From the NCBI RefSeq assembly GCF_002909235.1, contig NZ_PHQQ01000002.1, positions 1 through 64,000 on the forward strand: DNA of 64,000 nucleotides, written 5' to 3'. Shown in pieces: positions 1 to 64,000 of this stretch. Each line of letters begins with the position of its first letter. Positions within the stretch are counted from its first letter, which is position 1. Under the pieces are notes generated by a model that saw nothing but the letters and a program-made list of their open reading frames with translations, did no database searches and had not been told where the DNA came from. The stretch comes from Arenibacter catalasegens. GTDB lineage: Bacteria > Bacteroidota > Bacteroidia > Flavobacteriales > Flavobacteriaceae. A program made the position numbers and the translations under genes.

Positions 1-2508
<2,508 letters not shown>

Positions 2509-2697
2509 AATAATATGGAACCAAAACATCCCTTAAATAAATTGTCCCGTTTTACCCAAAATTTGGAGAAACTGCGTGTTAATAATTTATTGATCCGCAA
2601 TCCAAATAAATCAGAACCCAATGGCGTTCTAAATCTGTTCATGGGACAGGCCTATAATATAATTAAAAGCAAACATACATTTACAATGTTCAACAAT

Positions 2698-4287
2698 ATG
2701 AAACATACCCTTAGTAGTAAGGAAATAAAACAAGGAAAGCTTGATTTTAACAGGGTGATCCTTAATTTGTTCTGTGCCTTACTATTCACTACTCAATTTG
2801 TATCCCATGCCCAAATAGATCCAAACCTTTTATTGGGACTAAATACGGCGACCACCACGGAAATGAATGCAATAAGTGGGTCCATTACCGGGTCCATGCT
2901 CTACAATACAACTGATAAAAAAATATACTTTTATAATGGAACCAATTGGGTAACCCCCTCTAATGACAACTGGTTATTGGACGGGAATACAGCAGTGGCC
3001 GGAGCATCATTTTTAGGAACTAAAAACGATGTGGCTATGGACATACGAACTAACAATACAAGTGTTCTAAAGTTTGGCAGGCGTCAAACCCTAGGCTTGG
3101 TTCAAGCCTTTCCGGATTACACGGATTCAAATCAATATTTAACCTACGTTGGAGGTGGTAACGGTGTTTCAGCTATACAATTTCAGGCCGACGCAGCCTC
3201 CTTTTACAAGCCCATGTTCTATAGCAATTCTGATGGCAATTTTAGACTTAAAGGTAGTGCTGCAGGAACTGATATGTTCGAGATAGGATCTGCAGGGACC
3301 GCCAACAATGGACAAGTAGAGTTTATCATTGGTGATGACGGGGCAGAACCTTTTATCTTTAAGAGGTATGATTACAGGGATAACTTGCTCAAGGAACTCT
3401 TACGTATACAAGGGAGCAGTGATACCCAAAATGCGCTGCCTAGAGTAGGAATTAATACCGGTAGTCTCGCTAATTCCACCTTACAGGTAAACGGTTCTTT
3501 GTCTACTGCCATTACTACGGCAAACGGCAATGTTACCTTGGATGAAAGCCATCATACCCTAGTTATAAATTCCAATATTTCCATTACTTTACCTGCCGCT
3601 AATGGCGCTACAGGTAGAGTCTATGTCTTAAAAAATACAACCAGTAGTTCAAGGACCATAAGCAATTACGTTAATGGATCTGGTGTCACTTCTAACCAAA
3701 TTAGTGCCCAAAGTACACTTTGGGTACAGAGCAATGGCAGCACATGGAATTCAATTTCCGCATCTGGCTCTAGCTCATCCTCCGGCACTGTAGTCTCTAC
3801 GGATGCCAACAATATTATTACAACCGGAACAGACGGTGGAGCCTATTTAAAAATAAATAGAGGGGGCAGATGGACCAACACTAACACCTCTACTAATTTA
3901 AATAACGATGGTACATCTGTGCCAATTTTTGGCAATGAAAATTATAAGGACGATGGCAACAATTTATATCAGGTTTCAGGAAATACCCTAAGGATAAAGG
4001 AAGCGGGCAGATATGACATTAGAGCCAATCTTTTCTTGTGGGCTGATGATGACAAAATTAGCTTAACCTTTAGGATTCATATTAACGGATCTGCTGTCGG
4101 AGCTATAGGAGCAACTGGCTATTTTAGATATAAAAATGAGTTCATGCCCACTATTGCCCTAAACGAAATATTACAATTGAATGCCAACGACGATGTTACG
4201 ATTATTGTAGAAAGAGAAGGAGATAGCGGGGATGTACACCTTTCCGGAAGTGGTGCTTCCAGCTTCAATATCAATAAAATAAAATAG
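2698..4287 (+). CDS. Secreted protein with C1q/TNF-like C-terminal domain
   Basis: I chose the ATG at 2698 because it is followed by a good signal peptide (hydrophobic NLFCALLFTTQF, then SHAQ). The frame stays open upstream to an ATG at 2515, but those 61 residues look non-coding. After the signal comes a region typical of flavobacterial surface proteins (ITGSMLYNTTDKKIYFYNGTNWV), then a long Asn/Gly/Ser-rich middle. The last ~130 residues, from about GGRWTNTNTS, have the look of a C1q/TNF jelly-roll: the G-R-Y-D-I-R-A-N strand, the LTFRIHING strand and a final SFNINKIK strand. In other bacteria such heads cap collagen stalks; here the collagen-like gene lies immediately upstream. The C1q assignment is by eye and should be tested by fold search. 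Confidence 0.7.
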   Translation: MKHTLSSKEIKQGKLDFNRVILNLFCALLFTTQFVSHAQIDPNLLLGLNTATTTEMNAISGSITGSMLYNTTDKKIYFYNGTNWVTPSNDNWLLDGNTAVAGASFLGTKNDVAMDIRTNNTSVLKFGRRQTLGLVQAFPDYTDSNQYLTYVGGGNGVSAIQFQADAASFYKPMFYSNSDGNFRLKGSAAGTDMFEIGSAGTANNGQVEFIIGDDGAEPFIFKRYDYRDNLLKELLRIQGSSDTQNALPRVGINTGSLANSTLQVNGSLSTAITTANGNVTLDESHHTLVINSNISITLPAANGATGRVYVLKNTTSSSRTISNYVNGSGVTSNQISAQSTLWVQSNGSTWNSISASGSSSSSGTVVSTDANNIITTGTDGGAYLKINRGGRWTNTNTSTNLNNDGTSVPIFGNENYKDDGNNLYQVSGNTLRIKEAGRYDIRANLFLWADDDKISLTFRIHINGSAVGAIGATGYFRYKNEFMPTIALNEILQLNANDDVTIIVEREGDSGDVHLSGSGASSFNINKIK

Positions 4288-4291
4288 GTAG

Positions 4292-5461
4292 ATGAGAATT
4301 AAGGCCTTTGTATTATTATTTTTTACCATGCATGCCATTATGGGCCAAGATGCTGTGCATAATTATGGTACCATACAGATACATGATGCTGCTATGGTGG
4401 GTTTTCATATGGATGTTATTAACGACGGAACCTTTGATGAGAATTTAGGTTTGGTAGGGTTTTATAATGAAAATAACCCTATTACGGTTTCCGGTGCCTT
4501 TACCCCTGTTTTTTACGACACGGAAGTTTCGATCAACGACGGACTCTATTTGGAGACAAACGTAGGGATTCTAAACAATTTTAATTTTATTCATGGCAAC
4601 GTTTACACGCCAAGAGATCGCTCCAATATTTCCCTTAACTTTTATGAAGATTCATTTTATGTGGGTGAAGGAAAAAATACTAAAATTGACGGTTATGGAT
4701 CTATAAAAAACAAAGATACCTTTAGGTTTCCAGTTGGGGATGACAATCGTGTTCGACCATTGACCATAACCTCAGAGACCATTAATGAAATGGCCAAATG
4801 CGCTTATTTCTTTCAAAACCCCAATACCCAATCTACTTTCGATAAGAATTTTGATACTGGAATAAGAGATTTCAATGTCCTGGGTGTTAGCAACAAAGAA
4901 TTTTGGCGCTTGGAAGGAGATACACCAACGATCGCTACCCTGAGCTGGGATGACATGAGCAACATTAACATGCTTGGGGAATACCTCAGTGACCTTACTG
5001 TGGTCGGCTGGAGCAAAAACCAACAGAAATGGATGAACTTGGGCAACACGGCCTTGGAAGGAGAGTTCTCCTTCGGATCAATAACCTCCGATACCTTTGT
5101 GCCCAACGACTACGAAATTATTACTATTGGCGGTGCCGTGGATTTAAATGAAACGCTTACTACTTTGGATCTGGGCAACTATTATTTGACTCCTAACGGT
5201 GACGGTACAAATGACTACCTGGTTATTGACGGTATTGATGAATCGCCCAACAACATACTACAAATCTTCAATAGATACGGAGTAATGGTGTATTACAAAG
5301 AAAATTACAGGGATGAATTTGTTGGCTTATCCAACCGTAATATGCTTGTAAAGGGTCAAATAGGCCTGCCCTCGGGAGTTTATTATTATATCATAATATT
5401 AAATGCTCTAAAAATAAAACATCAAGGATACCTATACCTATCCCAGGCAGTGAAAAATTAA
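4292..5461 (+). CDS. T9SS type B sorting (gliding motility C-terminal domain) protein
   Basis: The 389-residue protein starts with a signal peptide (MRIKAFVLLFFTMHAIMGQ) and ends with a domain of about 95 residues carrying LTPNGDGTND, LQIFNRYGVMVY and SGVYYYII. These are hallmarks of the gliding-motility-associated (CHU_C, type B) C-terminal domain that targets proteins to the type IX secretion system in Bacteroidota. The middle part has no recognisable catalytic domain. It starts 4 bases after the C1q-like gene stops, so the two are probably one operon with the collagen-like gene. The likely location is the cell surface, probably as a partner or anchor for the upstream proteins (inference). 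Confidence 0.75.
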   Translation: MRIKAFVLLFFTMHAIMGQDAVHNYGTIQIHDAAMVGFHMDVINDGTFDENLGLVGFYNENNPITVSGAFTPVFYDTEVSINDGLYLETNVGILNNFNFIHGNVYTPRDRSNISLNFYEDSFYVGEGKNTKIDGYGSIKNKDTFRFPVGDDNRVRPLTITSETINEMAKCAYFFQNPNTQSTFDKNFDTGIRDFNVLGVSNKEFWRLEGDTPTIATLSWDDMSNINMLGEYLSDLTVVGWSKNQQKWMNLGNTALEGEFSFGSITSDTFVPNDYEIITIGGAVDLNETLTTLDLGNYYLTPNGDGTNDYLVIDGIDESPNNILQIFNRYGVMVYYKENYRDEFVGLSNRNMLVKGQIGLPSGVYYYIIILNALKIKHQGYLYLSQAVKN

Positions 5462-5709
5462 AATTTCTCAAATATACTTTTTAGATACATATTGTTATTT
5501 AGCCTTAATTCTTAAGAATGCCATTGGCCTTTAAAGGTAAATGCCCATCAATTTTTTGCATTTAAAGTCATTTCAGGCCTATCCTTTGCTTCAATTCCTA
5601 TATTGATCAATGCCCAATCTTGTTTAAAATAAGTAACTTTATGGTTTCTAATAAATTCAATTTCATACGTCCATAATTATATGGATTACCCCTTTTTAAA
5701 AAGTGGCAG

Positions 5710-5717
5710 TATTTTTG
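5710..5717 (+). promoter_or_regulatory. Candidate -7 element upstream of the M15 peptidase
   Basis: TATTTTTG matches the Bacteroidota -7 consensus TAnnTTTG and lies 39 bases before the ATG at 5757. No TTG -33 element is seen at the usual 17-23 base spacing. The rest of the 5462-5756 gap is AT-rich and holds nothing else I can support. Confidence 0.3.
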
Positions 5718-5756
5718 AGATACCTTAATAGATTTTATTAAATTACTTACTACCAT

Positions 5757-6491
5757 ATGCATAGAAGATCTTTTATAAAAAAAAGTGGTTATTCAGGCTT
5801 GGCCTTATCCTTATTGCCAGGTCTTACCCTATCCCAAGAAACAGTATATTCCTTAGCCGAATTAATGGGCAAGGAAGATATTAAGCTATATGGTAAGGGT
5901 ATCGACTTAAGGAAAGAGGCCCATGATGCCTTTTTGGAAATGAAAAAGGCAGCTTACAGTGAAGGAATGGATCTTAAAATAGTCTCGAGCTACCGTAATT
6001 TTTATCGACAGGAAGCTATTTGGGAACGAAAGTATTTGCAATATACCGAAGAAAAAGGGATGACTAAATTGGGTGCTATAGAAAAGATCATACAATATTC
6101 TACCATTCCCGGTACCAGCAGGCATCACTGGGGAACCGATATTGATATAATAGACGGTTATCCAAGAACCACTGGAGACGTTTTGGTTCCTGAAAAATTT
6201 GGGAAAGGTGGACCTTTTGAGCTCTTAAAGAAATGGATGGATGATAACGCCAACAAATTTGGCTTCTATTTGGTCTATACCGATAATCCCAAAAGAAAAG
6301 GATTTAAATACGAGCCATGGCACTATAGCTATGCCCCTATTTCTATTCCGATGCTAAAGGGTTTTAGACGAAAGAATATTTTTAAATTACTTCTTGAAGA
6401 AGATATTATAGGGAAAGAAAATTTTACCTCCGGTTTTCTAAAAGGATATATACAAAACAATATATTGGATATTAACCCAGACCTTTTATAA
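5757..6491 (+). CDS. M15-family D-alanyl-D-alanine carboxypeptidase (VanY-like)
   Basis: This 244-residue zinc peptidase is predicted to trim D-Ala from peptidoglycan stem peptides in the periplasm. The VanY/M15B motifs are all present: SSYRNFYRQ near residue 77, SRHHWGTDIDI with zinc ligands H123 and D130, and YEPWHYS with catalytic E186 and ligand H189. The N-terminus reads MHRRSFIKKSGYSGLALSLL, a twin-arginine-like signal (RRSFIKK) rather than a standard Sec peptide, so Tat export is possible. It is separated by about 300 bases from the surface-protein cluster and followed 39 bases later by an M48 peptidase in the same direction, so the two may be co-transcribed. Confidence 0.85.
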   Translation: MHRRSFIKKSGYSGLALSLLPGLTLSQETVYSLAELMGKEDIKLYGKGIDLRKEAHDAFLEMKKAAYSEGMDLKIVSSYRNFYRQEAIWERKYLQYTEEKGMTKLGAIEKIIQYSTIPGTSRHHWGTDIDIIDGYPRTTGDVLVPEKFGKGGPFELLKKWMDDNANKFGFYLVYTDNPKRKGFKYEPWHYSYAPISIPMLKGFRRKNIFKLLLEEDIIGKENFTSGFLKGYIQNNILDINPDLL

Positions 6492-6530
6492 ATGAACTAA
6501 TAGATTATTAACTCCTTTAATCCCCTTATT

Positions 6531-7298
6531 ATGAGAAGAGGAAGTTGGAAAATTAGAATATTTATCGGCTTGGCCATTGTGGCCTTTGCCTTTATCCAAC
6601 GCTGCAACAATAAAGAGGAAAACCCTTATACAGGGAGGGTTCAAAATATAAACATGAGTACTGAACAGGAAATATCCATTGGCCTGCAGAGCGCTCCTGA
6701 GGTTGCTCAACAATATGGTGGTCTATATCCGGATGAACGTCTACAATCCTTTGTAGATCAGATAGGTGTAAAATTGGTAAATAACAGTATTGCTAGGGAA
6801 ACTCCATATGAGTATGATTTTCATTTATTGGCAGACAATCAAACCATCAATGCCTTTGCCCTACCTGGCGGACAAGTTTTTATTACCTACGCCCTATTTT
6901 CCCAATTAAACGAAGCACAGCTCGCGGGGGTTTTGGGCCATGAAATAGGACATGTAATTGGAAGACATTCCGCAGAAAGGATTGCCGATGGCAGTTTTTG
7001 GCAAACTGTAACCATGGGTGCTTCGGTTGGTGCCGATGCAGGTGGAATTGTTGGCAGTATTGGCCAGAACACACTATTGACCAACGGTAGGGAGGATGAA
7101 TTGGAAAGTGATGACCTAGGAGGGCTTGTTATGATTCGATCAGGTTATGATCCATACGAAATGATCAAAGTAATGGAAATTTTGAAAGCTGCCGCAGGCC
7201 CCAACAGGGTACCTGAATTTCAGAGCACACATCCAGACCCAGAAAGTAGAATTCAACTGATAAAAGAGGCCATTGAACGATATAACGGTAAGCAATGA
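6531..7298 (+). CDS. M48-family zinc metallopeptidase (periplasmic/BepA-like)
   Basis: The protein is 255 residues long. Residues 137-141 are HEIGH, the M48 zinc site, inside LAGVLGHEIGHVIGRHSAER. The third ligand is probably the Glu in ELESDDLG, and ITYALFSQLNEAQ before the site is typical of the family. The N-terminal hydrophobic stretch is followed by Cys25 (FIQRC), which could be lipidated, but Arg at -1 is atypical of a lipobox. Single-domain M48 proteins of this type act in outer-membrane protein quality control or peptide turnover. There is no C-terminal TPR as in full-length BepA. It ends in ESRIQLIKEAIERY, the usual end of the family core. Confidence 0.85.
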   Translation: MRRGSWKIRIFIGLAIVAFAFIQRCNNKEENPYTGRVQNINMSTEQEISIGLQSAPEVAQQYGGLYPDERLQSFVDQIGVKLVNNSIARETPYEYDFHLLADNQTINAFALPGGQVFITYALFSQLNEAQLAGVLGHEIGHVIGRHSAERIADGSFWQTVTMGASVGADAGGIVGSIGQNTLLTNGREDELESDDLGGLVMIRSGYDPYEMIKVMEILKAAAGPNRVPEFQSTHPDPESRIQLIKEAIERYNGKQ

Positions 7299-7423
7299 CC
7301 AATTTCCTTGACCTTGTTTAGGATTTAAAGGGATAATTAGTATATTGCACCGGAACCAAATCCTATTACCGTAAAACATTTAACCATTATAGCTTTGATT
7401 TACAATCATTTAAACGAGACTAT

Positions 7424-7591
7424 ATGGGAACATTATTACACTTTAAGAACATTTACTTAGCGGCATTCGAAAATTGTAAACCAGAAATTGTAGTAATATT
7501 TTTAAAGATTTACTCAGTATTCTGTGTTGCAATGTTATCCATGGCACTTTATGCATTTTTATTTAGGGCCTTTACCGGATTTGAATTCTAG
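7424..7591 (+). CDS. Small single-span membrane protein (DUF6747-like), 55 aa
   Basis: An ATG at 7424 opens a 55-codon frame ending in TAG at 7589-7591. It starts MGTLLHFKNIYLAAFENC and ends AFLFRAFTGFEF, with one hydrophobic span (about residues 29-47) and positively charged or aromatic flanks. From memory this matches the pattern of a short Flavobacteriaceae family catalogued as DUF6747; I cannot check this. It is monocistronic and followed 52 bases later by a clear hairpin terminator, which supports it being a real transcript unit. The function is unknown. It fills most of the otherwise empty 7299-7700 interval. Confidence 0.65.
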   Translation: MGTLLHFKNIYLAAFENCKPEIVVIFLKIYSVFCVAMLSMALYAFLFRAFTGFEF

Positions 7592-7643
7592 ACAATTAAA
7601 TTTGCTCTTTTACCTGAACACTATAATAGCAAATAGAAGTAAT

Positions 7644-7679
7644 AAAAAAACCTATCGATTAAGTTCGATAGGTTTTTTT
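7644..7679. terminator. Bidirectional intrinsic terminator
   Basis: Stem CCTATCGA (7651-7658) pairs perfectly with TCGATAGG (7665-7672) around a 6-base loop. A run of seven A precedes it and seven T follow it. It lies between the end of the plus-strand 55-aa gene and the end of the minus-strand ankyrin gene and can terminate both. Confidence 0.85.
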
Positions 7680-7700
7680 ATTACGGGTTTACAACAATTG

Positions 7701-8096
7701 CTACTTCTTGAGATTAGCGTTGATAATTTCCAATGCCTCTTTGGCATTGGAAAGCTCCGCATGCTTTTTTGCGCTATAACCACTGTCGCACTTAATTTTT
7801 AAATCCGCGCCATTGGCGATAAGGAGCTCCAAAATTTCAGCCTTATTGTAACGGGCTGCAAAAATTGCAGGTGTTTTCCCCAAGGATTTTTGATTAACAT
7901 CCTCGCCCAACTCAATTAGTCGCTTAACGGTTTCCAAATCCCCTTGAACTATTGCCTTACAAAAGGAGTTAATATCTCTAGAATTGCCCATTAATGCCGT
8001 TTCATTAAGACTGTAAGGGTTGGTACTACTTTCGGCTCGAACGCCTGAGACCATGAATAATAATGCCATGGCCACTGTTAGAATTGCTTTTCTCAT
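7701..8096 (-). CDS. Secreted ankyrin-repeat protein
   Basis: This 131-residue protein has a Sec signal peptide (MRKAILTVAMALLFMVSGVRA) and then about three ankyrin units. DLETVKRLIELGEDVNQKS and KTPAIFAARYNKAEILELL with IANGADLKIK carry the TPLxxAA-like and GADxN-like positions. Ankyrin repeats bind proteins; the partner is unknown. It is a single gene facing the terminator at 7644-7679 and diverges from gpmI. Confidence 0.8.
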   Translation of the reverse strand: MRKAILTVAMALLFMVSGVRAESSTNPYSLNETALMGNSRDINSFCKAIVQGDLETVKRLIELGEDVNQKSLGKTPAIFAARYNKAEILELLIANGADLKIKCDSGYSAKKHAELSNAKEALEIINANLKK

Positions 8097-8295
8097 GATG
8101 AATATGATTTAATTAAATGTTATTGATTACTATAATAGACTAGTTATAGCCAGAAATGTTTCAATTTCTCAGGCTAAATAACATAATTTTAACATAAATT
8201 CTCTTGGGGGAGCTTCTTTTCGTACAGGCAATTAAGGTAATGTTATTTTTTTAAAAAAGGTGTCATAAATCCTAGCAATCCCAATACAATAGTTT

Positions 8296-8303
8296 TATTT
8301 TTG
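8296..8303 (+). promoter_or_regulatory. Candidate -7 element of gpmI
   Basis: TATTTTTG fits TAnnTTTG and sits 20 bases upstream of the gpmI ATG at 8324. No good -33 TTG was found. A very short leader would follow. Confidence 0.35.
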
Positions 8304-8323
8304 AAGTCAACAACAAACACATT

Positions 8324-9841
8324 ATGAATAAGAAAGTTATTTTAATGATTTTGGATGGGTGGGGCAAGTCCCCAGACCCCAAAGTCTCTGCCATAGAAAA
8401 TGCCAACACCCCTTTTATAGATTCACTTTATACCAAATACGCCAATTCCAATCTTTTGACAGATGGAATGAATGTAGGCCTACCGGAAGGACAAATGGGC
8501 AATAGTGAGGTAGGTCACATGAACCTAGGTGCCGGTCGTATCGTTTACCAAGATTTGGCCAAAATTAACCTGGCCATTGACCAAGACACTTTAAAAGATG
8601 AGCAAGTATTGAAAGATGCGCTCTTATTTGCCAAAACAAATGACAAGCCAGTGCATTTTTTAGGATTGCTTAGTGATGGGGGTGTTCATAGCCATACATC
8701 TCACCTAAGAGGCCTAATCGACGCCAGTGAAAGCTATGGTTTGAAGAAAACTTATATCCATGCCTTTACCGATGGTAGGGATGTGGATCCTAAAAGTGGT
8801 ATTGGCTATGTAAGTGCATTGAATAAATATTGTGCTGATAAGAATGCCAAATTGGCCAGTGTTATTGGCAGATATTATGCCATGGATAGGGATAAAAGAT
8901 GGGAACGTGTTAAATTGGCCTATGACCTTTTGGTGAACGGTGAGGGCCAAAAAACAAAGAACATTGAAGAATCCATATTGGGCAGTTATGAATCTGGCAT
9001 TACAGATGAGTTTTTAAAACCCTTATTGGTTTCGGATGATCAAGGGTCTCCATTGTCGGTTATAAAAGATGGCGATGTCGTTATCTTTTTCAATTTTAGG
9101 ACAGACCGTGGTAGAGAGCTTACCCAGGTTCTAAGTCAGGAAGACATGCATGAACTTAATATGCACAAACTGGATCTGTATTATGTAACCATGACGAACT
9201 ACGATGATTCCTATAAAGGCGTGAAGGTAGTTTATGACAAGGATAACATTAGAGAAACCTTGGGCGAGACCTTGGCCAAGGCCCATAAAAAGCAAATTAG
9301 AATTGCCGAGACCGAAAAATATCCACATGTAACCTTCTTCTTTAATGGCGGCCGGGAAATTCCGTTTGAAGGTGAAGAGCGAATTTTATGTCCCTCACCT
9401 AAAGTAGCTACCTACGATTTACAACCAGAGATGAGCGCTTATGAGATTAGGGATGCTATAATTCCAGAATTAAAAAAGGGGGAGGTAGATTTTGTATGCC
9501 TTAATTTCGCCAACCCTGACATGGTAGGCCATACCGGAGATATGCAAGCAGCCATAAAGGCCTGTGAAACAGTGGATAGTTGTGCGGAGTCGGTTATTAC
9601 AGCTGCCTTGGCAAATGGATATACCACTTTGGTCATCGCGGATCATGGAAATTGTGAAACTATGATCAATCCGGACGGAAGCCCCAATACGGCCCACACC
9701 ACAAATCCCGTACCTTTAATTTTAGTGGATAATGAATTGAAAAGTATAAAGGATGGTGTTTTGGGTGATATTGCTCCGACCATTCTTAAACTATTAGGCG
9801 TTCCCCAACCAGAATTAATGACCAGAAAGCCATTGATATAA
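8324..9841 (+). CDS. gpmI: 2,3-bisphosphoglycerate-independent phosphoglycerate mutase
   Basis: This enzyme interconverts 3- and 2-phosphoglycerate in glycolysis and gluconeogenesis in the cytoplasm, using two Mn2+ ions and a phosphoserine intermediate. The 505-residue length is normal for the family. Visible landmarks are the metal-binding MILDGWG at the N-terminus (D11), the nucleophile S61 in GQMGNSEVGHMNLGAGR, FTDGRDVDP, the NFRTDRGRELT segment, and the C-terminal metal motif ADHGNCE. It is transcribed divergently from the ankyrin gene and in the same direction as map, with about 80 bases between them. Confidence 0.97.
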   Translation: MNKKVILMILDGWGKSPDPKVSAIENANTPFIDSLYTKYANSNLLTDGMNVGLPEGQMGNSEVGHMNLGAGRIVYQDLAKINLAIDQDTLKDEQVLKDALLFAKTNDKPVHFLGLLSDGGVHSHTSHLRGLIDASESYGLKKTYIHAFTDGRDVDPKSGIGYVSALNKYCADKNAKLASVIGRYYAMDRDKRWERVKLAYDLLVNGEGQKTKNIEESILGSYESGITDEFLKPLLVSDDQGSPLSVIKDGDVVIFFNFRTDRGRELTQVLSQEDMHELNMHKLDLYYVTMTNYDDSYKGVKVVYDKDNIRETLGETLAKAHKKQIRIAETEKYPHVTFFFNGGREIPFEGEERILCPSPKVATYDLQPEMSAYEIRDAIIPELKKGEVDFVCLNFANPDMVGHTGDMQAAIKACETVDSCAESVITAALANGYTTLVIADHGNCETMINPDGSPNTAHTTNPVPLILVDNELKSIKDGVLGDIAPTILKLLGVPQPELMTRKPLI

Positions 9842-9905
9842 TAATTATGCACGTCCACTACTTTTGGTTAATAAGTACGGATCTGCAGTTTTAAAAGTAT
9901 TGTTT

Positions 9906-9913
9906 TACATTTG
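9906..9913 (+). promoter_or_regulatory. Candidate -7 element just before map
   Basis: TACATTTG is an exact TAnnTTTG match ending only 6 bases before the ATG at 9920. If used, the map transcript would be nearly leaderless. The TTG at 9864-9866 lies too far upstream for normal -33 spacing. Confidence 0.3.
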
Positions 9914-9919
9914 CATGCT

Positions 9920-10747
9920 ATGATAAAGATCAAAACTTTAGAGGAGATAGAATTAATGCGCGAAAGTGCATTGATTGTTAGCAAGACCTTGGGGATGTTG
10001 GCCAGTGAGGTAAAACCTGGTGTAACTACCCTACATTTAGACGGCTTGGCAGAAGCATTCATAAGAGACCATGGAGGGGTCCCAGGATTTTTGGGATTAT
10101 ATGATTTTCCCAATTCACTATGTATGAGTCCCAATGCCCAAGTAGTCCATGGAATACCAAATAACACCCCTTTGATAAACGGCGATATTATTTCTATTGA
10201 CTGCGGTGTTCTTAAAAATGGATTTTACGGTGATCATGCCTATACCTTTGAGGTTGGTGAGGTTAGCCCAGAAACAAAAAAATTATTGGACGTAACCAAA
10301 GAATCCCTTTATGTTGGTATCAGAGAATTTAAAATTGGGAATCGCGTAGGCGATGTTGGTTATGCCATTCAACAATTTACAGAAAGCCAAGGTTATGGTG
10401 TAGTCCGGGAATTGGTGGGTCATGGATTGGGGAGAGAAATGCATGAAGATCCAGAAATGCCCAATTACGGAAAACGTGGTAGGGGCAAGAAATTTGTAGA
10501 GGGTATGGTGGTAGCCATAGAGCCCATGATAAATTTAGGCACTCGAAGAATAAAACAATTAAAGGACGGTTGGACAATACTTACGGCAGACAGTAAACCA
10601 AGTGCACATTTTGAACATGACGTAGCCATTATTGATGGCAAACCTGAAATACTTTCCACTTTTGCCTACATATACGAAGCATTGGGAATACAAAGTGATG
10701 AGGAAGCGGAATTTCGACAAAAAGCATTGGTCCTGAACACAAAATAG
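9920..10747 (+). CDS. map: Type I methionine aminopeptidase
   Basis: The enzyme removes the initiator methionine from nascent proteins in the cytoplasm. I start it at the ATG at 9920 (MIKIKTLEEIELM), as in relatives, rather than an in-frame TTG at 9911. The five metal ligands of the pita-bread fold are visible: two Asp in ISIDCGVLKNGFYGDHAY, His in GHGLGREMHEDP, Glu in AIEPMI and Glu in HFEHDVAI. At 275 residues it is slightly longer than E. coli Map, with a C-terminal tail after the last ligand. It is downstream of gpmI and may have its own promoter. Confidence 0.95.
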   Translation: MIKIKTLEEIELMRESALIVSKTLGMLASEVKPGVTTLHLDGLAEAFIRDHGGVPGFLGLYDFPNSLCMSPNAQVVHGIPNNTPLINGDIISIDCGVLKNGFYGDHAYTFEVGEVSPETKKLLDVTKESLYVGIREFKIGNRVGDVGYAIQQFTESQGYGVVRELVGHGLGREMHEDPEMPNYGKRGRGKKFVEGMVVAIEPMINLGTRRIKQLKDGWTILTADSKPSAHFEHDVAIIDGKPEILSTFAYIYEALGIQSDEEAEFRQKALVLNTK

Positions 10748-10909
10748 GAAGTACTTCTGTAGAAGGGCTTTGAAATTTACAGGGCAATTATTCAGCCCTC
10801 TCCTTATTTAGCCAATAAGCAATTTAATGGTGAGATACACCTTTAAGACTACATGATAACATTCTTCAGTTAATCATCGTGATTATGCTGGATTATTCCG
10901 GATAACAAT

Positions 10910-11674
10910 TTGAAGAAACTATTTAAATATATACTAAATACGATTCCGAGACCCATCCTAATAAAACTTAGTTATTTGGTGGGCCCAGTTATGGCGTTTA
11001 CTATGCGAGGAAACCGTTATACGGACCCCATAGATGAAAAAAAATTTAAAAGCTTTCTCCCCTATGGTTATGAACATCCCAGGGAAAATGTTTTATCCCC
11101 TTCTACCCTATCCCTTGAAAGGCATCGGCTTTTGTGGCTTTACTTAAAAAATGAGACCAATTTTTTTACGGCCAAACTTAAGGTATTGCATTTTGCTCCC
11201 GAACAAGCCTTTTACAAAAGATTCAAAAACCAAGAAAACATAGTTTATACCACTACCGATTTAAATTCGCCATTGGCAGATGTAAAGGCGGATATATGCG
11301 ACCTACCCTTCACCGACAATTCCTTTGATGTTATTTTTTGCAACCATGTCTTGGAACATATTCCCGATGACACCAAAGCTATGAATGAATTGTACCGGAT
11401 ATTAAAACCAGGAGGATGGGGGATTTTTCAAATCCCTCAAGACCTTGGCAGAGCAGACACCTACGAGGATAATAGTATTACCGACAAAAAGGAACGGGCA
11501 AAAATATTTGGACAATACGATCATGTCCGTATATACGGAAGGGATTATTTTGAAAAACTTAGATCCATAGGCTTTAAGGTAGAAGAGGTAGATTACACTA
11601 AAAAGCTTTCCAATACCGAAGTTGATAATTATCGCTTGGCTACAGGGGAAATTATTCCCTTGGTATCCAAATAA
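10910..11674 (+). CDS. Class I SAM-dependent methyltransferase
   Basis: The 254-residue protein carries a methyltransferase-11-like core at about residues 95-190: KVLHFAPEQ (motif I), TTDLNSPLADVKADICDLPF, then FDVIFCNHVLEHIPDD and LYRILKPGGWGIFQIP. The substrate cannot be read from sequence. The N-terminal part is specific to this flavobacterial group and includes a short hydrophobic, possibly membrane-associated stretch. I keep the TTG at 10910 as start because MKKLFKYILNTIPRPILIKLSY fits the family start; no ATG lies nearby. A weak GC hairpin at 10781-10799 lies upstream. The gene is convergent with apbE with no spacer: the two stop codons abut at 11674/11675. Confidence 0.85.
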   Translation: MKKLFKYILNTIPRPILIKLSYLVGPVMAFTMRGNRYTDPIDEKKFKSFLPYGYEHPRENVLSPSTLSLERHRLLWLYLKNETNFFTAKLKVLHFAPEQAFYKRFKNQENIVYTTTDLNSPLADVKADICDLPFTDNSFDVIFCNHVLEHIPDDTKAMNELYRILKPGGWGIFQIPQDLGRADTYEDNSITDKKERAKIFGQYDHVRIYGRDYFEKLRSIGFKVEEVDYTKKLSNTEVDNYRLATGEIIPLVSK

Positions 11675-12706
11675 CTACTCCAGAACATTTTTTTTAAATC
11701 CATCGGTCATATATTCCATTACATTCCCTTCTGGGTCTAAATAAATTATATAGCCTTCCAAGTCTTTATGCTGGTTCAATATGGCCTTTGTTTTTGCCAG
11801 ATCCATGGCCATAAAAGCGGTGGCAAAAGCATCTGCAGTGGCACAATCCTTGGCCATAATAGTAGCCGCCAGAATATTGGAATTCTTGGTATAACCCGTT
11901 TTGGGATCTATAGTATGAACATACTTGGCTCCTGTCTCTGGATCAATTTTAAATTTTCTATAATTTCCTGAAGACGCCATCGCAATATCCTTCATATAAA
12001 CCGTTCTCTTAGATGTCCTGCTTTCCTCCATCATGGGGTCATCTATAGCTACTACCCACTTTTTTTCCTTGATCGTATTCTCTCCTTTTGAGACCAACTC
12101 CCCTCCTACTTCAATTAAATAATTGGCAATCCCCTTTTCTTTCAACAAAATTCCTAGTTGATCCACAGCATATCCTTTGGCAATGGCATTAAAATCAAAG
12201 TACATACCAGGACTGGTCATTTTAATCTTGTTGTCGGCACCAAGGCTAACTTTATCGAAGCCCACATAATCCAAAAGACTGTCTACCCTAACACTGTCCA
12301 TTTCCAATTCGGTTCCGGGGCCAAATCCCCATGCGTTTACCAAAACCCCTACAGTAGGGTCAAAATAACCGTCAGTGGCCTCATATATATTTGCGGAAAG
12401 TTCAAATACATCCCGAAACATTTGATCCACAATAACAGTGGAGTCCCCTTTATTTATTCTTGAGATATCGGAAGCTGGTATATAAGTGGACATGGAATTA
12501 TTTAATACTTGAAAAACAGAATCGATTTCCCGTTCAAAATCCAATTCCTCATGCGACAAATAAATAATGTTATAAGAAGTACCTAGGGCAGCTCCGGAAT
12601 TTACATTCTTGATCCATTTACCCTCTTCAGTCTTGCACCCATTACAAATTAAGAGCAAAACCAATATTCCTATACAGCGGTAACTATATTTTAACAAGTC
12701 CTTCAT
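11675..12706 (-). CDS. apbE: FAD:protein FMN transferase, ApbE lipoprotein
   Basis: ApbE attaches FMN through a phosphoester bond to Thr of target proteins such as NqrB and NqrC, using FAD as donor, in the periplasm. The start at 12706 (MKDLLKYS) gives a lipoprotein signal with lipobox ICNGC (Cys24). Core motifs include GTSYNIIY, FDPTVGVLVNAWGFGP, YFDFNAIAKGYAVDQLG, the EVGGELVSKG segment, YVHTIDPKTGY and the Mg-binding AxTADAFATAFMAM-like region. The gene overlaps the upstream 119-aa gene by 23 bases and lies just beyond the nqr operon on the same strand. The Nqr complex is therefore its likely client. Confidence 0.93.
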   Translation of the reverse strand: MKDLLKYSYRCIGILVLLLICNGCKTEEGKWIKNVNSGAALGTSYNIIYLSHEELDFEREIDSVFQVLNNSMSTYIPASDISRINKGDSTVIVDQMFRDVFELSANIYEATDGYFDPTVGVLVNAWGFGPGTELEMDSVRVDSLLDYVGFDKVSLGADNKIKMTSPGMYFDFNAIAKGYAVDQLGILLKEKGIANYLIEVGGELVSKGENTIKEKKWVVAIDDPMMEESRTSKRTVYMKDIAMASSGNYRKFKIDPETGAKYVHTIDPKTGYTKNSNILAATIMAKDCATADAFATAFMAMDLAKTKAILNQHKDLEGYIIYLDPEGNVMEYMTDGFKKNVLE

Positions 12707-13043
12707 ATTCCAATATATATTCTTCATTGAGATAAACTGGCAAATTTCTATCCTCGGCATTATAAAGACCCACTCCGGCATAATAAGCCTCCCCATTTTG
12801 GGCCAAGGCATGTTCCCTGATCGTTTCCATTAATGGGACATCATATGCTTTCGGCTCCTGCGGATGTTGAACACTCCTTACTACAATAAAAAAAAGTTTT
12901 TTATCCTTAAGACATACAAATTGAGGGTTCTTTTTAGGTTTGCTATTAATCCCCATAAACTCGAACCCTTCCGCCTCCAATTGTTTTCCAACAATATTCA
13001 TAGCCAAATTGTGCAATTCCTGTTCCGTTAAAGGTTTACCCAT
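12684..13043 (-). CDS. Conserved small protein between nqrF and apbE, function unknown
   Basis: This 119-residue soluble protein starts MGKPLTEQELHNLAMNIVG and ends EYILEYEGLVKI. It has no signal peptide, membrane span or cysteine cluster. The order nqrF - this gene - apbE, with a 23-base overlap into apbE, suggests translation coupled with the flavin transferase. I recall that relatives in Flavobacteriaceae are sometimes labelled NqrF by position, but nothing of the NqrF ferredoxin or FAD/NADH domains is present, so I do not use that name. A role in Nqr assembly or flavinylation is only a contextual guess. Confidence 0.75.
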   Translation of the reverse strand: MGKPLTEQELHNLAMNIVGKQLEAEGFEFMGINSKPKKNPQFVCLKDKKLFFIVVRSVQHPQEPKAYDVPLMETIREHALAQNGEAYYAGVGLYNAEDRNLPVYLNEEYILEYEGLVKI

Positions 13044-13115
13044 TTTCTAAAATTCAAAATTAAAAACCGATACCATAATTGAATCTTGGCATCCTTGAAA
13101 TATTGTGCAAAAAAA

Positions 13116-13152
13116 ATAGACCTGTCAGATTTTTAAAACCTGACAGGTCTAT
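13116..13152 (-). terminator. Intrinsic terminator of the nqr operon
   Basis: A 13-base perfect inverted repeat (13116-13128 with 13140-13152, centre GACCTGTCAG/CTGACAGGTC) has an 11-base loop. On the minus strand it is followed by a T7 run (13110-13116 region). It lies 42 bases past the nqrF stop and separates nqr from the 119-aa/apbE unit. Confidence 0.85.
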
Positions 13153-13193
13153 AATTAGACCTACTAGGTCTTAGAAATCAGGAAGTTTAAAAA

Positions 13194-14501
13194 TTAACCT
13201 CCAAAATCATCAAATCTAATATGCTCATCAGGGATACCATAATCCTCACCCATTTTCTGAACCGCTTTGTTCATTAATGGAGGACCACAGAAGTATAGTT
13301 CTATATCTTCCGGCGAATCATGATGGTTCAAATAATTCTCTATAACACAATTATGTATAAATCCAACAAATCCGTCTCCTGGTGCATCAATATTTTCTTT
13401 CACTTTCCAGTTATCCTCTGGTAAAGGTTCCGAAAGCGCTAAATAGAACTTGAAATTCGGGAATTCCTTTTCAAGTCTATAAAAATGATCTAAATAAAAT
13501 AATTCACGCTTAGATCTACCACCATACCAATAGGTTACTTTTCGGTTAGTTTTTAAAGTGTTGAAAAGGTGATATAAATGAGATCGCATTGGAGCCATTC
13601 CTGCTCCACCACCAACATATAACATCTCCGAATCCGATTCGTTGATAAAGAACTCACCGTAAGGTCCTGAGATGGTTACAGGGTCGCCTTTTTTCAAGTT
13701 AAAGATATAAGACGATGCGATACCTGGATTTACATCCATCCAGCCATTTTTAGCTCTATCCCATGGTGGAGTAGCAATACGCACGTTCAACATAATTTCT
13801 CTCCCCTCAGCAGGATAAGAAGCCATAGAATAAGCTCTTTCCTCTGTTTCAGGGTTTTTCATAACCAACGGCCACAGGTTAAACTTGTCCCATTCCGCCT
13901 GAAACTTATCCGGAGTTTCGTGTTCCTCAGGATGTGCCGTGATATCCATTTCAGAGAATTTCACTTCACAAGGAGGAATTTCGATCTGTATATACCCCCC
14001 GGCCTTATAACCCATGTCTTCTGGAATCTCAATAACAAATTCCTTAATAAACGAAGCCACATTGTAATTTCTAACTACGGTTCCTGGCCATTTCTTAATT
14101 CCAAAAACTTCCTCTGGAATGGTAATTTCCATATCTTGCTTCACCTTTACCTGGCAAGCCAAACGAGCGCCATGGTTTAATTCTTTTTTGGAGAAATGTG
14201 GTGTTTCCGTTGGCAGGGCTTCCCCTCCTCCGGAAAGTACATGACATTCACACTGAATGCAGGTACCTCCACCTCCACAGGCAGAAGGAAGAAATATTTT
14301 CTGATTTCCCAAAGTGGACAACAATGATCCACCTGAACTTACTTCAATTTTCTTTTCACCATTAATGGTTAAGGTAACTGGTCCTGATGGAGATAATTTT
14401 TCCTTGGTAAACAGTAATAGTGCCACCAATAATAACAATAGTATTAAAAAAGCAACTACCGTTATCAGTATTGTTCCAATTGTACTTGTAGCTAAAATCA
14501 T
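13194..14501 (-). CDS. nqrF: Na+-translocating NADH-quinone reductase subunit F
   Basis: NqrF takes electrons from NADH through FAD and a 2Fe-2S cluster into the Na+-pumping complex. The 435-residue protein has one N-terminal membrane helix (about residues 5-31). A plant-type ferredoxin domain follows with cluster ligands C75, C81, C84 and C116 (SACGGGGTCIQC and LACQ). Then comes an FNR-type reductase domain with the FAD motif RAYSMASYP, GPYGEFF, the NADH-binding VGGGAGMAPMRSHL and the C-terminal YFCGPPLMNKAV. It is the last gene of nqrABCDEF, 2 bases after nqrE, with the terminator right behind it. Confidence 0.97.
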   Translation of the reverse strand: MILATSTIGTILITVVAFLILLLLLVALLLFTKEKLSPSGPVTLTINGEKKIEVSSGGSLLSTLGNQKIFLPSACGGGGTCIQCECHVLSGGGEALPTETPHFSKKELNHGARLACQVKVKQDMEITIPEEVFGIKKWPGTVVRNYNVASFIKEFVIEIPEDMGYKAGGYIQIEIPPCEVKFSEMDITAHPEEHETPDKFQAEWDKFNLWPLVMKNPETEERAYSMASYPAEGREIMLNVRIATPPWDRAKNGWMDVNPGIASSYIFNLKKGDPVTISGPYGEFFINESDSEMLYVGGGAGMAPMRSHLYHLFNTLKTNRKVTYWYGGRSKRELFYLDHFYRLEKEFPNFKFYLALSEPLPEDNWKVKENIDAPGDGFVGFIHNCVIENYLNHHDSPEDIELYFCGPPLMNKAVQKMGEDYGIPDEHIRFDDFGG

Positions 14502-14503
14502 TT

Positions 14504-15241
14504 TTACTCGTTTATTATAGCGTTGTTATAAGAAACCGTATTCTCCTTGGCTTCCTTTATTATCTTCTCTTCCTTTACTTTCTGGGCCGTATTCTGTTCC
14601 ACTTCCTTTGGTGCTTCATCGCCCCCAGTCAACATACCACCAAAACTCATAAAACCAATAGCCATAAGTCCTGTAATAATAAAGGTTATACCCAAACCTC
14701 TAAGTGGTGGTGGAACATTGGAATATCTAATTTTCTCTCGAATAGCGGCTATGGCCACAATAGCTAAGAACCAGCCAATTCCAGAACTAAGCCCATAATT
14801 AAAGGCCAACCCCAAAGATTGTATATCCCTGGACTGCATAAATAATGAACCACCTAAAATAGCGCAGTTTACTGCAATCAGCGGTAAAAATATACCCAAT
14901 GAATTATATAGTGCAGGAGAAAACTTTTCTACAACGATCTCTACCAATTGCACCATAGTTGCTATGGTTGCTATAAATAGTATAAAAGATAAAAAGCTCA
15001 GGTTGTAATCGGCGTATTCCGGACCTAACCAAGCCAAGGCACCATCTCTTAAAATATATTGATCCAACAACCAGTTTAAGGGCACTGTTACCGCCAATAC
15101 GAATATTACCGCTGCTCCAAGACCAACTGCTGTAGTCACTTTTTTAGAAACGGCTAGATAAGAACACATTCCTAAGAACGTGGCAAATACCATATTGTCT
15201 ATAAATATGGATTTAAAAAATAATTCAATATGCTCTAACAT
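14504..15241 (-). CDS. nqrE: Na+-translocating NADH-quinone reductase subunit E
   Basis: NqrE is an integral membrane subunit with six helices that, with NqrD, holds an intramembrane iron-sulfur centre. Conserved Cys positions are visible in FLGMCSYLAVSKK and AVNCAILGG. Length 245 residues; a hydrophilic tail of about 45 residues (GGDEAPKEVEQNTAQK onward) extends beyond the usual proteobacterial C-terminus. It lies 23 bases after nqrD. Confidence 0.96.
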   Translation of the reverse strand: MLEHIELFFKSIFIDNMVFATFLGMCSYLAVSKKVTTAVGLGAAVIFVLAVTVPLNWLLDQYILRDGALAWLGPEYADYNLSFLSFILFIATIATMVQLVEIVVEKFSPALYNSLGIFLPLIAVNCAILGGSLFMQSRDIQSLGLAFNYGLSSGIGWFLAIVAIAAIREKIRYSNVPPPLRGLGITFIITGLMAIGFMSFGGMLTGGDEAPKEVEQNTAQKVKEEKIIKEAKENTVSYNNAIINE

Positions 15242-15264
15242 AACATTTTATCTTATGATGACTA

Positions 15265-15912
15265 CTAGTTTTCTTCAATTAATGCTTTATTACGAGAACG
15301 CTGTACCCAGATAATGAGTCCAACTACGATCAAGGCCATTGGCGACAATAACATAAATCCGTTATTCTCATAACCGATAGCATATAATCCTGTTTTTTCA
15401 ATAGGATCTCCCAACACCTTAAATCCAAGCAAAGTACCTGAACCCAAGAGCTCCCTAAAGAAACCTATTACAACCAAAATTAAACCGTATCCCGCTGCAT
15501 TCCCAATACCGTCCAAGAAGGACCTCCAAGGGCCATTGGCCAAGGCAAAAGCCTCAAAACGCCCCATAATGATACAGTTGGTTATAATTAACCCAACGAA
15601 AACTGAAAGTGTTTTGCTCAATTCATAGGCAAATGCCTTCAACACCTGATCCACCATAATTACAAGGGCGGCTACAACGACCAATTGAACAATAATTCTA
15701 ATCTTTGATGGTATAATGTTTCTCATTAATGAAATAACAACATTCCCTATACCCAATACGAACATTACGGAAATGGCCATTACAATGGATGCCTTAAGTT
15801 CTGCTGTAATTGCCAGTGCAGAACAAATTCCCAACACTTGAATAGTGATGGGGTTGTTATCGGCCAATGGGTCTAATATTAGACTCGTATCTTTTTTTGA
15901 AAGTAGTGCCAT
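15265..15912 (-). CDS. nqrD: Na+-translocating NADH-quinone reductase subunit D
   Basis: Six-helix membrane subunit, 215 residues, pseudo-symmetric partner of NqrE. Conserved Cys residues are in IQVLGICSALAIT and IITNCIIMGRFEAFA, the latter being the family signature. NGPWRSFLDGIGNAAGYG is the typical loop region. It starts 3 bases after nqrC ends, as expected for a translationally coupled operon. Confidence 0.96.
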   Translation of the reverse strand: MALLSKKDTSLILDPLADNNPITIQVLGICSALAITAELKASIVMAISVMFVLGIGNVVISLMRNIIPSKIRIIVQLVVVAALVIMVDQVLKAFAYELSKTLSVFVGLIITNCIIMGRFEAFALANGPWRSFLDGIGNAAGYGLILVVIGFFRELLGSGTLLGFKVLGDPIEKTGLYAIGYENNGFMLLSPMALIVVGLIIWVQRSRNKALIEEN

Positions 15913-15915
15913 AGT

Positions 15916-16668
15916 TTATTTTTTAGCTCTTATTGATTCCAAATAGGATTTATATAGGTTTACACTTTCTTTGATCATTGCGGACAAACCATTACCGGTA
16001 ATGGTGGCTCCTGCCAATGCATCAACTTCATTGTCATCTTTAATTTCGTTGGTAGGATCGTTATTGCCTTTTGCTACAGCAATCCCAGCATATTGCGTAC
16101 CTTTTAATATAGATTCTCCCGCAAAATCATCCATAAAGTAGCGTTGCTTTATATTTGCTCCCAACCCAGGGGTCTCTCCCTTATGGTCAAAATACACACC
16201 TTTCACCACCAAATTATTATCCAAGGCAACAAAGCCCCATATAGCATCCCAAAGACCTTTACCTCTCATAGGAATGATATAAAATTTGGATCCATCCTTT
16301 TCACCGATAAACAACGGCAACTTTCTTGTTTTCCCCGCCTTGGCCTCTGTTTCCTGTTTCTTAAGATCAATAAGATAGGCTTGATCATTTTTTGTAATCT
16401 GATCTCCTTCAATTACCAATTGCTCAATAATGTATTTTTGAAATTCACCAGCTACATTGTCGGTGGAAATAAAATTAACACTTCCTTCATCCTCATTTGC
16501 GTTTACGCCCATGGCATAAAGAATGTTCTGTTGTTTTTCTAACCGTTCGTTCTCTTGAATCTTTTCACTAAGTGATGATGCAAAAAATGCCAAGAGCGAC
16601 CCTACAATTACCACCATAATGGCCGCAAAAATAACGGTGTAACTATTTTTATCTGTATTAACTGCCAT
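15916..16668 (-). CDS. nqrC: Na+-translocating NADH-quinone reductase subunit C
   Basis: NqrC carries a covalently bound FMN on the periplasmic side. The 250-residue protein has an N-terminal membrane helix (residues 10-32) and a C-terminal FMN-binding domain with the flavinylation motif DALAGATITGNG; T222 is the expected attachment residue. GLGANIKQRYF is another family signature. The FMN would be added by the ApbE encoded at 11675-12706. It lies 2 bases after nqrB. Confidence 0.96.
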   Translation of the reverse strand: MAVNTDKNSYTVIFAAIMVVIVGSLLAFFASSLSEKIQENERLEKQQNILYAMGVNANEDEGSVNFISTDNVAGEFQKYIIEQLVIEGDQITKNDQAYLIDLKKQETEAKAGKTRKLPLFIGEKDGSKFYIIPMRGKGLWDAIWGFVALDNNLVVKGVYFDHKGETPGLGANIKQRYFMDDFAGESILKGTQYAGIAVAKGNNDPTNEIKDDNEVDALAGATITGNGLSAMIKESVNLYKSYLESIRAKK

Positions 16669-16670
16669 GA

Positions 16671-17939
16671 TTATACTGTTTCTGCTTTTAATTCTTGTGT
16701 TTTCCCTTCACTGTCCCTAGGCAAAATAGTAGCGTTCTTAGCACGCTTCAATCTTCTATTGATATTTCCTCTAATAACATAATGATCAATTGTAGGTGCA
16801 AAAACGTTCATCAACAAAATTGCTAAGAAAACGCCTTCAGGGTAAGCGGGATTGAACACCCTTATCAATACTGAGATAAAACCTATAAAGAATCCATAGA
16901 TCCATTTTCCTCTATTGGTCTGGGCCCCAGTAACCGGATCGGTTGCCATATATACAATACCAAAGGCCAAACCACCTACGATCAAATGTTGCCAAAAAGC
17001 AAAACTCATTAATCCGTAGAATTTACTGGTTTCTGTTATCCAGCCTGCATCAACTACACCATTAAAGATAAGTCCCATTACCAAAGCTCCTGCCACTGCA
17101 CTCACCATGATCCTCCAACTGGCAATCTTACTAAAGATCAAGAATAGACCCCCCAATAATATTAGTATAGTAGAAGTTTCGCCAACAGATCCAGGAATAA
17201 ATCCAAAAAACATATCGGAAACAGAATAACTCATTTCAGCACCTTTCCCCTGGGCCAAATAACCCAATATGGTTTCTCCGGAAATAGCATCCGGCCCACC
17301 TGCCAAATCAACAGCTTGATGCACCCAAACCTTATCACCACTCATCCATGTAGGATAGGCAAAGAATAAAAAGGCTCTAATAGTAAGTGCGGGATTCAAG
17401 ATATTCATGCCTGTACCGCCAAAAACTTCCTTACCGATAACAACTCCAAAGACAACGGCTACTGCCAACATCCATAAAGGAGTATCAATAGGAACTATTA
17501 AGGGTACCAACATCCCTGTTACCAAATACCCTTCCTCTACTTCATGACCTTTTATAACAGCGAACAAAAACTCCACTGCAAGTCCAACGGCATAAGAAAC
17601 GATTACCAAAGGCAGGACTGTCCATGCCCCCATGATAAAGTTTTCAAAAGTTAAGAAGTTTCCGAAAACCGAAGCTTGCCTAAGAACACCATTTGCGGCA
17701 TCTACAGCAGCATAGTGCTGATATCCAGCATTGAATATTCCAAAAATAAGTACGGGCACCAAGGCCATTATTACCGTATTCATGGTCCGTTTTAAATCAT
17801 CTACAACGCGTACATGGGAACCGGAATGTGTTGTTTCATTAGGAGCATACAAAAAAGTATGGATAGCATTGAATGCTGGTGCCATTTTTTTGCCCTTATA
17901 CCTCTCCTTTAGATTATGTAAATTACTTTTTAAGCTCAT
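16671..17939 (-). CDS. nqrB: Na+-translocating NADH-quinone reductase subunit B
   Basis: NqrB is the main Na+-channel subunit, with about ten helices, riboflavin and a second covalent FMN. The 422 residues include HVRVVDDLKRTM near the N-terminus, the EVFGGTGMNILNPALTIRAF signature and ISGETILGYLAQGK, where T223 corresponds to the flavinylated Thr. The usual motif is SGAT and here it reads SGET. KWIYGFFIGFISVLIRVFNPAYPEG is cited only in part: IRVFNPAYPEG is the conserved C-terminal loop. Spacing to nqrA is 3 bases. Confidence 0.96.
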   Translation of the reverse strand: MSLKSNLHNLKERYKGKKMAPAFNAIHTFLYAPNETTHSGSHVRVVDDLKRTMNTVIMALVPVLIFGIFNAGYQHYAAVDAANGVLRQASVFGNFLTFENFIMGAWTVLPLVIVSYAVGLAVEFLFAVIKGHEVEEGYLVTGMLVPLIVPIDTPLWMLAVAVVFGVVIGKEVFGGTGMNILNPALTIRAFLFFAYPTWMSGDKVWVHQAVDLAGGPDAISGETILGYLAQGKGAEMSYSVSDMFFGFIPGSVGETSTILILLGGLFLIFSKIASWRIMVSAVAGALVMGLIFNGVVDAGWITETSKFYGLMSFAFWQHLIVGGLAFGIVYMATDPVTGAQTNRGKWIYGFFIGFISVLIRVFNPAYPEGVFLAILLMNVFAPTIDHYVIRGNINRRLKRAKNATILPRDSEGKTQELKAETV

Positions 17940-17942
17940 CTT

Positions 17943-19295
17943 TTATCCTATTTCTTTATATAATAAATCCAACCCTTCCCTAATAATCTGTTGATGGGGC
18001 TGTTTAGAGATGCAAATAAATTCTGTAAGTGAAAAATCTTCGGGAGCCACCTCGTAAAGTCCAAGTTGCTCCATTTCATCCAGGTCCTTCACCATACAAG
18101 CTTTTAAAAGTTGTAACGGGTAGATATCCATTGGAAAAACCTCCTCATATAATCCGGTAACCACAAATGCCCTATGTTCACCATTGGTATTAGTGTCCAA
18201 ATCATATTTCTTTTTAGGCTGCAACCATGAAAAAGTAAGTGCCCTAGTCGTAGAAACTTTATTAAAAACGGGCTTGTTCCAACCAAAGAGTTCATAATCA
18301 TCACCTTCGGGAATAGCCGTCACAGTATTGTTATAATGACCCAAATAACCATCTGGCTTAGTTTTGGTTCCAGTTAACACATCTCCATTGATCACTCTAA
18401 AATTCTCTGTATTAACACCACTGGCATAAAGAAAAGTAGAAACTTCAGACCCTATTTTAGTAGTATAATATTTTGGTGCCTTAACACTAGACCCAACCAA
18501 AGCTACCACCCTTTCAGGATTATACCTTCCCGTTAGCATCAGCTCTCCAATAATAACCAAATCTTGTGGTGTAATGGTCCATACCACTTCACCTTTATTT
18601 ATCGGATCAATTTTGTTGATCTGCGTTCCTACCAGACCAGCTGGATGAGGACCACTAACATTATGAATTTCAGCACCTTCTAAATTAGCAAAAATGGACT
18701 GCCCGCCTTTACCAACCGAAACATGAACCTTGCCTGGAGTTAATTTTCCTAGCGCACTAATTGCTGCCTGCAGTTCTTTTTCCTTACCCTTTAGTGAATA
18801 ATCCAAATCTGCTGCCATAGGACTAGTTACATAGGCCGAGACAAATATTGCCTTTGGAGTTACATCCGGATTAGCTATTATATCATAAGGTCTTTGCTTA
18901 ACAAAAGGCCAACATCCAGATTTTAAAAGCAACGCTTTAATATCCTCTGCTTTGGCACTTCTAGGAGACAAAGATGCATGTGAAACAAATTCTTGGCTTT
19001 TATCGGCCAATATCTTCAAGGTTAAGATTTTTCTTCGGGCACCTCTTACTACCTCCACCAGTTCTCCGCTTACGGGGGAAACAAAAAGCATCTCTTCCAC
19101 ATTTTTATTATAAAAAAGTGGTTCTCCCGCCTTAACTTCGGCGCCTTGCTTAACTATTAATTTAGGGGTAATTCCGTGAAAATCCTGAAGATTAATTGCA
19201 TAAACATTACTTAAAACAGCTTTGGAAGTAGTCTTCTCCGCCTCACCAATAAGATTAATGTTCAAGCCTTTTTTAATTCGGATGTCTTTAGACAT
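17943..19295 (-). CDS. nqrA: Na+-translocating NADH-quinone reductase subunit A
   Basis: NqrA is the cytoplasmic, cofactor-free subunit involved in quinone interaction. The 450-residue protein has no membrane spans. Typical parts are the N-terminal DIRIKKGLNINLIGEAE, the lipoyl-like VKQGAEVKAGEPLFYNK, SGPHPAGLVGTQINKIDP and ITPQDLVIIGELMLTGRY. It is the first gene of the nqr operon. A candidate promoter element lies 33 bases upstream, in the intergenic region shared with the divergent plug-type gene. Confidence 0.96.
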   Translation of the reverse strand: MSKDIRIKKGLNINLIGEAEKTTSKAVLSNVYAINLQDFHGITPKLIVKQGAEVKAGEPLFYNKNVEEMLFVSPVSGELVEVVRGARRKILTLKILADKSQEFVSHASLSPRSAKAEDIKALLLKSGCWPFVKQRPYDIIANPDVTPKAIFVSAYVTSPMAADLDYSLKGKEKELQAAISALGKLTPGKVHVSVGKGGQSIFANLEGAEIHNVSGPHPAGLVGTQINKIDPINKGEVVWTITPQDLVIIGELMLTGRYNPERVVALVGSSVKAPKYYTTKIGSEVSTFLYASGVNTENFRVINGDVLTGTKTKPDGYLGHYNNTVTAIPEGDDYELFGWNKPVFNKVSTTRALTFSWLQPKKKYDLDTNTNGEHRAFVVTGLYEEVFPMDIYPLQLLKACMVKDLDEMEQLGLYEVAPEDFSLTEFICISKQPHQQIIREGLDLLYKEIG

Positions 19296-19327
19296 ATTTA
19301 GTAGACCTTAGGTTATCAAATTTCGAG

Positions 19328-19335
19328 CAAATTTA
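19328..19335 (-). promoter_or_regulatory. Candidate -7 element of the nqr operon
   Basis: On the minus strand this reads TAAATTTG, an exact TAnnTTTG match about 33 bases before the nqrA ATG. No clear TTG is seen at -33 spacing. Confidence 0.35.
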
Positions 19336-19443
19336 CTACTTAATAAAAAGTTTTCATAATTATTACTTATAAATTTAGAGATTAAACCGTCCTTACCCAT
19401 TTAGGCTTGCTTTTTGCTTACCTTTACGAGAAAATATTACCAA

Positions 19444-20688
19444 ATGCGATTGAATCTTTATGCGCTTTTACTGCTCCTTTCTGCCCATTTAGCTTATACT
19501 CAGGTGCAGTTGGAAATTAACCCTCCCAACAATATTAAGTCTATTATATTTAAAGGCACCACCGATGACCAATTTCCAGTGGTAAACCTGGGCGATCCCA
19601 TTAATTTGGAATTTGATGATCTTTTGGCCAATGAACAGGATTACTATTACAAGATTGTTCACTGCGATTACGACTGGACCCCCTCGTCCCTCTTAAAATC
19701 ACAATATCTAAATGGAATGGACAACGAACGCATTGTGGATTACGAAAATAGTTATTCTACATTGCAGCCCTATTCCAACTATAAGCTAACTATCCCTAAT
19801 GACAACACACGTTTAAAAGTCAGTGGAAATTACCTGTTAGAAATTTACAATAGCTATAATGAGCTTCAATTTTCACGTAGATTTTTGGTATATGAGGATT
19901 TGGTAAATGTGGGCGGGGTCGTAAAGCGATCAAGGGATTTTACATACCTAAATGAAAAACAAGTTGTACAATTTACCATTAATACCAATCAGGTAAAACT
20001 GGTAAACCCCAACAAAGAAGTCAAGGTTGCCATTATACAAAACTATCAATGGCCTACCACTATCAGCAATATTAGCCCTCAGTTTATCCTGGGTACAGAA
20101 TTGGTATATAAATATGATAAGGAAACCAGTTTTTTTGGCGGCAATGAGTACTTTAATTTTGACACAAAAGATTTAAGGGCTCCCAGTTCTTCTATCTCCC
20201 GCATAGAATTGGACGAACTCTACAGTCACTATTTATTTACAGATTACTTTAGGGATGATCGCCCCTATACCTATTATCCCGACGTTAATGGGGATTTTGT
20301 GGTCAGGACACTGCAAGGAGACGATAGTTCTAGGGAAGCCGAATATAGCTACGTACACTTTACACTTCCCTACACCGATAAAATTGGCCTGAATGATGTG
20401 TTTGTCATGGGGAAATTCAACAATTATGCACTGGAAGAAGAAAATAAAATGACCTATAATGAGGATACCGGTAATATGGAAGCGGTTATTAAAATGAAAC
20501 AAGGTTTTTATAATTACAAATATGTAATGAAAAACAACGAAGGTGTACTTGACATGAACACTATTTCCGGAAACTTTCATTTCACTGAAAACAACTATCT
20601 AATCTTGGTATATTATCGTAATTTTGGAGATATCTACGACAGTATTATTGGAGTAGGCTCTGCTAATTCCCGTTCCATTACCAACTAA
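19444..20688 (+). CDS. DUF5103 protein, type IX secretion plug-like
   Basis: The 414-residue protein starts at the ATG at 19444 with a Sec signal (MRLNLYALLLLLSAHLAYTQ). Features matching DUF5103 are KIVHCDYDWTPSSLLKSQYL, FSRRFLVYED, VKVAIIQNYQWPT and the C-terminal FVMGKFNNYALEEEN, followed by FYNYKYVMKN. In Flavobacterium johnsoniae a DUF5103 protein is the Plug that seals the SprA translocon of the type IX system. Its presence fits the type B T9SS cargo at 4292-5461. It diverges from nqrA and is followed by a GDPD gene about 85 bases later. Confidence 0.85.
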   Translation: MRLNLYALLLLLSAHLAYTQVQLEINPPNNIKSIIFKGTTDDQFPVVNLGDPINLEFDDLLANEQDYYYKIVHCDYDWTPSSLLKSQYLNGMDNERIVDYENSYSTLQPYSNYKLTIPNDNTRLKVSGNYLLEIYNSYNELQFSRRFLVYEDLVNVGGVVKRSRDFTYLNEKQVVQFTINTNQVKLVNPNKEVKVAIIQNYQWPTTISNISPQFILGTELVYKYDKETSFFGGNEYFNFDTKDLRAPSSSISRIELDELYSHYLFTDYFRDDRPYTYYPDVNGDFVVRTLQGDDSSREAEYSYVHFTLPYTDKIGLNDVFVMGKFNNYALEEENKMTYNEDTGNMEAVIKMKQGFYNYKYVMKNNEGVLDMNTISGNFHFTENNYLILVYYRNFGDIYDSIIGVGSANSRSITN

Positions 20689-20773
20689 AGTTCAAAAGCT
20701 ACTCTGCCAAAAAGTCAATACTACAATTACAAGATCTACCATGACCTATAAGCAAACCCCAGTTAATTACATT

Positions 20774-21649
20774 ATGAATATCGCTACCAATCCAATGCCA
20801 AAAATATTCTTCGTTATATCCTTTTTGTTTTTATCCCTTACCTCTTTGGCACAGGAAACAAAACTGGACAGTCTTTTAGATGATTATAGCAATCATCCGG
20901 AACATATACTTGTTGCTGCACACAGGGCCACCAATCCCAATTACCCAGAAAATTCCCTGGCCGCCATAGCGGAAAGTATTCGTATTGGGGTAGATATCGT
21001 AGAAATAGATATTAGAAAAAGTAAGGATGGCGAACTCGTAATTATGCACGACGAAACTATTGACAGAACCACAAATGGCAGTGGTAAAGTGGATGATTTC
21101 AGCCTTGCCGAGCTAAAAGAATTCCGTCTTAAATTTGGTAGTGACATTACAAAGGAGCAAATTCCAACCTTTGAGGAAGTATTGCAGCTAACTAAGGGAA
21201 AAATTATTCTTGACGTAGATTTCAAATTAGAAGGCGAGGCCTTGGTAAAACAAACGTTTGCCTTGATCGAAAAATACGGAATGGAGGATCAGATATTATT
21301 TTTCCTTTATGATTATCCTGAAACTACACAATATCAAAAGTTAAACAAAAACATAAAAATAATGCCCCGGGCCTATTCTAGGAAAGACATTAGGGCCATT
21401 AAAAAATTAGAGGATATTTCCATTATTCATATTGATGAAAGCTATTACAAAAATGGCATCATGCGCAGGACGATAAAATCCGGATATAGAGTATGGATAA
21501 ATGCACTGGGCAAGTACGATACGATGGAGAGTAAAAAGAAAGATTCAGGTTTTGATGCCCTATTAACTCGAAAATACGTCAACGTAATTCAAACCGATTT
21601 ACCGGAAGAACTGCTTACCTATCTTAGGTCGAGGAACCTACACCGATAG
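20774..21649 (+). CDS. Secreted glycerophosphodiester phosphodiesterase
   Basis: The enzyme cleaves glycerophosphodiesters to glycerol-3-phosphate and alcohol. GDPD motifs are AHRATNPNYPENSLAAI (first catalytic His), VEIDIRKSKDGELVIMHDE and DRTTNGSG, with LDVDFK later. An N-terminal signal (PKIFFVISFLFLSLTSLAQ) predicts export. The start is uncertain among ATGs at 20741, 20774 and 20795; I use 20774. At about 290 residues it is a single-domain family member. The usual GDPD end is replaced by DALLTRKYVNVIQTDLPEEL. It is convergent with the GH31 gene, with stops 27 bases apart. Confidence 0.88.
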   Translation: MNIATNPMPKIFFVISFLFLSLTSLAQETKLDSLLDDYSNHPEHILVAAHRATNPNYPENSLAAIAESIRIGVDIVEIDIRKSKDGELVIMHDETIDRTTNGSGKVDDFSLAELKEFRLKFGSDITKEQIPTFEEVLQLTKGKIILDVDFKLEGEALVKQTFALIEKYGMEDQILFFLYDYPETTQYQKLNKNIKIMPRAYSRKDIRAIKKLEDISIIHIDESYYKNGIMRRTIKSGYRVWINALGKYDTMESKKKDSGFDALLTRKYVNVIQTDLPEELLTYLRSRNLHR

Positions 21650-21676
21650 ATCAACTGTTTAGATACAGGAAAGAAA

Positions 21677-23455
21677 TCATCGGAAACTGATGTTGTAAAC
21701 CCCGTCCTTATATTCCTTGTTGTTCTTAATAATTAGTTTATGTTTTTGGGTGTCGTAATTCCAAAACACGTCCTTTTCCAATAGACGCCCATCCAAGGTG
21801 ATGGATTCCGGAATGTGGTTGGAATGGATTCTTAAAATATGGGGTATTTTTATCCCTTCCAACGAAAGTTTTAATCTATTAGCTGAGGTGGAATATAAAA
21901 TCCTAGTTTCACCCACAGCATCCGTATGATAGTAAACAAAGCTATTTTCACCTTTGGGATATACTAAAATTGTAGTAAACCCTTCTGAATCCACATCCCC
22001 TAATCCAGTATAGGAACGCTTAATATCCATTGGGATAATGGCACCTTCCTTTACATAAACTGGAAATTCGTCCATTGAAAATTCACCTTGAATATCCTGG
22101 GCTCCTTCAATGAGTTCCCTATCATCAAAAAAGTACCTCCATTGGCCTTTGGGCAAAGTAATATTTCTATTTTTTGAGTCCCTATAAATCGGTGCAACCA
22201 GAAAATCATCTCCGAACATATAGTGATATTTACCTTCTTTTAAGGGTGTCTGCAACCTTTTGCCTCCATCATGGGCCGTTACCACATAGTGATACATATA
22301 AGGCACTAATTCAGTATGCAACCAGGAAAACTTTCGTATTACCTGTAGCTCCTCCACCGTTCTCTTCCAAAGTCGCCTTTCGCCATGTCCACCGTTCATG
22401 AACAGACCACAAAAGGCTGAAAATTGCGTCCACCGCATATAAAGTCTTGGAGGAATTGTACTTCCCGAAAATCCAGCCACATCGGACCCTACAATATTAT
22501 AGCCCAATTCGGCGCTTTTCAGGATACTCTCTATAGCCGACTCGTAACCTTGAACCCCATCCAAGGCTATATCAACTTTTTCCTCCCCACTTTCCATTAT
22601 CATTTCATCCGTCACCCATTCGTGCTTCTGATCTCCAACCCAATTTACTGGAGAGGCATCAATTGGCGAAAAACCTTCGGGATGAAACCCACGATCTATA
22701 GATCTGGATAGGGTAACAAATTCTGAATTTTGGGTAAGTCCATACCGGTATTCATCCCTATAATAATGATCCATATAAGTTCTAGTGGTCATTATTCCTT
22801 TGGAAGTCTTCTTGTAAAATATGGGTATTGGCCCCAGTTGACTCCAGAATAAGGTTGCAGTACCATCCAACTTCCATCCATCAATACCCAAATCAAAAAC
22901 GTCTTGTTGTAAGGTTCTCCACCAGTTCATGGCATTTGTATTGGTATAATCTATAAAACCACCCTCGCCTTTCCACCATTTATTAGGGCTATTGGATTTT
23001 ACCAAGAAGCCTTTCTCCATAGCCTCCTTATACCAATCCTTGGAATCCTTTATTTGGGTGTCCTTACTAAAGCTATTCACCATAGAGGTCATCCACAGCA
23101 CTACCCTATAATCATTATCCTGAAGCTTCTTAAACCATTGGTCCGGATTCTTATAAAGAGTAGTATCAACATCAAAATCGTTGTAGCGCAAAGACCACGG
23201 ACTATCCAAAATAATGGTTCTCACAGGAATATCGTTATCCTTATACCCTGTTAATAACTCATCCACATATTCTGAAGTATTTACATCATCTTCCCATAGC
23301 CAACATTCCAATGCCCATGCCGGGGTCAAAGGCGGATTTCCATGTCGATGGTCATTGAATGGCATTCCCCAGACTGGCAAAACCCAATAAAAATAAGAAA
23401 TTACACTTAAAATCAGTAAAACCAAAACACCGATCTTTAGTATCTTTTTTTTCAA
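21677..23455 (-). CDS. GH31-family alpha-glycosidase, membrane-anchored
   Basis: The 592-residue protein has an N-terminal uncleaved-looking helix (KILKIGVLVLLILSVISYFYW) with no lipobox or SPI site, so it is probably tethered to the inner membrane facing the periplasm. The GH31 barrel shows nucleophile D197 in GIDGWKLDG, acid/base D275 in NWVGDQKHEW following SRSIDRGFHPEG, and GSDVAGFSG. The C-terminal beta domain includes VYVKEGAIIPM. GH31 members cleave alpha-glucosides, alpha-xylosides, sulfoquinovosides or alpha-galactosides; the substrate cannot be set here. Its start overlaps the stop of the PHP gene by 4 bases, so they are translationally coupled. Confidence 0.88.
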   Translation of the reverse strand: MKKKILKIGVLVLLILSVISYFYWVLPVWGMPFNDHRHGNPPLTPAWALECWLWEDDVNTSEYVDELLTGYKDNDIPVRTIILDSPWSLRYNDFDVDTTLYKNPDQWFKKLQDNDYRVVLWMTSMVNSFSKDTQIKDSKDWYKEAMEKGFLVKSNSPNKWWKGEGGFIDYTNTNAMNWWRTLQQDVFDLGIDGWKLDGTATLFWSQLGPIPIFYKKTSKGIMTTRTYMDHYYRDEYRYGLTQNSEFVTLSRSIDRGFHPEGFSPIDASPVNWVGDQKHEWVTDEMIMESGEEKVDIALDGVQGYESAIESILKSAELGYNIVGSDVAGFSGSTIPPRLYMRWTQFSAFCGLFMNGGHGERRLWKRTVEELQVIRKFSWLHTELVPYMYHYVVTAHDGGKRLQTPLKEGKYHYMFGDDFLVAPIYRDSKNRNITLPKGQWRYFFDDRELIEGAQDIQGEFSMDEFPVYVKEGAIIPMDIKRSYTGLGDVDSEGFTTILVYPKGENSFVYYHTDAVGETRILYSTSANRLKLSLEGIKIPHILRIHSNHIPESITLDGRLLEKDVFWNYDTQKHKLIIKNNKEYKDGVYNISFR

Positions 23456-24900
23456 TTTTTGGCTTTTAATTTTCTGAAGAATCTAACATAAACGATCAAA
23501 AGAGAATAGATCATAAAGACAGCGCCAATGGTTAACAACATGGAACTGTATTCGGCGAACACTTTACTATAGCCCTTAACGGCATTGCCCCTTACCATAT
23601 AGTACAAGCCCAAGGCAACCAAGAATAGTGCGCTCGCCAATCCTGTCAAGGCCATTCTTTTATGCATTGGAATAAAATGATCCTTCCTGTAATTCCAAAG
23701 CAATTGGAACAAAACCAACCAAACGGCCCATGATAAAACTTGAAAAAAGTTCAGCGTCCTAAAATAATTGACCAAGGTAATAAAGGGTTGAAACAATAGA
23801 TTTTCTTCAATATAAAAAGGTCGATCTTGGTACATAAGCACCTTAACCTTACTCTGATCTCTATTTCTGATGATTTCCAGAATAGATTTTTCTTTTTTAT
23901 CAGGATTCATTTGATGCCAATTAGGAATTTTAAAAGCATTCCAAATACCGCAGGCCCGCCCGTAACCATGAAAATCAAGTCCACCAATCATTAGGAGCTT
24001 GTTATCTTCACAAAATTCTTTTAGGTCCTTAAAGATGGCTCTATCGTAATACAATTCCTTGCCTACATTTTCAATTTCAAAGCCATCAGCACCAAGGTCC
24101 TTATAAAACTCCTTATCATTACCCTTACCATCGAACCAATGATTAATGATAACTGCTCCCCCGTACTTATGCACCAAATTTACTATAAGGGAATCCGATT
24201 TATCCTTGGTTTCGAAATTTCCGTTCAACCCCAATAAACTCATATGATTGGAACCTGAATGTTCTTGGCCTACCATGATCAATGGTTCCCTTGGAACTTG
24301 GTTATTTCTTTGTTTTAAGGAGAAATCCAATGTTTTTTTATGATTGGCATGATCAGTAATAAAGAAGGCATCGAAGCCATTTCTTTTATGCCATGCCCAC
24401 ATATTATCCTGTGATATTAATCCGTCATGACTAAACTCGGTATGGGCGTGGGTAGTGACCAACACCTCATCCGATGTATTATTAACTATAGTATTATTAG
24501 GTAACGGAAGGAAAAGAATAACAACAAAGGCAGCAAAACAAATTCCTATCAATAACAGTATGTTACCCAAAAGCCATAGCAACCTCTGTTTTCTATGTGT
24601 GCCAGTAGGAACTTTAAAAACTTTTATTAGGCTAAAGCCTATGTAAAAAACCACGATCCACAATAATGTTATAGGCAATTCCACTAATGGATAAAGGGAA
24701 CGGTTAAAATAAAGTAACAACCCCAAAATAGGTTCAAAAAGTATACGCCATATCTGGATCTCTACTCCAAAATTAGGGTCAGTTTCTAAAGTAAGGGCAT
24801 TGATAATATGTAAATCCAAATGAATTAAAAGCGCTAGAACAGCGATAATAAACAGCGGAATTACAACAAAGTATTTTTTAAATATTTTATGATTATCCAT
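23452..24900 (-). CDS. Membrane protein with internal PHP phosphoesterase-like domain
   Basis: The 482-residue protein (ATG at 24900) has about four helices in residues 1-130, then a PHP domain at about 145-340, then about three more helices. PHP metal motifs are THAHTEFSHDG, FFITDHANH, GQEHSG, INHW and GGLDFHGYG, so most His/Asp/Glu ligands are present. PHP domains are metal-dependent phosphoesterases. One placed between membrane helices and next to a GH31 and an aldolase suggests action on a phosphorylated or lipid-linked intermediate (inference). It ends ATGA-overlapping with GH31 and starts about 86 bases after the aldolase gene. Confidence 0.75.
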   Translation of the reverse strand: MDNHKIFKKYFVVIPLFIIAVLALLIHLDLHIINALTLETDPNFGVEIQIWRILFEPILGLLLYFNRSLYPLVELPITLLWIVVFYIGFSLIKVFKVPTGTHRKQRLLWLLGNILLLIGICFAAFVVILFLPLPNNTIVNNTSDEVLVTTHAHTEFSHDGLISQDNMWAWHKRNGFDAFFITDHANHKKTLDFSLKQRNNQVPREPLIMVGQEHSGSNHMSLLGLNGNFETKDKSDSLIVNLVHKYGGAVIINHWFDGKGNDKEFYKDLGADGFEIENVGKELYYDRAIFKDLKEFCEDNKLLMIGGLDFHGYGRACGIWNAFKIPNWHQMNPDKKEKSILEIIRNRDQSKVKVLMYQDRPFYIEENLLFQPFITLVNYFRTLNFFQVLSWAVWLVLFQLLWNYRKDHFIPMHKRMALTGLASALFLVALGLYYMVRGNAVKGYSKVFAEYSSMLLTIGAVFMIYSLLIVYVRFFRKLKAKN

Positions 24901-24986
24901 TATCAAAAGGCTTCAAGATAGTCCTCTTTTCTATAACAGAAAAAACATAGTTCATGAAGCATGATCAAGATTCCCCACCAACGCTT

Positions 24987-25913
24987 TTAGTGAACTGGAC
25001 TGTGTTCATTTTCATAGTTAAATTGGGCAATATATGCTTTAATCTGATTACGTTGTACCTCACTGAACCTCTGAAGTGGTTCTGCAGTGTGATCCTGGCA
25101 AATTTCCATTGCCAACAATGCCGACTTGGTTCCCTTGATGTGTCTTGAAGAATAGTCACCAACCTCATAAATTGTGGTATGAATCTTAAGCACTTGGTCA
25201 CGTAATGATTTTACTTTTTCCAAATCCCTATCCACTGAGGCATTGTATAAATCTACAAACAGTTTTGGAAAAAAATTGGCCCCACCTGCAACTGCACCAT
25301 GTCCTCCGTTCATAATTGTTTCCGGTAAAAACAATTCTGTTCCTGCTATTATTGAAAATAGCGGATCACCTTTAAACTCCTCTATCAACATATACAAATA
25401 GCTAAGATCCCCTGAACTATCCTTTATACCAATTGCCCCTAACTCCTTTGCCCGTCTAACGACCTCAATGGACAAATGAAGCTTTGTACAACTTGGCATG
25501 TTATATAACATAAAAGGTAATGGCAACTTTGGTAACAGACTATCAAGATAATCTCCCATTTCTTCTTGGGAAATTGGAAAATAGTACGGCGGAGCAACAA
25601 CCAATGAATCTGCCCCCACTTCTTTCGCATGGTTTGCGATTGCCAAGGTACCATCAAAAGAGGTATCTGTAATCCCTACCATTACCGGGACCTTTTTGTT
25701 TACAATTTTACAGGTTTCCGTTATAAGCTGTTTCCTAACCTCATAACTTAAACTAGGGCCTTCACCAGTGGTTCCTAAAATAAAAATGCCATGGACACCA
25801 CCTTCTAACAAATGATTAACCAATTTATTTAATCCTAACAAATCCAGTTCTTTATTCTCCAGCAATGGAGTAATCATCGGAGGTATTATTCCTTTCACAG
25901 GTAAATTCATCAT
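24987..25913 (-). CDS. Dihydrodipicolinate synthase / N-acetylneuraminate lyase family aldolase
   Basis: A Schiff-base class I aldolase of 308 residues. GTTGEGPSLS (residues 48-57), Y137 in LYNMPS and Schiff-base K164 in GIKDSSGD are all intact. Family members include DapA (lysine synthesis), N-acetylneuraminate lyase and 2-keto-3-deoxy-acid aldolases. The position in a glycan operon, before PHP and GH31 genes, argues for catabolism of a keto acid or sialic-acid-like sugar rather than lysine synthesis. The motif is closer to the DapA type than to the classical NAL type (GSTGEG), so I leave the substrate open. It is the first gene of the operon, divergent from an AraC regulator. Confidence 0.85.
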   Translation of the reverse strand: MMNLPVKGIIPPMITPLLENKELDLLGLNKLVNHLLEGGVHGIFILGTTGEGPSLSYEVRKQLITETCKIVNKKVPVMVGITDTSFDGTLAIANHAKEVGADSLVVAPPYYFPISQEEMGDYLDSLLPKLPLPFMLYNMPSCTKLHLSIEVVRRAKELGAIGIKDSSGDLSYLYMLIEEFKGDPLFSIIAGTELFLPETIMNGGHGAVAGGANFFPKLFVDLYNASVDRDLEKVKSLRDQVLKIHTTIYEVGDYSSRHIKGTKSALLAMEICQDHTAEPLQRFSEVQRNQIKAYIAQFNYENEHSPVH

Positions 25914-26214
25914 TATATATTTAATAGGTTAAATAAATAGGAAGACCTCCCCGACTGATAAATTGTTGTAATAATTGCATTCATAGTGGTTGGTTTTTTA
26001 GGTAGTTCATGAATCCAATCATTAGTAATAAACCCTAGAAATTAACAACAGGACTTACAGATTCTAAAGATTTGAGACATGAATTGTTGTTATAACAAAT
26101 TAAAATCAATTTAACATCTCTCGCCACTACAATATTGTTTTAATTACATTAAATTTTAACCTTAATTCTGAATAATTTAATTATATTAGTCCAATATTGT
26201 CAATATACCAACTT
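25914..26214. promoter_or_regulatory. Divergent promoter region aldolase/AraC with repeated palindromes
   Basis: This 301-base AT-rich gap separates the minus-strand aldolase operon from the plus-strand AraC gene. It holds a perfect 12-base palindrome TTGTTATAACAA (26087-26098). CAATATTGT occurs twice, at 26130-26138 and 26192-26200, 62 bases apart. AATTGTTGT is also repeated at 25961-25969 and 26082-26090. These are candidate operators for the adjacent regulator. No exact TAnnTTTG element was found on either strand. Confidence 0.45.
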
Positions 26215-27063
26215 ATGGAATTTATCTTCGAAAAAATATTTGTCCCCAACAAACATTCATTTATATCAAGAAAGCTGCCTTTGGCATCAAATGCTAAAAT
26301 ACATTCCCATAAAAATTTTGAACTAAACTTTATCACCACGGGATCGGGCAGGAGAATTGTTGGGGACAACATTTCTGGTTTTGAAAAAGGTGACCTAGTT
26401 TTATTGGGGCCCAATTTACCACACTGTTGGGAAGCTTTGGATTTTGAAAAAGAAAATGATCCCTTTTGTATTGTTACCCACTTTTCCGAGGACATTATTA
26501 ACTCCGATTTCTTTAGAATGCCAGAGTTGGAAAGGGTTGTGGATTTGCTAAAACAATCTAGCACAGGACTTCGTTTTAAACTAGAAAATGACAGTCACAT
26601 AAGACACAGTCTAGAGAAAATGACGCAATTACAAGGACTGGAGTATTATATTGAAATGCTTAAAATATTTAATTTTCTACTACAAATAGAGGAAAGGGAG
26701 AATCTCTCCAATCCCAATAACAGTTCTGCCATATTCTCCAAAAACCTTGATAAAATAAATAAGGTGTACGAATATGTTTTCCAAAATATTCAGGAAGGTG
26801 TTAAACTGGAAGAAGCTGCCTCTGTATTGAATATGGCACCTAGTTCGTTTTGCAGATATTTTAAGAAGAAGACCAATCTAACCTTTATGGAATATGTAAA
26901 AAGCGTTAGGGTGGGTATTGCGGCCAAATTACTGGCAGAGACCGATAAGCAAATAACACAGATTTGCTTTGAAAGTGGCTACAATAATCTAGCCAATTTT
27001 AACCACTACTTTAAGCATATAATGGGCAAAACGCCATCAGATTACCGAAAAACATTTCGGTAA
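26215..27063 (+). CDS. AraC-family transcriptional regulator with cupin-type sensor
   Basis: The 282-residue protein (ATG at 26215) has an N-terminal cupin-like effector domain with FELNFITTGSGRRIVGDNI and DLVLLGPNLPHCW. A C-terminal double helix-turn-helix follows (about residues 185-282): VKLEEAASVLNMAPSSFCRYFK, cited here by its start, then ITQICFESGYNNLANFNHYF and GKTPSDYRK. This architecture is typical of sugar-responsive AraC regulators. Placed divergently from the aldolase-PHP-GH31 operon, it probably controls that operon and perhaps the SusCD genes beyond. It is convergent with the FG-GAP gene. Confidence 0.9.
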   Translation: MEFIFEKIFVPNKHSFISRKLPLASNAKIHSHKNFELNFITTGSGRRIVGDNISGFEKGDLVLLGPNLPHCWEALDFEKENDPFCIVTHFSEDIINSDFFRMPELERVVDLLKQSSTGLRFKLENDSHIRHSLEKMTQLQGLEYYIEMLKIFNFLLQIEERENLSNPNNSSAIFSKNLDKINKVYEYVFQNIQEGVKLEEAASVLNMAPSSFCRYFKKKTNLTFMEYVKSVRVGIAAKLLAETDKQITQICFESGYNNLANFNHYFKHIMGKTPSDYRKTFR

Positions 27064-27187
27064 CCTTGTGGGGAACTCCTCTACATTTAACTTAGTGTAT
27101 TAGACTTTTAATTATTCTCAAATGGATTACGTTCATTATGAATTTACAGATCATTCTGAAATAAACATTTTAATACCAATCAATTCC

Positions 27188-30100
27188 TCAATACTCTATA
27201 AATTGTAACCCATCCTTGTTTTTTGCAAAAACTATACGTTTCAAATCCGTATCCTGTGTCCTTAAAATTCCTGCATTTTTCACATCTCCCTTAACCAATA
27301 AACCACTTGAACTTGGATAAAGGGTTGAAAATTGCCCCTTCCCATTACCTTTTAGTACAACTCCGTAACTGGCATCATTCCTTGGAGTCTCTACCTCGGA
27401 CTGATATAAATTTCCTGATAATAAGGCATCCAAATTACCATCTTTATCATAGTCTTCTATCAAAATACTATTGACGGAAGAGAATTGTACCGGCCCTTCT
27501 ATCATATGGGTTTTAAACTTGAAATTGCCCAAATTTTCAACATAGGTAGTAGCGAATGTAGTTGCCTTATAATGAGTGGCCTTCTTTAATTCCTCAGCTC
27601 CATATACGGTAGATAGATCTGCTATTCCAAAATCATGATAACTAGGAAATTTCTCTTTAATAAAAGGCATTTGATTGGAAGTACATTCCCTACCCCTTAA
27701 CGGATAAGCAACCCCCTTTTCTTGATAACTAAGTACAATATCCAAACTTCCATTCCGATCAAAGTCATTGGCATATACCTCAAAAGGTGCTTCCATGGAC
27801 GCCTTATATTTATAGTTTAATCCCAAATTTCCAACCATAAAATCCATATCGCCATCATTATCAAAATCGGCCGATGCAATACTAAACCACCACCCAGTCT
27901 CATTTTCCAAACCTGACTGCTCAGTAATATCGGTGAATTTTGTCCCGGTATTTTTAATAATTCTGATGGGCATCCATTCCCCGGCGATGACAAGATCTAG
28001 GTTTTTATCATGGTCCACATCTACCCATTCCGCATCCGAGACCATCCCCAAATTGGCCATAAATGGAGCCAATTCCTCAGTTACATTAACAAACTTCACA
28101 TTTCCACTGCTACTATCATTTCTTAATAGATAACTACTGGCAGGAAGTGGGTATTTACCTGGAATCAATTTACCACCCACAAATAAATCCAGGTCTCCAT
28201 CATTATCAAAATCCCCTGTTTTAACGCAGGAGCCACTAACCAGATCATCTGGAAGGGCATTTTGGCTTTTCACAAATTTGCCTTTGCCTAAATTTTCGTA
28301 AAAGCGATCGCGATAATATTCATTCTGTAGCAATTCCTCATTGCCTCCCGATACGATATATAGGTCAAGATCACCATCCTTGTCTGCGTCAAAGAATACA
28401 GAGGCCACATCTTCATGTGCCCTATCCCCTGCCCATAGGGACCGCTGCTCAGATGTAAAACTGCCACTTTGTTGCTGTAGGAACAATTCTCCTATTTCGC
28501 CTTTTGCACCTCCCACAAAAAAATCATCCAGGCCATCGTTATTTACATCCCCAATAGCTAATGCAGGTCCGTTTTCAGAAAATTTATGTGGTAATAAACT
28601 TTCCCTCTTAAAATCGTCAAAATCATTCTCCACATGTTTATAATTCGCTTGAACAATGTTTGTTACATCTTGAAAAATAGGTTTAGAAATTTCTTTTATT
28701 GGATTCTTGGAAACGGTGGCATCCGAATAGTTTAAATTCAGCTGCTGATTTACGTTTAAACCACTTATAAGCTGGGATTTCCCATCGGGCCAAACAATAT
28801 TTAAACTCTTGATATTGTCCACTGCACCCACACCAAAATGCACTATTTCACTTACAGATGATTGAAAGCCCCTGGACAAATATTGTTCCTTGGTCTGCTT
28901 TTCATCCTTAGTTTCAACAGTAATCCTAGCTCCAAGACCTATACTATTTCCTTTAGGGCCATTTAATTTCAATTTAAGATAATTGTTTTTGGGCAACAAC
29001 TCGCTGGAATTATTCCTGTAAACAAAGGCCGGGTCATTAATATTATTCCCAATGATATCCAGATCACCATCGTTATCCAAATCGGCGTAAACCGCACCAT
29101 TGGTACAGCTCGGGGTATTTAAGTTCCAAGCCTCATTCATTGCCGAAAACGTAAAATCCCTGTTGTTCAAGTAGAGTAAATTTACTTCCTTCTTTTCCGG
29201 CATTCGTGCTAGAACATCATCGTAATATGTCTTAATTAGCGAATCCTTATTTTTATAAATTTCAAGATCTTTATACAATTGATCTACTCTTTTACGCTTA
29301 TAAATCACAAAATCGTTATTTCTAAACGATCTTAAAATACCGTTGGACACAAAAACATCTTGCCAACCATCGTTGTCCATATCAAATAAAAGAGGGGCCC
29401 AACTCCAATTGGTATTGGATATTCCGGCATACTTCCCAATTTCCGAAAATGCAGGAACACCGTCCTCCTTAAAATTTCCATTGTTCAATTGTAGGGTATT
29501 GAACATGTACTGGTGGTGCAAGCCCATATCTACGATATCCTGAAACCTCTTTATGCTCATACCGCTCATACTGGTCTTAAGGTCATAATTGTTGTTGGAT
29601 ACCATATCCACCGAAATAAAATCCAGTAAACCATCATTGTTAATGTCCCCAATATCGTTACCCATCGAAAAATTTGAAATATGGTTGGTAGCTTTCAAAA
29701 TCTCTTCCTTAAAAGTCCCATCCTTTTGATTCAAATAGAGATGGTCCTTTTCTGAATAATCTTGACCCACCAATATATCCGGCCATTGGTCATTGTTCAA
29801 ATCCCCAATCGAAATACCCAGGCCGAAACCGATTGAATTATTTACAATACCGCTAGACTCTGAAACATCTATAAATTTGCCATTGTCGTTGCGAAATAAC
29901 CGTTCACTACTATAATCAGATTTTTCGTTAATAAGCGTGCTTAGTTTAGGTTCCACATCTGCAGGCTCAATGCCATGATTTATCAAGAACATATCTAAGT
30001 CCCCATCCTTGTCATAATCCAAAAATGCAGCTTGGGTAGAGTAATGCGGAAGATCCAGCCCATATTCGGAAGCCTCCTCTTCAAACACAGGTATTCCTTC

Positions 30101-30595
30101 TTTGTTATTTCCTTTATTTACGTAAAGCTCATTTCTCCTTTGATCCAAATTATTATAATCACCGGATTTACAGACATAGATATCCAAAAGTCCATCTGAA
30201 TTAATATCCACCATGGTTACACCTGTGGGAAAACCATTTAAACCCTTCACTTTTGACACCAAAGTGGTCTCTTCAAAAGTCAAATTACCTTTATTTATAA
30301 AGAGTTTATTCGAGTATAAATTTGAAATAAAGTAAATATCGGGAAGATCATCATTGTTTAAATCCCCTACGGCTACACCTCCTCCATTATATAGGTATTC
30401 ATAAAGCACCCCATTGACTGTTGGACTTTCGTTTATGACATTTATAAAATTTAATTTGGTTTCATTAGGACCCAATAGTGTAAATAGAGCTTCAACAGAG
30501 GCTTGGTTACTATCATCCGTTCTTGGCATCTCTTTCTTTTCTCCACAACTAAGAAATAAGAAAATTAAACCCAAAATGATACTACTCTTGTTCAT
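27188..30595 (-). CDS. FG-GAP/VCBS repeat lipoprotein with ASPIC/UnbV domain
   Basis: The 1135-residue surface lipoprotein has lipobox LFLSC at the N-terminus. More than ten FG-GAP/VCBS blades follow, each with a DxNxDGxxD calcium motif such as GDLNNDDLPDIYF, DKDGDLDMF and DFDNDGDLDLFVGG. Near residues 530-615 lies an ASPIC/UnbV domain (GNSIGLGARITVETK, GFQSSVSEIVHFGVG, IVWPDGKSQ). Such proteins accompany SusCD pairs in marine Bacteroidota and are thought to bind glycans or proteins at the surface. The gene is downstream of SusC/SusD on the same strand, but a strong hairpin at 30803-30862 lies between, so it may be expressed at a different level. Confidence 0.88.
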   Translation of the reverse strand: MNKSSIILGLIFLFLSCGEKKEMPRTDDSNQASVEALFTLLGPNETKLNFINVINESPTVNGVLYEYLYNGGGVAVGDLNNDDLPDIYFISNLYSNKLFINKGNLTFEETTLVSKVKGLNGFPTGVTMVDINSDGLLDIYVCKSGDYNNLDQRRNELYVNKGNNKEGIPVFEEEASEYGLDLPHYSTQAAFLDYDKDGDLDMFLINHGIEPADVEPKLSTLINEKSDYSSERLFRNDNGKFIDVSESSGIVNNSIGFGLGISIGDLNNDQWPDILVGQDYSEKDHLYLNQKDGTFKEEILKATNHISNFSMGNDIGDINNDGLLDFISVDMVSNNNYDLKTSMSGMSIKRFQDIVDMGLHHQYMFNTLQLNNGNFKEDGVPAFSEIGKYAGISNTNWSWAPLLFDMDNDGWQDVFVSNGILRSFRNNDFVIYKRKRVDQLYKDLEIYKNKDSLIKTYYDDVLARMPEKKEVNLLYLNNRDFTFSAMNEAWNLNTPSCTNGAVYADLDNDGDLDIIGNNINDPAFVYRNNSSELLPKNNYLKLKLNGPKGNSIGLGARITVETKDEKQTKEQYLSRGFQSSVSEIVHFGVGAVDNIKSLNIVWPDGKSQLISGLNVNQQLNLNYSDATVSKNPIKEISKPIFQDVTNIVQANYKHVENDFDDFKRESLLPHKFSENGPALAIGDVNNDGLDDFFVGGAKGEIGELFLQQQSGSFTSEQRSLWAGDRAHEDVASVFFDADKDGDLDLYIVSGGNEELLQNEYYRDRFYENLGKGKFVKSQNALPDDLVSGSCVKTGDFDNDGDLDLFVGGKLIPGKYPLPASSYLLRNDSSSGNVKFVNVTEELAPFMANLGMVSDAEWVDVDHDKNLDLVIAGEWMPIRIIKNTGTKFTDITEQSGLENETGWWFSIASADFDNDGDMDFMVGNLGLNYKYKASMEAPFEVYANDFDRNGSLDIVLSYQEKGVAYPLRGRECTSNQMPFIKEKFPSYHDFGIADLSTVYGAEELKKATHYKATTFATTYVENLGNFKFKTHMIEGPVQFSSVNSILIEDYDKDGNLDALLSGNLYQSEVETPRNDASYGVVLKGNGKGQFSTLYPSSSGLLVKGDVKNAGILRTQDTDLKRIVFAKNKDGLQFIEY

Positions 30596-30948
30596 TATCT
30601 ATAAGTATTATTTTATAAAAGACTTGGCCATTAAACCTTGCATTGGTTTACCTATGATTCCAATGTGAAATAAATTTCAATTTACTTAAAATAGTATCAA
30701 CCCTAGCGCTTTTAGGCCATGAATCAGGGTCAATCAAAAGCCTCAAATATAAGATATTGAATCCTTGCACCTTCTCCCATCAGCATTAGTCTATTATTAA
30801 AAAGTACTGACAGATTTACTTTGAAAAGCTAAATTGCCCTTTAAAGAAAATCTGTCAGTACTAAGAAAATTTCAACTGAATCGTTCAAGTTTGTCCTTAT
30901 TCCAACCTACGAGAACCATTCATATTCTAAAATTATCACCTCACGGAA
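30596..30948. other. Intergenic region between SusD and the FG-GAP gene
   Basis: The 353-base gap has no credible open reading frame. It contains the hairpin at 30803-30862 and, on the minus strand, TATATTTG at 30751-30744, a TAnnTTTG match that could start a separate FG-GAP transcript about 145 bases before its ATG. Nothing else is supported. Confidence 0.5.
30803..30862 (-). terminator. Long hairpin downstream of SusD, probable terminator or attenuator
   Basis: A perfect 15-base inverted repeat (30803-30817 with 30848-30862, sequence AGTACTGACAGATTT) encloses a 30-base loop. On the minus strand it is followed by ACTTTTTAATAAT, a T-rich tract. It lies about 87 bases past the SusD stop and would end or reduce SusCD transcription before the FG-GAP gene. 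Confidence 0.7.
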
Positions 30949-32394
30949 TTAATAACCGGGATTTTGTATTAAGACCCCATTACTAAGGTCAATTTCGTTC
31001 TGAGGAATAGGGAAGTAATAATTTTTGGGCCTAGTAAAGACTCTTACAGGGTCAAATTGGCCTCTATCTTCACCATAAATCTGAACTATATCCACAATTC
31101 CTGCCTTATCCCATCTCATAAGATCTTGATGACGTTGATTTTCGCCCACTAATTCTACCCTTCTCTCATGGATCAATTCCGGCATTCCTGCGTTGGATAC
31201 CGGCAACAATCCTACCCTATCGCGAACAACATTAATTTCACCATCCCCGGCTCCAAGACCACTTTTTCTAATCTTGGCTTCCGCTACCAACAAATACACA
31301 TCGGCAGACCTAAGAATTGGCACATTGGCCTGGTTGCTTAGACTACCATCGTCATTAAAGGTGGTAAATTTAGAGAGGCTAAATCCGGTCTGGGTCAAAT
31401 CCGCAGTAAATTCTGTTAATTCCGGGCCTCTTTGCACCATATCACCAGGTTTAAAAATAGAATTCTCCAAGCGCGGATCTCCGTCCTCAAACTCATCTAC
31501 TACATTTTGAACCGGGTTGTGAAAATCCCATCCACCCCATGGTCTTGGAGTTACAAAATATTGTGGGTTATCCGACCAATCAGATCCTTGTGCTGCGAAG
31601 AGCATTTCTGGGTTATTTTCTGTAGCAGGTGTAAAATTATCCCTGAAGTTATCTGCCAAAGGATAAGGGCCGTTTATGACCTCTGTCCCAGCAGCAATGG
31701 TGCCATCAAAATTTTCTTGATATAGATACAGTTTTGCTAAAAGTCCATTAGCGGACCCTTTATTTGGCCTTCCCAAATTTTCACTGGTATGGGTGGGTGG
31801 CAATAAACCTACGGCCGCAATTAAATCTGTCTCTATTTGAGCCTGTACCTCTGAAAGAGTAGCTTTTGGAACATTAAAATTACTTTCCAATATATTCTGC
31901 TCAAGTATTAATGGAACTCCACCATAAATTACCGAAAATCTCCAGTATCCGAATGCCCTAAGGAAATGTGCTTCTCCCAAAACCCTATTCCTTAAGGTTT
32001 CGTCCATGCCCTCAATTCCCGGAACATTAATAAGCACCGCATTGGCCCTATTGATCATTTCGTATTTATTTTTCCAGCCGGCTCTTACACCATTGTTACT
32101 GGCATCCATAGTAAAATTCTCCATGGCTTCTTCATAACCGTGATCCCCAGCCCTAAAAATATCATCCGCACAATTGTCGAATACATTTTCGTTATGACCA
32201 TAGGAATCTTCCTCACGTAAAAGCGTGTACATCGCATTTGCCGCTGCTACTGCATCTTCCCCATTACGCCAAAACGTTGCTGAAGTAGATTCTCCATAAG
32301 CCGTGGTATCCAGTATATTCTTATCACAGCCGGCAACCAATAGCGATAAACACGCTAGAGGCAATATGTATCTGTTTTTTATAATCTTTATCAT
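30949..32394 (-). CDS. SusD/RagB-family outer-membrane lipoprotein
   Basis: SusD-like proteins sit over the SusC channel and capture glycan. The 481-residue protein has lipobox SLLVAGC, then the family N-terminus LDTTAYGESTSATFW, the RANAVLINVPGI region, LGEAHFLRAFGYWRF and, near the C-terminus, NVVRDRVGLLPV, LIHERRVELVGENQRHQDLMRW (start of it) and YFPIPQNEIDLSNG. It is 45 bases downstream of its SusC partner. The specific ligand cannot be read out. Confidence 0.94.
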   Translation of the reverse strand: MIKIIKNRYILPLACLSLLVAGCDKNILDTTAYGESTSATFWRNGEDAVAAANAMYTLLREEDSYGHNENVFDNCADDIFRAGDHGYEEAMENFTMDASNNGVRAGWKNKYEMINRANAVLINVPGIEGMDETLRNRVLGEAHFLRAFGYWRFSVIYGGVPLILEQNILESNFNVPKATLSEVQAQIETDLIAAVGLLPPTHTSENLGRPNKGSANGLLAKLYLYQENFDGTIAAGTEVINGPYPLADNFRDNFTPATENNPEMLFAAQGSDWSDNPQYFVTPRPWGGWDFHNPVQNVVDEFEDGDPRLENSIFKPGDMVQRGPELTEFTADLTQTGFSLSKFTTFNDDGSLSNQANVPILRSADVYLLVAEAKIRKSGLGAGDGEINVVRDRVGLLPVSNAGMPELIHERRVELVGENQRHQDLMRWDKAGIVDIVQIYGEDRGQFDPVRVFTRPKNYYFPIPQNEIDLSNGVLIQNPGY

Positions 32395-32439
32395 GATTTT
32401 TAAGTTTTCTATTTATTAAATTGAATCTATACCAATGGA

Positions 32440-35400
32440 TTAAAAACCAATATTAGCGCCCAATAAATATGTTCTTGCCTGAGGGTATTGTGCAAAATCC
32501 ACATTTATTTGATTCCCATCCGTTATTCCTAATTCAGGATCATACCCGGAATAACCAGTAATGGTAAATACATTTTGTCCAGTGACATAGAACCGAAGCC
32601 TTGAAAGTCCAATTTTATCCGTAATATCCGAAGGGATAGTATATCCAACAGTAAGGTTTTTTAGCCTAAAAAAATCTCCTTTTTCAATAAATAAATCCGA
32701 TGTTCTGTGGTTTAAATTAGTACGTAAAGTAGAAACCCTAGGGATTTCATTACTTGTACCTTGCCCTGTCCAACGCCCGGTAATGTCCGAATACAAATTA
32801 AAAGGATAACTGGCATCTAGTCCCTGCATTCTATCTGCGTTATAAATTTCAACCCCAGCCACTCCTAAAAAGAACATGGTTAGATCAAAGCCTTTATAAT
32901 TTGCACTTGCATTTATCCCATAAGTCATACCTGGGTGAGGACTTCCAATAATTTCCCTATCCTTATCGTCTATAACATTATCATTATTTAAATCCTTAAA
33001 TCGTACATCACCAGGAAGCGCTCCAGGCTGCACCGCGTGAGCGTCTATATCTCCTTGAGTTTGAAAAAGACCATCAGCTCTCCATCCGTAAAATGTGCTA
33101 ATTGGATTACCTTCATAGGTACGCACTATTTCTTGATTAGGTCTACCATATAATGGGCTTCCCAAAAAGGTTCCACTAACCAATTTTACTACCTCATTTT
33201 TAACAAATGAAGCATTGGCTCCTATGCTATATCCAAGGTCGCCCTTGGAATCCTGCCAGTTCAATTCCATTTCCAATCCTTTGTTCCTAACTTTTCCAAT
33301 GTTTAGGAAAGGGGAGGGATTACTACCTTGCGATCCAATTACTGGCGGCCTAAGCAACATATCGTCCGTATCCTTAATAAAATAGTTGAAATTGGTTGTT
33401 AATTTGTTATCCAAGAAACCCATATCAACACCAAAGTTGGTCATCCTTACCGTTTCCCAGCTAATGTCCTCATTGGCAAAACTGGATTGATTGGCACCAA
33501 CTAAATCAACACTGCCGTCCAGGCCTAAGGAGTATCTTTGCCCTCGACTTATTCTTGCTAAGTATTGGAGTCTGTCTATGTTTTGGTTACCAAGTTCTCC
33601 CCAGCCTCCGGTAACTTTTAAGTTATCCATAAAAGGGACATGAAAAAAGGATTCCTCAGAAACTCTCCAGCCCAAAGAAAAGGCAGGAAAAACACCCGTT
33701 CTGTTTCCTTCAGTGAATTTTGAAGATTCATCAGATCTTACGGTAGCCGTTAATAAATATCTATCTAGATAAGAATAATTAAGTCTTCCAAAAATAGATT
33801 CGAGTCCATCATGCGCCTTGTATTCGCTGTTCCCGCTCAACTCCCCAGTACTAAGTAGGCGTTGGCTAGGATCTTCATCCGGTAAATTTTTCGAACTCGC
33901 AGAAAAACCTTGATAATCAAATGATTGCTGGGTATACCCCCCTACAAATCCAACTCTATGATCTCCAAATATTTTATCATAGGTTAGAAAATACTCCATT
34001 AAAAAGGAAAATTCTTCATCGTAATTCCTATTGGCATTATTTTCATTAGTAGTCCTAATCTGATCTAAAACCTGTGAATTGAAACTTCTTCTATCCCTGA
34101 CCAAGGCATCTATTGCAAAATTGGCCTTGAATTTTAAATCATTGGTCAACGAAATCTCAGGTGAAACACTTGTAAGTAACCGTGTTATACGGTCATCAGC
34201 ATCCAGTCTCTCAATTTCGAAAAGAGGATTATTGATATCCCCAAACTCACCACTAATTTGATTGGAACTATAATTACCATTGCTATCCTTAATAGGTAAA
34301 CCTGGATGAAAACGTATCGCGCTCCAAATTAATCCATTTTGGGCGGAAGTAGTATTGAAGCCAGTGTTGGTCCTAGAGGACAAAGACATTGTTTGACCTA
34401 TTTTTAACCACTTCTTTACCTTATGGTCAGAATTAATTCTCAAGCTTATCCTGTCAGCTGCCGATCTCTCAATGATACCTTCTTCATTGTAATAACCCAG
34501 ACCAAACAAAAATGTTGAATTATCGTTTCCTCCGCTGATGTTAAGATCAACATTCTGGGTCATTCCCGTTGAAAAAACGGCATCTTGCCAATTGGTAAGT
34601 TGTGTTTGATATTGTGCATCTTGCCAAATTGGGTTTACTGGAATACCATCATTGGCATAACGTTCCCTTTTTATTTCGGCCAGAGTGGATGCATCCAACA
34701 CGTCAAGGGTTTTTACTACATTGGAAAAACCGGAATATACATCAACATTCACGTTCAGCTTTTCCCCTGATTTTCCTTTTCTGGTAGTTACGATAACAAC
34801 ACCGTTCGCAGCCCTTGTACCATAAATAGCTGAAGCCGAGGCATCCTTCAAGACCTGGATGGACTCAATATCGTTTGGGTTAATTCCATTGATGTTTGCT
34901 GTTGGTATTCCATCAACAACATATAAAGGTTCCGAATTGTTAACCGTACCTGTTCCACGAATTCTTATGGCTACAGAACCACCCGGCGCACCTCCGTTAG
35001 GCACTACTTGCACACCGGCCATTCTTCCTTGCAAGGCCTTATCAATTCCGGATACTGGTAGATTCTTGAAATCGTCTCCCTTAATGGAGGAAATAGCTCC
35101 GGTAACGTCTTTCTTTGCTGTGGTACCATAACCCACAACTACCACCTCATCCAAAAAATTGGCATCCTCTTCCAATTGAATATTGATATTGGTGTCCTGT
35201 CCTACGGTTCTTTCTAAAGTCTGCATCCCTAAATAGGAAAATACCAATATGGCATTGCTAGAGCTTACTTCAATGACATAATTACCATCAAAATCCGCAA
35301 CAGCCCCGTTGCTGGTATTTTTTTCCTGCACGGATGCTCCTGAAAGCGGCGTTCCCTGTGAGTCGGTGATGTTACCCCGCACTGTAACCGGATCTTGGGG

Positions 35401-35568
35401 GTAATCAATCAGAGCATAGGACAAATTGGCCCATCCATTCTCCACACCCATCCCAAAAAGAAGGGTAGAAAGCAACAGAAAGTGCTTAATTTCCAATTTT
35501 GGTAAAAAAGATAAATCCCTCCATCTTTGTAAGAAAAAGGAAAATACCACGTGTTCTTGTTTTTTCAT
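32440..35568 (-). CDS. SusC/RagA-family TonB-dependent outer-membrane transporter
   Basis: The 1042-residue transporter imports oligosaccharide-like ligands with energy from TonB. Order: an unusually long N-terminal leader of about 48 residues (hydrophobic LLLSTLLFGMGVENGWA), a carboxypeptidase-D-like domain (VTVRGNITDSQGTPLSGASV), TonB box region DEVVVVGYGTTAKKDVTGA, plug domain with IRIRGTGTVNNSEPLYVVDG and ASAIYGTRAANGVVIVTT, then the 22-strand barrel ending TYLLGANIGF. It is followed by its SusD partner. The 318-base upstream gap probably holds its promoter. Confidence 0.95.
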   Translation of the reverse strand: MKKQEHVVFSFFLQRWRDLSFLPKLEIKHFLLLSTLLFGMGVENGWANLSYALIDYPQDPVTVRGNITDSQGTPLSGASVQEKNTSNGAVADFDGNYVIEVSSSNAILVFSYLGMQTLERTVGQDTNINIQLEEDANFLDEVVVVGYGTTAKKDVTGAISSIKGDDFKNLPVSGIDKALQGRMAGVQVVPNGGAPGGSVAIRIRGTGTVNNSEPLYVVDGIPTANINGINPNDIESIQVLKDASASAIYGTRAANGVVIVTTRKGKSGEKLNVNVDVYSGFSNVVKTLDVLDASTLAEIKRERYANDGIPVNPIWQDAQYQTQLTNWQDAVFSTGMTQNVDLNISGGNDNSTFLFGLGYYNEEGIIERSAADRISLRINSDHKVKKWLKIGQTMSLSSRTNTGFNTTSAQNGLIWSAIRFHPGLPIKDSNGNYSSNQISGEFGDINNPLFEIERLDADDRITRLLTSVSPEISLTNDLKFKANFAIDALVRDRRSFNSQVLDQIRTTNENNANRNYDEEFSFLMEYFLTYDKIFGDHRVGFVGGYTQQSFDYQGFSASSKNLPDEDPSQRLLSTGELSGNSEYKAHDGLESIFGRLNYSYLDRYLLTATVRSDESSKFTEGNRTGVFPAFSLGWRVSEESFFHVPFMDNLKVTGGWGELGNQNIDRLQYLARISRGQRYSLGLDGSVDLVGANQSSFANEDISWETVRMTNFGVDMGFLDNKLTTNFNYFIKDTDDMLLRPPVIGSQGSNPSPFLNIGKVRNKGLEMELNWQDSKGDLGYSIGANASFVKNEVVKLVSGTFLGSPLYGRPNQEIVRTYEGNPISTFYGWRADGLFQTQGDIDAHAVQPGALPGDVRFKDLNNDNVIDDKDREIIGSPHPGMTYGINASANYKGFDLTMFFLGVAGVEIYNADRMQGLDASYPFNLYSDITGRWTGQGTSNEIPRVSTLRTNLNHRTSDLFIEKGDFFRLKNLTVGYTIPSDITDKIGLSRLRFYVTGQNVFTITGYSGYDPELGITDGNQINVDFAQYPQARTYLLGANIGF

Positions 35569-35886
35569 CTACAATTTAATTAGTTGGTTAATTAGTATAC
35601 TTGTTATTAATAGCACTCGAATTTAGTATAACGTTTAAGCTAAAATAAATAAATCTTTTGTGCTCTAAAGGAATTTACCTATTCTTAACAATAAAATCAC
35701 TTTGAGTTATACTACAGCAGTTTTACAAATATTATAACTCGAAGGTAATAAAAAGATGAATTCGATATCTATTTTCAAATAAAAATTTTCATTATTTACA
35801 ACCTAGTATCTGCTCTAAACAATTAAGAATTTGGTATAGTACTCGTACCATTCAGGTAAATACAGCTAGGGAATCCTGCTCATTAT
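35569..35886. other. Intergenic region upstream of the first SusC
   Basis: This 318-base AT-rich stretch lies between the end of the minus-strand membrane gene and the SusC start. No open frame or exact TAnnTTTG element was found. A small imperfect inverted repeat, TGGTA (35832-35836) with TACCA (35846-35850) around an AGTACT-like core, is the only structure noted and may be chance. Confidence 0.4.
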
Positions 35887-36543
35887 CTATGATTTCCTTG
35901 GCCTTCTACCAAATACATTTAGAACAAATCCTAAAAGCACCACCAAAAAAGAAATCAAACTTATTGGAGGCAAACCACCTTGCCATTTGGAAGGTGTAAA
36001 CCAAGAGGAGTATCCCATAAAAAAAAGATGTACACCCAACAGAAATAGCAGTCCTAATAAAAATATTTTTGAGGTAATAATTTCTATTAGCATTTCTTTA
36101 CCCTTACTTCGGTTTCTAAAGCACCAATGATAAAGCCCCAATACCATAAAACTTACCATTCCGCTGAGTAAACTAAAATTCCCGATTACAGACAACGTAT
36201 TATCTCCTTCAAAAAACTTTGGATAATATTGAGGATTGAAAATCAAAAAACTAAGGAGCACATGAAATATGGTCAACAGTAGACCGGATATACCCAGTAC
36301 CTTTCTGCTTTCCAATCCCAAATTAAAATGGGTCATTCCCAAATTGGTTAGGGGTCTAATTGAAAAACTAAAGGCCAGCAATACGATTGCTGCCAATGAC
36401 ACCCCTTTGTTCAAAATAAATATGGGCAAATCTTTCCATGCTACCGTGCCCACCACATTGTATCTCAAGACAGCATAACCCATGGAGACACCTAAAACAG
36501 TCCATATTAACCTGATGTATTTTCTTTGTTCACTTACAACCAT
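35887..36543 (-). CDS. Integral membrane protein, ferric-reductase-like, function unknown
   Basis: The ATG at 36543 gives 218 residues with about six helices. Histidines inside or near helices (IFHVLLSF, LYHWCF, VHLFF) resemble heme-ligating positions of the ferric-reductase-like or MsrQ membrane domain. SSWFTPSKWQGGLPPISLISF precedes the last helix. I cannot assign it to a family with certainty. It starts 17 bases after the 423-aa membrane protein and is last in the minus-strand unit behind the phosphoesterase, so its job is probably tied to those genes. Confidence 0.6.
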   Translation of the reverse strand: MVVSEQRKYIRLIWTVLGVSMGYAVLRYNVVGTVAWKDLPIFILNKGVSLAAIVLLAFSFSIRPLTNLGMTHFNLGLESRKVLGISGLLLTIFHVLLSFLIFNPQYYPKFFEGDNTLSVIGNFSLLSGMVSFMVLGLYHWCFRNRSKGKEMLIEIITSKIFLLGLLFLLGVHLFFMGYSSWFTPSKWQGGLPPISLISFLVVLLGFVLNVFGRRPRKS

Positions 36544-36560
36544 AAAAAACAATTCTCAAT

Positions 36561-37832
36561 TTAATTAATAGGAAATCTATTCCTGTCACCCAAATCCCCA
36601 TGTACGCTTATGGCTATTAAGGCCAAAATAGCGATTACCACAAGTACAGCTATCAAGTAAACAAGCCATTTTTTAAGGTCCAACCTATCAATATCTCCAA
36701 ATGAAAATTGTATGCTCTTGAATCGGAGCAAAGCGAAAATCACTATAATATTTAACACATAAAGATGATGGTTCAGGTGCATTTCCCCTCCAAATATACC
36801 CGTTACAGCATAGCTCACAAACGTGTATGCAACAAGCATGGCAAAAAATGTAACCAAAACGTCTTTTTGTGAGAATTCTTCTTTTTTAAATTTCCAAAAG
36901 ATAGTGATGACCATTGCACATAAAACCAAGAGCACCATTAAAGTACTGGTTGAGGCAATAGATTCTATATTGGGCAAACTCTCCAAACGTCTAGCAATAT
37001 GACCATAGGTTAAAGATTCCCTATAAACGATCAATGGAATAAAGAGCACTACAATGATAAAGGCAGACCAGTTTTCCCATTTTTTTGCACTTGGAATTTC
37101 TTTAGGCCATTTGGAACTAAATACCCCATAGGCCATTCCAGATCCACCGAAAAACCCAATACTGTATTCCATAACATTCCACATGTTAAACGGTATTTCC
37201 CATGTATTTCCCAGAACCTGTAAAAAATTACCAAAGCTAAAACCAATACCTCCACCCAACATAGAGAATAATGCTACTCTAATAGCGGAGTTTCTTTTTT
37301 CCTTGGCCATATACCACAACATGGCCAAACCAGCTCCAAAACACAGGGCCCAAGCCTCTGATCGCGGTGGGGTCATTTTAAAGCCAATTTGCTCCACTAA
37401 AAAATAGTAGCTTACTAGTCCGCCAGCAACCATCATAGATAGCAATTGCCCCCATTTAACCCTATTACTTTCTGTAGAATCTAAAGTTAAGCCAACTAGA
37501 CCTCCACCTAATAATCCGAACAGGCCGCCAATAACGAAGAGCATTCCAAGACCGTAGTAGGCATTGATAAAGTTATCGGCAAAACCATAACCAACCACCA
37601 CTCCATAACTGATCATGCCTCCAGCTCCCCAACCTACTGCCGAAGCCAAAGCAACTAGCATCATCTTGTTATACCAATCCTTTCGCCCTGAAACGAGTAC
37701 CAGGGCAAGTCCTCCAATTGCGCCTGCCCAGGCGGCACCTTGTTCATGTCCAAACTGACCCCGTATAGCCCATGCTGTAGCGAGTGCCATTGCTACGATC
37801 AATATTGGCATTCCTATTTTATTGATTTTCAT
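36561..37832 (-). CDS. Polytopic membrane protein, function unknown
   Basis: The 423-residue protein has about 11-12 hydrophobic helices and a Gly-rich pattern: AIRGQFGHEQGAAWAGAIGG near the start, LFGLLGGGLVGLTLD, SMLGGGIGFSFGNFLQ and FFGGSGMAYG. The GQFGHEQG start and the paired Gly-rich helices suggest a transporter-like or permease fold, but I do not recognise a named family. It lies between a purple-acid-phosphatase-like gene (14 bases upstream) and the heme-like membrane gene, downstream of a SusC/SusD pair. A candidate inner-membrane transporter for the PUL product is the simplest guess. Confidence 0.7.
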   Translation of the reverse strand: MKINKIGMPILIVAMALATAWAIRGQFGHEQGAAWAGAIGGLALVLVSGRKDWYNKMMLVALASAVGWGAGGMISYGVVVGYGFADNFINAYYGLGMLFVIGGLFGLLGGGLVGLTLDSTESNRVKWGQLLSMMVAGGLVSYYFLVEQIGFKMTPPRSEAWALCFGAGLAMLWYMAKEKRNSAIRVALFSMLGGGIGFSFGNFLQVLGNTWEIPFNMWNVMEYSIGFFGGSGMAYGVFSSKWPKEIPSAKKWENWSAFIIVVLFIPLIVYRESLTYGHIARRLESLPNIESIASTSTLMVLLVLCAMVITIFWKFKKEEFSQKDVLVTFFAMLVAYTFVSYAVTGIFGGEMHLNHHLYVLNIIVIFALLRFKSIQFSFGDIDRLDLKKWLVYLIAVLVVIAILALIAISVHGDLGDRNRFPIN

Positions 37833-37846
37833 GACTTTGCCCTAGA

Positions 37847-38968
37847 TTATTTTCTTCTTTTTATCTCAATGGTCTCAATTTCGTTTCCATTTATATCCGT
37901 AACATTCAAATAGGCCTTTTTCTTGTCAATCTGTACATTTACAAAATGCTCAATTTTACTGGATTTTTTAGTCTCTGGAAGATCAAAATCAATATCGTAC
38001 AAGGGTGCTCCGGCCCCGGCTGAAGTTATATAATGCACTCCGTTCTTAAAAGCACGATGGTAATGATGATCATGCCCATTGAAAAATACTTGTACATTGT
38101 GTCTTTCAAAAATATCGCCCCAAAACTTACGAGTCTGTTCGGCCTCGGCCTTTCTATTTTTCATGGCACTATACAAAGGTTTATGCTGAAAAATAAAAAC
38201 AAAACCCGCTTCCTTATTTAAATCCAAAACGTTATCCAACCATTTTTTTTGGGTATTAAAATACTCCGAAAAGGCACTTTGCCAAAAAGCGTCACTATTC
38301 TTTTCAGAGACAAATTCCGGTTCCGAAATTTGCTTCCCCTCACTATCCAAAACTATAAAGAGGGCATCACCAACAGTGAAATAGTAGTACTTTTCATTGT
38401 TGGGAAGATCGAATAAATCATAATAATAGGGAGAATCCTTTTCGTGATTGCCCAATACAGGATAGTAAGGTGTACTTCTCATTAGCTCCTTGTTCACCCC
38501 AAAAAAAGCTTCCCAATCACTAATAGATCTGCCATTGGCCACCAAATCTCCTGAATTGATGATAAACCGTGGGTTAGTTTCCATAATTTTGGCCACTATT
38601 TTCGCATGTACATCGTGCCTGTTTCTGGAGTCCCCGGTAACCGCAAAATTAAAAGGCATTATTTTATCCGGATAGGTGGTCAATGTACCTTTACCTTCAT
38701 CAGAACCATCATTAAGTACATCATATTTATATTCGGTATTGGGCTCCAACCCTCCTAAATGAATTTTATGGTGCTTATACTCCCCTATTGTTTTAACGTT
38801 GCCATCCTTATCGGTAATTGTTGGAGCACTTTCTAAAGTAGACCAGCATACAGTAGCATCTTTGGTCCCCATTTGCTGAATATATGGGCCAAAGGCAATT
38901 TTATCTTTTTCTTGTGAAACACCTATGAAACTGATAAATAAAAGAGATAAGAAAAATACTTTTTGCAT
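37847..38968 (-). CDS. Secreted purple acid phosphatase-like metallophosphoesterase
   Basis: The 373-residue protein starts with a signal peptide (MQKVFFLSLLFISFIGVSQ). A fibronectin-III-like domain follows (GPYIQQMGTKDATVCWST, LEPNTEYKYDV). The calcineurin-like domain has FAVTGDSRNR, IINSGDLVANG, PVLGNHEKD, FQHKPLYS and FNGHDHHYHRAF, the five metallophosphoesterase motifs with two-metal ligands. It would remove phosphate from a periplasmic or surface substrate. It is downstream of SusD but behind a hairpin at 39028-39051, so it may be expressed at a reduced level. Confidence 0.9.
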   Translation of the reverse strand: MQKVFFLSLLFISFIGVSQEKDKIAFGPYIQQMGTKDATVCWSTLESAPTITDKDGNVKTIGEYKHHKIHLGGLEPNTEYKYDVLNDGSDEGKGTLTTYPDKIMPFNFAVTGDSRNRHDVHAKIVAKIMETNPRFIINSGDLVANGRSISDWEAFFGVNKELMRSTPYYPVLGNHEKDSPYYYDLFDLPNNEKYYYFTVGDALFIVLDSEGKQISEPEFVSEKNSDAFWQSAFSEYFNTQKKWLDNVLDLNKEAGFVFIFQHKPLYSAMKNRKAEAEQTRKFWGDIFERHNVQVFFNGHDHHYHRAFKNGVHYITSAGAGAPLYDIDFDLPETKKSSKIEHFVNVQIDKKKAYLNVTDINGNEIETIEIKRRK

Positions 38969-39027
38969 GATTTTAAAATTTAAAGTTCGGAACTTTTAAT
39001 CCGATGTTTGAAAAAATATAATAAAAA

Positions 39028-39051
39028 GAGGCAGTCCTTACGGAATGCCTC
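39028..39051 (-). terminator. Intrinsic terminator after the second SusD, GTAA tetraloop
   Basis: On the minus strand GAGGCA-T-TCC-GTAA-GGA-C-TGCCTC folds as a 6+3 base-pair stem with one T/C mismatch and a GNRA-type tetraloop. TTTTTATTATATTTTTT follows directly. It lies 39 bases past the SusD stop and 60 bases before the phosphoesterase start. Confidence 0.8.
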
Positions 39052-39089
39052 CTTAAAAATAGCTGCTAAACTAACTCAAATAATTACTG

Positions 39090-40745
39090 TTAATACGGTT
39101 TTCCTGTACCTTGTAATAACCACATTTTGGACCATGCACTGTTATTACTGGTATCTTCTCCTTTAAATGGAGTGGTTTCCAATTTCTGAATGGCCGCGTC
39201 GGCATTTTCAGAATTGGTATCAGTTTCATTTATATGATAGTAAAATCTCAGCGGCAATGCATCGCGTTTGGAAGCCTGTCCAGTTTGCAAATTAGGAAGC
39301 CCCGTTCTTCTATAGTCAAACCAAGATTCTGTGGCCGCAGACCAACTAGCTATCCATTTTTGCTCCATGATATCTTCCAATCCTCCATAGGCAGCTCCAG
39401 CTATGTAACTGTCATACTGGCCACCAACACCCCAAGCTTCCAAGGACTGCTTAATACCTTGGTTATAATGGGCCTCAGGACCACCGCTCACCCATCCTTT
39501 GAGAGCTGCTTCCGCCATAATAAAATGAACCTCGGCCGCAGAAAGTAAACGAGCTTTCAATAACGGACCACTAGCGGCTTTATAAATATTATTTAACTGG
39601 GAAACATATGGGTTATAAGACCCTTGTTTAAATTCCTCCTTTAAATTATACGCTGGACCTAATGTAATAGCTGTTGGCAAGCCAATATAATCCTTGGAGT
39701 AGTTTACAGGAACCTTAACAATTGCTTCATAGGCATCCACGATATCCTGGGAAACATGTCGCTCCCCATTCAACATATAATCAGTGCCATTTGGAGCTCC
39801 TACGTCCAAAACCAAGGGTATCCCAACTTTGTTGGCCCATACACCTAAACGGGGATCATCTAACTCCTTTAATACATCTACCAAAGTTTCTGCCATTTTT
39901 ATTCTGAAATACGCTCCCTGTGAATCTGTGTCGAACTTGGTATTAGTAGGCCAGGAATCGTTCCCAGTATTACCTACATAGGACATGGCGGCATCGTCGG
40001 CGGCATTCAAAATCAATGGATATTGTCCGGCATTGGATGTAATTCTTCTAATGCCTTCTTCGGCCAATGTAGCTTCTTTAGAAGATATACGCATATAATA
40101 CCTCAGCGCCAATGAATTAGCGAATTTTCTCCATTTGGAAACATTCCCTGCGTAGAGAACGTCTTGATTTGCCTGAATACTGAAATATGCGCTCTGGCTC
40201 TTGGACAAAAGTGTATTAGCCTCACTTAAATCGGCCAAAATACCCAAATAAATATCCCTTTGATTATCAAAGGCAGCGTCAAAAAACTCTGCACCTTCAT
40301 CTCCCCTTAGGGCCTCGGAATAGGGAGCATCTCCCCATAAATCGGTAATCATCCCAAACAAATAGGCTTTCATAACCAAACCAACTCCCTTATGAAATTC
40401 CAAATTATCGGCTTCGGCTTTTTCTATTAGGGTCTTATTATTGGTCAACAGACTGTAGTATCCATTCCAACTGTGGGAATCATTGCTCCAGTCGTATGCA
40501 TTATGTCCACTGGACCAACCATCTTTTTGGGTATGCTGCATAACTCCGGCAATATCCCCAAAGCCCAATCCCAAAGTAGTTTTGGCAGCTCCACTGATTA
40601 CCGTGGGCACCAACAGGTTGGGATCTACATTTTCTGAGCCAATCTGATTTGGGTTTTCATTTAAGTCCTCCAGACCGTGGCAAGAAACCAAAACGGTGAG
40701 TCCCAAAACCAATATGGCCAATTTACTTTTTATTTGATACATCAT
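39090..40745 (-). CDS. SusD-like (SusD-like_2 type) outer-membrane lipoprotein
   Basis: The 551-residue lipoprotein has lipobox LTVLVSC and the start LEDLNENPNQIGSENVDPNLLVPT, typical of the SusD-like_2 subfamily. Other features are MKAYLFGMITDLWGDAPYSEA, KWRKFANSLALRYYMRIS, LSAAEVHFIMAEAAL and SWFDYRRTGLP. It differs clearly from the SusD at 30949-32394, so the two pairs probably bind different ligands or came from different lineages. It starts 17 bases after its SusC. Either of two adjacent ATGs (40745, 40742) could be used. Confidence 0.93.
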   Translation of the reverse strand: MMYQIKSKLAILVLGLTVLVSCHGLEDLNENPNQIGSENVDPNLLVPTVISGAAKTTLGLGFGDIAGVMQHTQKDGWSSGHNAYDWSNDSHSWNGYYSLLTNNKTLIEKAEADNLEFHKGVGLVMKAYLFGMITDLWGDAPYSEALRGDEGAEFFDAAFDNQRDIYLGILADLSEANTLLSKSQSAYFSIQANQDVLYAGNVSKWRKFANSLALRYYMRISSKEATLAEEGIRRITSNAGQYPLILNAADDAAMSYVGNTGNDSWPTNTKFDTDSQGAYFRIKMAETLVDVLKELDDPRLGVWANKVGIPLVLDVGAPNGTDYMLNGERHVSQDIVDAYEAIVKVPVNYSKDYIGLPTAITLGPAYNLKEEFKQGSYNPYVSQLNNIYKAASGPLLKARLLSAAEVHFIMAEAALKGWVSGGPEAHYNQGIKQSLEAWGVGGQYDSYIAGAAYGGLEDIMEQKWIASWSAATESWFDYRRTGLPNLQTGQASKRDALPLRFYYHINETDTNSENADAAIQKLETTPFKGEDTSNNSAWSKMWLLQGTGKPY

Positions 40746-40762
40746 GATCTTAGTTTTTTTTA

Positions 40763-43700
40763 TTAAAATGTTATACCAATTTTAAAACCTACTGGAACAA
40801 CCCATGGATCCACATTGTAGCGCTCTATACCCTGCTTAAATTGTGTACCGCGTTTATCTTGTCCAGATTCAGCCTGATACGCCCTTTCCGGATCTACTCC
40901 AAAAGCGGAATCTTTGGTCCATAACATAATGTTCCTACTATACACGGATACGTTTACATTATCCAAACCTGCCCTTTCCACAAACTTACGTGGCAAGTCG
41001 TATCCTAGTGATATCTCCCTTAATTTTATATAGTCGGCATCAAACATATGGGGCGTTCCAAAATCCCATGCATTAGCCACGGAAAACGGAATAAAATTTG
41101 TGCCATCCAGACCTAAATTTTCATTTTCCAAGATAAAATTACCATTTTCATCATGAAAACCCACTACACCAGCATTGAAAACACCGTCATAAACAACGCT
41201 ACCTCCCAATGCTTCTGGAAATCCACCATCACCTGGAGGGCCACCGATAGAGATAAAATTTTCACCGAAAATTAAAAGATCTGCATTGTCCAGCACCCAT
41301 TGTTTCAATTCTGGACCAGTTTGGCCAATTCCTGGATTAATCAAATTATCCAGCAATTGTTGACTATACCCATCTTCCGTCATATATCTGGAGGTTTGTG
41401 ACATATATTGCCCACCGGAACGCCAGTCGAAGGTCATGTTCAAGGAAAAATTCTTGTAGGAGAAACTAGACTGTAATCCCATAACAAAATCTGGATTATA
41501 GTTACCCACTTTTACCCTTTCATCCTCGGCCAACCATTCAGCATCCTCACCTTCACCCAATAAAGGATATCCAAAATAAGGTGAACTGGTATCGGTAACC
41601 CTTTTGATCTTAGGAGAATATAGGTTTCCTACCAAGCCATCTTCCCCAGTGGCCGCATTGGCTACGTAGCCTCTAGAAACACTTTTGTTCTCGCTCCAAA
41701 ACTCAATGTAATCCACACCGTCGGCAAGGGCCTTTATCTGAGATTCATTGGTTGTGTAATTTAGATTTAAATCCCAGTTCCAATTTTCAGTTCTAATCGG
41801 TGTAAATCCTAAGGAAAGTTCATAACCTTTACTTTCCAAGACTCCGGCATTTATACTTACGCTGCTATAACCAGATGATCCTGGGATAGGTACGCTTGGT
41901 ACAATTTGATTTTTATTTTCCACGGTGTAATAAGTTCCCTCAAAACGGAACCTATTGTTAAACATGGTTAGATCCACCCCAAATTCTTTTGAGGTAGCCT
42001 CTTCAGGCTCCAAGGTTGGCGTACTTAAACCTCCAGATGCACTGTAAAGGATAGCATTATTCCATTGCCCTGCGTTATTATAATAAGCACCTAACTGATA
42101 TGGACTGGTGTCGTTACCAACTCTGGCCCAACCACCCCTAAGTTTAAAAAGGTCCACCTTAGGAATATCTACCAACTCGCTCACCAAGAAACTCAAGGAA
42201 GCGGATGGATAGAAATACGAGCGATTATCTATAGGCAGTGTACTTGACCAATCGTTCCTGGCAGTAACGTCCAAATACAACATATCCTTAAATCCAAAAT
42301 TAGCAAGACCATAAACACTATTTATTGCTCTTTCACTTAAGTAACTGGAGTATACCAAAGCGGTAGGGGCTATATTCTTTATGGTAAAGAGGTCTGGAAC
42401 TATAAGTCCCACCCTAGATGCGGCCGAATTGCTTATACCGGAACCTTTTTGATACATTAAATTACCGCCTCCAGAAATGGACATATCAAAATCACCCAAT
42501 TCCTTTTTAAAGGTTGCCAATAGATCCACGTTGGTCTCTACCCCATCTGTTTTGGAAATACCATAGGTACCATTGTTGGATTCCGCACTATAACCAGGCG
42601 ACATTTTGGTTTCTTGTGTCTCATTGGAGCTATTTAAATTATAACTTGTTCTAATGTTAAATGAGGGAGAAATTTTCCAATCCAACGCCATATTACCGAA
42701 AATTCTGTACCTGGAAAAACTGTTGTTTATCTCATTGGCCAAAAAGTATGGGTTATTGTAATCCTCCGAAACACTAAGCACATCGGTACCGGGCAAATCG
42801 TAATCTTTAATTTTCAGGATGTCGATATTTGCAGGCATGGCATAAGCCCATTGTAAAGGATTTGCCCCCCTATTTGAGGCAGGTCTGTTATCGGCAAAAC
42901 TATGCACTACATTGACATTGGTACTTATTTCCAATTTATCGTTTAAATTGGACGAAGCCGACAAGGAAAAACTGTTTCTATTTACGTCAGAGTTAGGAAC
43001 CAGCCCTGTATTTTCCATATTGGTAACTCCCATTCTATAGTTAACTGCCTTTGTACTATTGGTTACCGTTAAACTATTGGTAGTAGTGATACCGGTCTGC
43101 ACAAAATTCTTGATGTTATTAGGATACGATTTTAGTTCAGTAGGGATAGGCGTGCCATTGGCATCCAAGGGCGCATTCCATTGTACCGCAAAATAACCAC
43201 GATCTAACTCAGGTCCTGAATTTCCTCCAGAAAGAGCAACTGGCGGCATAATATTACTACCACCTTGGGATTCAGGGGAAAATGAAAAATAACCGGAGGC
43301 AAAACGAGTTTGTTGCTCCAAATATTTATAAGGAACATCAAAAACCGTATTGGATGTGAAGGAGACTTTCATCTTTTCTTTCTCGTTTGCCTTTTTTGTA
43401 GTAATCAACACAACCCCGTTACCAGCTCGCGAGCCATACAAAGCAGCGGCACTTGGTCCTTTAAGGATACTTACATTTTCTATGCTCTCCGGATCTAAAT
43501 CCGAAATGGCGTTTCCATAATCCACGCGGTTGTCGCTACCAAAACCACCAACATTGTTTACCGAGTTGGCTATGGGCACCCCATCAACAACAAATAAAGG
43601 TTGGTTGTCAGAACTCAAGGAAATAGCCCCCCTTATTACCATACTTACAGAAGAACCCGTACCTCCTGTAGAGTTTAGGGTAACACCCGCTACCTTACCG

Positions 43701-44164
43701 GATAAAGAATTTAACACGTTCTCTTGAGCAACCCTAGTAAGTTCTTCACCTCCTACATTTTCTACGGAATAACCCAAAGATTTGTCCGCCCGTTTAATAC
43801 CTAAAGCAGTTACTACCACCTCATCTAAGGCCTCTGCACTTGGATCCATGACAATATTAATGGAAGTTCTTCCATTAACCGCCGCCTCTTGGGCTTCAAA
43901 ACCTATATAAGTAAACACCAATACCCCATTTCCATTGGGGACATTAATACTATAGTTTCCATCAAAATCAGAAGATACACCCTGAGTGGTTCCTTTTAAA
44001 ACGATACTGACCCCTGGTAAAGGCATACCATCTTCGGAGGATGTTAAATTACCCGATACCGTATGTTGTGCGGATTGGGCCATTACAGAGGTTGTACCAA
44101 CAACTAGCATCAGCAAGAACAATTGCCCCAACCTCTGTATTTTATTTTTTAAATATGTGTTCAT
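40763..44164 (-). CDS. SusC/RagA-family TonB-dependent outer-membrane transporter (second)
   Basis: The 1133-residue transporter has a signal peptide (LGQLFLLMLVVGTTSVMAQ). Next are the carboxypeptidase-D-like domain (HTVSGNLTSSEDGMPLPGVS), TonB box region LDEVVVTALGIKRADKSLGY and plug domain with VDYGNAISDLDPESIENVSI and SAAALYGSRAGNGVVLITTK. The barrel ends VGFKIGITF. It sits between a PKD lipoprotein gene (50 bases upstream) and its SusD partner (17 bases downstream). Confidence 0.95.
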   Translation of the reverse strand: MNTYLKNKIQRLGQLFLLMLVVGTTSVMAQSAQHTVSGNLTSSEDGMPLPGVSIVLKGTTQGVSSDFDGNYSINVPNGNGVLVFTYIGFEAQEAAVNGRTSINIVMDPSAEALDEVVVTALGIKRADKSLGYSVENVGGEELTRVAQENVLNSLSGKVAGVTLNSTGGTGSSVSMVIRGAISLSSDNQPLFVVDGVPIANSVNNVGGFGSDNRVDYGNAISDLDPESIENVSILKGPSAAALYGSRAGNGVVLITTKKANEKEKMKVSFTSNTVFDVPYKYLEQQTRFASGYFSFSPESQGGSNIMPPVALSGGNSGPELDRGYFAVQWNAPLDANGTPIPTELKSYPNNIKNFVQTGITTTNSLTVTNSTKAVNYRMGVTNMENTGLVPNSDVNRNSFSLSASSNLNDKLEISTNVNVVHSFADNRPASNRGANPLQWAYAMPANIDILKIKDYDLPGTDVLSVSEDYNNPYFLANEINNSFSRYRIFGNMALDWKISPSFNIRTSYNLNSSNETQETKMSPGYSAESNNGTYGISKTDGVETNVDLLATFKKELGDFDMSISGGGNLMYQKGSGISNSAASRVGLIVPDLFTIKNIAPTALVYSSYLSERAINSVYGLANFGFKDMLYLDVTARNDWSSTLPIDNRSYFYPSASLSFLVSELVDIPKVDLFKLRGGWARVGNDTSPYQLGAYYNNAGQWNNAILYSASGGLSTPTLEPEEATSKEFGVDLTMFNNRFRFEGTYYTVENKNQIVPSVPIPGSSGYSSVSINAGVLESKGYELSLGFTPIRTENWNWDLNLNYTTNESQIKALADGVDYIEFWSENKSVSRGYVANAATGEDGLVGNLYSPKIKRVTDTSSPYFGYPLLGEGEDAEWLAEDERVKVGNYNPDFVMGLQSSFSYKNFSLNMTFDWRSGGQYMSQTSRYMTEDGYSQQLLDNLINPGIGQTGPELKQWVLDNADLLIFGENFISIGGPPGDGGFPEALGGSVVYDGVFNAGVVGFHDENGNFILENENLGLDGTNFIPFSVANAWDFGTPHMFDADYIKLREISLGYDLPRKFVERAGLDNVNVSVYSRNIMLWTKDSAFGVDPERAYQAESGQDKRGTQFKQGIERYNVDPWVVPVGFKIGITF

Positions 44165-44214
44165 AGAATTATTTTAGTTAGTTATTTTTTTTGATTGAAT
44201 TTCCACATAACTGC

Positions 44215-45165
44215 TTATTTCACGACCTCAAAAGTAAGCACAAGAGCGTGGGTATTAAGTGGCGCAAAATCCGGAGAGGCAGATATAAACATGATTGCCT
44301 TCATTGTATTATCCTTAACCTCCTTAATAATCACCCTTCGCTCATAATCTATCATTCCAAAAAACATGTCACCTGAAAATTCCAATGTACTAACCCCACT
44401 ATAGGTCATAGCTCCGCCGGGGCCATATACAGATGACACCGTTAAATCCGCACTTTCCTCATAGGTGAAAGTTGAATTTGGCTCGGGGGTAAAGAATCCG
44501 GTACACAAACCAAAATCTTGGTTCGAACTAGGATTTTTAATTCCCGCACCACCTGTGGTCAAAAATTGATAGACCAGACCACTAAATGCAGCCCCATCCT
44601 TTATATCCATGGAATAACTCCCATCAAAATGAAAAGTATATTCATCCTGGTAAACTTCACCCAATCCTAAACCTGCTCCCAATATGCCTGCTGGAAGTGG
44701 TGTGGGAGCTGCAGCATAAGGCGTTAAACCTGCATCTGCATTGGCAAAATAATCACCATCTGAATGTCCACTAGATATCCTCCATGTTTTACCATTGGTA
44801 GCCGTTGGCCCTCCAGTAAGTAATATATAAGGTGTTAAATCTACCGCCAGACTAATTTCCTTGCTTACAGAACTTCCATCTGCAGCAGTAGCTGTCAACT
44901 TCGCGTTGTAATATCCTCCTTCTGTGAAGACATGTACCGGGTTCTTTTCTGTACTTGTAACCCCATCACCAAAATCCCACAACCAAGAGGTCGCGTTATT
45001 GGTCAACCCTTGGAAGGCTACTTTCTTTCCTACCGTACTCTGAAAAATATCAGCGGAAAGTGGAATAATTTCCGAACTACCACTATCATCTGAACTACAA
45101 GAAGACAGGGACAGCATCATTGAAAACAAAACTCCATACAGCAGTATTAGATTTTTTTTAGTCAT
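44215..45165 (-). CDS. PKD-domain surface lipoprotein, first gene of SusCD operon
   Basis: The 316-residue protein has lipobox MLSLSSC followed by SSDDSGSS, the usual surface-export style. A single PKD domain comes next (TSWLWDFGDGVTSTEKNPVHVF, cited as WDFGDG with HVFTEGGYYNAKLT). The C-terminal ~200 residues contain TNGKTWRISSGHSDGDYF and FSGDMFFGMIDYERR, a pattern seen in PUL accessory glycan-binding proteins. It probably binds the glycan and hands it to SusCD. Its position before SusC is unusual; accessory binding proteins more often follow SusD. A consensus-like promoter lies about 130 bases upstream. Confidence 0.8.
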   Translation of the reverse strand: MTKKNLILLYGVLFSMMLSLSSCSSDDSGSSEIIPLSADIFQSTVGKKVAFQGLTNNATSWLWDFGDGVTSTEKNPVHVFTEGGYYNAKLTATAADGSSVSKEISLAVDLTPYILLTGGPTATNGKTWRISSGHSDGDYFANADAGLTPYAAAPTPLPAGILGAGLGLGEVYQDEYTFHFDGSYSMDIKDGAAFSGLVYQFLTTGGAGIKNPSSNQDFGLCTGFFTPEPNSTFTYEESADLTVSSVYGPGGAMTYSGVSTLEFSGDMFFGMIDYERRVIIKEVKDNTMKAIMFISASPDFAPLNTHALVLTFEVVK

Positions 45166-45296
45166 AAATAATAGTTTTAAGTTAGTTTTTTATGTAATCA
45201 AGGGTTAAATATTACTAATTACCTGAATCTTGTTCCCAACTTGATGACCCCAGTTAACAATACGTTAATATTAGAACCATTTAATTACACTTTTAT

Positions 45297-45325
45297 CAAA
45301 AATATATTTAAATTTTTCAATACAA
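45297..45325 (-). promoter_or_regulatory. Candidate promoter of the PKD-SusC-SusD operon
   Basis: On the minus strand TTG (45325-45323), 18 bases, then TATTTTTG (45304-45297) matches the Bacteroidota TTG-N17-23-TAnnTTTG consensus. The predicted leader to the ATG at 45165 is about 125 bases. It is the best promoter match noticed in the window. Confidence 0.5.
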
Positions 45326-45383
45326 TTCAGATATATTATTAAATATGCATTAAATATTAACCCTCGATTTAATAAATTAAATA

Positions 45384-45391
45384 TAATTTTG
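45384..45391 (+). promoter_or_regulatory. Candidate -7 element of the ceramidase-like operon
   Basis: TAATTTTG fits TAnnTTTG, 76 bases before the ATG at 45468. No TTG is seen at the right distance upstream. Confidence 0.35.
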
Positions 45392-45420
45392 TGAAATAAG
45401 TCAATATTCTTATTATCTTT

Positions 45421-45432
45421 TATGCATGCATA
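45421..45432 (+). promoter_or_regulatory. Perfect 12-base palindrome, possible operator
   Basis: TATGCATGCATA reads the same on both strands. It lies between the candidate -7 element and the ATG at 45468, so a bound dimer could block transcription. A related ATGCAT occurs at 45345-45350. Confidence 0.35.
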
Positions 45433-45467
45433 ATAAGAGCATTTTTAACATTTAAATGTGAAGATTT

Positions 45468-46760
45468 ATGAAAAAAAAATCTTACGTCTTATGTAAGGCG
45501 AAATTGATATTTTTACTTATTCCATTTTTCTTTCTAGTTTCCCTAAATGTCCATTCACAACAACTAAAGGTGGGTGCGGCCAAACGTATAATTACTCCCA
45601 ACCCATTAATTCCGGTTTCTGGCGGTGTAGGAACTCCCAAGCCCGCTATTGAAAAAAAAGGAGAACTATACGTTAGGGCCATGGTGATAGAAAAGGGGGA
45701 AGAAAAAATAGCGATTGTTAATATCGACAATTTGGGATGGCCAGCAGCGCTTGGAAATAAATCACGAAAATTGATCAAGGACATACCTTTCAATAATATA
45801 TTAATAGGAGCAACACATACCCATAGCGCTCCAGATGCCTATGCTTTTCCGGACGAAAAAGGCAATTTTGCAGCAGATTTAGAATACCTTGATTGGTGCG
45901 TAAACCAAATTGCAGATGCGGTGAATGAAGCTTCAAAAAATTTAGAACCCGCCAAGCTAAAAATAGCAGTTGGGGAAGCCAAGGGCAAAATAGCCTACAA
46001 TTATTACGCTCCAGAATTATACGATCCAAGATGTGGGGTAATACAAGCCTTGGGTACCAGAGGAAAAAATAAAGACCAGCCAATTGTTACTCTGGTAAAC
46101 TATGCCATACATCCGGAAGTAATAGGCAGCGATCGTGGAATTTTGAGCCCTGATCTTATTGGACCACTATACGATAGAATTGAGGCCAAGACCGGCGGGA
46201 TGGCAGTTTTTATGAATAGTGCCCAGGGAGGAATGGTCACTGCAGACAATAGGCTGGACAACAATGCTGAGGCCTATGATTGGGAAGAATGCAACCGCAT
46301 CGGAAATTTGTTGGCAGATGAGGCCTTAAGAATCTTATCAGCTGCCAATATCCAGGAGAATCCTGAACTTTACTGCACCTCCAAACAGGCCGAATTCCCT
46401 ATAGATTCCGAAATGATGCGATACATTTTTAATAATTCGCCTTTAAAAATGGGGAATTCTGAGAGTAGTATTAGTACCACCCTTAACCTTATAAATATTG
46501 GATCGGCCCAAATACTGACCATTCCCGGGGAAGCCCTACCCAATATAGGATATTATTTAAAACGAAATATGCCTACAGAACATCCTTTCCTTTTTGGATT
46601 GACCAACGATGCCTTTGGGTATATATTGACCAAGGAAGATTTCAACAGTTTTAAAAGATATGAATATGTAAGTCGCACCAGCCTAGGGGAAAAAACAGGA
46701 GAAATCCTCATCAATGAACTTTTGACCCTAATTAAAAACAATCCAAAACCCAAGAAGTAA
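45468..46760 (+). CDS. Neutral/alkaline ceramidase-like hydrolase, secreted (copy 1)
   Basis: The 430-residue protein has a signal peptide (LIFLLIPFFFLVSLNVHSQ) and the ceramidase-alk fold start QLKVGAAKRIITPNP. Zinc-site motifs are present: GATHTHSAP (H117/H119), NYAIHPEV, IPGEALPNIG and NDAFGYIL. Neutral ceramidases cut the amide bond of ceramide with a Ser in GDVSPN; here the equivalent stretch is NSAQGGM and the Ser is missing. It may therefore hydrolyse a different substrate, or use another nucleophile. No C-terminal Ig-like ceramidase domain is present. It is the first gene of the plus-strand operon running to 50135. Confidence 0.82.
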   Translation: MKKKSYVLCKAKLIFLLIPFFFLVSLNVHSQQLKVGAAKRIITPNPLIPVSGGVGTPKPAIEKKGELYVRAMVIEKGEEKIAIVNIDNLGWPAALGNKSRKLIKDIPFNNILIGATHTHSAPDAYAFPDEKGNFAADLEYLDWCVNQIADAVNEASKNLEPAKLKIAVGEAKGKIAYNYYAPELYDPRCGVIQALGTRGKNKDQPIVTLVNYAIHPEVIGSDRGILSPDLIGPLYDRIEAKTGGMAVFMNSAQGGMVTADNRLDNNAEAYDWEECNRIGNLLADEALRILSAANIQENPELYCTSKQAEFPIDSEMMRYIFNNSPLKMGNSESSISTTLNLINIGSAQILTIPGEALPNIGYYLKRNMPTEHPFLFGLTNDAFGYILTKEDFNSFKRYEYVSRTSLGEKTGEILINELLTLIKNNPKPKK

Positions 46761-46790
46761 AATAATTGCTAATCCTAACAAAATAACTTT

Positions 46791-48176
46791 ATGAAAAAAA
46801 TGCTTTCTCTTTTTGTATCGATGTCCTTATTATGTATATCCTCCTGTAAGGACAGTCCAAAAAAAATAGTGGAAAATGTTGTCCCAACCGAAGCGATAGT
46901 AACTCCCGAAATAGCACTGCAGAGTTACCTAAAAAATGACGACCAAACCTTTAAGTGGGAACTCAAAGAGAATTACCCCATAGGAGATGTAACCGCCTAC
47001 GAACTCTTACTGACCTCCCAGAAATGGAGAGAGCATGTCTGGACACATGAACTCACGGTATTGGTACCCAAAGAGGTTTCATATGACGGAGCCCTATTAT
47101 TAATTACCGGAGGAAGCGTAAAAGAAGGTATGCCCAATTGGTCTTCTAATGAAGAGGACAGTAAATCGATTAGTTTTGCGAAGGTAGCCGAAAAGAATAA
47201 GGCCATAGTGGCTATCGTAAGACAGGTTCCCAATCAACCGCTATATGACGGTTTAACGGAAGACGAGCTTATTTCTTTTACCCTTCACAATTATAAAAAT
47301 GATAAAGACCCAACATGGCCTTTACTTTTCCCCATGGTAAAAAGTGCGGTTAGGGCTATGGATGCAGTTCAAGAATTCAGCAGTAAAAACCTACAAAAGG
47401 ATATTACACGCTTTACCGTAACAGGAGCTTCCAAGAGAGGCTGGACCACTTGGCTAACAGGTGCGAACGACAAGAGGGTCGAGACCATAGCGCCAATGGT
47501 AATAGATGTTTTAAATATGCCCGTTAGTTTGGATTACCAAATTACAGCTTGGAACGAGTATAGCATACAAATCAACGACTACATTAAATTGGAAATTCCG
47601 CAAACCGTAGGAACCGAAGATGGTAAAGCGTTAACCCAAATGGTGGACCCCTATTCCTATAGGACCCATTTGACCATGCCAAAATTAATCTTTATTGGCA
47701 CCAATGATGAATATTGGCCCGTAGATGCCATTAAGAATTACATTAACGATATCCCTGGTGAAAATTACATTCACTATGTGCCCAATGCCGGTCATGATCT
47801 GGGTGGTGGCGAACAGGCTGTGAGAGCCCTGAGTGCCTTTTGGGGGAAATCACTAAAAAAGACACCTCAGACGTCCTTAGCTTACGATCTTAAAACGGAT
47901 AAAACCTCGGCGACCTTAACGGTCAAAACTACTTCCGATGAACTTCAGAATGCCTATATATGGTCTGCAGATTCCTCTGACAGAGACTTTAGGGACGAGA
48001 AATGGACCTCAAAACAAATAGATTCAAAAGATCATGAACATATTTTTCAGCAGGTAAAATTCCCAAAAAGTGGCTTCAAGGCTTTTTATATAGATTTAGA
48101 ATACGCCGATCCCAATGGTGGAAAATACACCAAGAGCACTAGAATGTATGTAGCTGACGACGATGAAATCCTTTAG
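46791..48176 (+). CDS. PhoPQ-activated pathogenicity-related (PqaA-like) lipoprotein
   Basis: The 461-residue protein has lipobox SLLCISSC and a PhoPQ_related alpha/beta-hydrolase-like domain. Matching parts are LLLITGGSVKEG, AIVAIVRQVPNQPL, TWPLLFPMVKSAVRAMDAVQ, VTGASKRGWTTWLTG (likely nucleophile S214), IAPMVIDVLNMP and GTNDEYWPVDAIKNY. H in VPNAGHDLGG would complete the triad. The biochemical function of the family is poorly known. It lies 30 bases after the ceramidase-like gene and overlaps the next gene by 14 bases. Confidence 0.88.
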   Translation: MKKMLSLFVSMSLLCISSCKDSPKKIVENVVPTEAIVTPEIALQSYLKNDDQTFKWELKENYPIGDVTAYELLLTSQKWREHVWTHELTVLVPKEVSYDGALLLITGGSVKEGMPNWSSNEEDSKSISFAKVAEKNKAIVAIVRQVPNQPLYDGLTEDELISFTLHNYKNDKDPTWPLLFPMVKSAVRAMDAVQEFSSKNLQKDITRFTVTGASKRGWTTWLTGANDKRVETIAPMVIDVLNMPVSLDYQITAWNEYSIQINDYIKLEIPQTVGTEDGKALTQMVDPYSYRTHLTMPKLIFIGTNDEYWPVDAIKNYINDIPGENYIHYVPNAGHDLGGGEQAVRALSAFWGKSLKKTPQTSLAYDLKTDKTSATLTVKTTSDELQNAYIWSADSSDRDFRDEKWTSKQIDSKDHEHIFQQVKFPKSGFKAFYIDLEYADPNGGKYTKSTRMYVADDDEIL

Positions 48177-49080
48177 TAAAAAACAGGCATATTGGTTTTT
48201 AGGAATTATCACCATTCTTTTGCTGCTGGCCTTTACCTTCATTTACGCAAGTGATACCAGCGAAAACCTCCCTGTGAGTGAGTATTACGGTTATGACAAG
48301 GCCATACCACTTAAGGATTCCATAACGCTATTGAAGGATACTACAGACCATACCCTTTTTCATGTTTCCTACTACAGTGTGCACGACAAAAAAGTGACCG
48401 GTTTATTAAGTCTGCCTAAAATCAGCACCTCTCCCCTACCCGTAATTATTTTAATGCACGGTTTGGGAGACAACAAGAGTGTGGATTATGTATCCTATGG
48501 TAACGAACTTTTCCTGAAAAACGGCTATGCTGTATTACGGATCGATTTTAGTCAGCACGGCGAACGGAAGAATGATGTTTATGATTTTAATCTGACCGGG
48601 AATTATAAACACTGGAGCAGGGACATCATTAGTCAGACCGTATTTGACCTAAGACGGGCAGTCGATTTTATTGAGACCCGCAAGGAATTGGATGCCCAAA
48701 GAATAGGATATTACGGCATTAGCCTTGGTGGAATTACCGGCACTGTTTTTTGCGGGGTTGAAAGCCGTGTGAAGGTTCCAATAGTGGCTTTGGCAGGTGG
48801 ACAATTGAATTTGTTGTACGAAAAGAAAGCCCTCTCCAAAGAGGCAAAAAATTTTGTTAGCATCATAGAGCCTTTAAACTTTGTAAAACACATTGCTCCC
48901 CGTCCGTTCCTAATGTTAAATGCAAAAAATGATGAAATAGTACCTCCCTTAATGAGCACCTTACTTTTTAAAGGAGCTAAGGAACCTAAGGAAATTATAT
49001 GGTACGATGCCAAACACAGGGATGCCCCGTTGGACATAATTTTCGGGGACGGGCTCAACTGGTTTAAAAAATATTTATAA
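48163..49080 (+). CDS. Membrane-anchored alpha/beta hydrolase (esterase)
   Basis: The 305-residue protein has an N-terminal membrane anchor (YWFLGIITILLLLAFTFIYA) without lipobox. The hydrolase core has ILMHGLGDNKSVDY (oxyanion region), YYGISLGGITG with nucleophile S187, LNAKNDEIVPP for the acid and DAKHRDAP for His. Similar enzymes are acyl or acetyl esterases. It overlaps the PqaA-like gene by 14 bases and precedes the YdjC-type deacetylase, so the operon carries several de-acylating functions. Confidence 0.83.
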   Translation: MKSFSKKQAYWFLGIITILLLLAFTFIYASDTSENLPVSEYYGYDKAIPLKDSITLLKDTTDHTLFHVSYYSVHDKKVTGLLSLPKISTSPLPVIILMHGLGDNKSVDYVSYGNELFLKNGYAVLRIDFSQHGERKNDVYDFNLTGNYKHWSRDIISQTVFDLRRAVDFIETRKELDAQRIGYYGISLGGITGTVFCGVESRVKVPIVALAGGQLNLLYEKKALSKEAKNFVSIIEPLNFVKHIAPRPFLMLNAKNDEIVPPLMSTLLFKGAKEPKEIIWYDAKHRDAPLDIIFGDGLNWFKKYL

Positions 49081-49106
49081 ATCTATACATCAAAAAAATA
49101 ATTAAA

Positions 49107-50135
49107 ATGAAAAAGTCATATTCAATCACTTTGTACATGGTCCTTTGTATGGCCCTGCTACTAATTAGTTGTGGTGAAAAGAAAAAAAATACTGATGAAG
49201 CCACAAATTCCGAATCTACAGAACAAAAGGCATCGGCCGAGATTAAAACTTGGGCTGAAAAATTAGGATGGCCTGCCGGCAAAAAGGTAATAATGCTTCA
49301 TGCCGATGACATCGGGATGTGTCCAGAGGCAAATATGGCCGCTGATGCATTATTGACAAACGGGCATATCCAATCTGCTGCAGTAATGATACCATGTCCC
49401 AATGCGGAAGAATTCATCACTTGGGCCAAAGAACATCCCAATATGGATATAGGGCTACACCTAACCCTTACAAGTGAATGGAAAAAACATCGTTGGGGCC
49501 CAATAACTCCAGAGGTACAAGTCCCAGGACTATTGGACCCGGAAAACAAACTATGGCGGAGCGTACCTGAAGTAGTCCAACATGCGACTGCAGAGGAAGT
49601 TGAAAAGGAAATAAGGGCCCAAATAGAACAATCTATAGCATGGGGCTATAGACCAGATCATATTGACACCCACATGGGTACTTTATTCGGCGACCCCAGT
49701 TATGTAAAGGCATACATTAAAGTGGCCCAGGAATACGGTATTCCTGCAAATATTATTGATCTTTCCGTACCTTCCGTACTGGCAGAGTTCAGGGCCAAAG
49801 GGTATCCAATGGATGATTCTGTCGTTAAAATGTCCGAAGCATATACCCTGCCCAAATTGGACTATTTTACAAGTGCACCAAAGGCGGATACTTATGAAGA
49901 AAAGCTGGAAAGCTTTAAAGAATTGATAAAATCCTTACAACCAGGTCTAACAGAAGTCATTTTTCACCCTTCCGTAGAAACCGATAACTTAAGAAGTATT
50001 ACGGGATCATGGCAACAAAGGGTTTGGGAAACAGAAATATTTGCCGACCAAGACCTAATAAATTTCTTTAAGGACGAAGATATTATTTTTACGAATTGGA
50101 AAGAGATCATGAGTCGGTTCAATTCTATGAAATAA
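49107..50135 (+). CDS. YdjC/ChbG-family carbohydrate deacetylase lipoprotein
   Basis: The 342-residue lipoprotein (lipobox LLLISC) has the YdjC fold: VIMLHADDIGMCPEAN (catalytic/metal D67-D68), DIGLHLTLTSEW (H118) and RPDHIDTHMG with further His ligands, then GLTEVIFHPSVE near the C-terminus. ChbG removes acetyl from chitooligosaccharide-type substrates, so an N-acetylated amino sugar is a plausible target. The family is usually cytoplasmic in Proteobacteria; here the lipoprotein signal places it in the envelope. It ends this operon, before the convergent FadL gene. Confidence 0.88.
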   Translation: MKKSYSITLYMVLCMALLLISCGEKKKNTDEATNSESTEQKASAEIKTWAEKLGWPAGKKVIMLHADDIGMCPEANMAADALLTNGHIQSAAVMIPCPNAEEFITWAKEHPNMDIGLHLTLTSEWKKHRWGPITPEVQVPGLLDPENKLWRSVPEVVQHATAEEVEKEIRAQIEQSIAWGYRPDHIDTHMGTLFGDPSYVKAYIKVAQEYGIPANIIDLSVPSVLAEFRAKGYPMDDSVVKMSEAYTLPKLDYFTSAPKADTYEEKLESFKELIKSLQPGLTEVIFHPSVETDNLRSITGSWQQRVWETEIFADQDLINFFKDEDIIFTNWKEIMSRFNSMK

Positions 50136-50185
50136 AAAGAATATCCAGTTATTAAATATTCATCACCTAAACATAAAAAGGAAGT

Positions 50186-50245
50186 ATTGGGCAATTTCTT
50201 TCCACCACCAATATACATTGGTTCGTAGCCAAGAATTTGCCCAAT
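50186..50245. terminator. Nested hairpin between convergent genes
   Basis: ATTGGGCAATTTCTT (50186-50200) pairs with AAGAATTTGCCCAAT (50231-50245) over 15 positions with one mismatch. The loop contains a second inverted repeat, ACCAAT/ATTGGT. It sits between the stops of the deacetylase and FadL genes and probably terminates both. Confidence 0.6.
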
Positions 50246-50262
50246 TCTACTAAACACGATTA

Positions 50263-51651
50263 CTACTGTCCAAAGGCATAGCTAAACCCTACAATCACAA
50301 GATCAGTGGTCATATCATAGGCCACTTCGCTTCCCGGGATAGCCCCGGTAGGATTGGTGTTCGCATTCCATGGACCTCCTGAGCTATCAGGTATTGGATT
50401 TAGCAACGGGCCACTTGTGGGGCCACTGCTAGTTCCGTGGTGATAGGCAACATCAAGGCTCAATCGCTCGTTTACCTTGTAACTGAGCCCAAACTGAAGC
50501 GCATTTTTAATGATTGCGGTCGCAGGAGAGGACATGAAAACAAATTCTTCCTGAATGGGATTTTCACTGTAAGTATACCCTATACGCAAAGGCAGTCTTT
50601 GAATACCCTTATACTGAAGACCCGTAGAGATGACAGAGATACTTTGCCATCCGAATCCCTGTACAGCACCTGTAGGAAATCCTGCGAAATCGCCACTTTC
50701 TGCTATTTGCCAGCCCGACTTTCTAAAGCCATCCGTATTGTCATAGTCAATGTATCTATAATCCAGGGCATAATCAAAATCCCCTTTAGAATATCCTAGT
50801 CCTACCGAATAAATTGCTGGGTAGTCCATATTAAAATCTACGCCAGGAGCCTCGGTTCCATCTAGATACGTATTGCTAAAACTGAAATCATTAAAAACCT
50901 GTTTGGATTTATAAGAAGCACCTAACTTCAATCCGCTTCCGGAATCGTAAAAAACACCTAACTGTGCCCCTATGCCAACGGCCTCGGCTTTATCACTATT
51001 TGGGTAACCTAGGGACTGACTTGGTGCAGCTAGTGGGTTTGGTCCAATTTCCAAAGTGGCATAATTAAAATTCGGTTGTATCCCCAAAGAAATCTTGTCG
51101 GTTATTTGATAGGTATAGGCAAAACTTACCTGCAGTAGCGCATAATCCGATTCTATGCGGCCAAACCCTCCTGAGCTCTGTGGCATTGTTATGGGGTTAT
51201 TCTGACTTTCAGGAAAAGTAACGCCAAAACCGGAAACACCATAGGCCGAGAATCCAAAGGTATGTTTGCTCTCTTCCTTGCCCCAGACATAAGCTAGGGC
51301 CGGCAGTATTGAAACACCCCTGTCATCTCCCGTGGATCCACTGAAGGGCCCGTTTTGGGTAGGCACGGTAGATGAAATGGAAGGATCCGAAAAAAACAAA
51401 CCTGCATTAACAGATAGTATTTGTCCGTCAAAAGATGAAAGTGAGGCCGGATTCCAGAGTAAAGCTCCGCTAATATCCAGCGGCTGGGCTGTGGCAGCAC
51501 CACCCATAGAGGTATTAACACTTCCCACCCCCTGCAGTACATGCCCTACTTGGGCTTGTGCATTTGTGCCCCATATTAGTAAAATAAATATTAAAAAAAG
51601 TCCTCTGGAATTCCCAGAAAAATTCGAAATGTTACTTGTTAATTTATCCAT
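50263..51651 (-). CDS. OmpP1/FadL/TodX-family outer-membrane hydrophobic-compound transporter
   Basis: The 462-residue protein starts with a signal peptide (LFLIFILLIWGTNAQAQ). It has the FadL hatch-region start QVGHVLQGVGSVNTSMGGA with ALLWNPASLSSF, which matches the NPA signature, then a predicted 14-strand barrel ending DLVIVGFSYAFGQ. FadL proteins let long-chain fatty acids and other hydrophobic molecules cross the outer membrane. Its place between two operons encoding ceramidase-like proteins suggests uptake of lipid products (inference). A minus-strand TAGTTTTG (51719-51712) lies about 60 bases upstream of the start. Confidence 0.9.
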   Translation of the reverse strand: MDKLTSNISNFSGNSRGLFLIFILLIWGTNAQAQVGHVLQGVGSVNTSMGGAATAQPLDISGALLWNPASLSSFDGQILSVNAGLFFSDPSISSTVPTQNGPFSGSTGDDRGVSILPALAYVWGKEESKHTFGFSAYGVSGFGVTFPESQNNPITMPQSSGGFGRIESDYALLQVSFAYTYQITDKISLGIQPNFNYATLEIGPNPLAAPSQSLGYPNSDKAEAVGIGAQLGVFYDSGSGLKLGASYKSKQVFNDFSFSNTYLDGTEAPGVDFNMDYPAIYSVGLGYSKGDFDYALDYRYIDYDNTDGFRKSGWQIAESGDFAGFPTGAVQGFGWQSISVISTGLQYKGIQRLPLRIGYTYSENPIQEEFVFMSSPATAIIKNALQFGLSYKVNERLSLDVAYHHGTSSGPTSGPLLNPIPDSSGGPWNANTNPTGAIPGSEVAYDMTTDLVIVGFSYAFGQ

Positions 51652-52239
51652 TATTGACCGTTGTTTAAAATTTTATATCAATCCCATTCTTGGGACCCAG
51701 CTTAGCAGGCGCAAAACTACAAAATAAAATCTATAGGCTTAATAGGTTATTAATATATTTACAAGGAGATACTCATGGCATATTAACGTATAGAAAGGAA
51801 ACATCAATAAATAGGTAAACCAGAAATAAACACTAAAGTCACCTCCACCTTATCCCGGATAATTAACGCTTATCCGCATAACCAACCTCAAATAGCTTAT
51901 GGCTCTACCCAAGTCCATAACCCGAAAGCAAGACCTGTTTTAGGATTAAAATCAATGCCCAACGATGGGACCATTGGCGCCTTAAGTCTAAAATAGCTTG
52001 AGGACATCATCAGCTGTGCCTTTATTCCGTTTTTTCTATTTTAGCAGGTAAACAAAGTGGTTCGAAATTTCAAATATTCTAACACTTTTTTAAAATTATT
52101 TCAGATAATTATACTTTTTAGGTAAAATATAATGTAAATCAAATAAAATATAATAAGGAAAATACCTTTTAAAAAGTTTTATTTGTGTGTAACCCAATTA
52201 CGGGACAATGATAATGCATTTCTTTAAAACCTATTTATC
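51652..52239. other. 588-base intergenic region between FadL and the BASS operon
   Basis: This is the longest gene-poor gap in the window. It contains the FadL promoter region (TAGTTTTG on the minus strand at 51719-51712), a short coding-like minus-strand remnant (51897-52040) and a very AT-rich stretch (about 52080-52200) that should hold the promoter of the downstream plus-strand operon. No intact gene was seen. Confidence 0.55.
51897..52040 (-). pseudogene. Possible gene remnant (C-terminal fragment)
   Basis: A 47-codon minus-strand frame, closed by a stop on each side, has protein-like composition. It includes AQLMMSSSYFRLKAPMVPSLG and DFNPKTGLAFGLWTWVEP before the stop. There is no suitable start and no matching upstream gene, so it looks like the end of a decayed gene. 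The call rests on composition only. Confidence 0.25.
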
Positions 52240-53130
52240 ATGAATTCAACCTCTGGAATTATCCTTGCCATTTCTTTGATCATTATTATGTTTGGGATGG
52301 GTCTATCCTTGACCCTATCCGATTTCAAGAGAGTGGTTACTTATCCCAAGGCCATGATCGTAGGGCTGCTTTGCCAGATGCTGTTACTACCACTAATTGG
52401 GTATTTCATCGCTATTTCCCTAAGCTTGTCCCCAACCACCTCCATTGGCATTATGTTATTGGCTGCCTGTCCGGGTGGACCTACATCCAATATGCTCACT
52501 TACTTAGCTAAAGGAGATTTGGCCTTATCCGTTTCCCTTACGGCAGTTTCCAGTATCTTATCCATTTTAACCATCCCTTTTATTGTGCAATTTGCCTTGG
52601 AAGAGTTTTCCAATAAAAATATGGCCATTACTGTTGATGCCTTAACTATGGTGAAACAACTAATGATTATAGTGATCATACCCGTTGGAATTGGGATGCT
52701 GATAAAGAATAAATTCGAAACCTTCGCGAACAAGATGGACAAACCTGTTAAAATAGCTTCTGCAATAATTTTTGTTTTGGTAATTATTGGGGTGACCATA
52801 AGTGTTAAGGACGTTTTCATGAGCTATCTTAGCGAAGCTGGTCTGCCGGCCATACTATTAAATGTGAGTACTATGACCATAGGATTTTTAATGGCCGTAT
52901 TATTCAAACTAAATAGACCACAGGCCATTAGTATTTCGATTGAAACAGGAATCCAAAATGGAACCCTGGCCATAACCCTGGCAACAATTGCCTTGAATAA
53001 TGCAGAATACTCCATTGTTCCTGCCATCTATGGATTGTTAATGTTTATAACCGCTACCGTAATTATTTTTATCAGAAAACCCCTTGGCGTTAAAGATGAA
53101 TTAAGCCTAAAAAAAGACACCGCCAATTAA
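52240..53130 (+). CDS. Bile acid:sodium symporter (BASS) family transporter
   Basis: The 296-residue inner-membrane protein has about nine to ten helices and the BASS crossover motifs CPGGPTSNMLTYLAKGDLALS (cited in part as GGPTSNMLTYLAKGD) and ETGIQNGTLAIT. The family imports organic anions with Na+, including bile acids, pyruvate, pantoate and sulfonates. As first gene of an operon with a sugar MFS, esterase and glycosidases it may import an acidic or amphipathic product. Sodium coupling fits a cell whose respiratory chain carries Na+-NQR. Confidence 0.9.
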   Translation: MNSTSGIILAISLIIIMFGMGLSLTLSDFKRVVTYPKAMIVGLLCQMLLLPLIGYFIAISLSLSPTTSIGIMLLAACPGGPTSNMLTYLAKGDLALSVSLTAVSSILSILTIPFIVQFALEEFSNKNMAITVDALTMVKQLMIIVIIPVGIGMLIKNKFETFANKMDKPVKIASAIIFVLVIIGVTISVKDVFMSYLSEAGLPAILLNVSTMTIGFLMAVLFKLNRPQAISISIETGIQNGTLAITLATIALNNAEYSIVPAIYGLLMFITATVIIFIRKPLGVKDELSLKKDTAN

Positions 53131-53146
53131 TCTTTGTGCCCAAAAA

Positions 53147-54427
53147 ATGAAAAAAAATTACTTCATTGTAGTCCTTATTTTATTCATCTTTTTTGTCATT
53201 TCCTTCCTTACCAATATTTTAGGACCCTTAATACCGGATATCATCACGGATTTCAAGGTTAGTTTAACCATGGCAGCGCTATTACCTTTTGCCTTTTTCG
53301 TAGCCTATGGTGTGTTTTCCATTCCCTCTGGAGTAGCGGTCGAAAGCTATGGCGAAAAACAAGTAATATTAGCTGCATTTTTGGTCTCTTTTTTTGGCGC
53401 TATTTTATTTTCAATGTATCCCAATTTCCCTATAGCGCTGGTATCCCTATTTTTAATCGGCTCTGGAATGGCCATGTTACAAGTGGCCATAAATCCATTG
53501 CTTCGGGTTGCAGGTGGTGAAGAACATTTTGCCTTTAATTCAGTAATGGGACAGCTCGCTTTCGGCCTGGCCTCATTTATTAGCCCTTTTCTTTTCTCCT
53601 ATCTTGTACTCAATTTGGAAAATTACTCTGGTCCTGACAATTCCAATTTTATCATCAATACGTTTCACAACATTGTACCAGAGAACTTGCCCTGGGTTTC
53701 CTTATACTGGATATTTGCCATTATCTCATTATTTATGCTCCTTTTTATATATCCTATAAAACTACCCAAAGTAGAAAGGAATGTAGAAGAGAAAGCTGGT
53801 ACATGGGCCACGAACAAAGAATTGTTAAAAAACAAAAAAGTGATCTTGTTTTTTATGGGATTGTTCGCCTATGTTGGTACTGAACAAGGGGTAGCCAATT
53901 GGATGTCCCAATTTCTCTCGGAATATCATGGATTGGACCCAAGGGTTGAAGGAGCCAGCGCTATTGCAATGTTCTGGGGGCTATTAACTGTTGGCTGTAT
54001 TTTGGGACTGCTATTATTAAAATTTATGGACAGTAAATTGGTCCTGAAAATATTTGCAGCGGCGGCCATCTTGAGTTTGACCGCAGGACTTTTCGGCTCT
54101 GCACAAATTGCCGTTTTAGCATTCCCCTTGGTTGGCTTTTTTGCTTCGGTCATGTGGTCCATAATATTTTCCCTTGCATTGAACTCGGTTAAAGATAATC
54201 ACGGCGCCCTATCAGGAATACTTTGTTCCGGAATTGTAGGCGGGGCCATAGTTCCACTTATAGTTGGGGCTATTGGCGATCTGGTTGGTCTAAAAGGAGG
54301 TATGATTTTTTTATACCTAACCCTAGGTTTTATTTTTAGCATCGGATTTTGGGCCAAACCTCTGGTAAACAACAAAACCATAAGTCTTAAAGAATTTTTT
54401 GGCACTGGAAAAACATCGGAACCTTAA
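53147..54427 (+). CDS. FHS-type MFS sugar transporter (FucP/NagP-like)
   Basis: The 426-residue protein has about 12 helices. FAFFVAYGVFSIPSGVAVESYG (first part cited) and the region MAMLQVAINPLLRVAGGEE with FNSVMGQLAFGLASFISP match the fucose/GlcNAc/glucose proton-symporter branch, where QxxxNP and the N-Q-x-FNS motif are typical. Bacteroidota PULs often carry such a permease for the released monosaccharide. It lies 16 bases after BASS and 12 bases before the esterase. Confidence 0.88.
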   Translation: MKKNYFIVVLILFIFFVISFLTNILGPLIPDIITDFKVSLTMAALLPFAFFVAYGVFSIPSGVAVESYGEKQVILAAFLVSFFGAILFSMYPNFPIALVSLFLIGSGMAMLQVAINPLLRVAGGEEHFAFNSVMGQLAFGLASFISPFLFSYLVLNLENYSGPDNSNFIINTFHNIVPENLPWVSLYWIFAIISLFMLLFIYPIKLPKVERNVEEKAGTWATNKELLKNKKVILFFMGLFAYVGTEQGVANWMSQFLSEYHGLDPRVEGASAIAMFWGLLTVGCILGLLLLKFMDSKLVLKIFAAAAILSLTAGLFGSAQIAVLAFPLVGFFASVMWSIIFSLALNSVKDNHGALSGILCSGIVGGAIVPLIVGAIGDLVGLKGGMIFLYLTLGFIFSIGFWAKPLVNNKTISLKEFFGTGKTSEP

Positions 54428-54439
54428 GTTAAAATAATC

Positions 54440-55396
54440 ATGGGCATGAGAATAGTACTTATTTTATCGATATTCTTATTAATTGTTGGATGTAAAGCAA
54501 AACAATATGATGTTTCTGTACCCCCAAAAGGCTACTCTAGCAATACCACCCTAAAAATAGCCTACGCAACTGGGGCCTTAAAAATAATAGAAACCGATTT
54601 TCCCATTCCGGAAGATATAATGGAACACAAGGATGTCACCTACAAAACAATAGATTCCCTTGATCTGAAGTTAGATCTCTACCACTCCAAGGATATTAAA
54701 AAAGACGCTCCTTTAATTATCTTCATCCATGGGGGGGCATGGAAAAAAGGTAACAAACACGATTATTTGGCGTATTTGATCAGTTATGCCAAAAAAGGAT
54801 ATATAACGGCTACCATTCAATATAGGTTAACCGATGTAGCTAAATATCCTGCCCAGCTCCATGATGTGGAAGATGCTGTAAGGTGGCTAAAAACAAACGC
54901 GGACCAGTACCATATAAATCCTGAAAAAGTAGCCATGGTAGGGGGTTCCGCCGGGGGGCATTTGGCAATGATGAACGCCTATTCCAACACTCCCCAAGAT
55001 GTAGATAAGAACGGAAAATCTGCCGCTGTACAAGCCATCGTGAATTTTTATGGTCCGTCCAATCTTACGGATGAAACTGCCATTAAAGCAGCCTCGGTAC
55101 AATATTTAATAGGTAAATCCTATGAGGAGGCCCCTGAACTGTATAAAAATGCCTCTCCCCTATTTCTGGTTTCAAAAAATGTCCCACCAACCATTACCTT
55201 CCAAGGTACCCTGGACGAATTGGTACCCTATGAGCAATCGGATATATTACATGCCACGCTACAAAAAGCAGGAGCTATTTCTTACTATCACAAACTTAAA
55301 GGCTGGCCACATACCATGGATGCATCCGTAAAAGTGAATGCGTATTGCCAGTACCATATGGATGCGTTTTTTGAAAAGTACATCCCTATAAACTAA
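54440..55396 (+). CDS. Alpha/beta-hydrolase esterase lipoprotein (BD-FAE-like)
   Basis: The 318-residue lipoprotein has lipobox LLIVGC. The esterase/lipase core has IFIHGGAWKKGNKHDY (oxyanion HGGAW, 97-101), VGGSAGGHLAMM with nucleophile S170, LDELVPYEQ (Asp) and WPHTMD (His). This HGGxW / GxSAGG type includes acetyl- and feruloyl-esterases acting on sugar acyl groups. Second esterase in the region after 48163-49080. It precedes GH92 by 15 bases. Confidence 0.88.
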   Translation: MGMRIVLILSIFLLIVGCKAKQYDVSVPPKGYSSNTTLKIAYATGALKIIETDFPIPEDIMEHKDVTYKTIDSLDLKLDLYHSKDIKKDAPLIIFIHGGAWKKGNKHDYLAYLISYAKKGYITATIQYRLTDVAKYPAQLHDVEDAVRWLKTNADQYHINPEKVAMVGGSAGGHLAMMNAYSNTPQDVDKNGKSAAVQAIVNFYGPSNLTDETAIKAASVQYLIGKSYEEAPELYKNASPLFLVSKNVPPTITFQGTLDELVPYEQSDILHATLQKAGAISYYHKLKGWPHTMDASVKVNAYCQYHMDAFFEKYIPIN

Positions 55397-55411
55397 TCCC
55401 AAGGATACGTA

Positions 55412-57778
55412 ATGAAAAGGTTGAAAAAAATAGCAAAAATCACTGCCTATTCTATTGGAATGGTCATATGCCTTGCGCTTATTGCTATTTTCATTGCTAG
55501 CTGGAAATATAAAAACATTGTAAATGCCACACCACAAAATCAAACAGAAAATTTAAAACCAGGACAATTAGGTAAATATGTAAACACCTTTATAGGTACC
55601 GGCGGTTTCCCCCCTTGGGTTTGTGGATTTAACTTTCCGGGTGCAACGGTTCCATTCGGCATGGTCCGACTTAGTCCTGAAACCATGTCCAGCTATAACA
55701 ATACCAAAGATTTTAGCACCTCAGGATATTACTATGGAGACAATAAAATACTTGGTTTTAGCCATACACGATTAGCCGGGACAGGAGCTACGGATGGAGG
55801 GCATTTTCTATTTACTCCGACAACTACACCCAGTAGCAATATTAACTACAAAGAGGACTACACCCATAAATTCTCCCATAACAACGAGATTACTTTTCCA
55901 GGGTATTACCGAGTAAATTTAGAGAAAGAGCACATCGTAACAGAACTTACGGCAACGGAGAGATGCGGACTGCATAGGTACACCTTTACCAAAGACAGTA
56001 ATAAAAATATACTTATCCATATTACCAATACCACTGGTAACCACAGCGCTCAAGACGGTGCAGTTACTATACTTCCCAAAAAAAATGAACTGGAAGGCTC
56101 CGTTAAAACATTCGGCAGCTTCGCAGGTCGTTTTGGAGGAATAAAAGTATACTTTGTAGCTAAATTTGATCAAACTTTTTCCAACTATGGAATTTGGAAT
56201 GGAAAAAAATATAAAACCAATGCAACTTTCGACCAAAGTGATAGTCTAAAGGTATGCTTGAATTTTGCCCAAGAAAAGATATTGGTAAAGGTTGGAATTT
56301 CCCATGTTAGCATTGAAAATGCACGTTTAAACCTTGAGACAGAAGTGGGTAATCTAAATTTTGAGGATATACTCCAAATTGCGAAGGACAAATGGGAAAG
56401 CAAATTGGATTTAATCAAAATTGAGGGTGGCTCACTGGAGGAAAAAAGAGTCTTTTACAGTGCCTTATATCGAAGTTTTCAAATGCCCACTACTTTTAAT
56501 GATATAAATGGACAATATATGGGCTTCGACAAAAAGGTCCACATGGCCAATGACTTTACTTATTATACGGATCTTTCATTGTGGGATACCTTTCGAACAG
56601 TACATCCATTATTTAATTTAATTGCCAAGGGAGAACAACGGGACATGTTGGTTTCTTTGGTAGAAATGGCCAAACAAGGGGGGAGCCTACCACGCTGGCC
56701 CTCAGGTTACGGATATAGCAATTCCATGCTAGGCTCTCCAGCCGATATGGTCATTGCAGAATCTTATATAAAAGGTATCCGCAATTTTGATGTGGACCTT
56801 GCTTATCAAAAAATGAAACAAGTTGCCTTGGAGCCCATTCCAAAAGATAGTTCTGCAACAGGCCGTGAAGAAATAAACGAATATGTTACCTATGGCTATT
56901 GCCCTACCGAATTTGGGGATGAAGCTGTTAGCAAGACCTTGGAGTACGCTTGGGCAGATTATTCTATAAGCCTTTTGGCCAAGGAACTGAATTTCTACGA
57001 AGACCAAATATTGTTTGAAAATCATTCCAAATTCTATAAAAATGTATGGAATCCGGAAACACAATATTTCCAGCCCAGACATAAGAATGGGCATTTTGTA
57101 GAAAAATTTAAACCTTTGCAACTTACATATACGGATTGGGACAAGGAGTATACTAAAGATTACACGGAAGGAAGCGCACTTCAATGGCGATGGGCCGTAC
57201 CTTTTGATACGGATGGATTGGTGTCTCTTTTTAAAGATAAAGACTATTTTATTAGTGAACTTAACGATTTCTTTGCCAAGGCCGATCCTAAAAAAGCCAC
57301 TTGGTCGCCAGGATCTTACTACTGGCATGGAAATGAACCTGATATTCATGCCGCCTACCTTTTCAACACTGTTGGAAGACCGGACCTGACCCAAAAATGG
57401 GTCCGTTGGATTTTGGATAATAAATACGATAATACCTACGTAGGTATCGACGGCAATGATGATGCAGGAACACTGTCCGCTTGGTATATTTTTAGCTCAC
57501 TTGGCTTTTACCCCATTGCAGGAACGGATATCTATCTACTTGGTGCACCATTGTTTAAAAGCGCAGTTCTTAACATGGGTAAAAACCTATTGACCGTTAG
57601 TACGAAAAACTATGACCCAAAACATATCTATGTAAAACAAGTGCTGCTCAACAACATACCCTTGGGCCGCACCTGGATCAACCATAAAGAAATAGCCAAT
57701 GGTGGTAATTTAACATTCATCATGGCCAAACAACCAGAATATTCAATTAACGAACAATCATCAAAATCGACCTTATGA
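55412..57778 (+). CDS. GH92-family alpha-mannosidase, membrane-anchored
   Basis: The 788-residue protein has an N-terminal uncleaved helix (AYSIGMVICLALIAIFIASW). GH92 features in order: VNTFIGTGG, FPGATVPFGMVRLSPET, SGYYYGDNKILGFSHTRLAG, the DLSLWDTFRTVHPL segment, SNSMLGSPADMVIAESYIKG, GNEPDIHAAYLFN and GNDDAGTLSAWYIFSSLGFY. The conserved acidic residues of the Ca2+-dependent inverting mechanism lie in the last two. GH92 enzymes are exo-alpha-mannosidases acting on N-glycans, mannans or phosphomannans. It overlaps the sialidase-like gene by 4 bases, so the two are translationally coupled. Confidence 0.94.
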   Translation: MKRLKKIAKITAYSIGMVICLALIAIFIASWKYKNIVNATPQNQTENLKPGQLGKYVNTFIGTGGFPPWVCGFNFPGATVPFGMVRLSPETMSSYNNTKDFSTSGYYYGDNKILGFSHTRLAGTGATDGGHFLFTPTTTPSSNINYKEDYTHKFSHNNEITFPGYYRVNLEKEHIVTELTATERCGLHRYTFTKDSNKNILIHITNTTGNHSAQDGAVTILPKKNELEGSVKTFGSFAGRFGGIKVYFVAKFDQTFSNYGIWNGKKYKTNATFDQSDSLKVCLNFAQEKILVKVGISHVSIENARLNLETEVGNLNFEDILQIAKDKWESKLDLIKIEGGSLEEKRVFYSALYRSFQMPTTFNDINGQYMGFDKKVHMANDFTYYTDLSLWDTFRTVHPLFNLIAKGEQRDMLVSLVEMAKQGGSLPRWPSGYGYSNSMLGSPADMVIAESYIKGIRNFDVDLAYQKMKQVALEPIPKDSSATGREEINEYVTYGYCPTEFGDEAVSKTLEYAWADYSISLLAKELNFYEDQILFENHSKFYKNVWNPETQYFQPRHKNGHFVEKFKPLQLTYTDWDKEYTKDYTEGSALQWRWAVPFDTDGLVSLFKDKDYFISELNDFFAKADPKKATWSPGSYYWHGNEPDIHAAYLFNTVGRPDLTQKWVRWILDNKYDNTYVGIDGNDDAGTLSAWYIFSSLGFYPIAGTDIYLLGAPLFKSAVLNMGKNLLTVSTKNYDPKHIYVKQVLLNNIPLGRTWINHKEIANGGNLTFIMAKQPEYSINEQSSKSTL

Positions 57779-58854
57779 GACTTTTATTTTTATTATGTAC
57801 TTTGTTAATAGCATCATGTAAAGGAAAAATGGATAAATTACCTGAAGTAGTTCCATTAGATCATCCCGCTATAGTGGAACAGGAATTTGTTTATGAAATA
57901 AAGAATGCGCTAACCCCAGAATGTCATGCTTCCACTGTAGAAGTAAGTAATGGGACTGTTATTGCATCTTGGTTTGGTGGAACGGAAGAAAAGAACGACG
58001 ATGTGGGGATTTGGGTATCCCGAAAAACAGCCGGTTCATGGTCTACCCCTATCGAAGTTGTAAATGGTGTGCAAGAAGATGGTTCCAGATACCCATGTTG
58101 GAACCCTATACTCTTTAAACCAAGAGACCAACCATTAATTCTATTTTACAAGGTAGGGCCTAGCCCAACTGAGTGGTGGGGGCTATATATGACCTCTGAG
58201 GATGATGGCAAAACCTGGTCCAGCCCTACAATGCTTCCAGATGGCATTCTAGGACCTATAAAAAATCAACCCATACAATTGGCAAGTGGGGAAATACTCT
58301 CTCCGTCCAGTACCGAAGATGACACTGACGGCTGGAAAATACATCTTGAACTTAGTTCTGATAACGGAAAGACTTGGTCCAAGACACAGGCCCTTAATGA
58401 TGGTAAGGAATTTGGTGCCATTCAACCAGTGGTCTTAAATTATGGAAATGGAAAATTACAGCTACTGAGCAGAACGGAAAATGAAGTTATCACGGAAAAC
58501 TGGTCTTCGGATTATGGCAGCACTTGGAGTAAAATGGAAGCCACATCATTACCCAACCCCAATTCTGGAGTTGATGGCGTAAGTTTAAAAGATGGGCGAC
58601 AATTATTGATATACAATCCTACTGGTAAAAATTGGGGCGATAGGGTACCTTTAAGTTTGGCCCTGTCCAATGATGGTAAAAATTGGAAGAGGGTATTGGA
58701 CTTGGAACCGTTACGGGAAAATACGGATAAGGAAGGGGAAGAATATTCATACCCAACAATGATACAGGCTACAGACGGTAAGGTGCACATTGTTTATACG
58801 TGGAACAGAAAAACGGTAAAATATATCGTTTTAGACCCCCAAAAACTTAATTAA
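57775..58854 (+). CDS. Sialidase-like (BNR_2) beta-propeller lipoprotein
   Basis: The 359-residue lipoprotein has lipobox LLIASC and a six-bladed propeller with four Asp boxes: SEDDGKTW, SSDNGKTW, SSDYGSTW and a weaker SNDGKNW. The N-terminal ASWFGGTEE and GIWVSRK with EEYSYPTMIQ near the C-terminus place it in the BNR_2 group. The FRIP Arg motif of classical GH33 sialidases is not evident, so true sialidase activity is uncertain; other propeller glycosidases and lyases look alike. It is coupled to GH92 and followed 8 bases later by a ceramidase-like gene. Confidence 0.8.
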   Translation: MRLLFLLCTLLIASCKGKMDKLPEVVPLDHPAIVEQEFVYEIKNALTPECHASTVEVSNGTVIASWFGGTEEKNDDVGIWVSRKTAGSWSTPIEVVNGVQEDGSRYPCWNPILFKPRDQPLILFYKVGPSPTEWWGLYMTSEDDGKTWSSPTMLPDGILGPIKNQPIQLASGEILSPSSTEDDTDGWKIHLELSSDNGKTWSKTQALNDGKEFGAIQPVVLNYGNGKLQLLSRTENEVITENWSSDYGSTWSKMEATSLPNPNSGVDGVSLKDGRQLLIYNPTGKNWGDRVPLSLALSNDGKNWKRVLDLEPLRENTDKEGEEYSYPTMIQATDGKVHIVYTWNRKTVKYIVLDPQKLN

Positions 58855-58862
58855 AAACAATC

Positions 58863-60263
58863 ATGGTAAAATGGTTAAAAATATTGGTTAAAATTTTTGG
58901 AGCACTTATCCTGCTCCTAGTTATTCTTTTCTTTTTAGGTACCAGCACTATAGATACCACTCCGTATTTTGAAACGCAATATTACAAGAATACCATTGAA
59001 AATATAGAGGAAGCCGTTAAAAATAAAACGGAAGCCAAAGGGTCTTTACTAGCTGGATTTGCAAGAACAAATATCACCCCCAAAATTGTAAGCGGAACTC
59101 CAGACCCCAATAACGGGGAATTCAACAGCATTAAAATGGCTGGTTATGGTAGTGGCAAAATTGCAACAGGTGTTCACGATTCCATATTTGCCAAAGCAAT
59201 CGCCATAGATGTCAACAATGAGTCCATTGTACTGATCAACGCGGATCTAGTAGCCATACCCGAAGATCTTGTCTTAAAAGTAACCGAAATCCTAAAAGGA
59301 AAGATATCCAGGAAACAACTTTTTTTTGGAGCTACCCACACCCATTCCAGTATTGGCAATTGCATGCCCGGCTATGTGGGCAAAAGTTTTGGGGGCGAAT
59401 ATCAACCAGAGGTGGTCGCATGGCTTGGCCAAAAATTTTCCGACCTTATTTTAAAGGCTTTGGCAGACAAACAGCCTGCTCAATTTTCATCGGGCTACAT
59501 TAAAGTCCCTAATTTGGTTCGAAATAGAATCATAGGAGAGTCGGGGCGACTAAATGATAAACTAGATCTTTTGTCCTTTATTCAAGAAAATGGCAGAAGG
59601 GCCACTATTGGTGCTTTTTCCGCGCATGCCACCGTAATAGGTACCGATAATGAACTGTATACCGGAGATTATCCCGGATATTTCCAAAGGCATTTGGAAG
59701 AAAACGGGGTGGACCTCGCCATGTTTTTCGCTGGTACGGTCGGAAGTCATTCCAACAAGGGAATAGGCGAGAAATTTGAAAAGGCAAAATACATAGGGGA
59801 AACGCTTGCCGATTCGGCCCAAGTGGCCTTAAACAAAATGGAGCATTCCGGAAATATGGATTTAACGGCGATATCTTCGGAAATCGAAATACCAAAGTTA
59901 CAATTCCTATATATCTCTGACCGTTTAAGACTTACACCCTACTTGGCAAGGAAGCTAATGCCCGTAATGAACCCTATTCATGTGCAAGCCCTTAAACTAA
60001 ATAACCTGATTTGGCTTGCCCTGCCCTACGAACTTAGCGGCGAATATGGCTTGGATCTAAAAAACGCCTTAGAGCTGCAGGGTTATAATTCCGTGCTCAG
60101 CAGTTTTAATGGGCAGTATCTAGGTTATATCGTACCTCAAAAATATTACTATTATGACACTTATGAAGCCCGATTAATGGGATGGTATGGCCCAACCATG
60201 GGTGATTACCTAATGGAGCTCAATTATAAAATGGCCAACGAATTAACACATACCAAGCTATAA
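58863..60263 (+). CDS. Neutral ceramidase-like hydrolase, membrane-anchored (copy 2)
   Basis: The 466-residue protein has an N-terminal membrane helix (ILVKIFGALILLLVILFFLG) and ceramidase-fold motifs: LAGFARTNITPKIVSG, GATHTHSSIG (H159/H161), GAFSAHATVIG, ALPYELSGEYG with the Glu ligand and QYLGYIVP. At the position of the ceramidase nucleophile motif GDVSPN it has GTVGSHSN, so a Ser is kept, unlike in the other two copies. It is probably anchored in the inner membrane facing the periplasm. It lies 11 bases before copy 3. Confidence 0.82.
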   Translation: MVKWLKILVKIFGALILLLVILFFLGTSTIDTTPYFETQYYKNTIENIEEAVKNKTEAKGSLLAGFARTNITPKIVSGTPDPNNGEFNSIKMAGYGSGKIATGVHDSIFAKAIAIDVNNESIVLINADLVAIPEDLVLKVTEILKGKISRKQLFFGATHTHSSIGNCMPGYVGKSFGGEYQPEVVAWLGQKFSDLILKALADKQPAQFSSGYIKVPNLVRNRIIGESGRLNDKLDLLSFIQENGRRATIGAFSAHATVIGTDNELYTGDYPGYFQRHLEENGVDLAMFFAGTVGSHSNKGIGEKFEKAKYIGETLADSAQVALNKMEHSGNMDLTAISSEIEIPKLQFLYISDRLRLTPYLARKLMPVMNPIHVQALKLNNLIWLALPYELSGEYGLDLKNALELQGYNSVLSSFNGQYLGYIVPQKYYYYDTYEARLMGWYGPTMGDYLMELNYKMANELTHTKL

Positions 60264-60274
60264 AACTATATCTA

Positions 60275-61840
60275 ATGAAAACTTTAAAAAAGGGGTTGAA
60301 AATATTCGGGATATCTATCCTTTTACTATTGTTGATCGGGGCATCCATCGTGATGTATAATTGGCGTGATCGCCATCCCGATTATGCAATCGATCTAAAA
60401 ATCGAAAACAAAACACCTCAACCCATAAAGGCCGGATTTGCCAAAAAACCCATAACGCCTACCATCGTGGATACTTGGAACGATGCCAATGGAAACAACA
60501 AATACAGTAAAGACGAAGGCGACACCTTCAATGACAACAACAATAATGGAAAATTTGATGCTTATTGGATAGCCGGAATGAGCAATGCCAAGCCGGCGCA
60601 GGGTGTCCATGACGATGTATGGTCCCGTGTTATGGTAATCGACGATGGCAAAAGCAGGATCGCAATGATTTCTATGGATGCTATTGGTTTTTTACATGGT
60701 GATGTCATCGATATCAGAAAACGTTTACCTGCAGAGTTGGGAATAGATTACACCTTATTATCTTCCACCCATACGCACGAGAGCAATGACCTTGTAGGCA
60801 TCTGGGGAGAAAATATTTTCAATTCCGGCGTAAATCCTGAAATGATGGAATATGTGAAATCCCAAACGGTTGCCGCTATTACGGAGGCCGTACATAATTT
60901 ACGTCCGGCAAAACTGGTGTTCGCCGAAGATCTATCCGGTGAAGATGGCAAACTCATCAAAGACACTCGAAAACCCATTGTAAAAGCCACAGGAATTCAT
61001 TTAATGCAGGTTCTAGATGCCGAAAACGATACTACCATGGGGACTATTGTCAATTGGGCAAATCACCCCGAAACGTTATGGTCCCAAAATTTACTGATCA
61101 GTTCCGATTTTCCACATTTTATACGTGAAGCTATAGAAAATGGCGTATACAATGGAAAGGAATTGATGCAAGAAGGACTAGGTGGAGTCGCCATTTATTT
61201 TTCAGGGGCAATTGGCGGCCTTATGGCCCCCCATCCTTCCTTAGGCATTCAAAATCCCTTTACAGCAGAAGAATATTTTGAACCCACTTTTGAAAAAACC
61301 AAAGCGCTAGGAGATCAAATTGCCCTAATGTCTTTAGCTGCCCTAAAACAAAAAGGAGATACCCTAACCAATTCCAATATTTCGTTAAGGGCAAAAACCA
61401 TATTGGCGCCCTTGGACAATACCACCTTTAAAATTGCCAGTGGCATTGGCTTGATTAAAATGGGCATGCCAGAATACTTCAAATCCAGAACGGAGGTAGG
61501 TGCCATTCGTATAGGCCCTGCCCTATTTTTGAGTATCCCTGGAGAAATATATCCAGAAATTGTTTATGGCGGAATTGAAGCTCCGGAAGGGCGTGAATTT
61601 GACATCCAGCCTATGGAGATACCTCCACTTCAGGAATTGATCACTGACAAGTACAAATTCTATTTAGGACTCTCCAATGATGAAATTGGATATATCATTC
61701 CCAAAAGTGAATGGGATACGGGAAAACCTTATCTCTACAATGACGAAGGGGACACTTATGGGGAAGAAAATTCATTGGGACCAGAAACTGGACCAATCGT
61801 TTACAAGGCGCTAACAGAAGTCATCAAGGATCTAAACTAG
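60275..61840 (+). CDS. Neutral ceramidase-like hydrolase with EF-hand-like insert (copy 3)
   Basis: The 521-residue protein has an N-terminal helix (FGISILLLLLIGASIVMY), then KAGFAKKPITPTIVDTW. An insert at residues 70-98 follows with two Ca-binding-like loops, DANGNNKYSKDE and DNNNNGKFD. Zinc-site motifs are SSTHTHESND (H166/H168), NWANHPETLW, SIPGEIYPEIV and NDEIGYIIP. The GDVSPN position reads GAIGGLMAP, so the nucleophilic Ser appears absent. It is the last gene of the operon. Confidence 0.82.
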   Translation: MKTLKKGLKIFGISILLLLLIGASIVMYNWRDRHPDYAIDLKIENKTPQPIKAGFAKKPITPTIVDTWNDANGNNKYSKDEGDTFNDNNNNGKFDAYWIAGMSNAKPAQGVHDDVWSRVMVIDDGKSRIAMISMDAIGFLHGDVIDIRKRLPAELGIDYTLLSSTHTHESNDLVGIWGENIFNSGVNPEMMEYVKSQTVAAITEAVHNLRPAKLVFAEDLSGEDGKLIKDTRKPIVKATGIHLMQVLDAENDTTMGTIVNWANHPETLWSQNLLISSDFPHFIREAIENGVYNGKELMQEGLGGVAIYFSGAIGGLMAPHPSLGIQNPFTAEEYFEPTFEKTKALGDQIALMSLAALKQKGDTLTNSNISLRAKTILAPLDNTTFKIASGIGLIKMGMPEYFKSRTEVGAIRIGPALFLSIPGEIYPEIVYGGIEAPEGREFDIQPMEIPPLQELITDKYKFYLGLSNDEIGYIIPKSEWDTGKPYLYNDEGDTYGEENSLGPETGPIVYKALTEVIKDLN

Positions 61841-62009
61841 CACAACAATCGCAACCCCTAGGCCGCCTCAAAAAGACAATTCCTATTAATTGTAATTACA
61901 AATGCTTTCTAAAAAATAAAACATCCTTATCGAGATTTATGTAGCTGGGACACATTTTTTGATCAATTTGCCATAACTTTAAAGTTCTGTTAGCCCATCA
62001 CCATACTTC

Positions 62010-63389
62010 ATGTACACCATCATAGATATTGAGACTACCGGAAACGGAATAAAAGGCAATAAGATTACGGAGATTTCCATCTTCAAATTTGATGGTTATG
62101 AGGTACTGGATGAATATACTTCCTTAGTAAATCCCGAATGTGAAATTCCGTACTTTATAACCGGTTTAACAGGAATTGATGACAATATGGTGCGCAATGC
62201 CCCCACTTGGGAAGAAGTGGCTCCAAAGGTCCTGGCAATGACCCAAGACACCATATTCGTAGCCCATAGCGTAAATTTTGACTATAACGTCATTAAAAAT
62301 GAATTTCAGAATATCGGAATTAATTTTTCCCGTAAAAAATTATGTACCGTTAGATTATCCCGAAAATTGATTCCGGGGCTAAATTCATATAGTTTAGGCA
62401 AATTATGCACCTCCTTAAATATACCCCTGACCGATCGCCATAGGGCGAAAGGAGATGCCCAGGCAACAGTACTTTTATTTATAAAATTACTACGCTCTGA
62501 TGGTGCCGAAAAAGTATTTAAGTCCTTTTTGGATTCACGTTCACAAGAGGCCACACTTCCTCCTTCGCTAGCTAAGGAAATCTTTGAAAGATTGCCCAAT
62601 TCTCCCGGAGTATATTATTTTAAGGATGAAAAAGGAACCATTATTTACGTGGGTAAGGCCATTGATATAAAAAAACGGGTATTGAGTCATTTTTACGACA
62701 AGGCCACCAAAGAAATTCTCAAGTGCAAGGCTATACATGATATATATTTTGAATTATCGGGTAGTGAGCTGGTTGCCTTATTAATGGAGTCTGCAGCTAT
62801 AAAACAACATTTCCCAGTGTACAATCAAAGTCAAAAACGAACGCCTCAGGAATATGCTATTTTCTCCTATGAGGATAGAAAAGGCATACTGCACTTGGCC
62901 TACAATAAATTAAAATTGGCCCCCAATCCCTTAGCGACTTTTAACAACATAACAGAATGTAGATTGTTTATGGAAGAATTGTGCAAGGCCTATGGGCTAT
63001 GTCCAAAATTCTGCCATTTACAGGAAAACATCTCCAGTTGTTCCCATTATAGCATAAGTAACTGCACAGGAATCTGTAGAGGAACGGAATCTCCTACTGA
63101 ATATAATTTCAAAGTAAAAACGGCCCTTGAGGAATTAATGCTCAAAAATCAAAATATCGTAATCAAAGAAAAGGGAAGGTATAAAAAGGAAGAAGGGTTT
63201 GTTTTGGTTACCAACAACAAATATAGAGGCTACGGATTTATACCAAAAAATGAACAAGTAATTACCGTGGACCATTTGGAGAATTTTTTGGAACTCCAAA
63301 AGGAAAATATGGACACAAAACGAATTCTTTCAGGGTATTTAAGAAAATACCCCAACAAAGCAATTCTGTTATCCACTATTTCCATTTAA
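62010..63389 (+). CDS. DnaQ-type exonuclease / GIY-YIG endonuclease fusion (Cho/UvrC-like)
   Basis: The 459-residue protein joins a DEDDh 3'-5' exonuclease domain (residues 1-170: IIDIETTG with D6/E8, AHSVNFDYNV, HRAKGDAQAT) to a GIY-YIG nuclease domain (about 198-280: SPGVYYFKDEKGTIIYVGKA). A Cys-containing C-terminal part follows (LCPKFCHLQ, SNCTGICRG), as in UvrC/Cho-related proteins. Such fusions occur widely and probably act in DNA repair. It is unrelated to the glycan locus, about 170 bases downstream of it. Confidence 0.88.
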   Translation: MYTIIDIETTGNGIKGNKITEISIFKFDGYEVLDEYTSLVNPECEIPYFITGLTGIDDNMVRNAPTWEEVAPKVLAMTQDTIFVAHSVNFDYNVIKNEFQNIGINFSRKKLCTVRLSRKLIPGLNSYSLGKLCTSLNIPLTDRHRAKGDAQATVLLFIKLLRSDGAEKVFKSFLDSRSQEATLPPSLAKEIFERLPNSPGVYYFKDEKGTIIYVGKAIDIKKRVLSHFYDKATKEILKCKAIHDIYFELSGSELVALLMESAAIKQHFPVYNQSQKRTPQEYAIFSYEDRKGILHLAYNKLKLAPNPLATFNNITECRLFMEELCKAYGLCPKFCHLQENISSCSHYSISNCTGICRGTESPTEYNFKVKTALEELMLKNQNIVIKEKGRYKKEEGFVLVTNNKYRGYGFIPKNEQVITVDHLENFLELQKENMDTKRILSGYLRKYPNKAILLSTISI

Positions 63390-63432
63390 AGAAAAGGAGC
63401 CGAAAATTATCACACTAAGGATGCGCCCCTAT

Positions 63433-63561
63433 CTATTTCTTCTTGCCACTGTTCATCAACATCAATACGGCTACAACCAAACCAACACAAACAGCTGCAA
63501 AAACCGCAATCATTATTATTCCGTTGCTCCAATTCACTAAAGGAAAGTACTGTAAAATCAT
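63433..63561 (-). CDS. Small single-span membrane protein, 42 aa
   Basis: A minus-strand ATG at 63561 opens a 42-codon frame: MILQYFPLVNWSNGIIMIAV, then a hydrophobic span (about residues 15-35), then MNSGKKK before the stop. The Lys-rich C-terminus and single helix fit a small membrane protein conserved in flavobacteria by my recollection. The function is unknown. It lies between the exonuclease fusion and the rhodanese gene. Confidence 0.55.
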   Translation of the reverse strand: MILQYFPLVNWSNGIIMIAVFAAVCVGLVVAVLMLMNSGKKK

Positions 63562-63632
63562 AGATACGTATTTTAGATTCAGTAGGCTAAAATATATACA
63601 AACCCAAATTTAAAATATGATAAATATCACTT

Positions 63633-64000
63633 TTAAAGCGTCGTTGGGCAAACATAGTCGGTTACTGCATATCCAGAATCCTTAATTTCCGCATATCCTC
63701 CTGCAATATCCACTAGATTATGTATTCCCCTACTTTTTAAAATTGAAGCCGCAATTACGGACCTATACCCTCCTGCACAATGCACGTAAAAGGTTTGCTC
63801 CTTGGGGAATTCCGCCATATGATCATTTAAAAAATCCAATGGGGTATTATTTGCATTTTCTATATGTTCGGAAAGATATTCGGACTCCTTACGCACATCA
63901 AAAACCAGCTTTTCTTCGTTCTTAAGAGTATCTTTCAACTCCTTGGCAGGAATGGAAGTGATGGTGTCGTATTCTTTTCCGGCGGTTTTCCAAGCCTTAA
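63633..64000 (-). CDS. MBL-fold/rhodanese protein, C-terminal part only
   Basis: The minus-strand frame is open to the window edge, so the 5' part is missing. The visible 121 residues begin KAWKTAGKEYDTI and contain a rhodanese domain: LVFDVRKESEYLSEHIENAN, cited by LVFDVRKESEY, with active-site Cys in FYVHCAGGYRSVIAAS and LVDIAGGYAEI. In Bacteroidota this arrangement is typical of a metallo-beta-lactamase-fold protein followed by rhodanese domains, related to persulfide dioxygenases. The upstream MBL domain is inferred, not seen. Confidence 0.75.
   Translation of the reverse strand, partial: KAWKTAGKEYDTITSIPAKELKDTLKNEEKLVFDVRKESEYLSEHIENANNTPLDFLNDHMAEFPKEQTFYVHCAGGYRSVIAASILKSRGIHNLVDIAGGYAEIKDSGYAVTDYVCPTTL

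What the first reader, a model, noticed from the sequence alone, without database searches (positions are those of the whole stretch)
45468..61840. Possible lipid-linked or N-acylated glycan degradation locus
Seen: within about 16 kb there are three ceramidase-fold proteins, a FadL-type transporter, GH92, a sialidase-like propeller, two esterases, a YdjC deacetylase, a BASS symporter and an FHS sugar MFS. They lie beside two SusCD pairs, and an NAL/DapA aldolase and GH31 operon is nearby. Known: ceramidases release fatty acid and sphingosine; FadL imports hydrophobic acids; GH92 and sialidases act on glycan ends. Inferred: the locus may strip and import the sugar and lipid halves of a glycolipid or acylated glycoconjugate, a combination I do not recall as a described PUL.
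Basis: partly seen in the sequence, partly recalled or inferred. Interest (0 to 1): 0.82.

Follow-up and report, generated by a model that had tools for sequence, protein, structure and literature searches.

The report
Acyl-stripping sugar locus of marine bacteria
Marine bacteria of the genus Arenibacter and their relatives share a gene cluster that appears to import a sugar chain decorated with acyl groups and strip those groups off with several enzymes, three of them distant cousins of ceramide-cutting enzymes whose real target is unknown.

Summary
The genes are as described, with three esterase-type alpha/beta hydrolases, not two. Comparison redraws the locus. FadL lies in the cluster in 4 of 13 readable Arenibacter loci and 0 of 16 readable loci of other genera. 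FHS and GH92 are patchy, and SusC1/SusD1 is absent beside the locus in both sister Arenibacter stretches read. The recurring unit is one divergent polysaccharide-utilization locus: SusC2/SusD2/PKD, AraC and a DapA-type aldolase (PHP and GH31 in some) face a deacylase operon (CER1-PhoPQ-AXE1-YdjC-BASS-BNR2-CER2-CER3). The ceramidase-fold proteins are real homologues with the recalled zinc ligands kept, but the recalled catalytic Ser is Val in 15 of 15 CER1 rows and Met/Ile/Leu in 77 of 77 CER3 rows; CER2 has Ser or Thr nearby, depending on the alignment. I would not call them ceramidases. A BNR2-AraC-DapA-symporter module without SusC2 or CER genes in 3 genomes (2 genera) suggests a sialic-acid-like (2-keto-3-deoxy) sugar. 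Best reading: an acylated glycoconjugate is imported and deacylated, and such a sugar acid is released and split. Boldest reading: lipopolysaccharide/Kdo. The substrate is not shown.

The parts
21677..23455 (-). GH31 with N-terminal hydrophobic segment
   Evidence: PF01055 141.3 bits; hydropathy; near DapA in 7 of 27 DapA neighbourhoods
23452..24906 (-). PHP-domain protein with hydrophobic segments (CehA/McbA-like, below cut-off)
   Evidence: PF02811 29.7 vs 26.4; NF038032 34.8 vs 80; a homologue lies directly before CER3 in 7 of 80 CER3 loci
24987..25913 (-). DapA-superfamily aldolase, neither NAL nor DHDPS by curated cut-offs
   Evidence: PF00701 178.9 bits; NCBIfam scores; neighbours
26197..27063 (+). 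AraC-type regulator
   Evidence: PF12833 82.4 bits; near DapA in 21 of 27 neighbourhoods
35887..36552 (-). hypothetical protein (hyp221)
   Evidence: no Pfam match; homologues beside the locus in several relatives
36561..37832 (-). hydrophobic protein (hyp423)
   Evidence: sequence; homologues beside the locus in relatives
37847..38968 (-). calcineurin-like phosphoesterase
   Evidence: PF00149 57.5 bits; orthologue at the same place in G593 and G749
39090..40745 (-). SusD2
   Evidence: PF12771 260 bits; conserved
40763..44164 (-). SusC2, TonB-dependent transporter
   Evidence: near DapA in 16 of 27 neighbourhoods
44215..45165 (-). PKD-domain lipoprotein
   Evidence: PF18911 49.4 bits; lipobox by regular expression
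45468..46760 (+). CER1, ceramidase-fold protein with zinc-site residues, catalytic Ser position is Val
   Evidence: model pLDDT 86.0, best PDB matches 2zws and 4wgk
46791..48176 (+). PhoPQ_related alpha/beta hydrolase lipoprotein
   Evidence: PF10142 360.4 bits; GASKRG motif conserved in 22 aligned sequences; lipobox
48163..49080 (+). AXE1-like alpha/beta hydrolase with N-terminal hydrophobic segment
49107..50135 (+). YdjC-type deacetylase lipoprotein
   Evidence: PF04794 189.6 bits; HADD and other motifs conserved in 27 aligned sequences; lipobox
50263..51651 (-). FadL/OMPP1 protein, opposite strand, not conserved here
   Evidence: PF03349 87.9 bits; linkage in 4 of 13 Arenibacter and 0 of 16 other loci
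52240..53130 (+). BASS-type symporter
   Evidence: PF01758 142.8 bits; TIGR00841 216.2 vs 326.3, below cut-off
53147..54427 (+). FHS-type MFS sugar transporter, accessory
   Evidence: no NCBIfam model over cut-off; 8 of 14 Arenibacter loci, 0 of 19 other close loci
54440..55396 (+). BD-FAE-type esterase lipoprotein
   Evidence: PF20434 203.4 bits; lipobox
55412..57778 (+). GH92, accessory
   Evidence: PF07971 500.8 bits; 7 of 14 Arenibacter and 2 of 19 other close loci
57775..58854 (+). BNR_2 sialidase-fold lipoprotein without the RIP arginine
   Evidence: PF13088 299.5 bits; PECHAST where RIP is expected, HAST kept in at least 95% of 32 sequences; partial PDB match to NanC and NanB sialidases
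58863..60263 (+). CER2, ceramidase-fold protein with zinc-site residues and N-terminal hydrophobic segment; Ser or Thr near the catalytic position
   Evidence: phmmer to 2zws E 1.3e-8
60275..61840 (+). CER3, ceramidase-fold protein with zinc-site residues and N-terminal hydrophobic segment; catalytic Ser position is Met
   Evidence: model pLDDT 86.7, best PDB matches 2zws and 4wgk

Best explanation
A divergent Sus-type polysaccharide-utilization locus for an acylated glycoconjugate. SusC2/SusD2 with the PKD lipoprotein bind and import an oligosaccharide. In the periplasm, anchored and lipoprotein hydrolases strip its substituents: three ceramidase-fold zinc hydrolases (N-acyl or related bonds), three serine alpha/beta hydrolases (O-acyl) and a YdjC deacetylase. 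The BNR2 propeller removes a sugar, most likely a 2-keto-3-deoxy (sialic-acid-like) acid; a symporter (SSS in most relatives, perhaps BASS or FHS in Arenibacter) imports it, and the DapA-type aldolase splits it to pyruvate and an aldose. AraC is the likely regulator. Shown: gene content, synteny, fold, zinc-site conservation, Ser loss in CER1 and CER3, module recurrence. Inferred: location, direction, substrates, every enzymatic step.
For: The order PhoPQ-(AXE1)-YdjC-(BASS or BD-FAE)-BNR2-CER2-CER3 in four relatives read over 53 to 60 kb, facing PKD-SusC2-SusD2 in three of them (in G129 that Sus pair lies elsewhere on the same contig, with CER1). In 19 other close CER3 loci: CER2 17, BNR2 17, YdjC 14, PhoPQ 13, CER1 11 (found through CER3, flanks cut, so counts of upstream genes are lower bounds and CER3 itself is there by construction). 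Around 27 DapA neighbourhoods, chosen without regard to CER: AraC 21, SSS 19, SusC2 16, BNR2 14, PhoPQ 14, YdjC 14, Gfo/Idh 14, CER1 12, CER2 7, CER3 5. BNR2-AraC-DapA-SSS without SusC2 or CER within 20 kb in 3 of 27 (G755 and G602 of one genus, G598 of another). Homology of CER1-3 to neutral ceramidases with H97, H99, H204, E411 and Y448 equivalents kept (one CER2 row gapped at E411 and Y448). Lipoboxes and N-terminal hydrophobic segments. A sialic-acid locus with SusCD, NAL and a sodium:sialic acid symporter fusion is described in Tenacibaculum (PMC5561996, passages), so such a layout has a precedent.
Against: No activity or substrate data. Of the 11 plus-strand genes of the operon only GH92 belongs to a characterized glycoside hydrolase family, and it is not conserved, so how a polymer would be cut is unclear. 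BNR2 lacks the recalled sialidase RIP arginine. The window has no SSS match within 20 kb of DapA. Location rests on crude hydropathy and a regular expression, not on a signal-peptide predictor. CER1 is missing from G129's main cluster and from G135; BASS and AXE1 are missing in some relatives; G724 and G556 carry the locus with CER1 but no CER2/CER3 in the 40 kb read, and G724 has no BNR2 there. In DapA-centred sampling CER2 and CER3 are not the most frequent neighbours.
Confidence: 0.45

Rival explanations
1. One reading: a glycosphingolipid or glycolipid locus in which true ceramidases release fatty acid and FadL imports it.
For: Ceramidase fold and zinc ligands; FadL present in the window and in 4 Arenibacter loci.
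Against: FadL linkage 4 of 13 Arenibacter, 0 of 16 other loci; recalled catalytic Ser position Val in CER1 and Met/Ile/Leu in CER3; CER proteins are 430-521 aa against 646 aa for the 2zws chain; NF041649 scores 19.1 (CER2) and 24.9 (CER3) against a cut-off of 1200, no match for CER1, though a full-length flavobacterial homologue with the Ser motif also scores only 395.5; no beta-oxidation or sphingosine gene recognised among the operon genes scanned.
Confidence: 0.1
2. An ordinary acetylated algal polysaccharide locus: the esterases and YdjC remove acetyl groups, and the ceramidase-fold proteins are additional deacetylases or lactonases with no link to lipid.
For: BD-FAE, AXE1-like and YdjC families are known for acetyl or feruloyl removal (recalled; the BD-FAE paper PMC8165983 was seen only as a search listing); many hosts are marine Flavobacteriaceae.
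Against: No endo-acting polysaccharide hydrolase or lyase recognised in the recurring core; three ceramidase-fold paralogues are not explained by simple deacetylation.
Confidence: 0.25
3. Lipopolysaccharide or another Kdo-bearing glycoconjugate is the food: Kdo is released by BNR2, split by the DapA-type aldolase to pyruvate and D-arabinose, and the CER and esterase proteins remove N- and O-linked acyl chains of lipid A.
For: FucI with a ribulokinase-type FGGY inside the locus of G135 (NF003154 562.8 vs 428; fuculokinase 40.1) and beside it in L054 (581.5 vs 428; fuculokinase 46.4). In another family (G345) DapA, SSS, a BNR_2 protein, a pentulose kinase (TIGR01315 690.8 vs 408.7) and FucI stand in a row. 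NAL-type aldolases of the same superfamily join pyruvate and D-arabinose to Kdo (PMC4016182, passages); that FucI acts on D-arabinose is recalled. In L072 CER3 ends an operon with an HldE-domain-I-like kinase/HAD fusion, ROK and GmhA-like genes; L077 has such a kinase/HAD gene together with DapA, SSS, AraC and CER3.
Against: G018 and G011 carry the locus but have no FucI match at E 1e-30, and in the window's own genome and G129 FucI lies on another contig; FucI is near DapA in only 4 of 27 neighbourhoods; the second ribulokinase model TIGR01234 is missed (493.4 and 513.5 vs 583.25); heptose-type models are below cut-off (128.3 vs 345; 169.6 vs 276); in PMC4016182 D-arabinose is only a minor substrate (1-1.5% of ManNAc); L-fucose or other D-arabinose sources fit too; no lipid A enzyme recognised.
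Confidence: 0.13

Closest known systems
Neutral ceramidase (2zws P. aeruginosa, 4wgk human; PF04734, NF041649)
   Same: Sequence-profile homology of CER1-3 and fold match of CER1 and CER3 models; zinc-ligand positions kept.
   Different: Shorter proteins, Ser274 equivalent lost in CER1 and CER3, hydrophobic N-terminal segments on CER2/CER3, setting in a Sus locus; NF041649 far below cut-off.
Bacteroidota polysaccharide-utilization locus (SusCD type)
   Same: SusC2/SusD2, lipoproteins, regulator, hydrolases and transporters in one divergent locus.
   Different: Recurring core is dominated by putative deacylases; no endo-acting glycoside hydrolase recognised.
Sialic acid utilization loci (sialidase, sodium symporter, NAL aldolase), for example the SusCD/NAL/symporter locus of Tenacibaculum maritimum (PMC5561996, passages)
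   Same: BNR_2 propeller, SSS symporter, DapA-superfamily aldolase and regulator together.
   Different: BNR2 lacks the RIP arginine, aldolase is not NAL by cut-off, no N-acylmannosamine epimerase or kinase recognised in the locus.

Membership tests
Neutral ceramidase | PF04734 homology above gathering score | tested here: met
   32.4, 50.5 and 33.3 bits vs 32.1; CER1 and CER3 only just, and CER1's partial match in the genome search (24.7) was below it
Neutral ceramidase | Zinc ligands H97, H204, E411, Y448 (roles and numbers recalled) | tested here: met
   15 of 15 CER1 and 77 of 77 CER3 rows; CER2 35 of 35 for the His, 34 of 35 for E411 and Y448 with one gap
Neutral ceramidase | Catalytic Ser274 (recalled), CER1 and CER3 | tested here: not met
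   Val in 15 of 15 CER1; Met 72, Ile 4, Leu 1 of 77 CER3
Neutral ceramidase | Catalytic Ser274 (recalled), CER2 | tested here: inconclusive
   Ser 23, Thr 3 of 26 in one alignment, gap in 35 of 35 in another
Neutral ceramidase | NCBIfam NF041649 equivalog cut-off 1200 bits | tested here: not met
   19.1 (CER2), 24.9 (CER3), no match (CER1). The cut-off is strict: the best of 149 family genomes reaches 395.5
Neutral ceramidase | Hydrolysis of ceramide | not testable with these tools
   needs enzyme assay
SusCD polysaccharide-utilization locus | Adjacent SusC and SusD homologues | tested here: met
   39090-44164
SusCD polysaccharide-utilization locus | Co-localised carbohydrate-active enzymes and regulator | tested here: met
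   GH92, YdjC, BNR_2, GH31, AraC
SusCD polysaccharide-utilization locus | Induction by a glycan | not testable with these tools
   needs expression data
GH33 sialidase | Arginine triad with RIP motif (recalled) | tested here: not met
   PECHAST at the expected place of RIP, from 32 aligned sequences, judged by eye; the other two arginines were not mapped
N-acetylneuraminate lyase | Curated NAL model cut-off | tested here: not met
   79.5 vs 382 and 100 vs 281
Conserved FadL-ceramidase system | fadL linked to the ceramidase-fold genes in relatives | tested here: not met
   4 of 13 Arenibacter, 0 of 16 other loci

The most novel reading that the evidence does not exclude
The locus is a dedicated system for eating lipopolysaccharide (or another Kdo-bearing acylated glycoconjugate) from other bacteria or algae: BNR2 is a Kdo-releasing hydrolase, the DapA-type protein a Kdo aldolase, and the three ceramidase-fold proteins are a new class of zinc amidases that remove the amide-linked acyl chains of lipid A, two of them working without the ceramidase serine.
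Probability: 0.12. Interest if true: 0.85.

Novelty: new variant of a known kind. Interest (0 to 1): 0.5.

Why it matters
Three ceramidase-fold paralogues recur, with esterases, a sialidase-fold protein and an aldolase, in one locus across about a dozen named genera of marine Bacteroidota, not every genus having all three. My searches found no paper that connects such proteins with glycan use (three Tenacibaculum papers that hold both words treat their ceramidase as a virulence factor in the passages seen). Assigning a substrate would give a function to a family whose members are often labelled ceramidases (recalled) and could show how marine bacteria recycle acylated glycoconjugates.

Tried and rejected
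FadL as a partner: rejected by linkage. SusC1/SusD1 and the UnbV/ASPIC protein (27188-35568) as part of the locus: absent between hyp221 and AraC in both sister Arenibacter stretches and not seen in the loci of the four relatives, so left out. Sialic acid (NAL) route: not supported by cut-offs. Sulfoquinovose through GH31: best PDB matches are cycloalternan-forming enzyme, other GH31 and YicI, and NF007746, which I recall as the YihQ model, is far below cut-off (85.6 vs 553). Sphingosine-phosphate lyase in L065: the gene matches diaminobutyrate or aspartate decarboxylases instead, below cut-off. D-arabinose/Kdo route: kept only as a rival, because G018 and G011 lack FucI. Phylum-wide DapA sampling was too thin (2 of 395 genomes with the own one). 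Reference ceramidase: one match at E 1e-60 in 149 family genomes (L116, 395.5 bits, full length, below the curated cut-off); it has the NAGDLSPN motif and served to place the sites. PHP against PDB: nothing at E 0.01. The phosphoesterase-rich setting of CER3 in L087-L089 was seen, but no background count was made.

Sampling limits: CER3 loci were found through CER3, so its presence there is no evidence. Of the 80 loci, 64 were tallied (14, 19 and 31) and 16 were not. L052 (Algoriphagus, CER3 83%) was put in the group of 31; its locus keeps CER3, hyp423, FHS and SusC2/D2 homologues but not the operon order.

Papers: ten searches (two found none). Of one search's 261 papers only 20 were listed. 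I saw search listings, plus word-search passages of four papers (PMC5561996, PMC10288586, PMC10013915, PMC4016182); no paper was read in full.
Full report
Observation. The window has intact ORFs for every gene named, and Pfam confirms their families. The operon on the plus strand runs from 45468 to 61840 with eleven genes: CER1, PhoPQ_related hydrolase, AXE1-like hydrolase, YdjC, BASS, FHS, BD-FAE, GH92, BNR_2, CER2, CER3. FadL lies on the minus strand between YdjC and BASS. The genome has six PF04734 places, three of them here.

Source. The host is probably an Arenibacter: CER3 loci of Arenibacter species reach 95% identity, and two further genomes are labelled same genus. The genus name is inferred.

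Conserved linkage. A CER3 search matched 7 of 148 other genomes of the family sample (8 of 149 with the window's own): six at 46-82% identity and one (G104) at 32%, which I do not count as an orthologue. Four of them were read over 53 to 60 kb (G018, G129, G011, G135). All keep PhoPQ-(AXE1)-YdjC-...-BNR2-CER2-CER3; CER1 is in the cluster in G018 and G011, BASS in G018 and G135, BD-FAE in G129, FadL and FHS in none of the operons. G011 has weak FHS (30%) and GH92 (36%) homologues outside its operon, within about 13 kb. G129 has a second stretch with CER1 and the Sus pair elsewhere on the same contig. The two other relatives, G025 and G094, have CER3 at 46-50% without the rest of the operon in the 20 kb read.

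A scan of named genomes gave 80 CER3 loci. At 40% identity or more, 14 Arenibacter loci hold CER2 14, BNR2 13, BASS 13, YdjC 11, BD-FAE 11, FHS 8, GH92 7, FadL 4; 19 other loci with CER3 at 71% or more, mostly named Flavobacteriaceae, hold CER2 17, BNR2 17, YdjC 14, PhoPQ 13, AXE1 12, PKD 12, CER1 11, BASS 10, BD-FAE 5, FucI 4, GH92 2, FHS 0, FadL 0; in 31 further loci the partners are rare (PhoPQ 4, CER2 2, YdjC 2, BNR2 1). Sixteen loci (SAR86, Myxococcales and other outgroups, and one Flavobacteriaceae MAG) were not tallied. Flanks were 10 kb at most, so upstream genes are undercounted, and CER3 is present by construction.

FadL. Where the stretch before BASS or after YdjC can be read, FadL is there in 4 of 13 Arenibacter loci (L037, L039, L040, L045; L051 is cut short) and in 0 of 16 loci of other genera, where the gap after YdjC is 215 bases or less. 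In five genomes searched, homologues at E 1e-10 were found only in the window's own and in G135, there on another contig. FadL is a lineage-specific neighbour on the opposite strand.

One locus, not several. The facing strand carries PKD-SusC2-SusD2 and then, in varying subsets, DapA, PHP, GH31, hyp423, AraC, a second DapA, an SSS symporter and a Gfo/Idh oxidoreductase. I read 27 DapA neighbourhoods in 23 genomes (22 of the 24 family genomes; G037 and G681 were not fetched; plus G345). Within 20 kb, at 38% identity or more: AraC 21, SSS 19, SusC2 16, BNR2 14, Gfo/Idh 14, PhoPQ 14, YdjC 14, CER1 12, PHP 11, CER2 7, GH31 7, CER3 5, FucI 4, FadL 1. Distance limits make these lower bounds: the window's own BNR2 is over 30 kb from DapA and is not counted. 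The SusC1/SusD1/ASPIC stretch (27188-35568) is missing between hyp221 and AraC in both sister Arenibacter stretches (G593, G749). In three genomes of two genera (G755, G602; G598) BNR2-AraC-DapA-SSS stand without SusC2 or CER genes; G669 has BNR2, AraC, DapA and Gfo/Idh without SSS, SusC2 or CER; in two genomes of one genus (G758, G607) AraC-DapA-SSS stand without BNR2. This links the propeller to the aldolase.

Ceramidase-fold proteins. Profile searches of the PDB with each family hit only human and Pseudomonas neutral ceramidases. AlphaFold models of CER1 (pLDDT 86.0) and CER3 (86.7) also match only these at E below 0.001; CER2 was not modelled. The site reference was a flavobacterial homologue, L116, that spans the neutral-ceramidase model and has the Ser motif but is itself below the curated cut-off (395.5 vs 1200). 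The positions recalled as zinc ligands are kept in all 15 CER1 and 77 CER3 rows and in 34 or 35 of 35 CER2 rows. The recalled nucleophile Ser274 is Val in 15 of 15 CER1 and Met 72, Ile 4, Leu 1 of 77 CER3 (rows that match CER3 best, down to about 30% identity). For CER2 it depends on the alignment: Ser 23 and Thr 3 of 26, a gap in 35 of 35; CER2 also has an invariant Ser close by (S295). The numbering is recalled, but E411 and Y448 fall on the expected chain positions of 2zws. In the same genome two of three other paralogues have Ala and one Ser at this place. So these look like zinc hydrolases of the ceramidase fold whose chemistry has probably shifted; calling them ceramidases is not justified.

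BNR2. It matches BNR_2 strongly and the sialidases NanC and NanB in PDB only over part of its length (residues 119-339 at most). Where sialidases have the RIP arginine (recalled) the window protein has PECHAST; HAST is kept in at least 95% of 32 aligned sequences and the rest in at least 60%. It is a sialidase-fold protein but not a canonical GH33.

Aldolase. Curated models place it in the DapA superfamily without passing any cut-off; the best PDB matches are 4xky, named dihydrodipicolinate synthase, and YagE. NAL is not supported.

Location. PhoPQ, YdjC, BD-FAE, BNR2, PKD and SusD2 have lipoboxes by regular expression; CER2, CER3, AXE1-like, GH92, GH31 and PHP start with a strongly hydrophobic segment. 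This fits a periplasmic deacylation stage, but it is inference.

Hints about the sugar. Some relatives carry FucI, in G135 and L054 with a ribulokinase-type FGGY (over one ribulokinase cut-off, under the other), in or beside the locus, and G345 of another family has DapA, SSS, a BNR_2 protein, a pentulose kinase and FucI in a row. NAL-type aldolases can join pyruvate and D-arabinose to Kdo, though D-arabinose is a minor substrate for them (PMC4016182, passages); FucI accepting D-arabinose is recalled. A PHP homologue directly precedes CER3 in 7 of 80 loci, mostly Bacteroidales MAGs (L069, L072, L075, L076, L095, L107, L110). In L072, the one scanned in detail, the operon also has HldE-domain-I-like kinase/HAD, ROK and GmhA-like genes, below their equivalog cut-offs. 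Against this, G018 and G011 have the locus and no FucI, and FucI is on another contig in the window's own genome and in G129. The Kdo/LPS idea is a hypothesis worth a test, not a result.

Literature. Ten searches (listed in Tried and rejected) showed no paper that links ceramidase-like proteins to a polysaccharide-utilization locus and none on a Kdo-using locus. Three Tenacibaculum papers hold both words; in the passages seen the ceramidase is discussed as a virulence factor, apart from the Sus loci. Most subscription papers are not held, so absence is weak.

Verdict. A real, recurring and unassigned locus, in kind a polysaccharide-utilization locus, with an unusual deacylase-rich core.

Noticed in passing
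27188-35568: SusC1/SusD1 with a large FG-GAP/UnbV-ASPIC lipoprotein sits between hyp221 and AraC in the window but is absent there in both sister Arenibacter stretches read: perhaps a recent insertion.
   Followed up: partly
60275-61840, residues about 66-96: CER3 has an Asp/Asn/Gly-rich insert resembling calcium-binding loops (by eye); D87, N89, N91, F94, D95 are invariant in 38 sequences.
   Followed up: no
L097-L105: CER3 homologues (36-37% identity) occur in SAR86 and other marine bacteria with none of the window's other genes recognised nearby; neighbours differ, for example a BCCT transporter in L101 and a TonB receptor in L098.
   Followed up: no
L087-L089: In Sinomicrobium the order is SusC-SusD-Metallophos-CER3-GDPD, a phosphoesterase-rich setting (coordinates for L087).
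   Followed up: no
L028 12826-15024, L138 12890-15091, L144 9538-11508: Neighbours of unknown function in several relatives: a 732-aa protein (PROP732, no Pfam family over cut-off) and a 656-aa FG-GAP protein.
   Followed up: partly
L026, L027 (own genome): Three further ceramidase-fold paralogues elsewhere in the genome; the recalled Ser position is Ala in two and Ser in one, with glucose/sorbosone dehydrogenase or SSS and amidohydrolase genes nearby.
   Followed up: partly
11675-19295: Genes of a Na+-translocating NADH:quinone reductase (nqr) with ApbE, beside a T9SS plug-domain protein at 19414.
   Followed up: no
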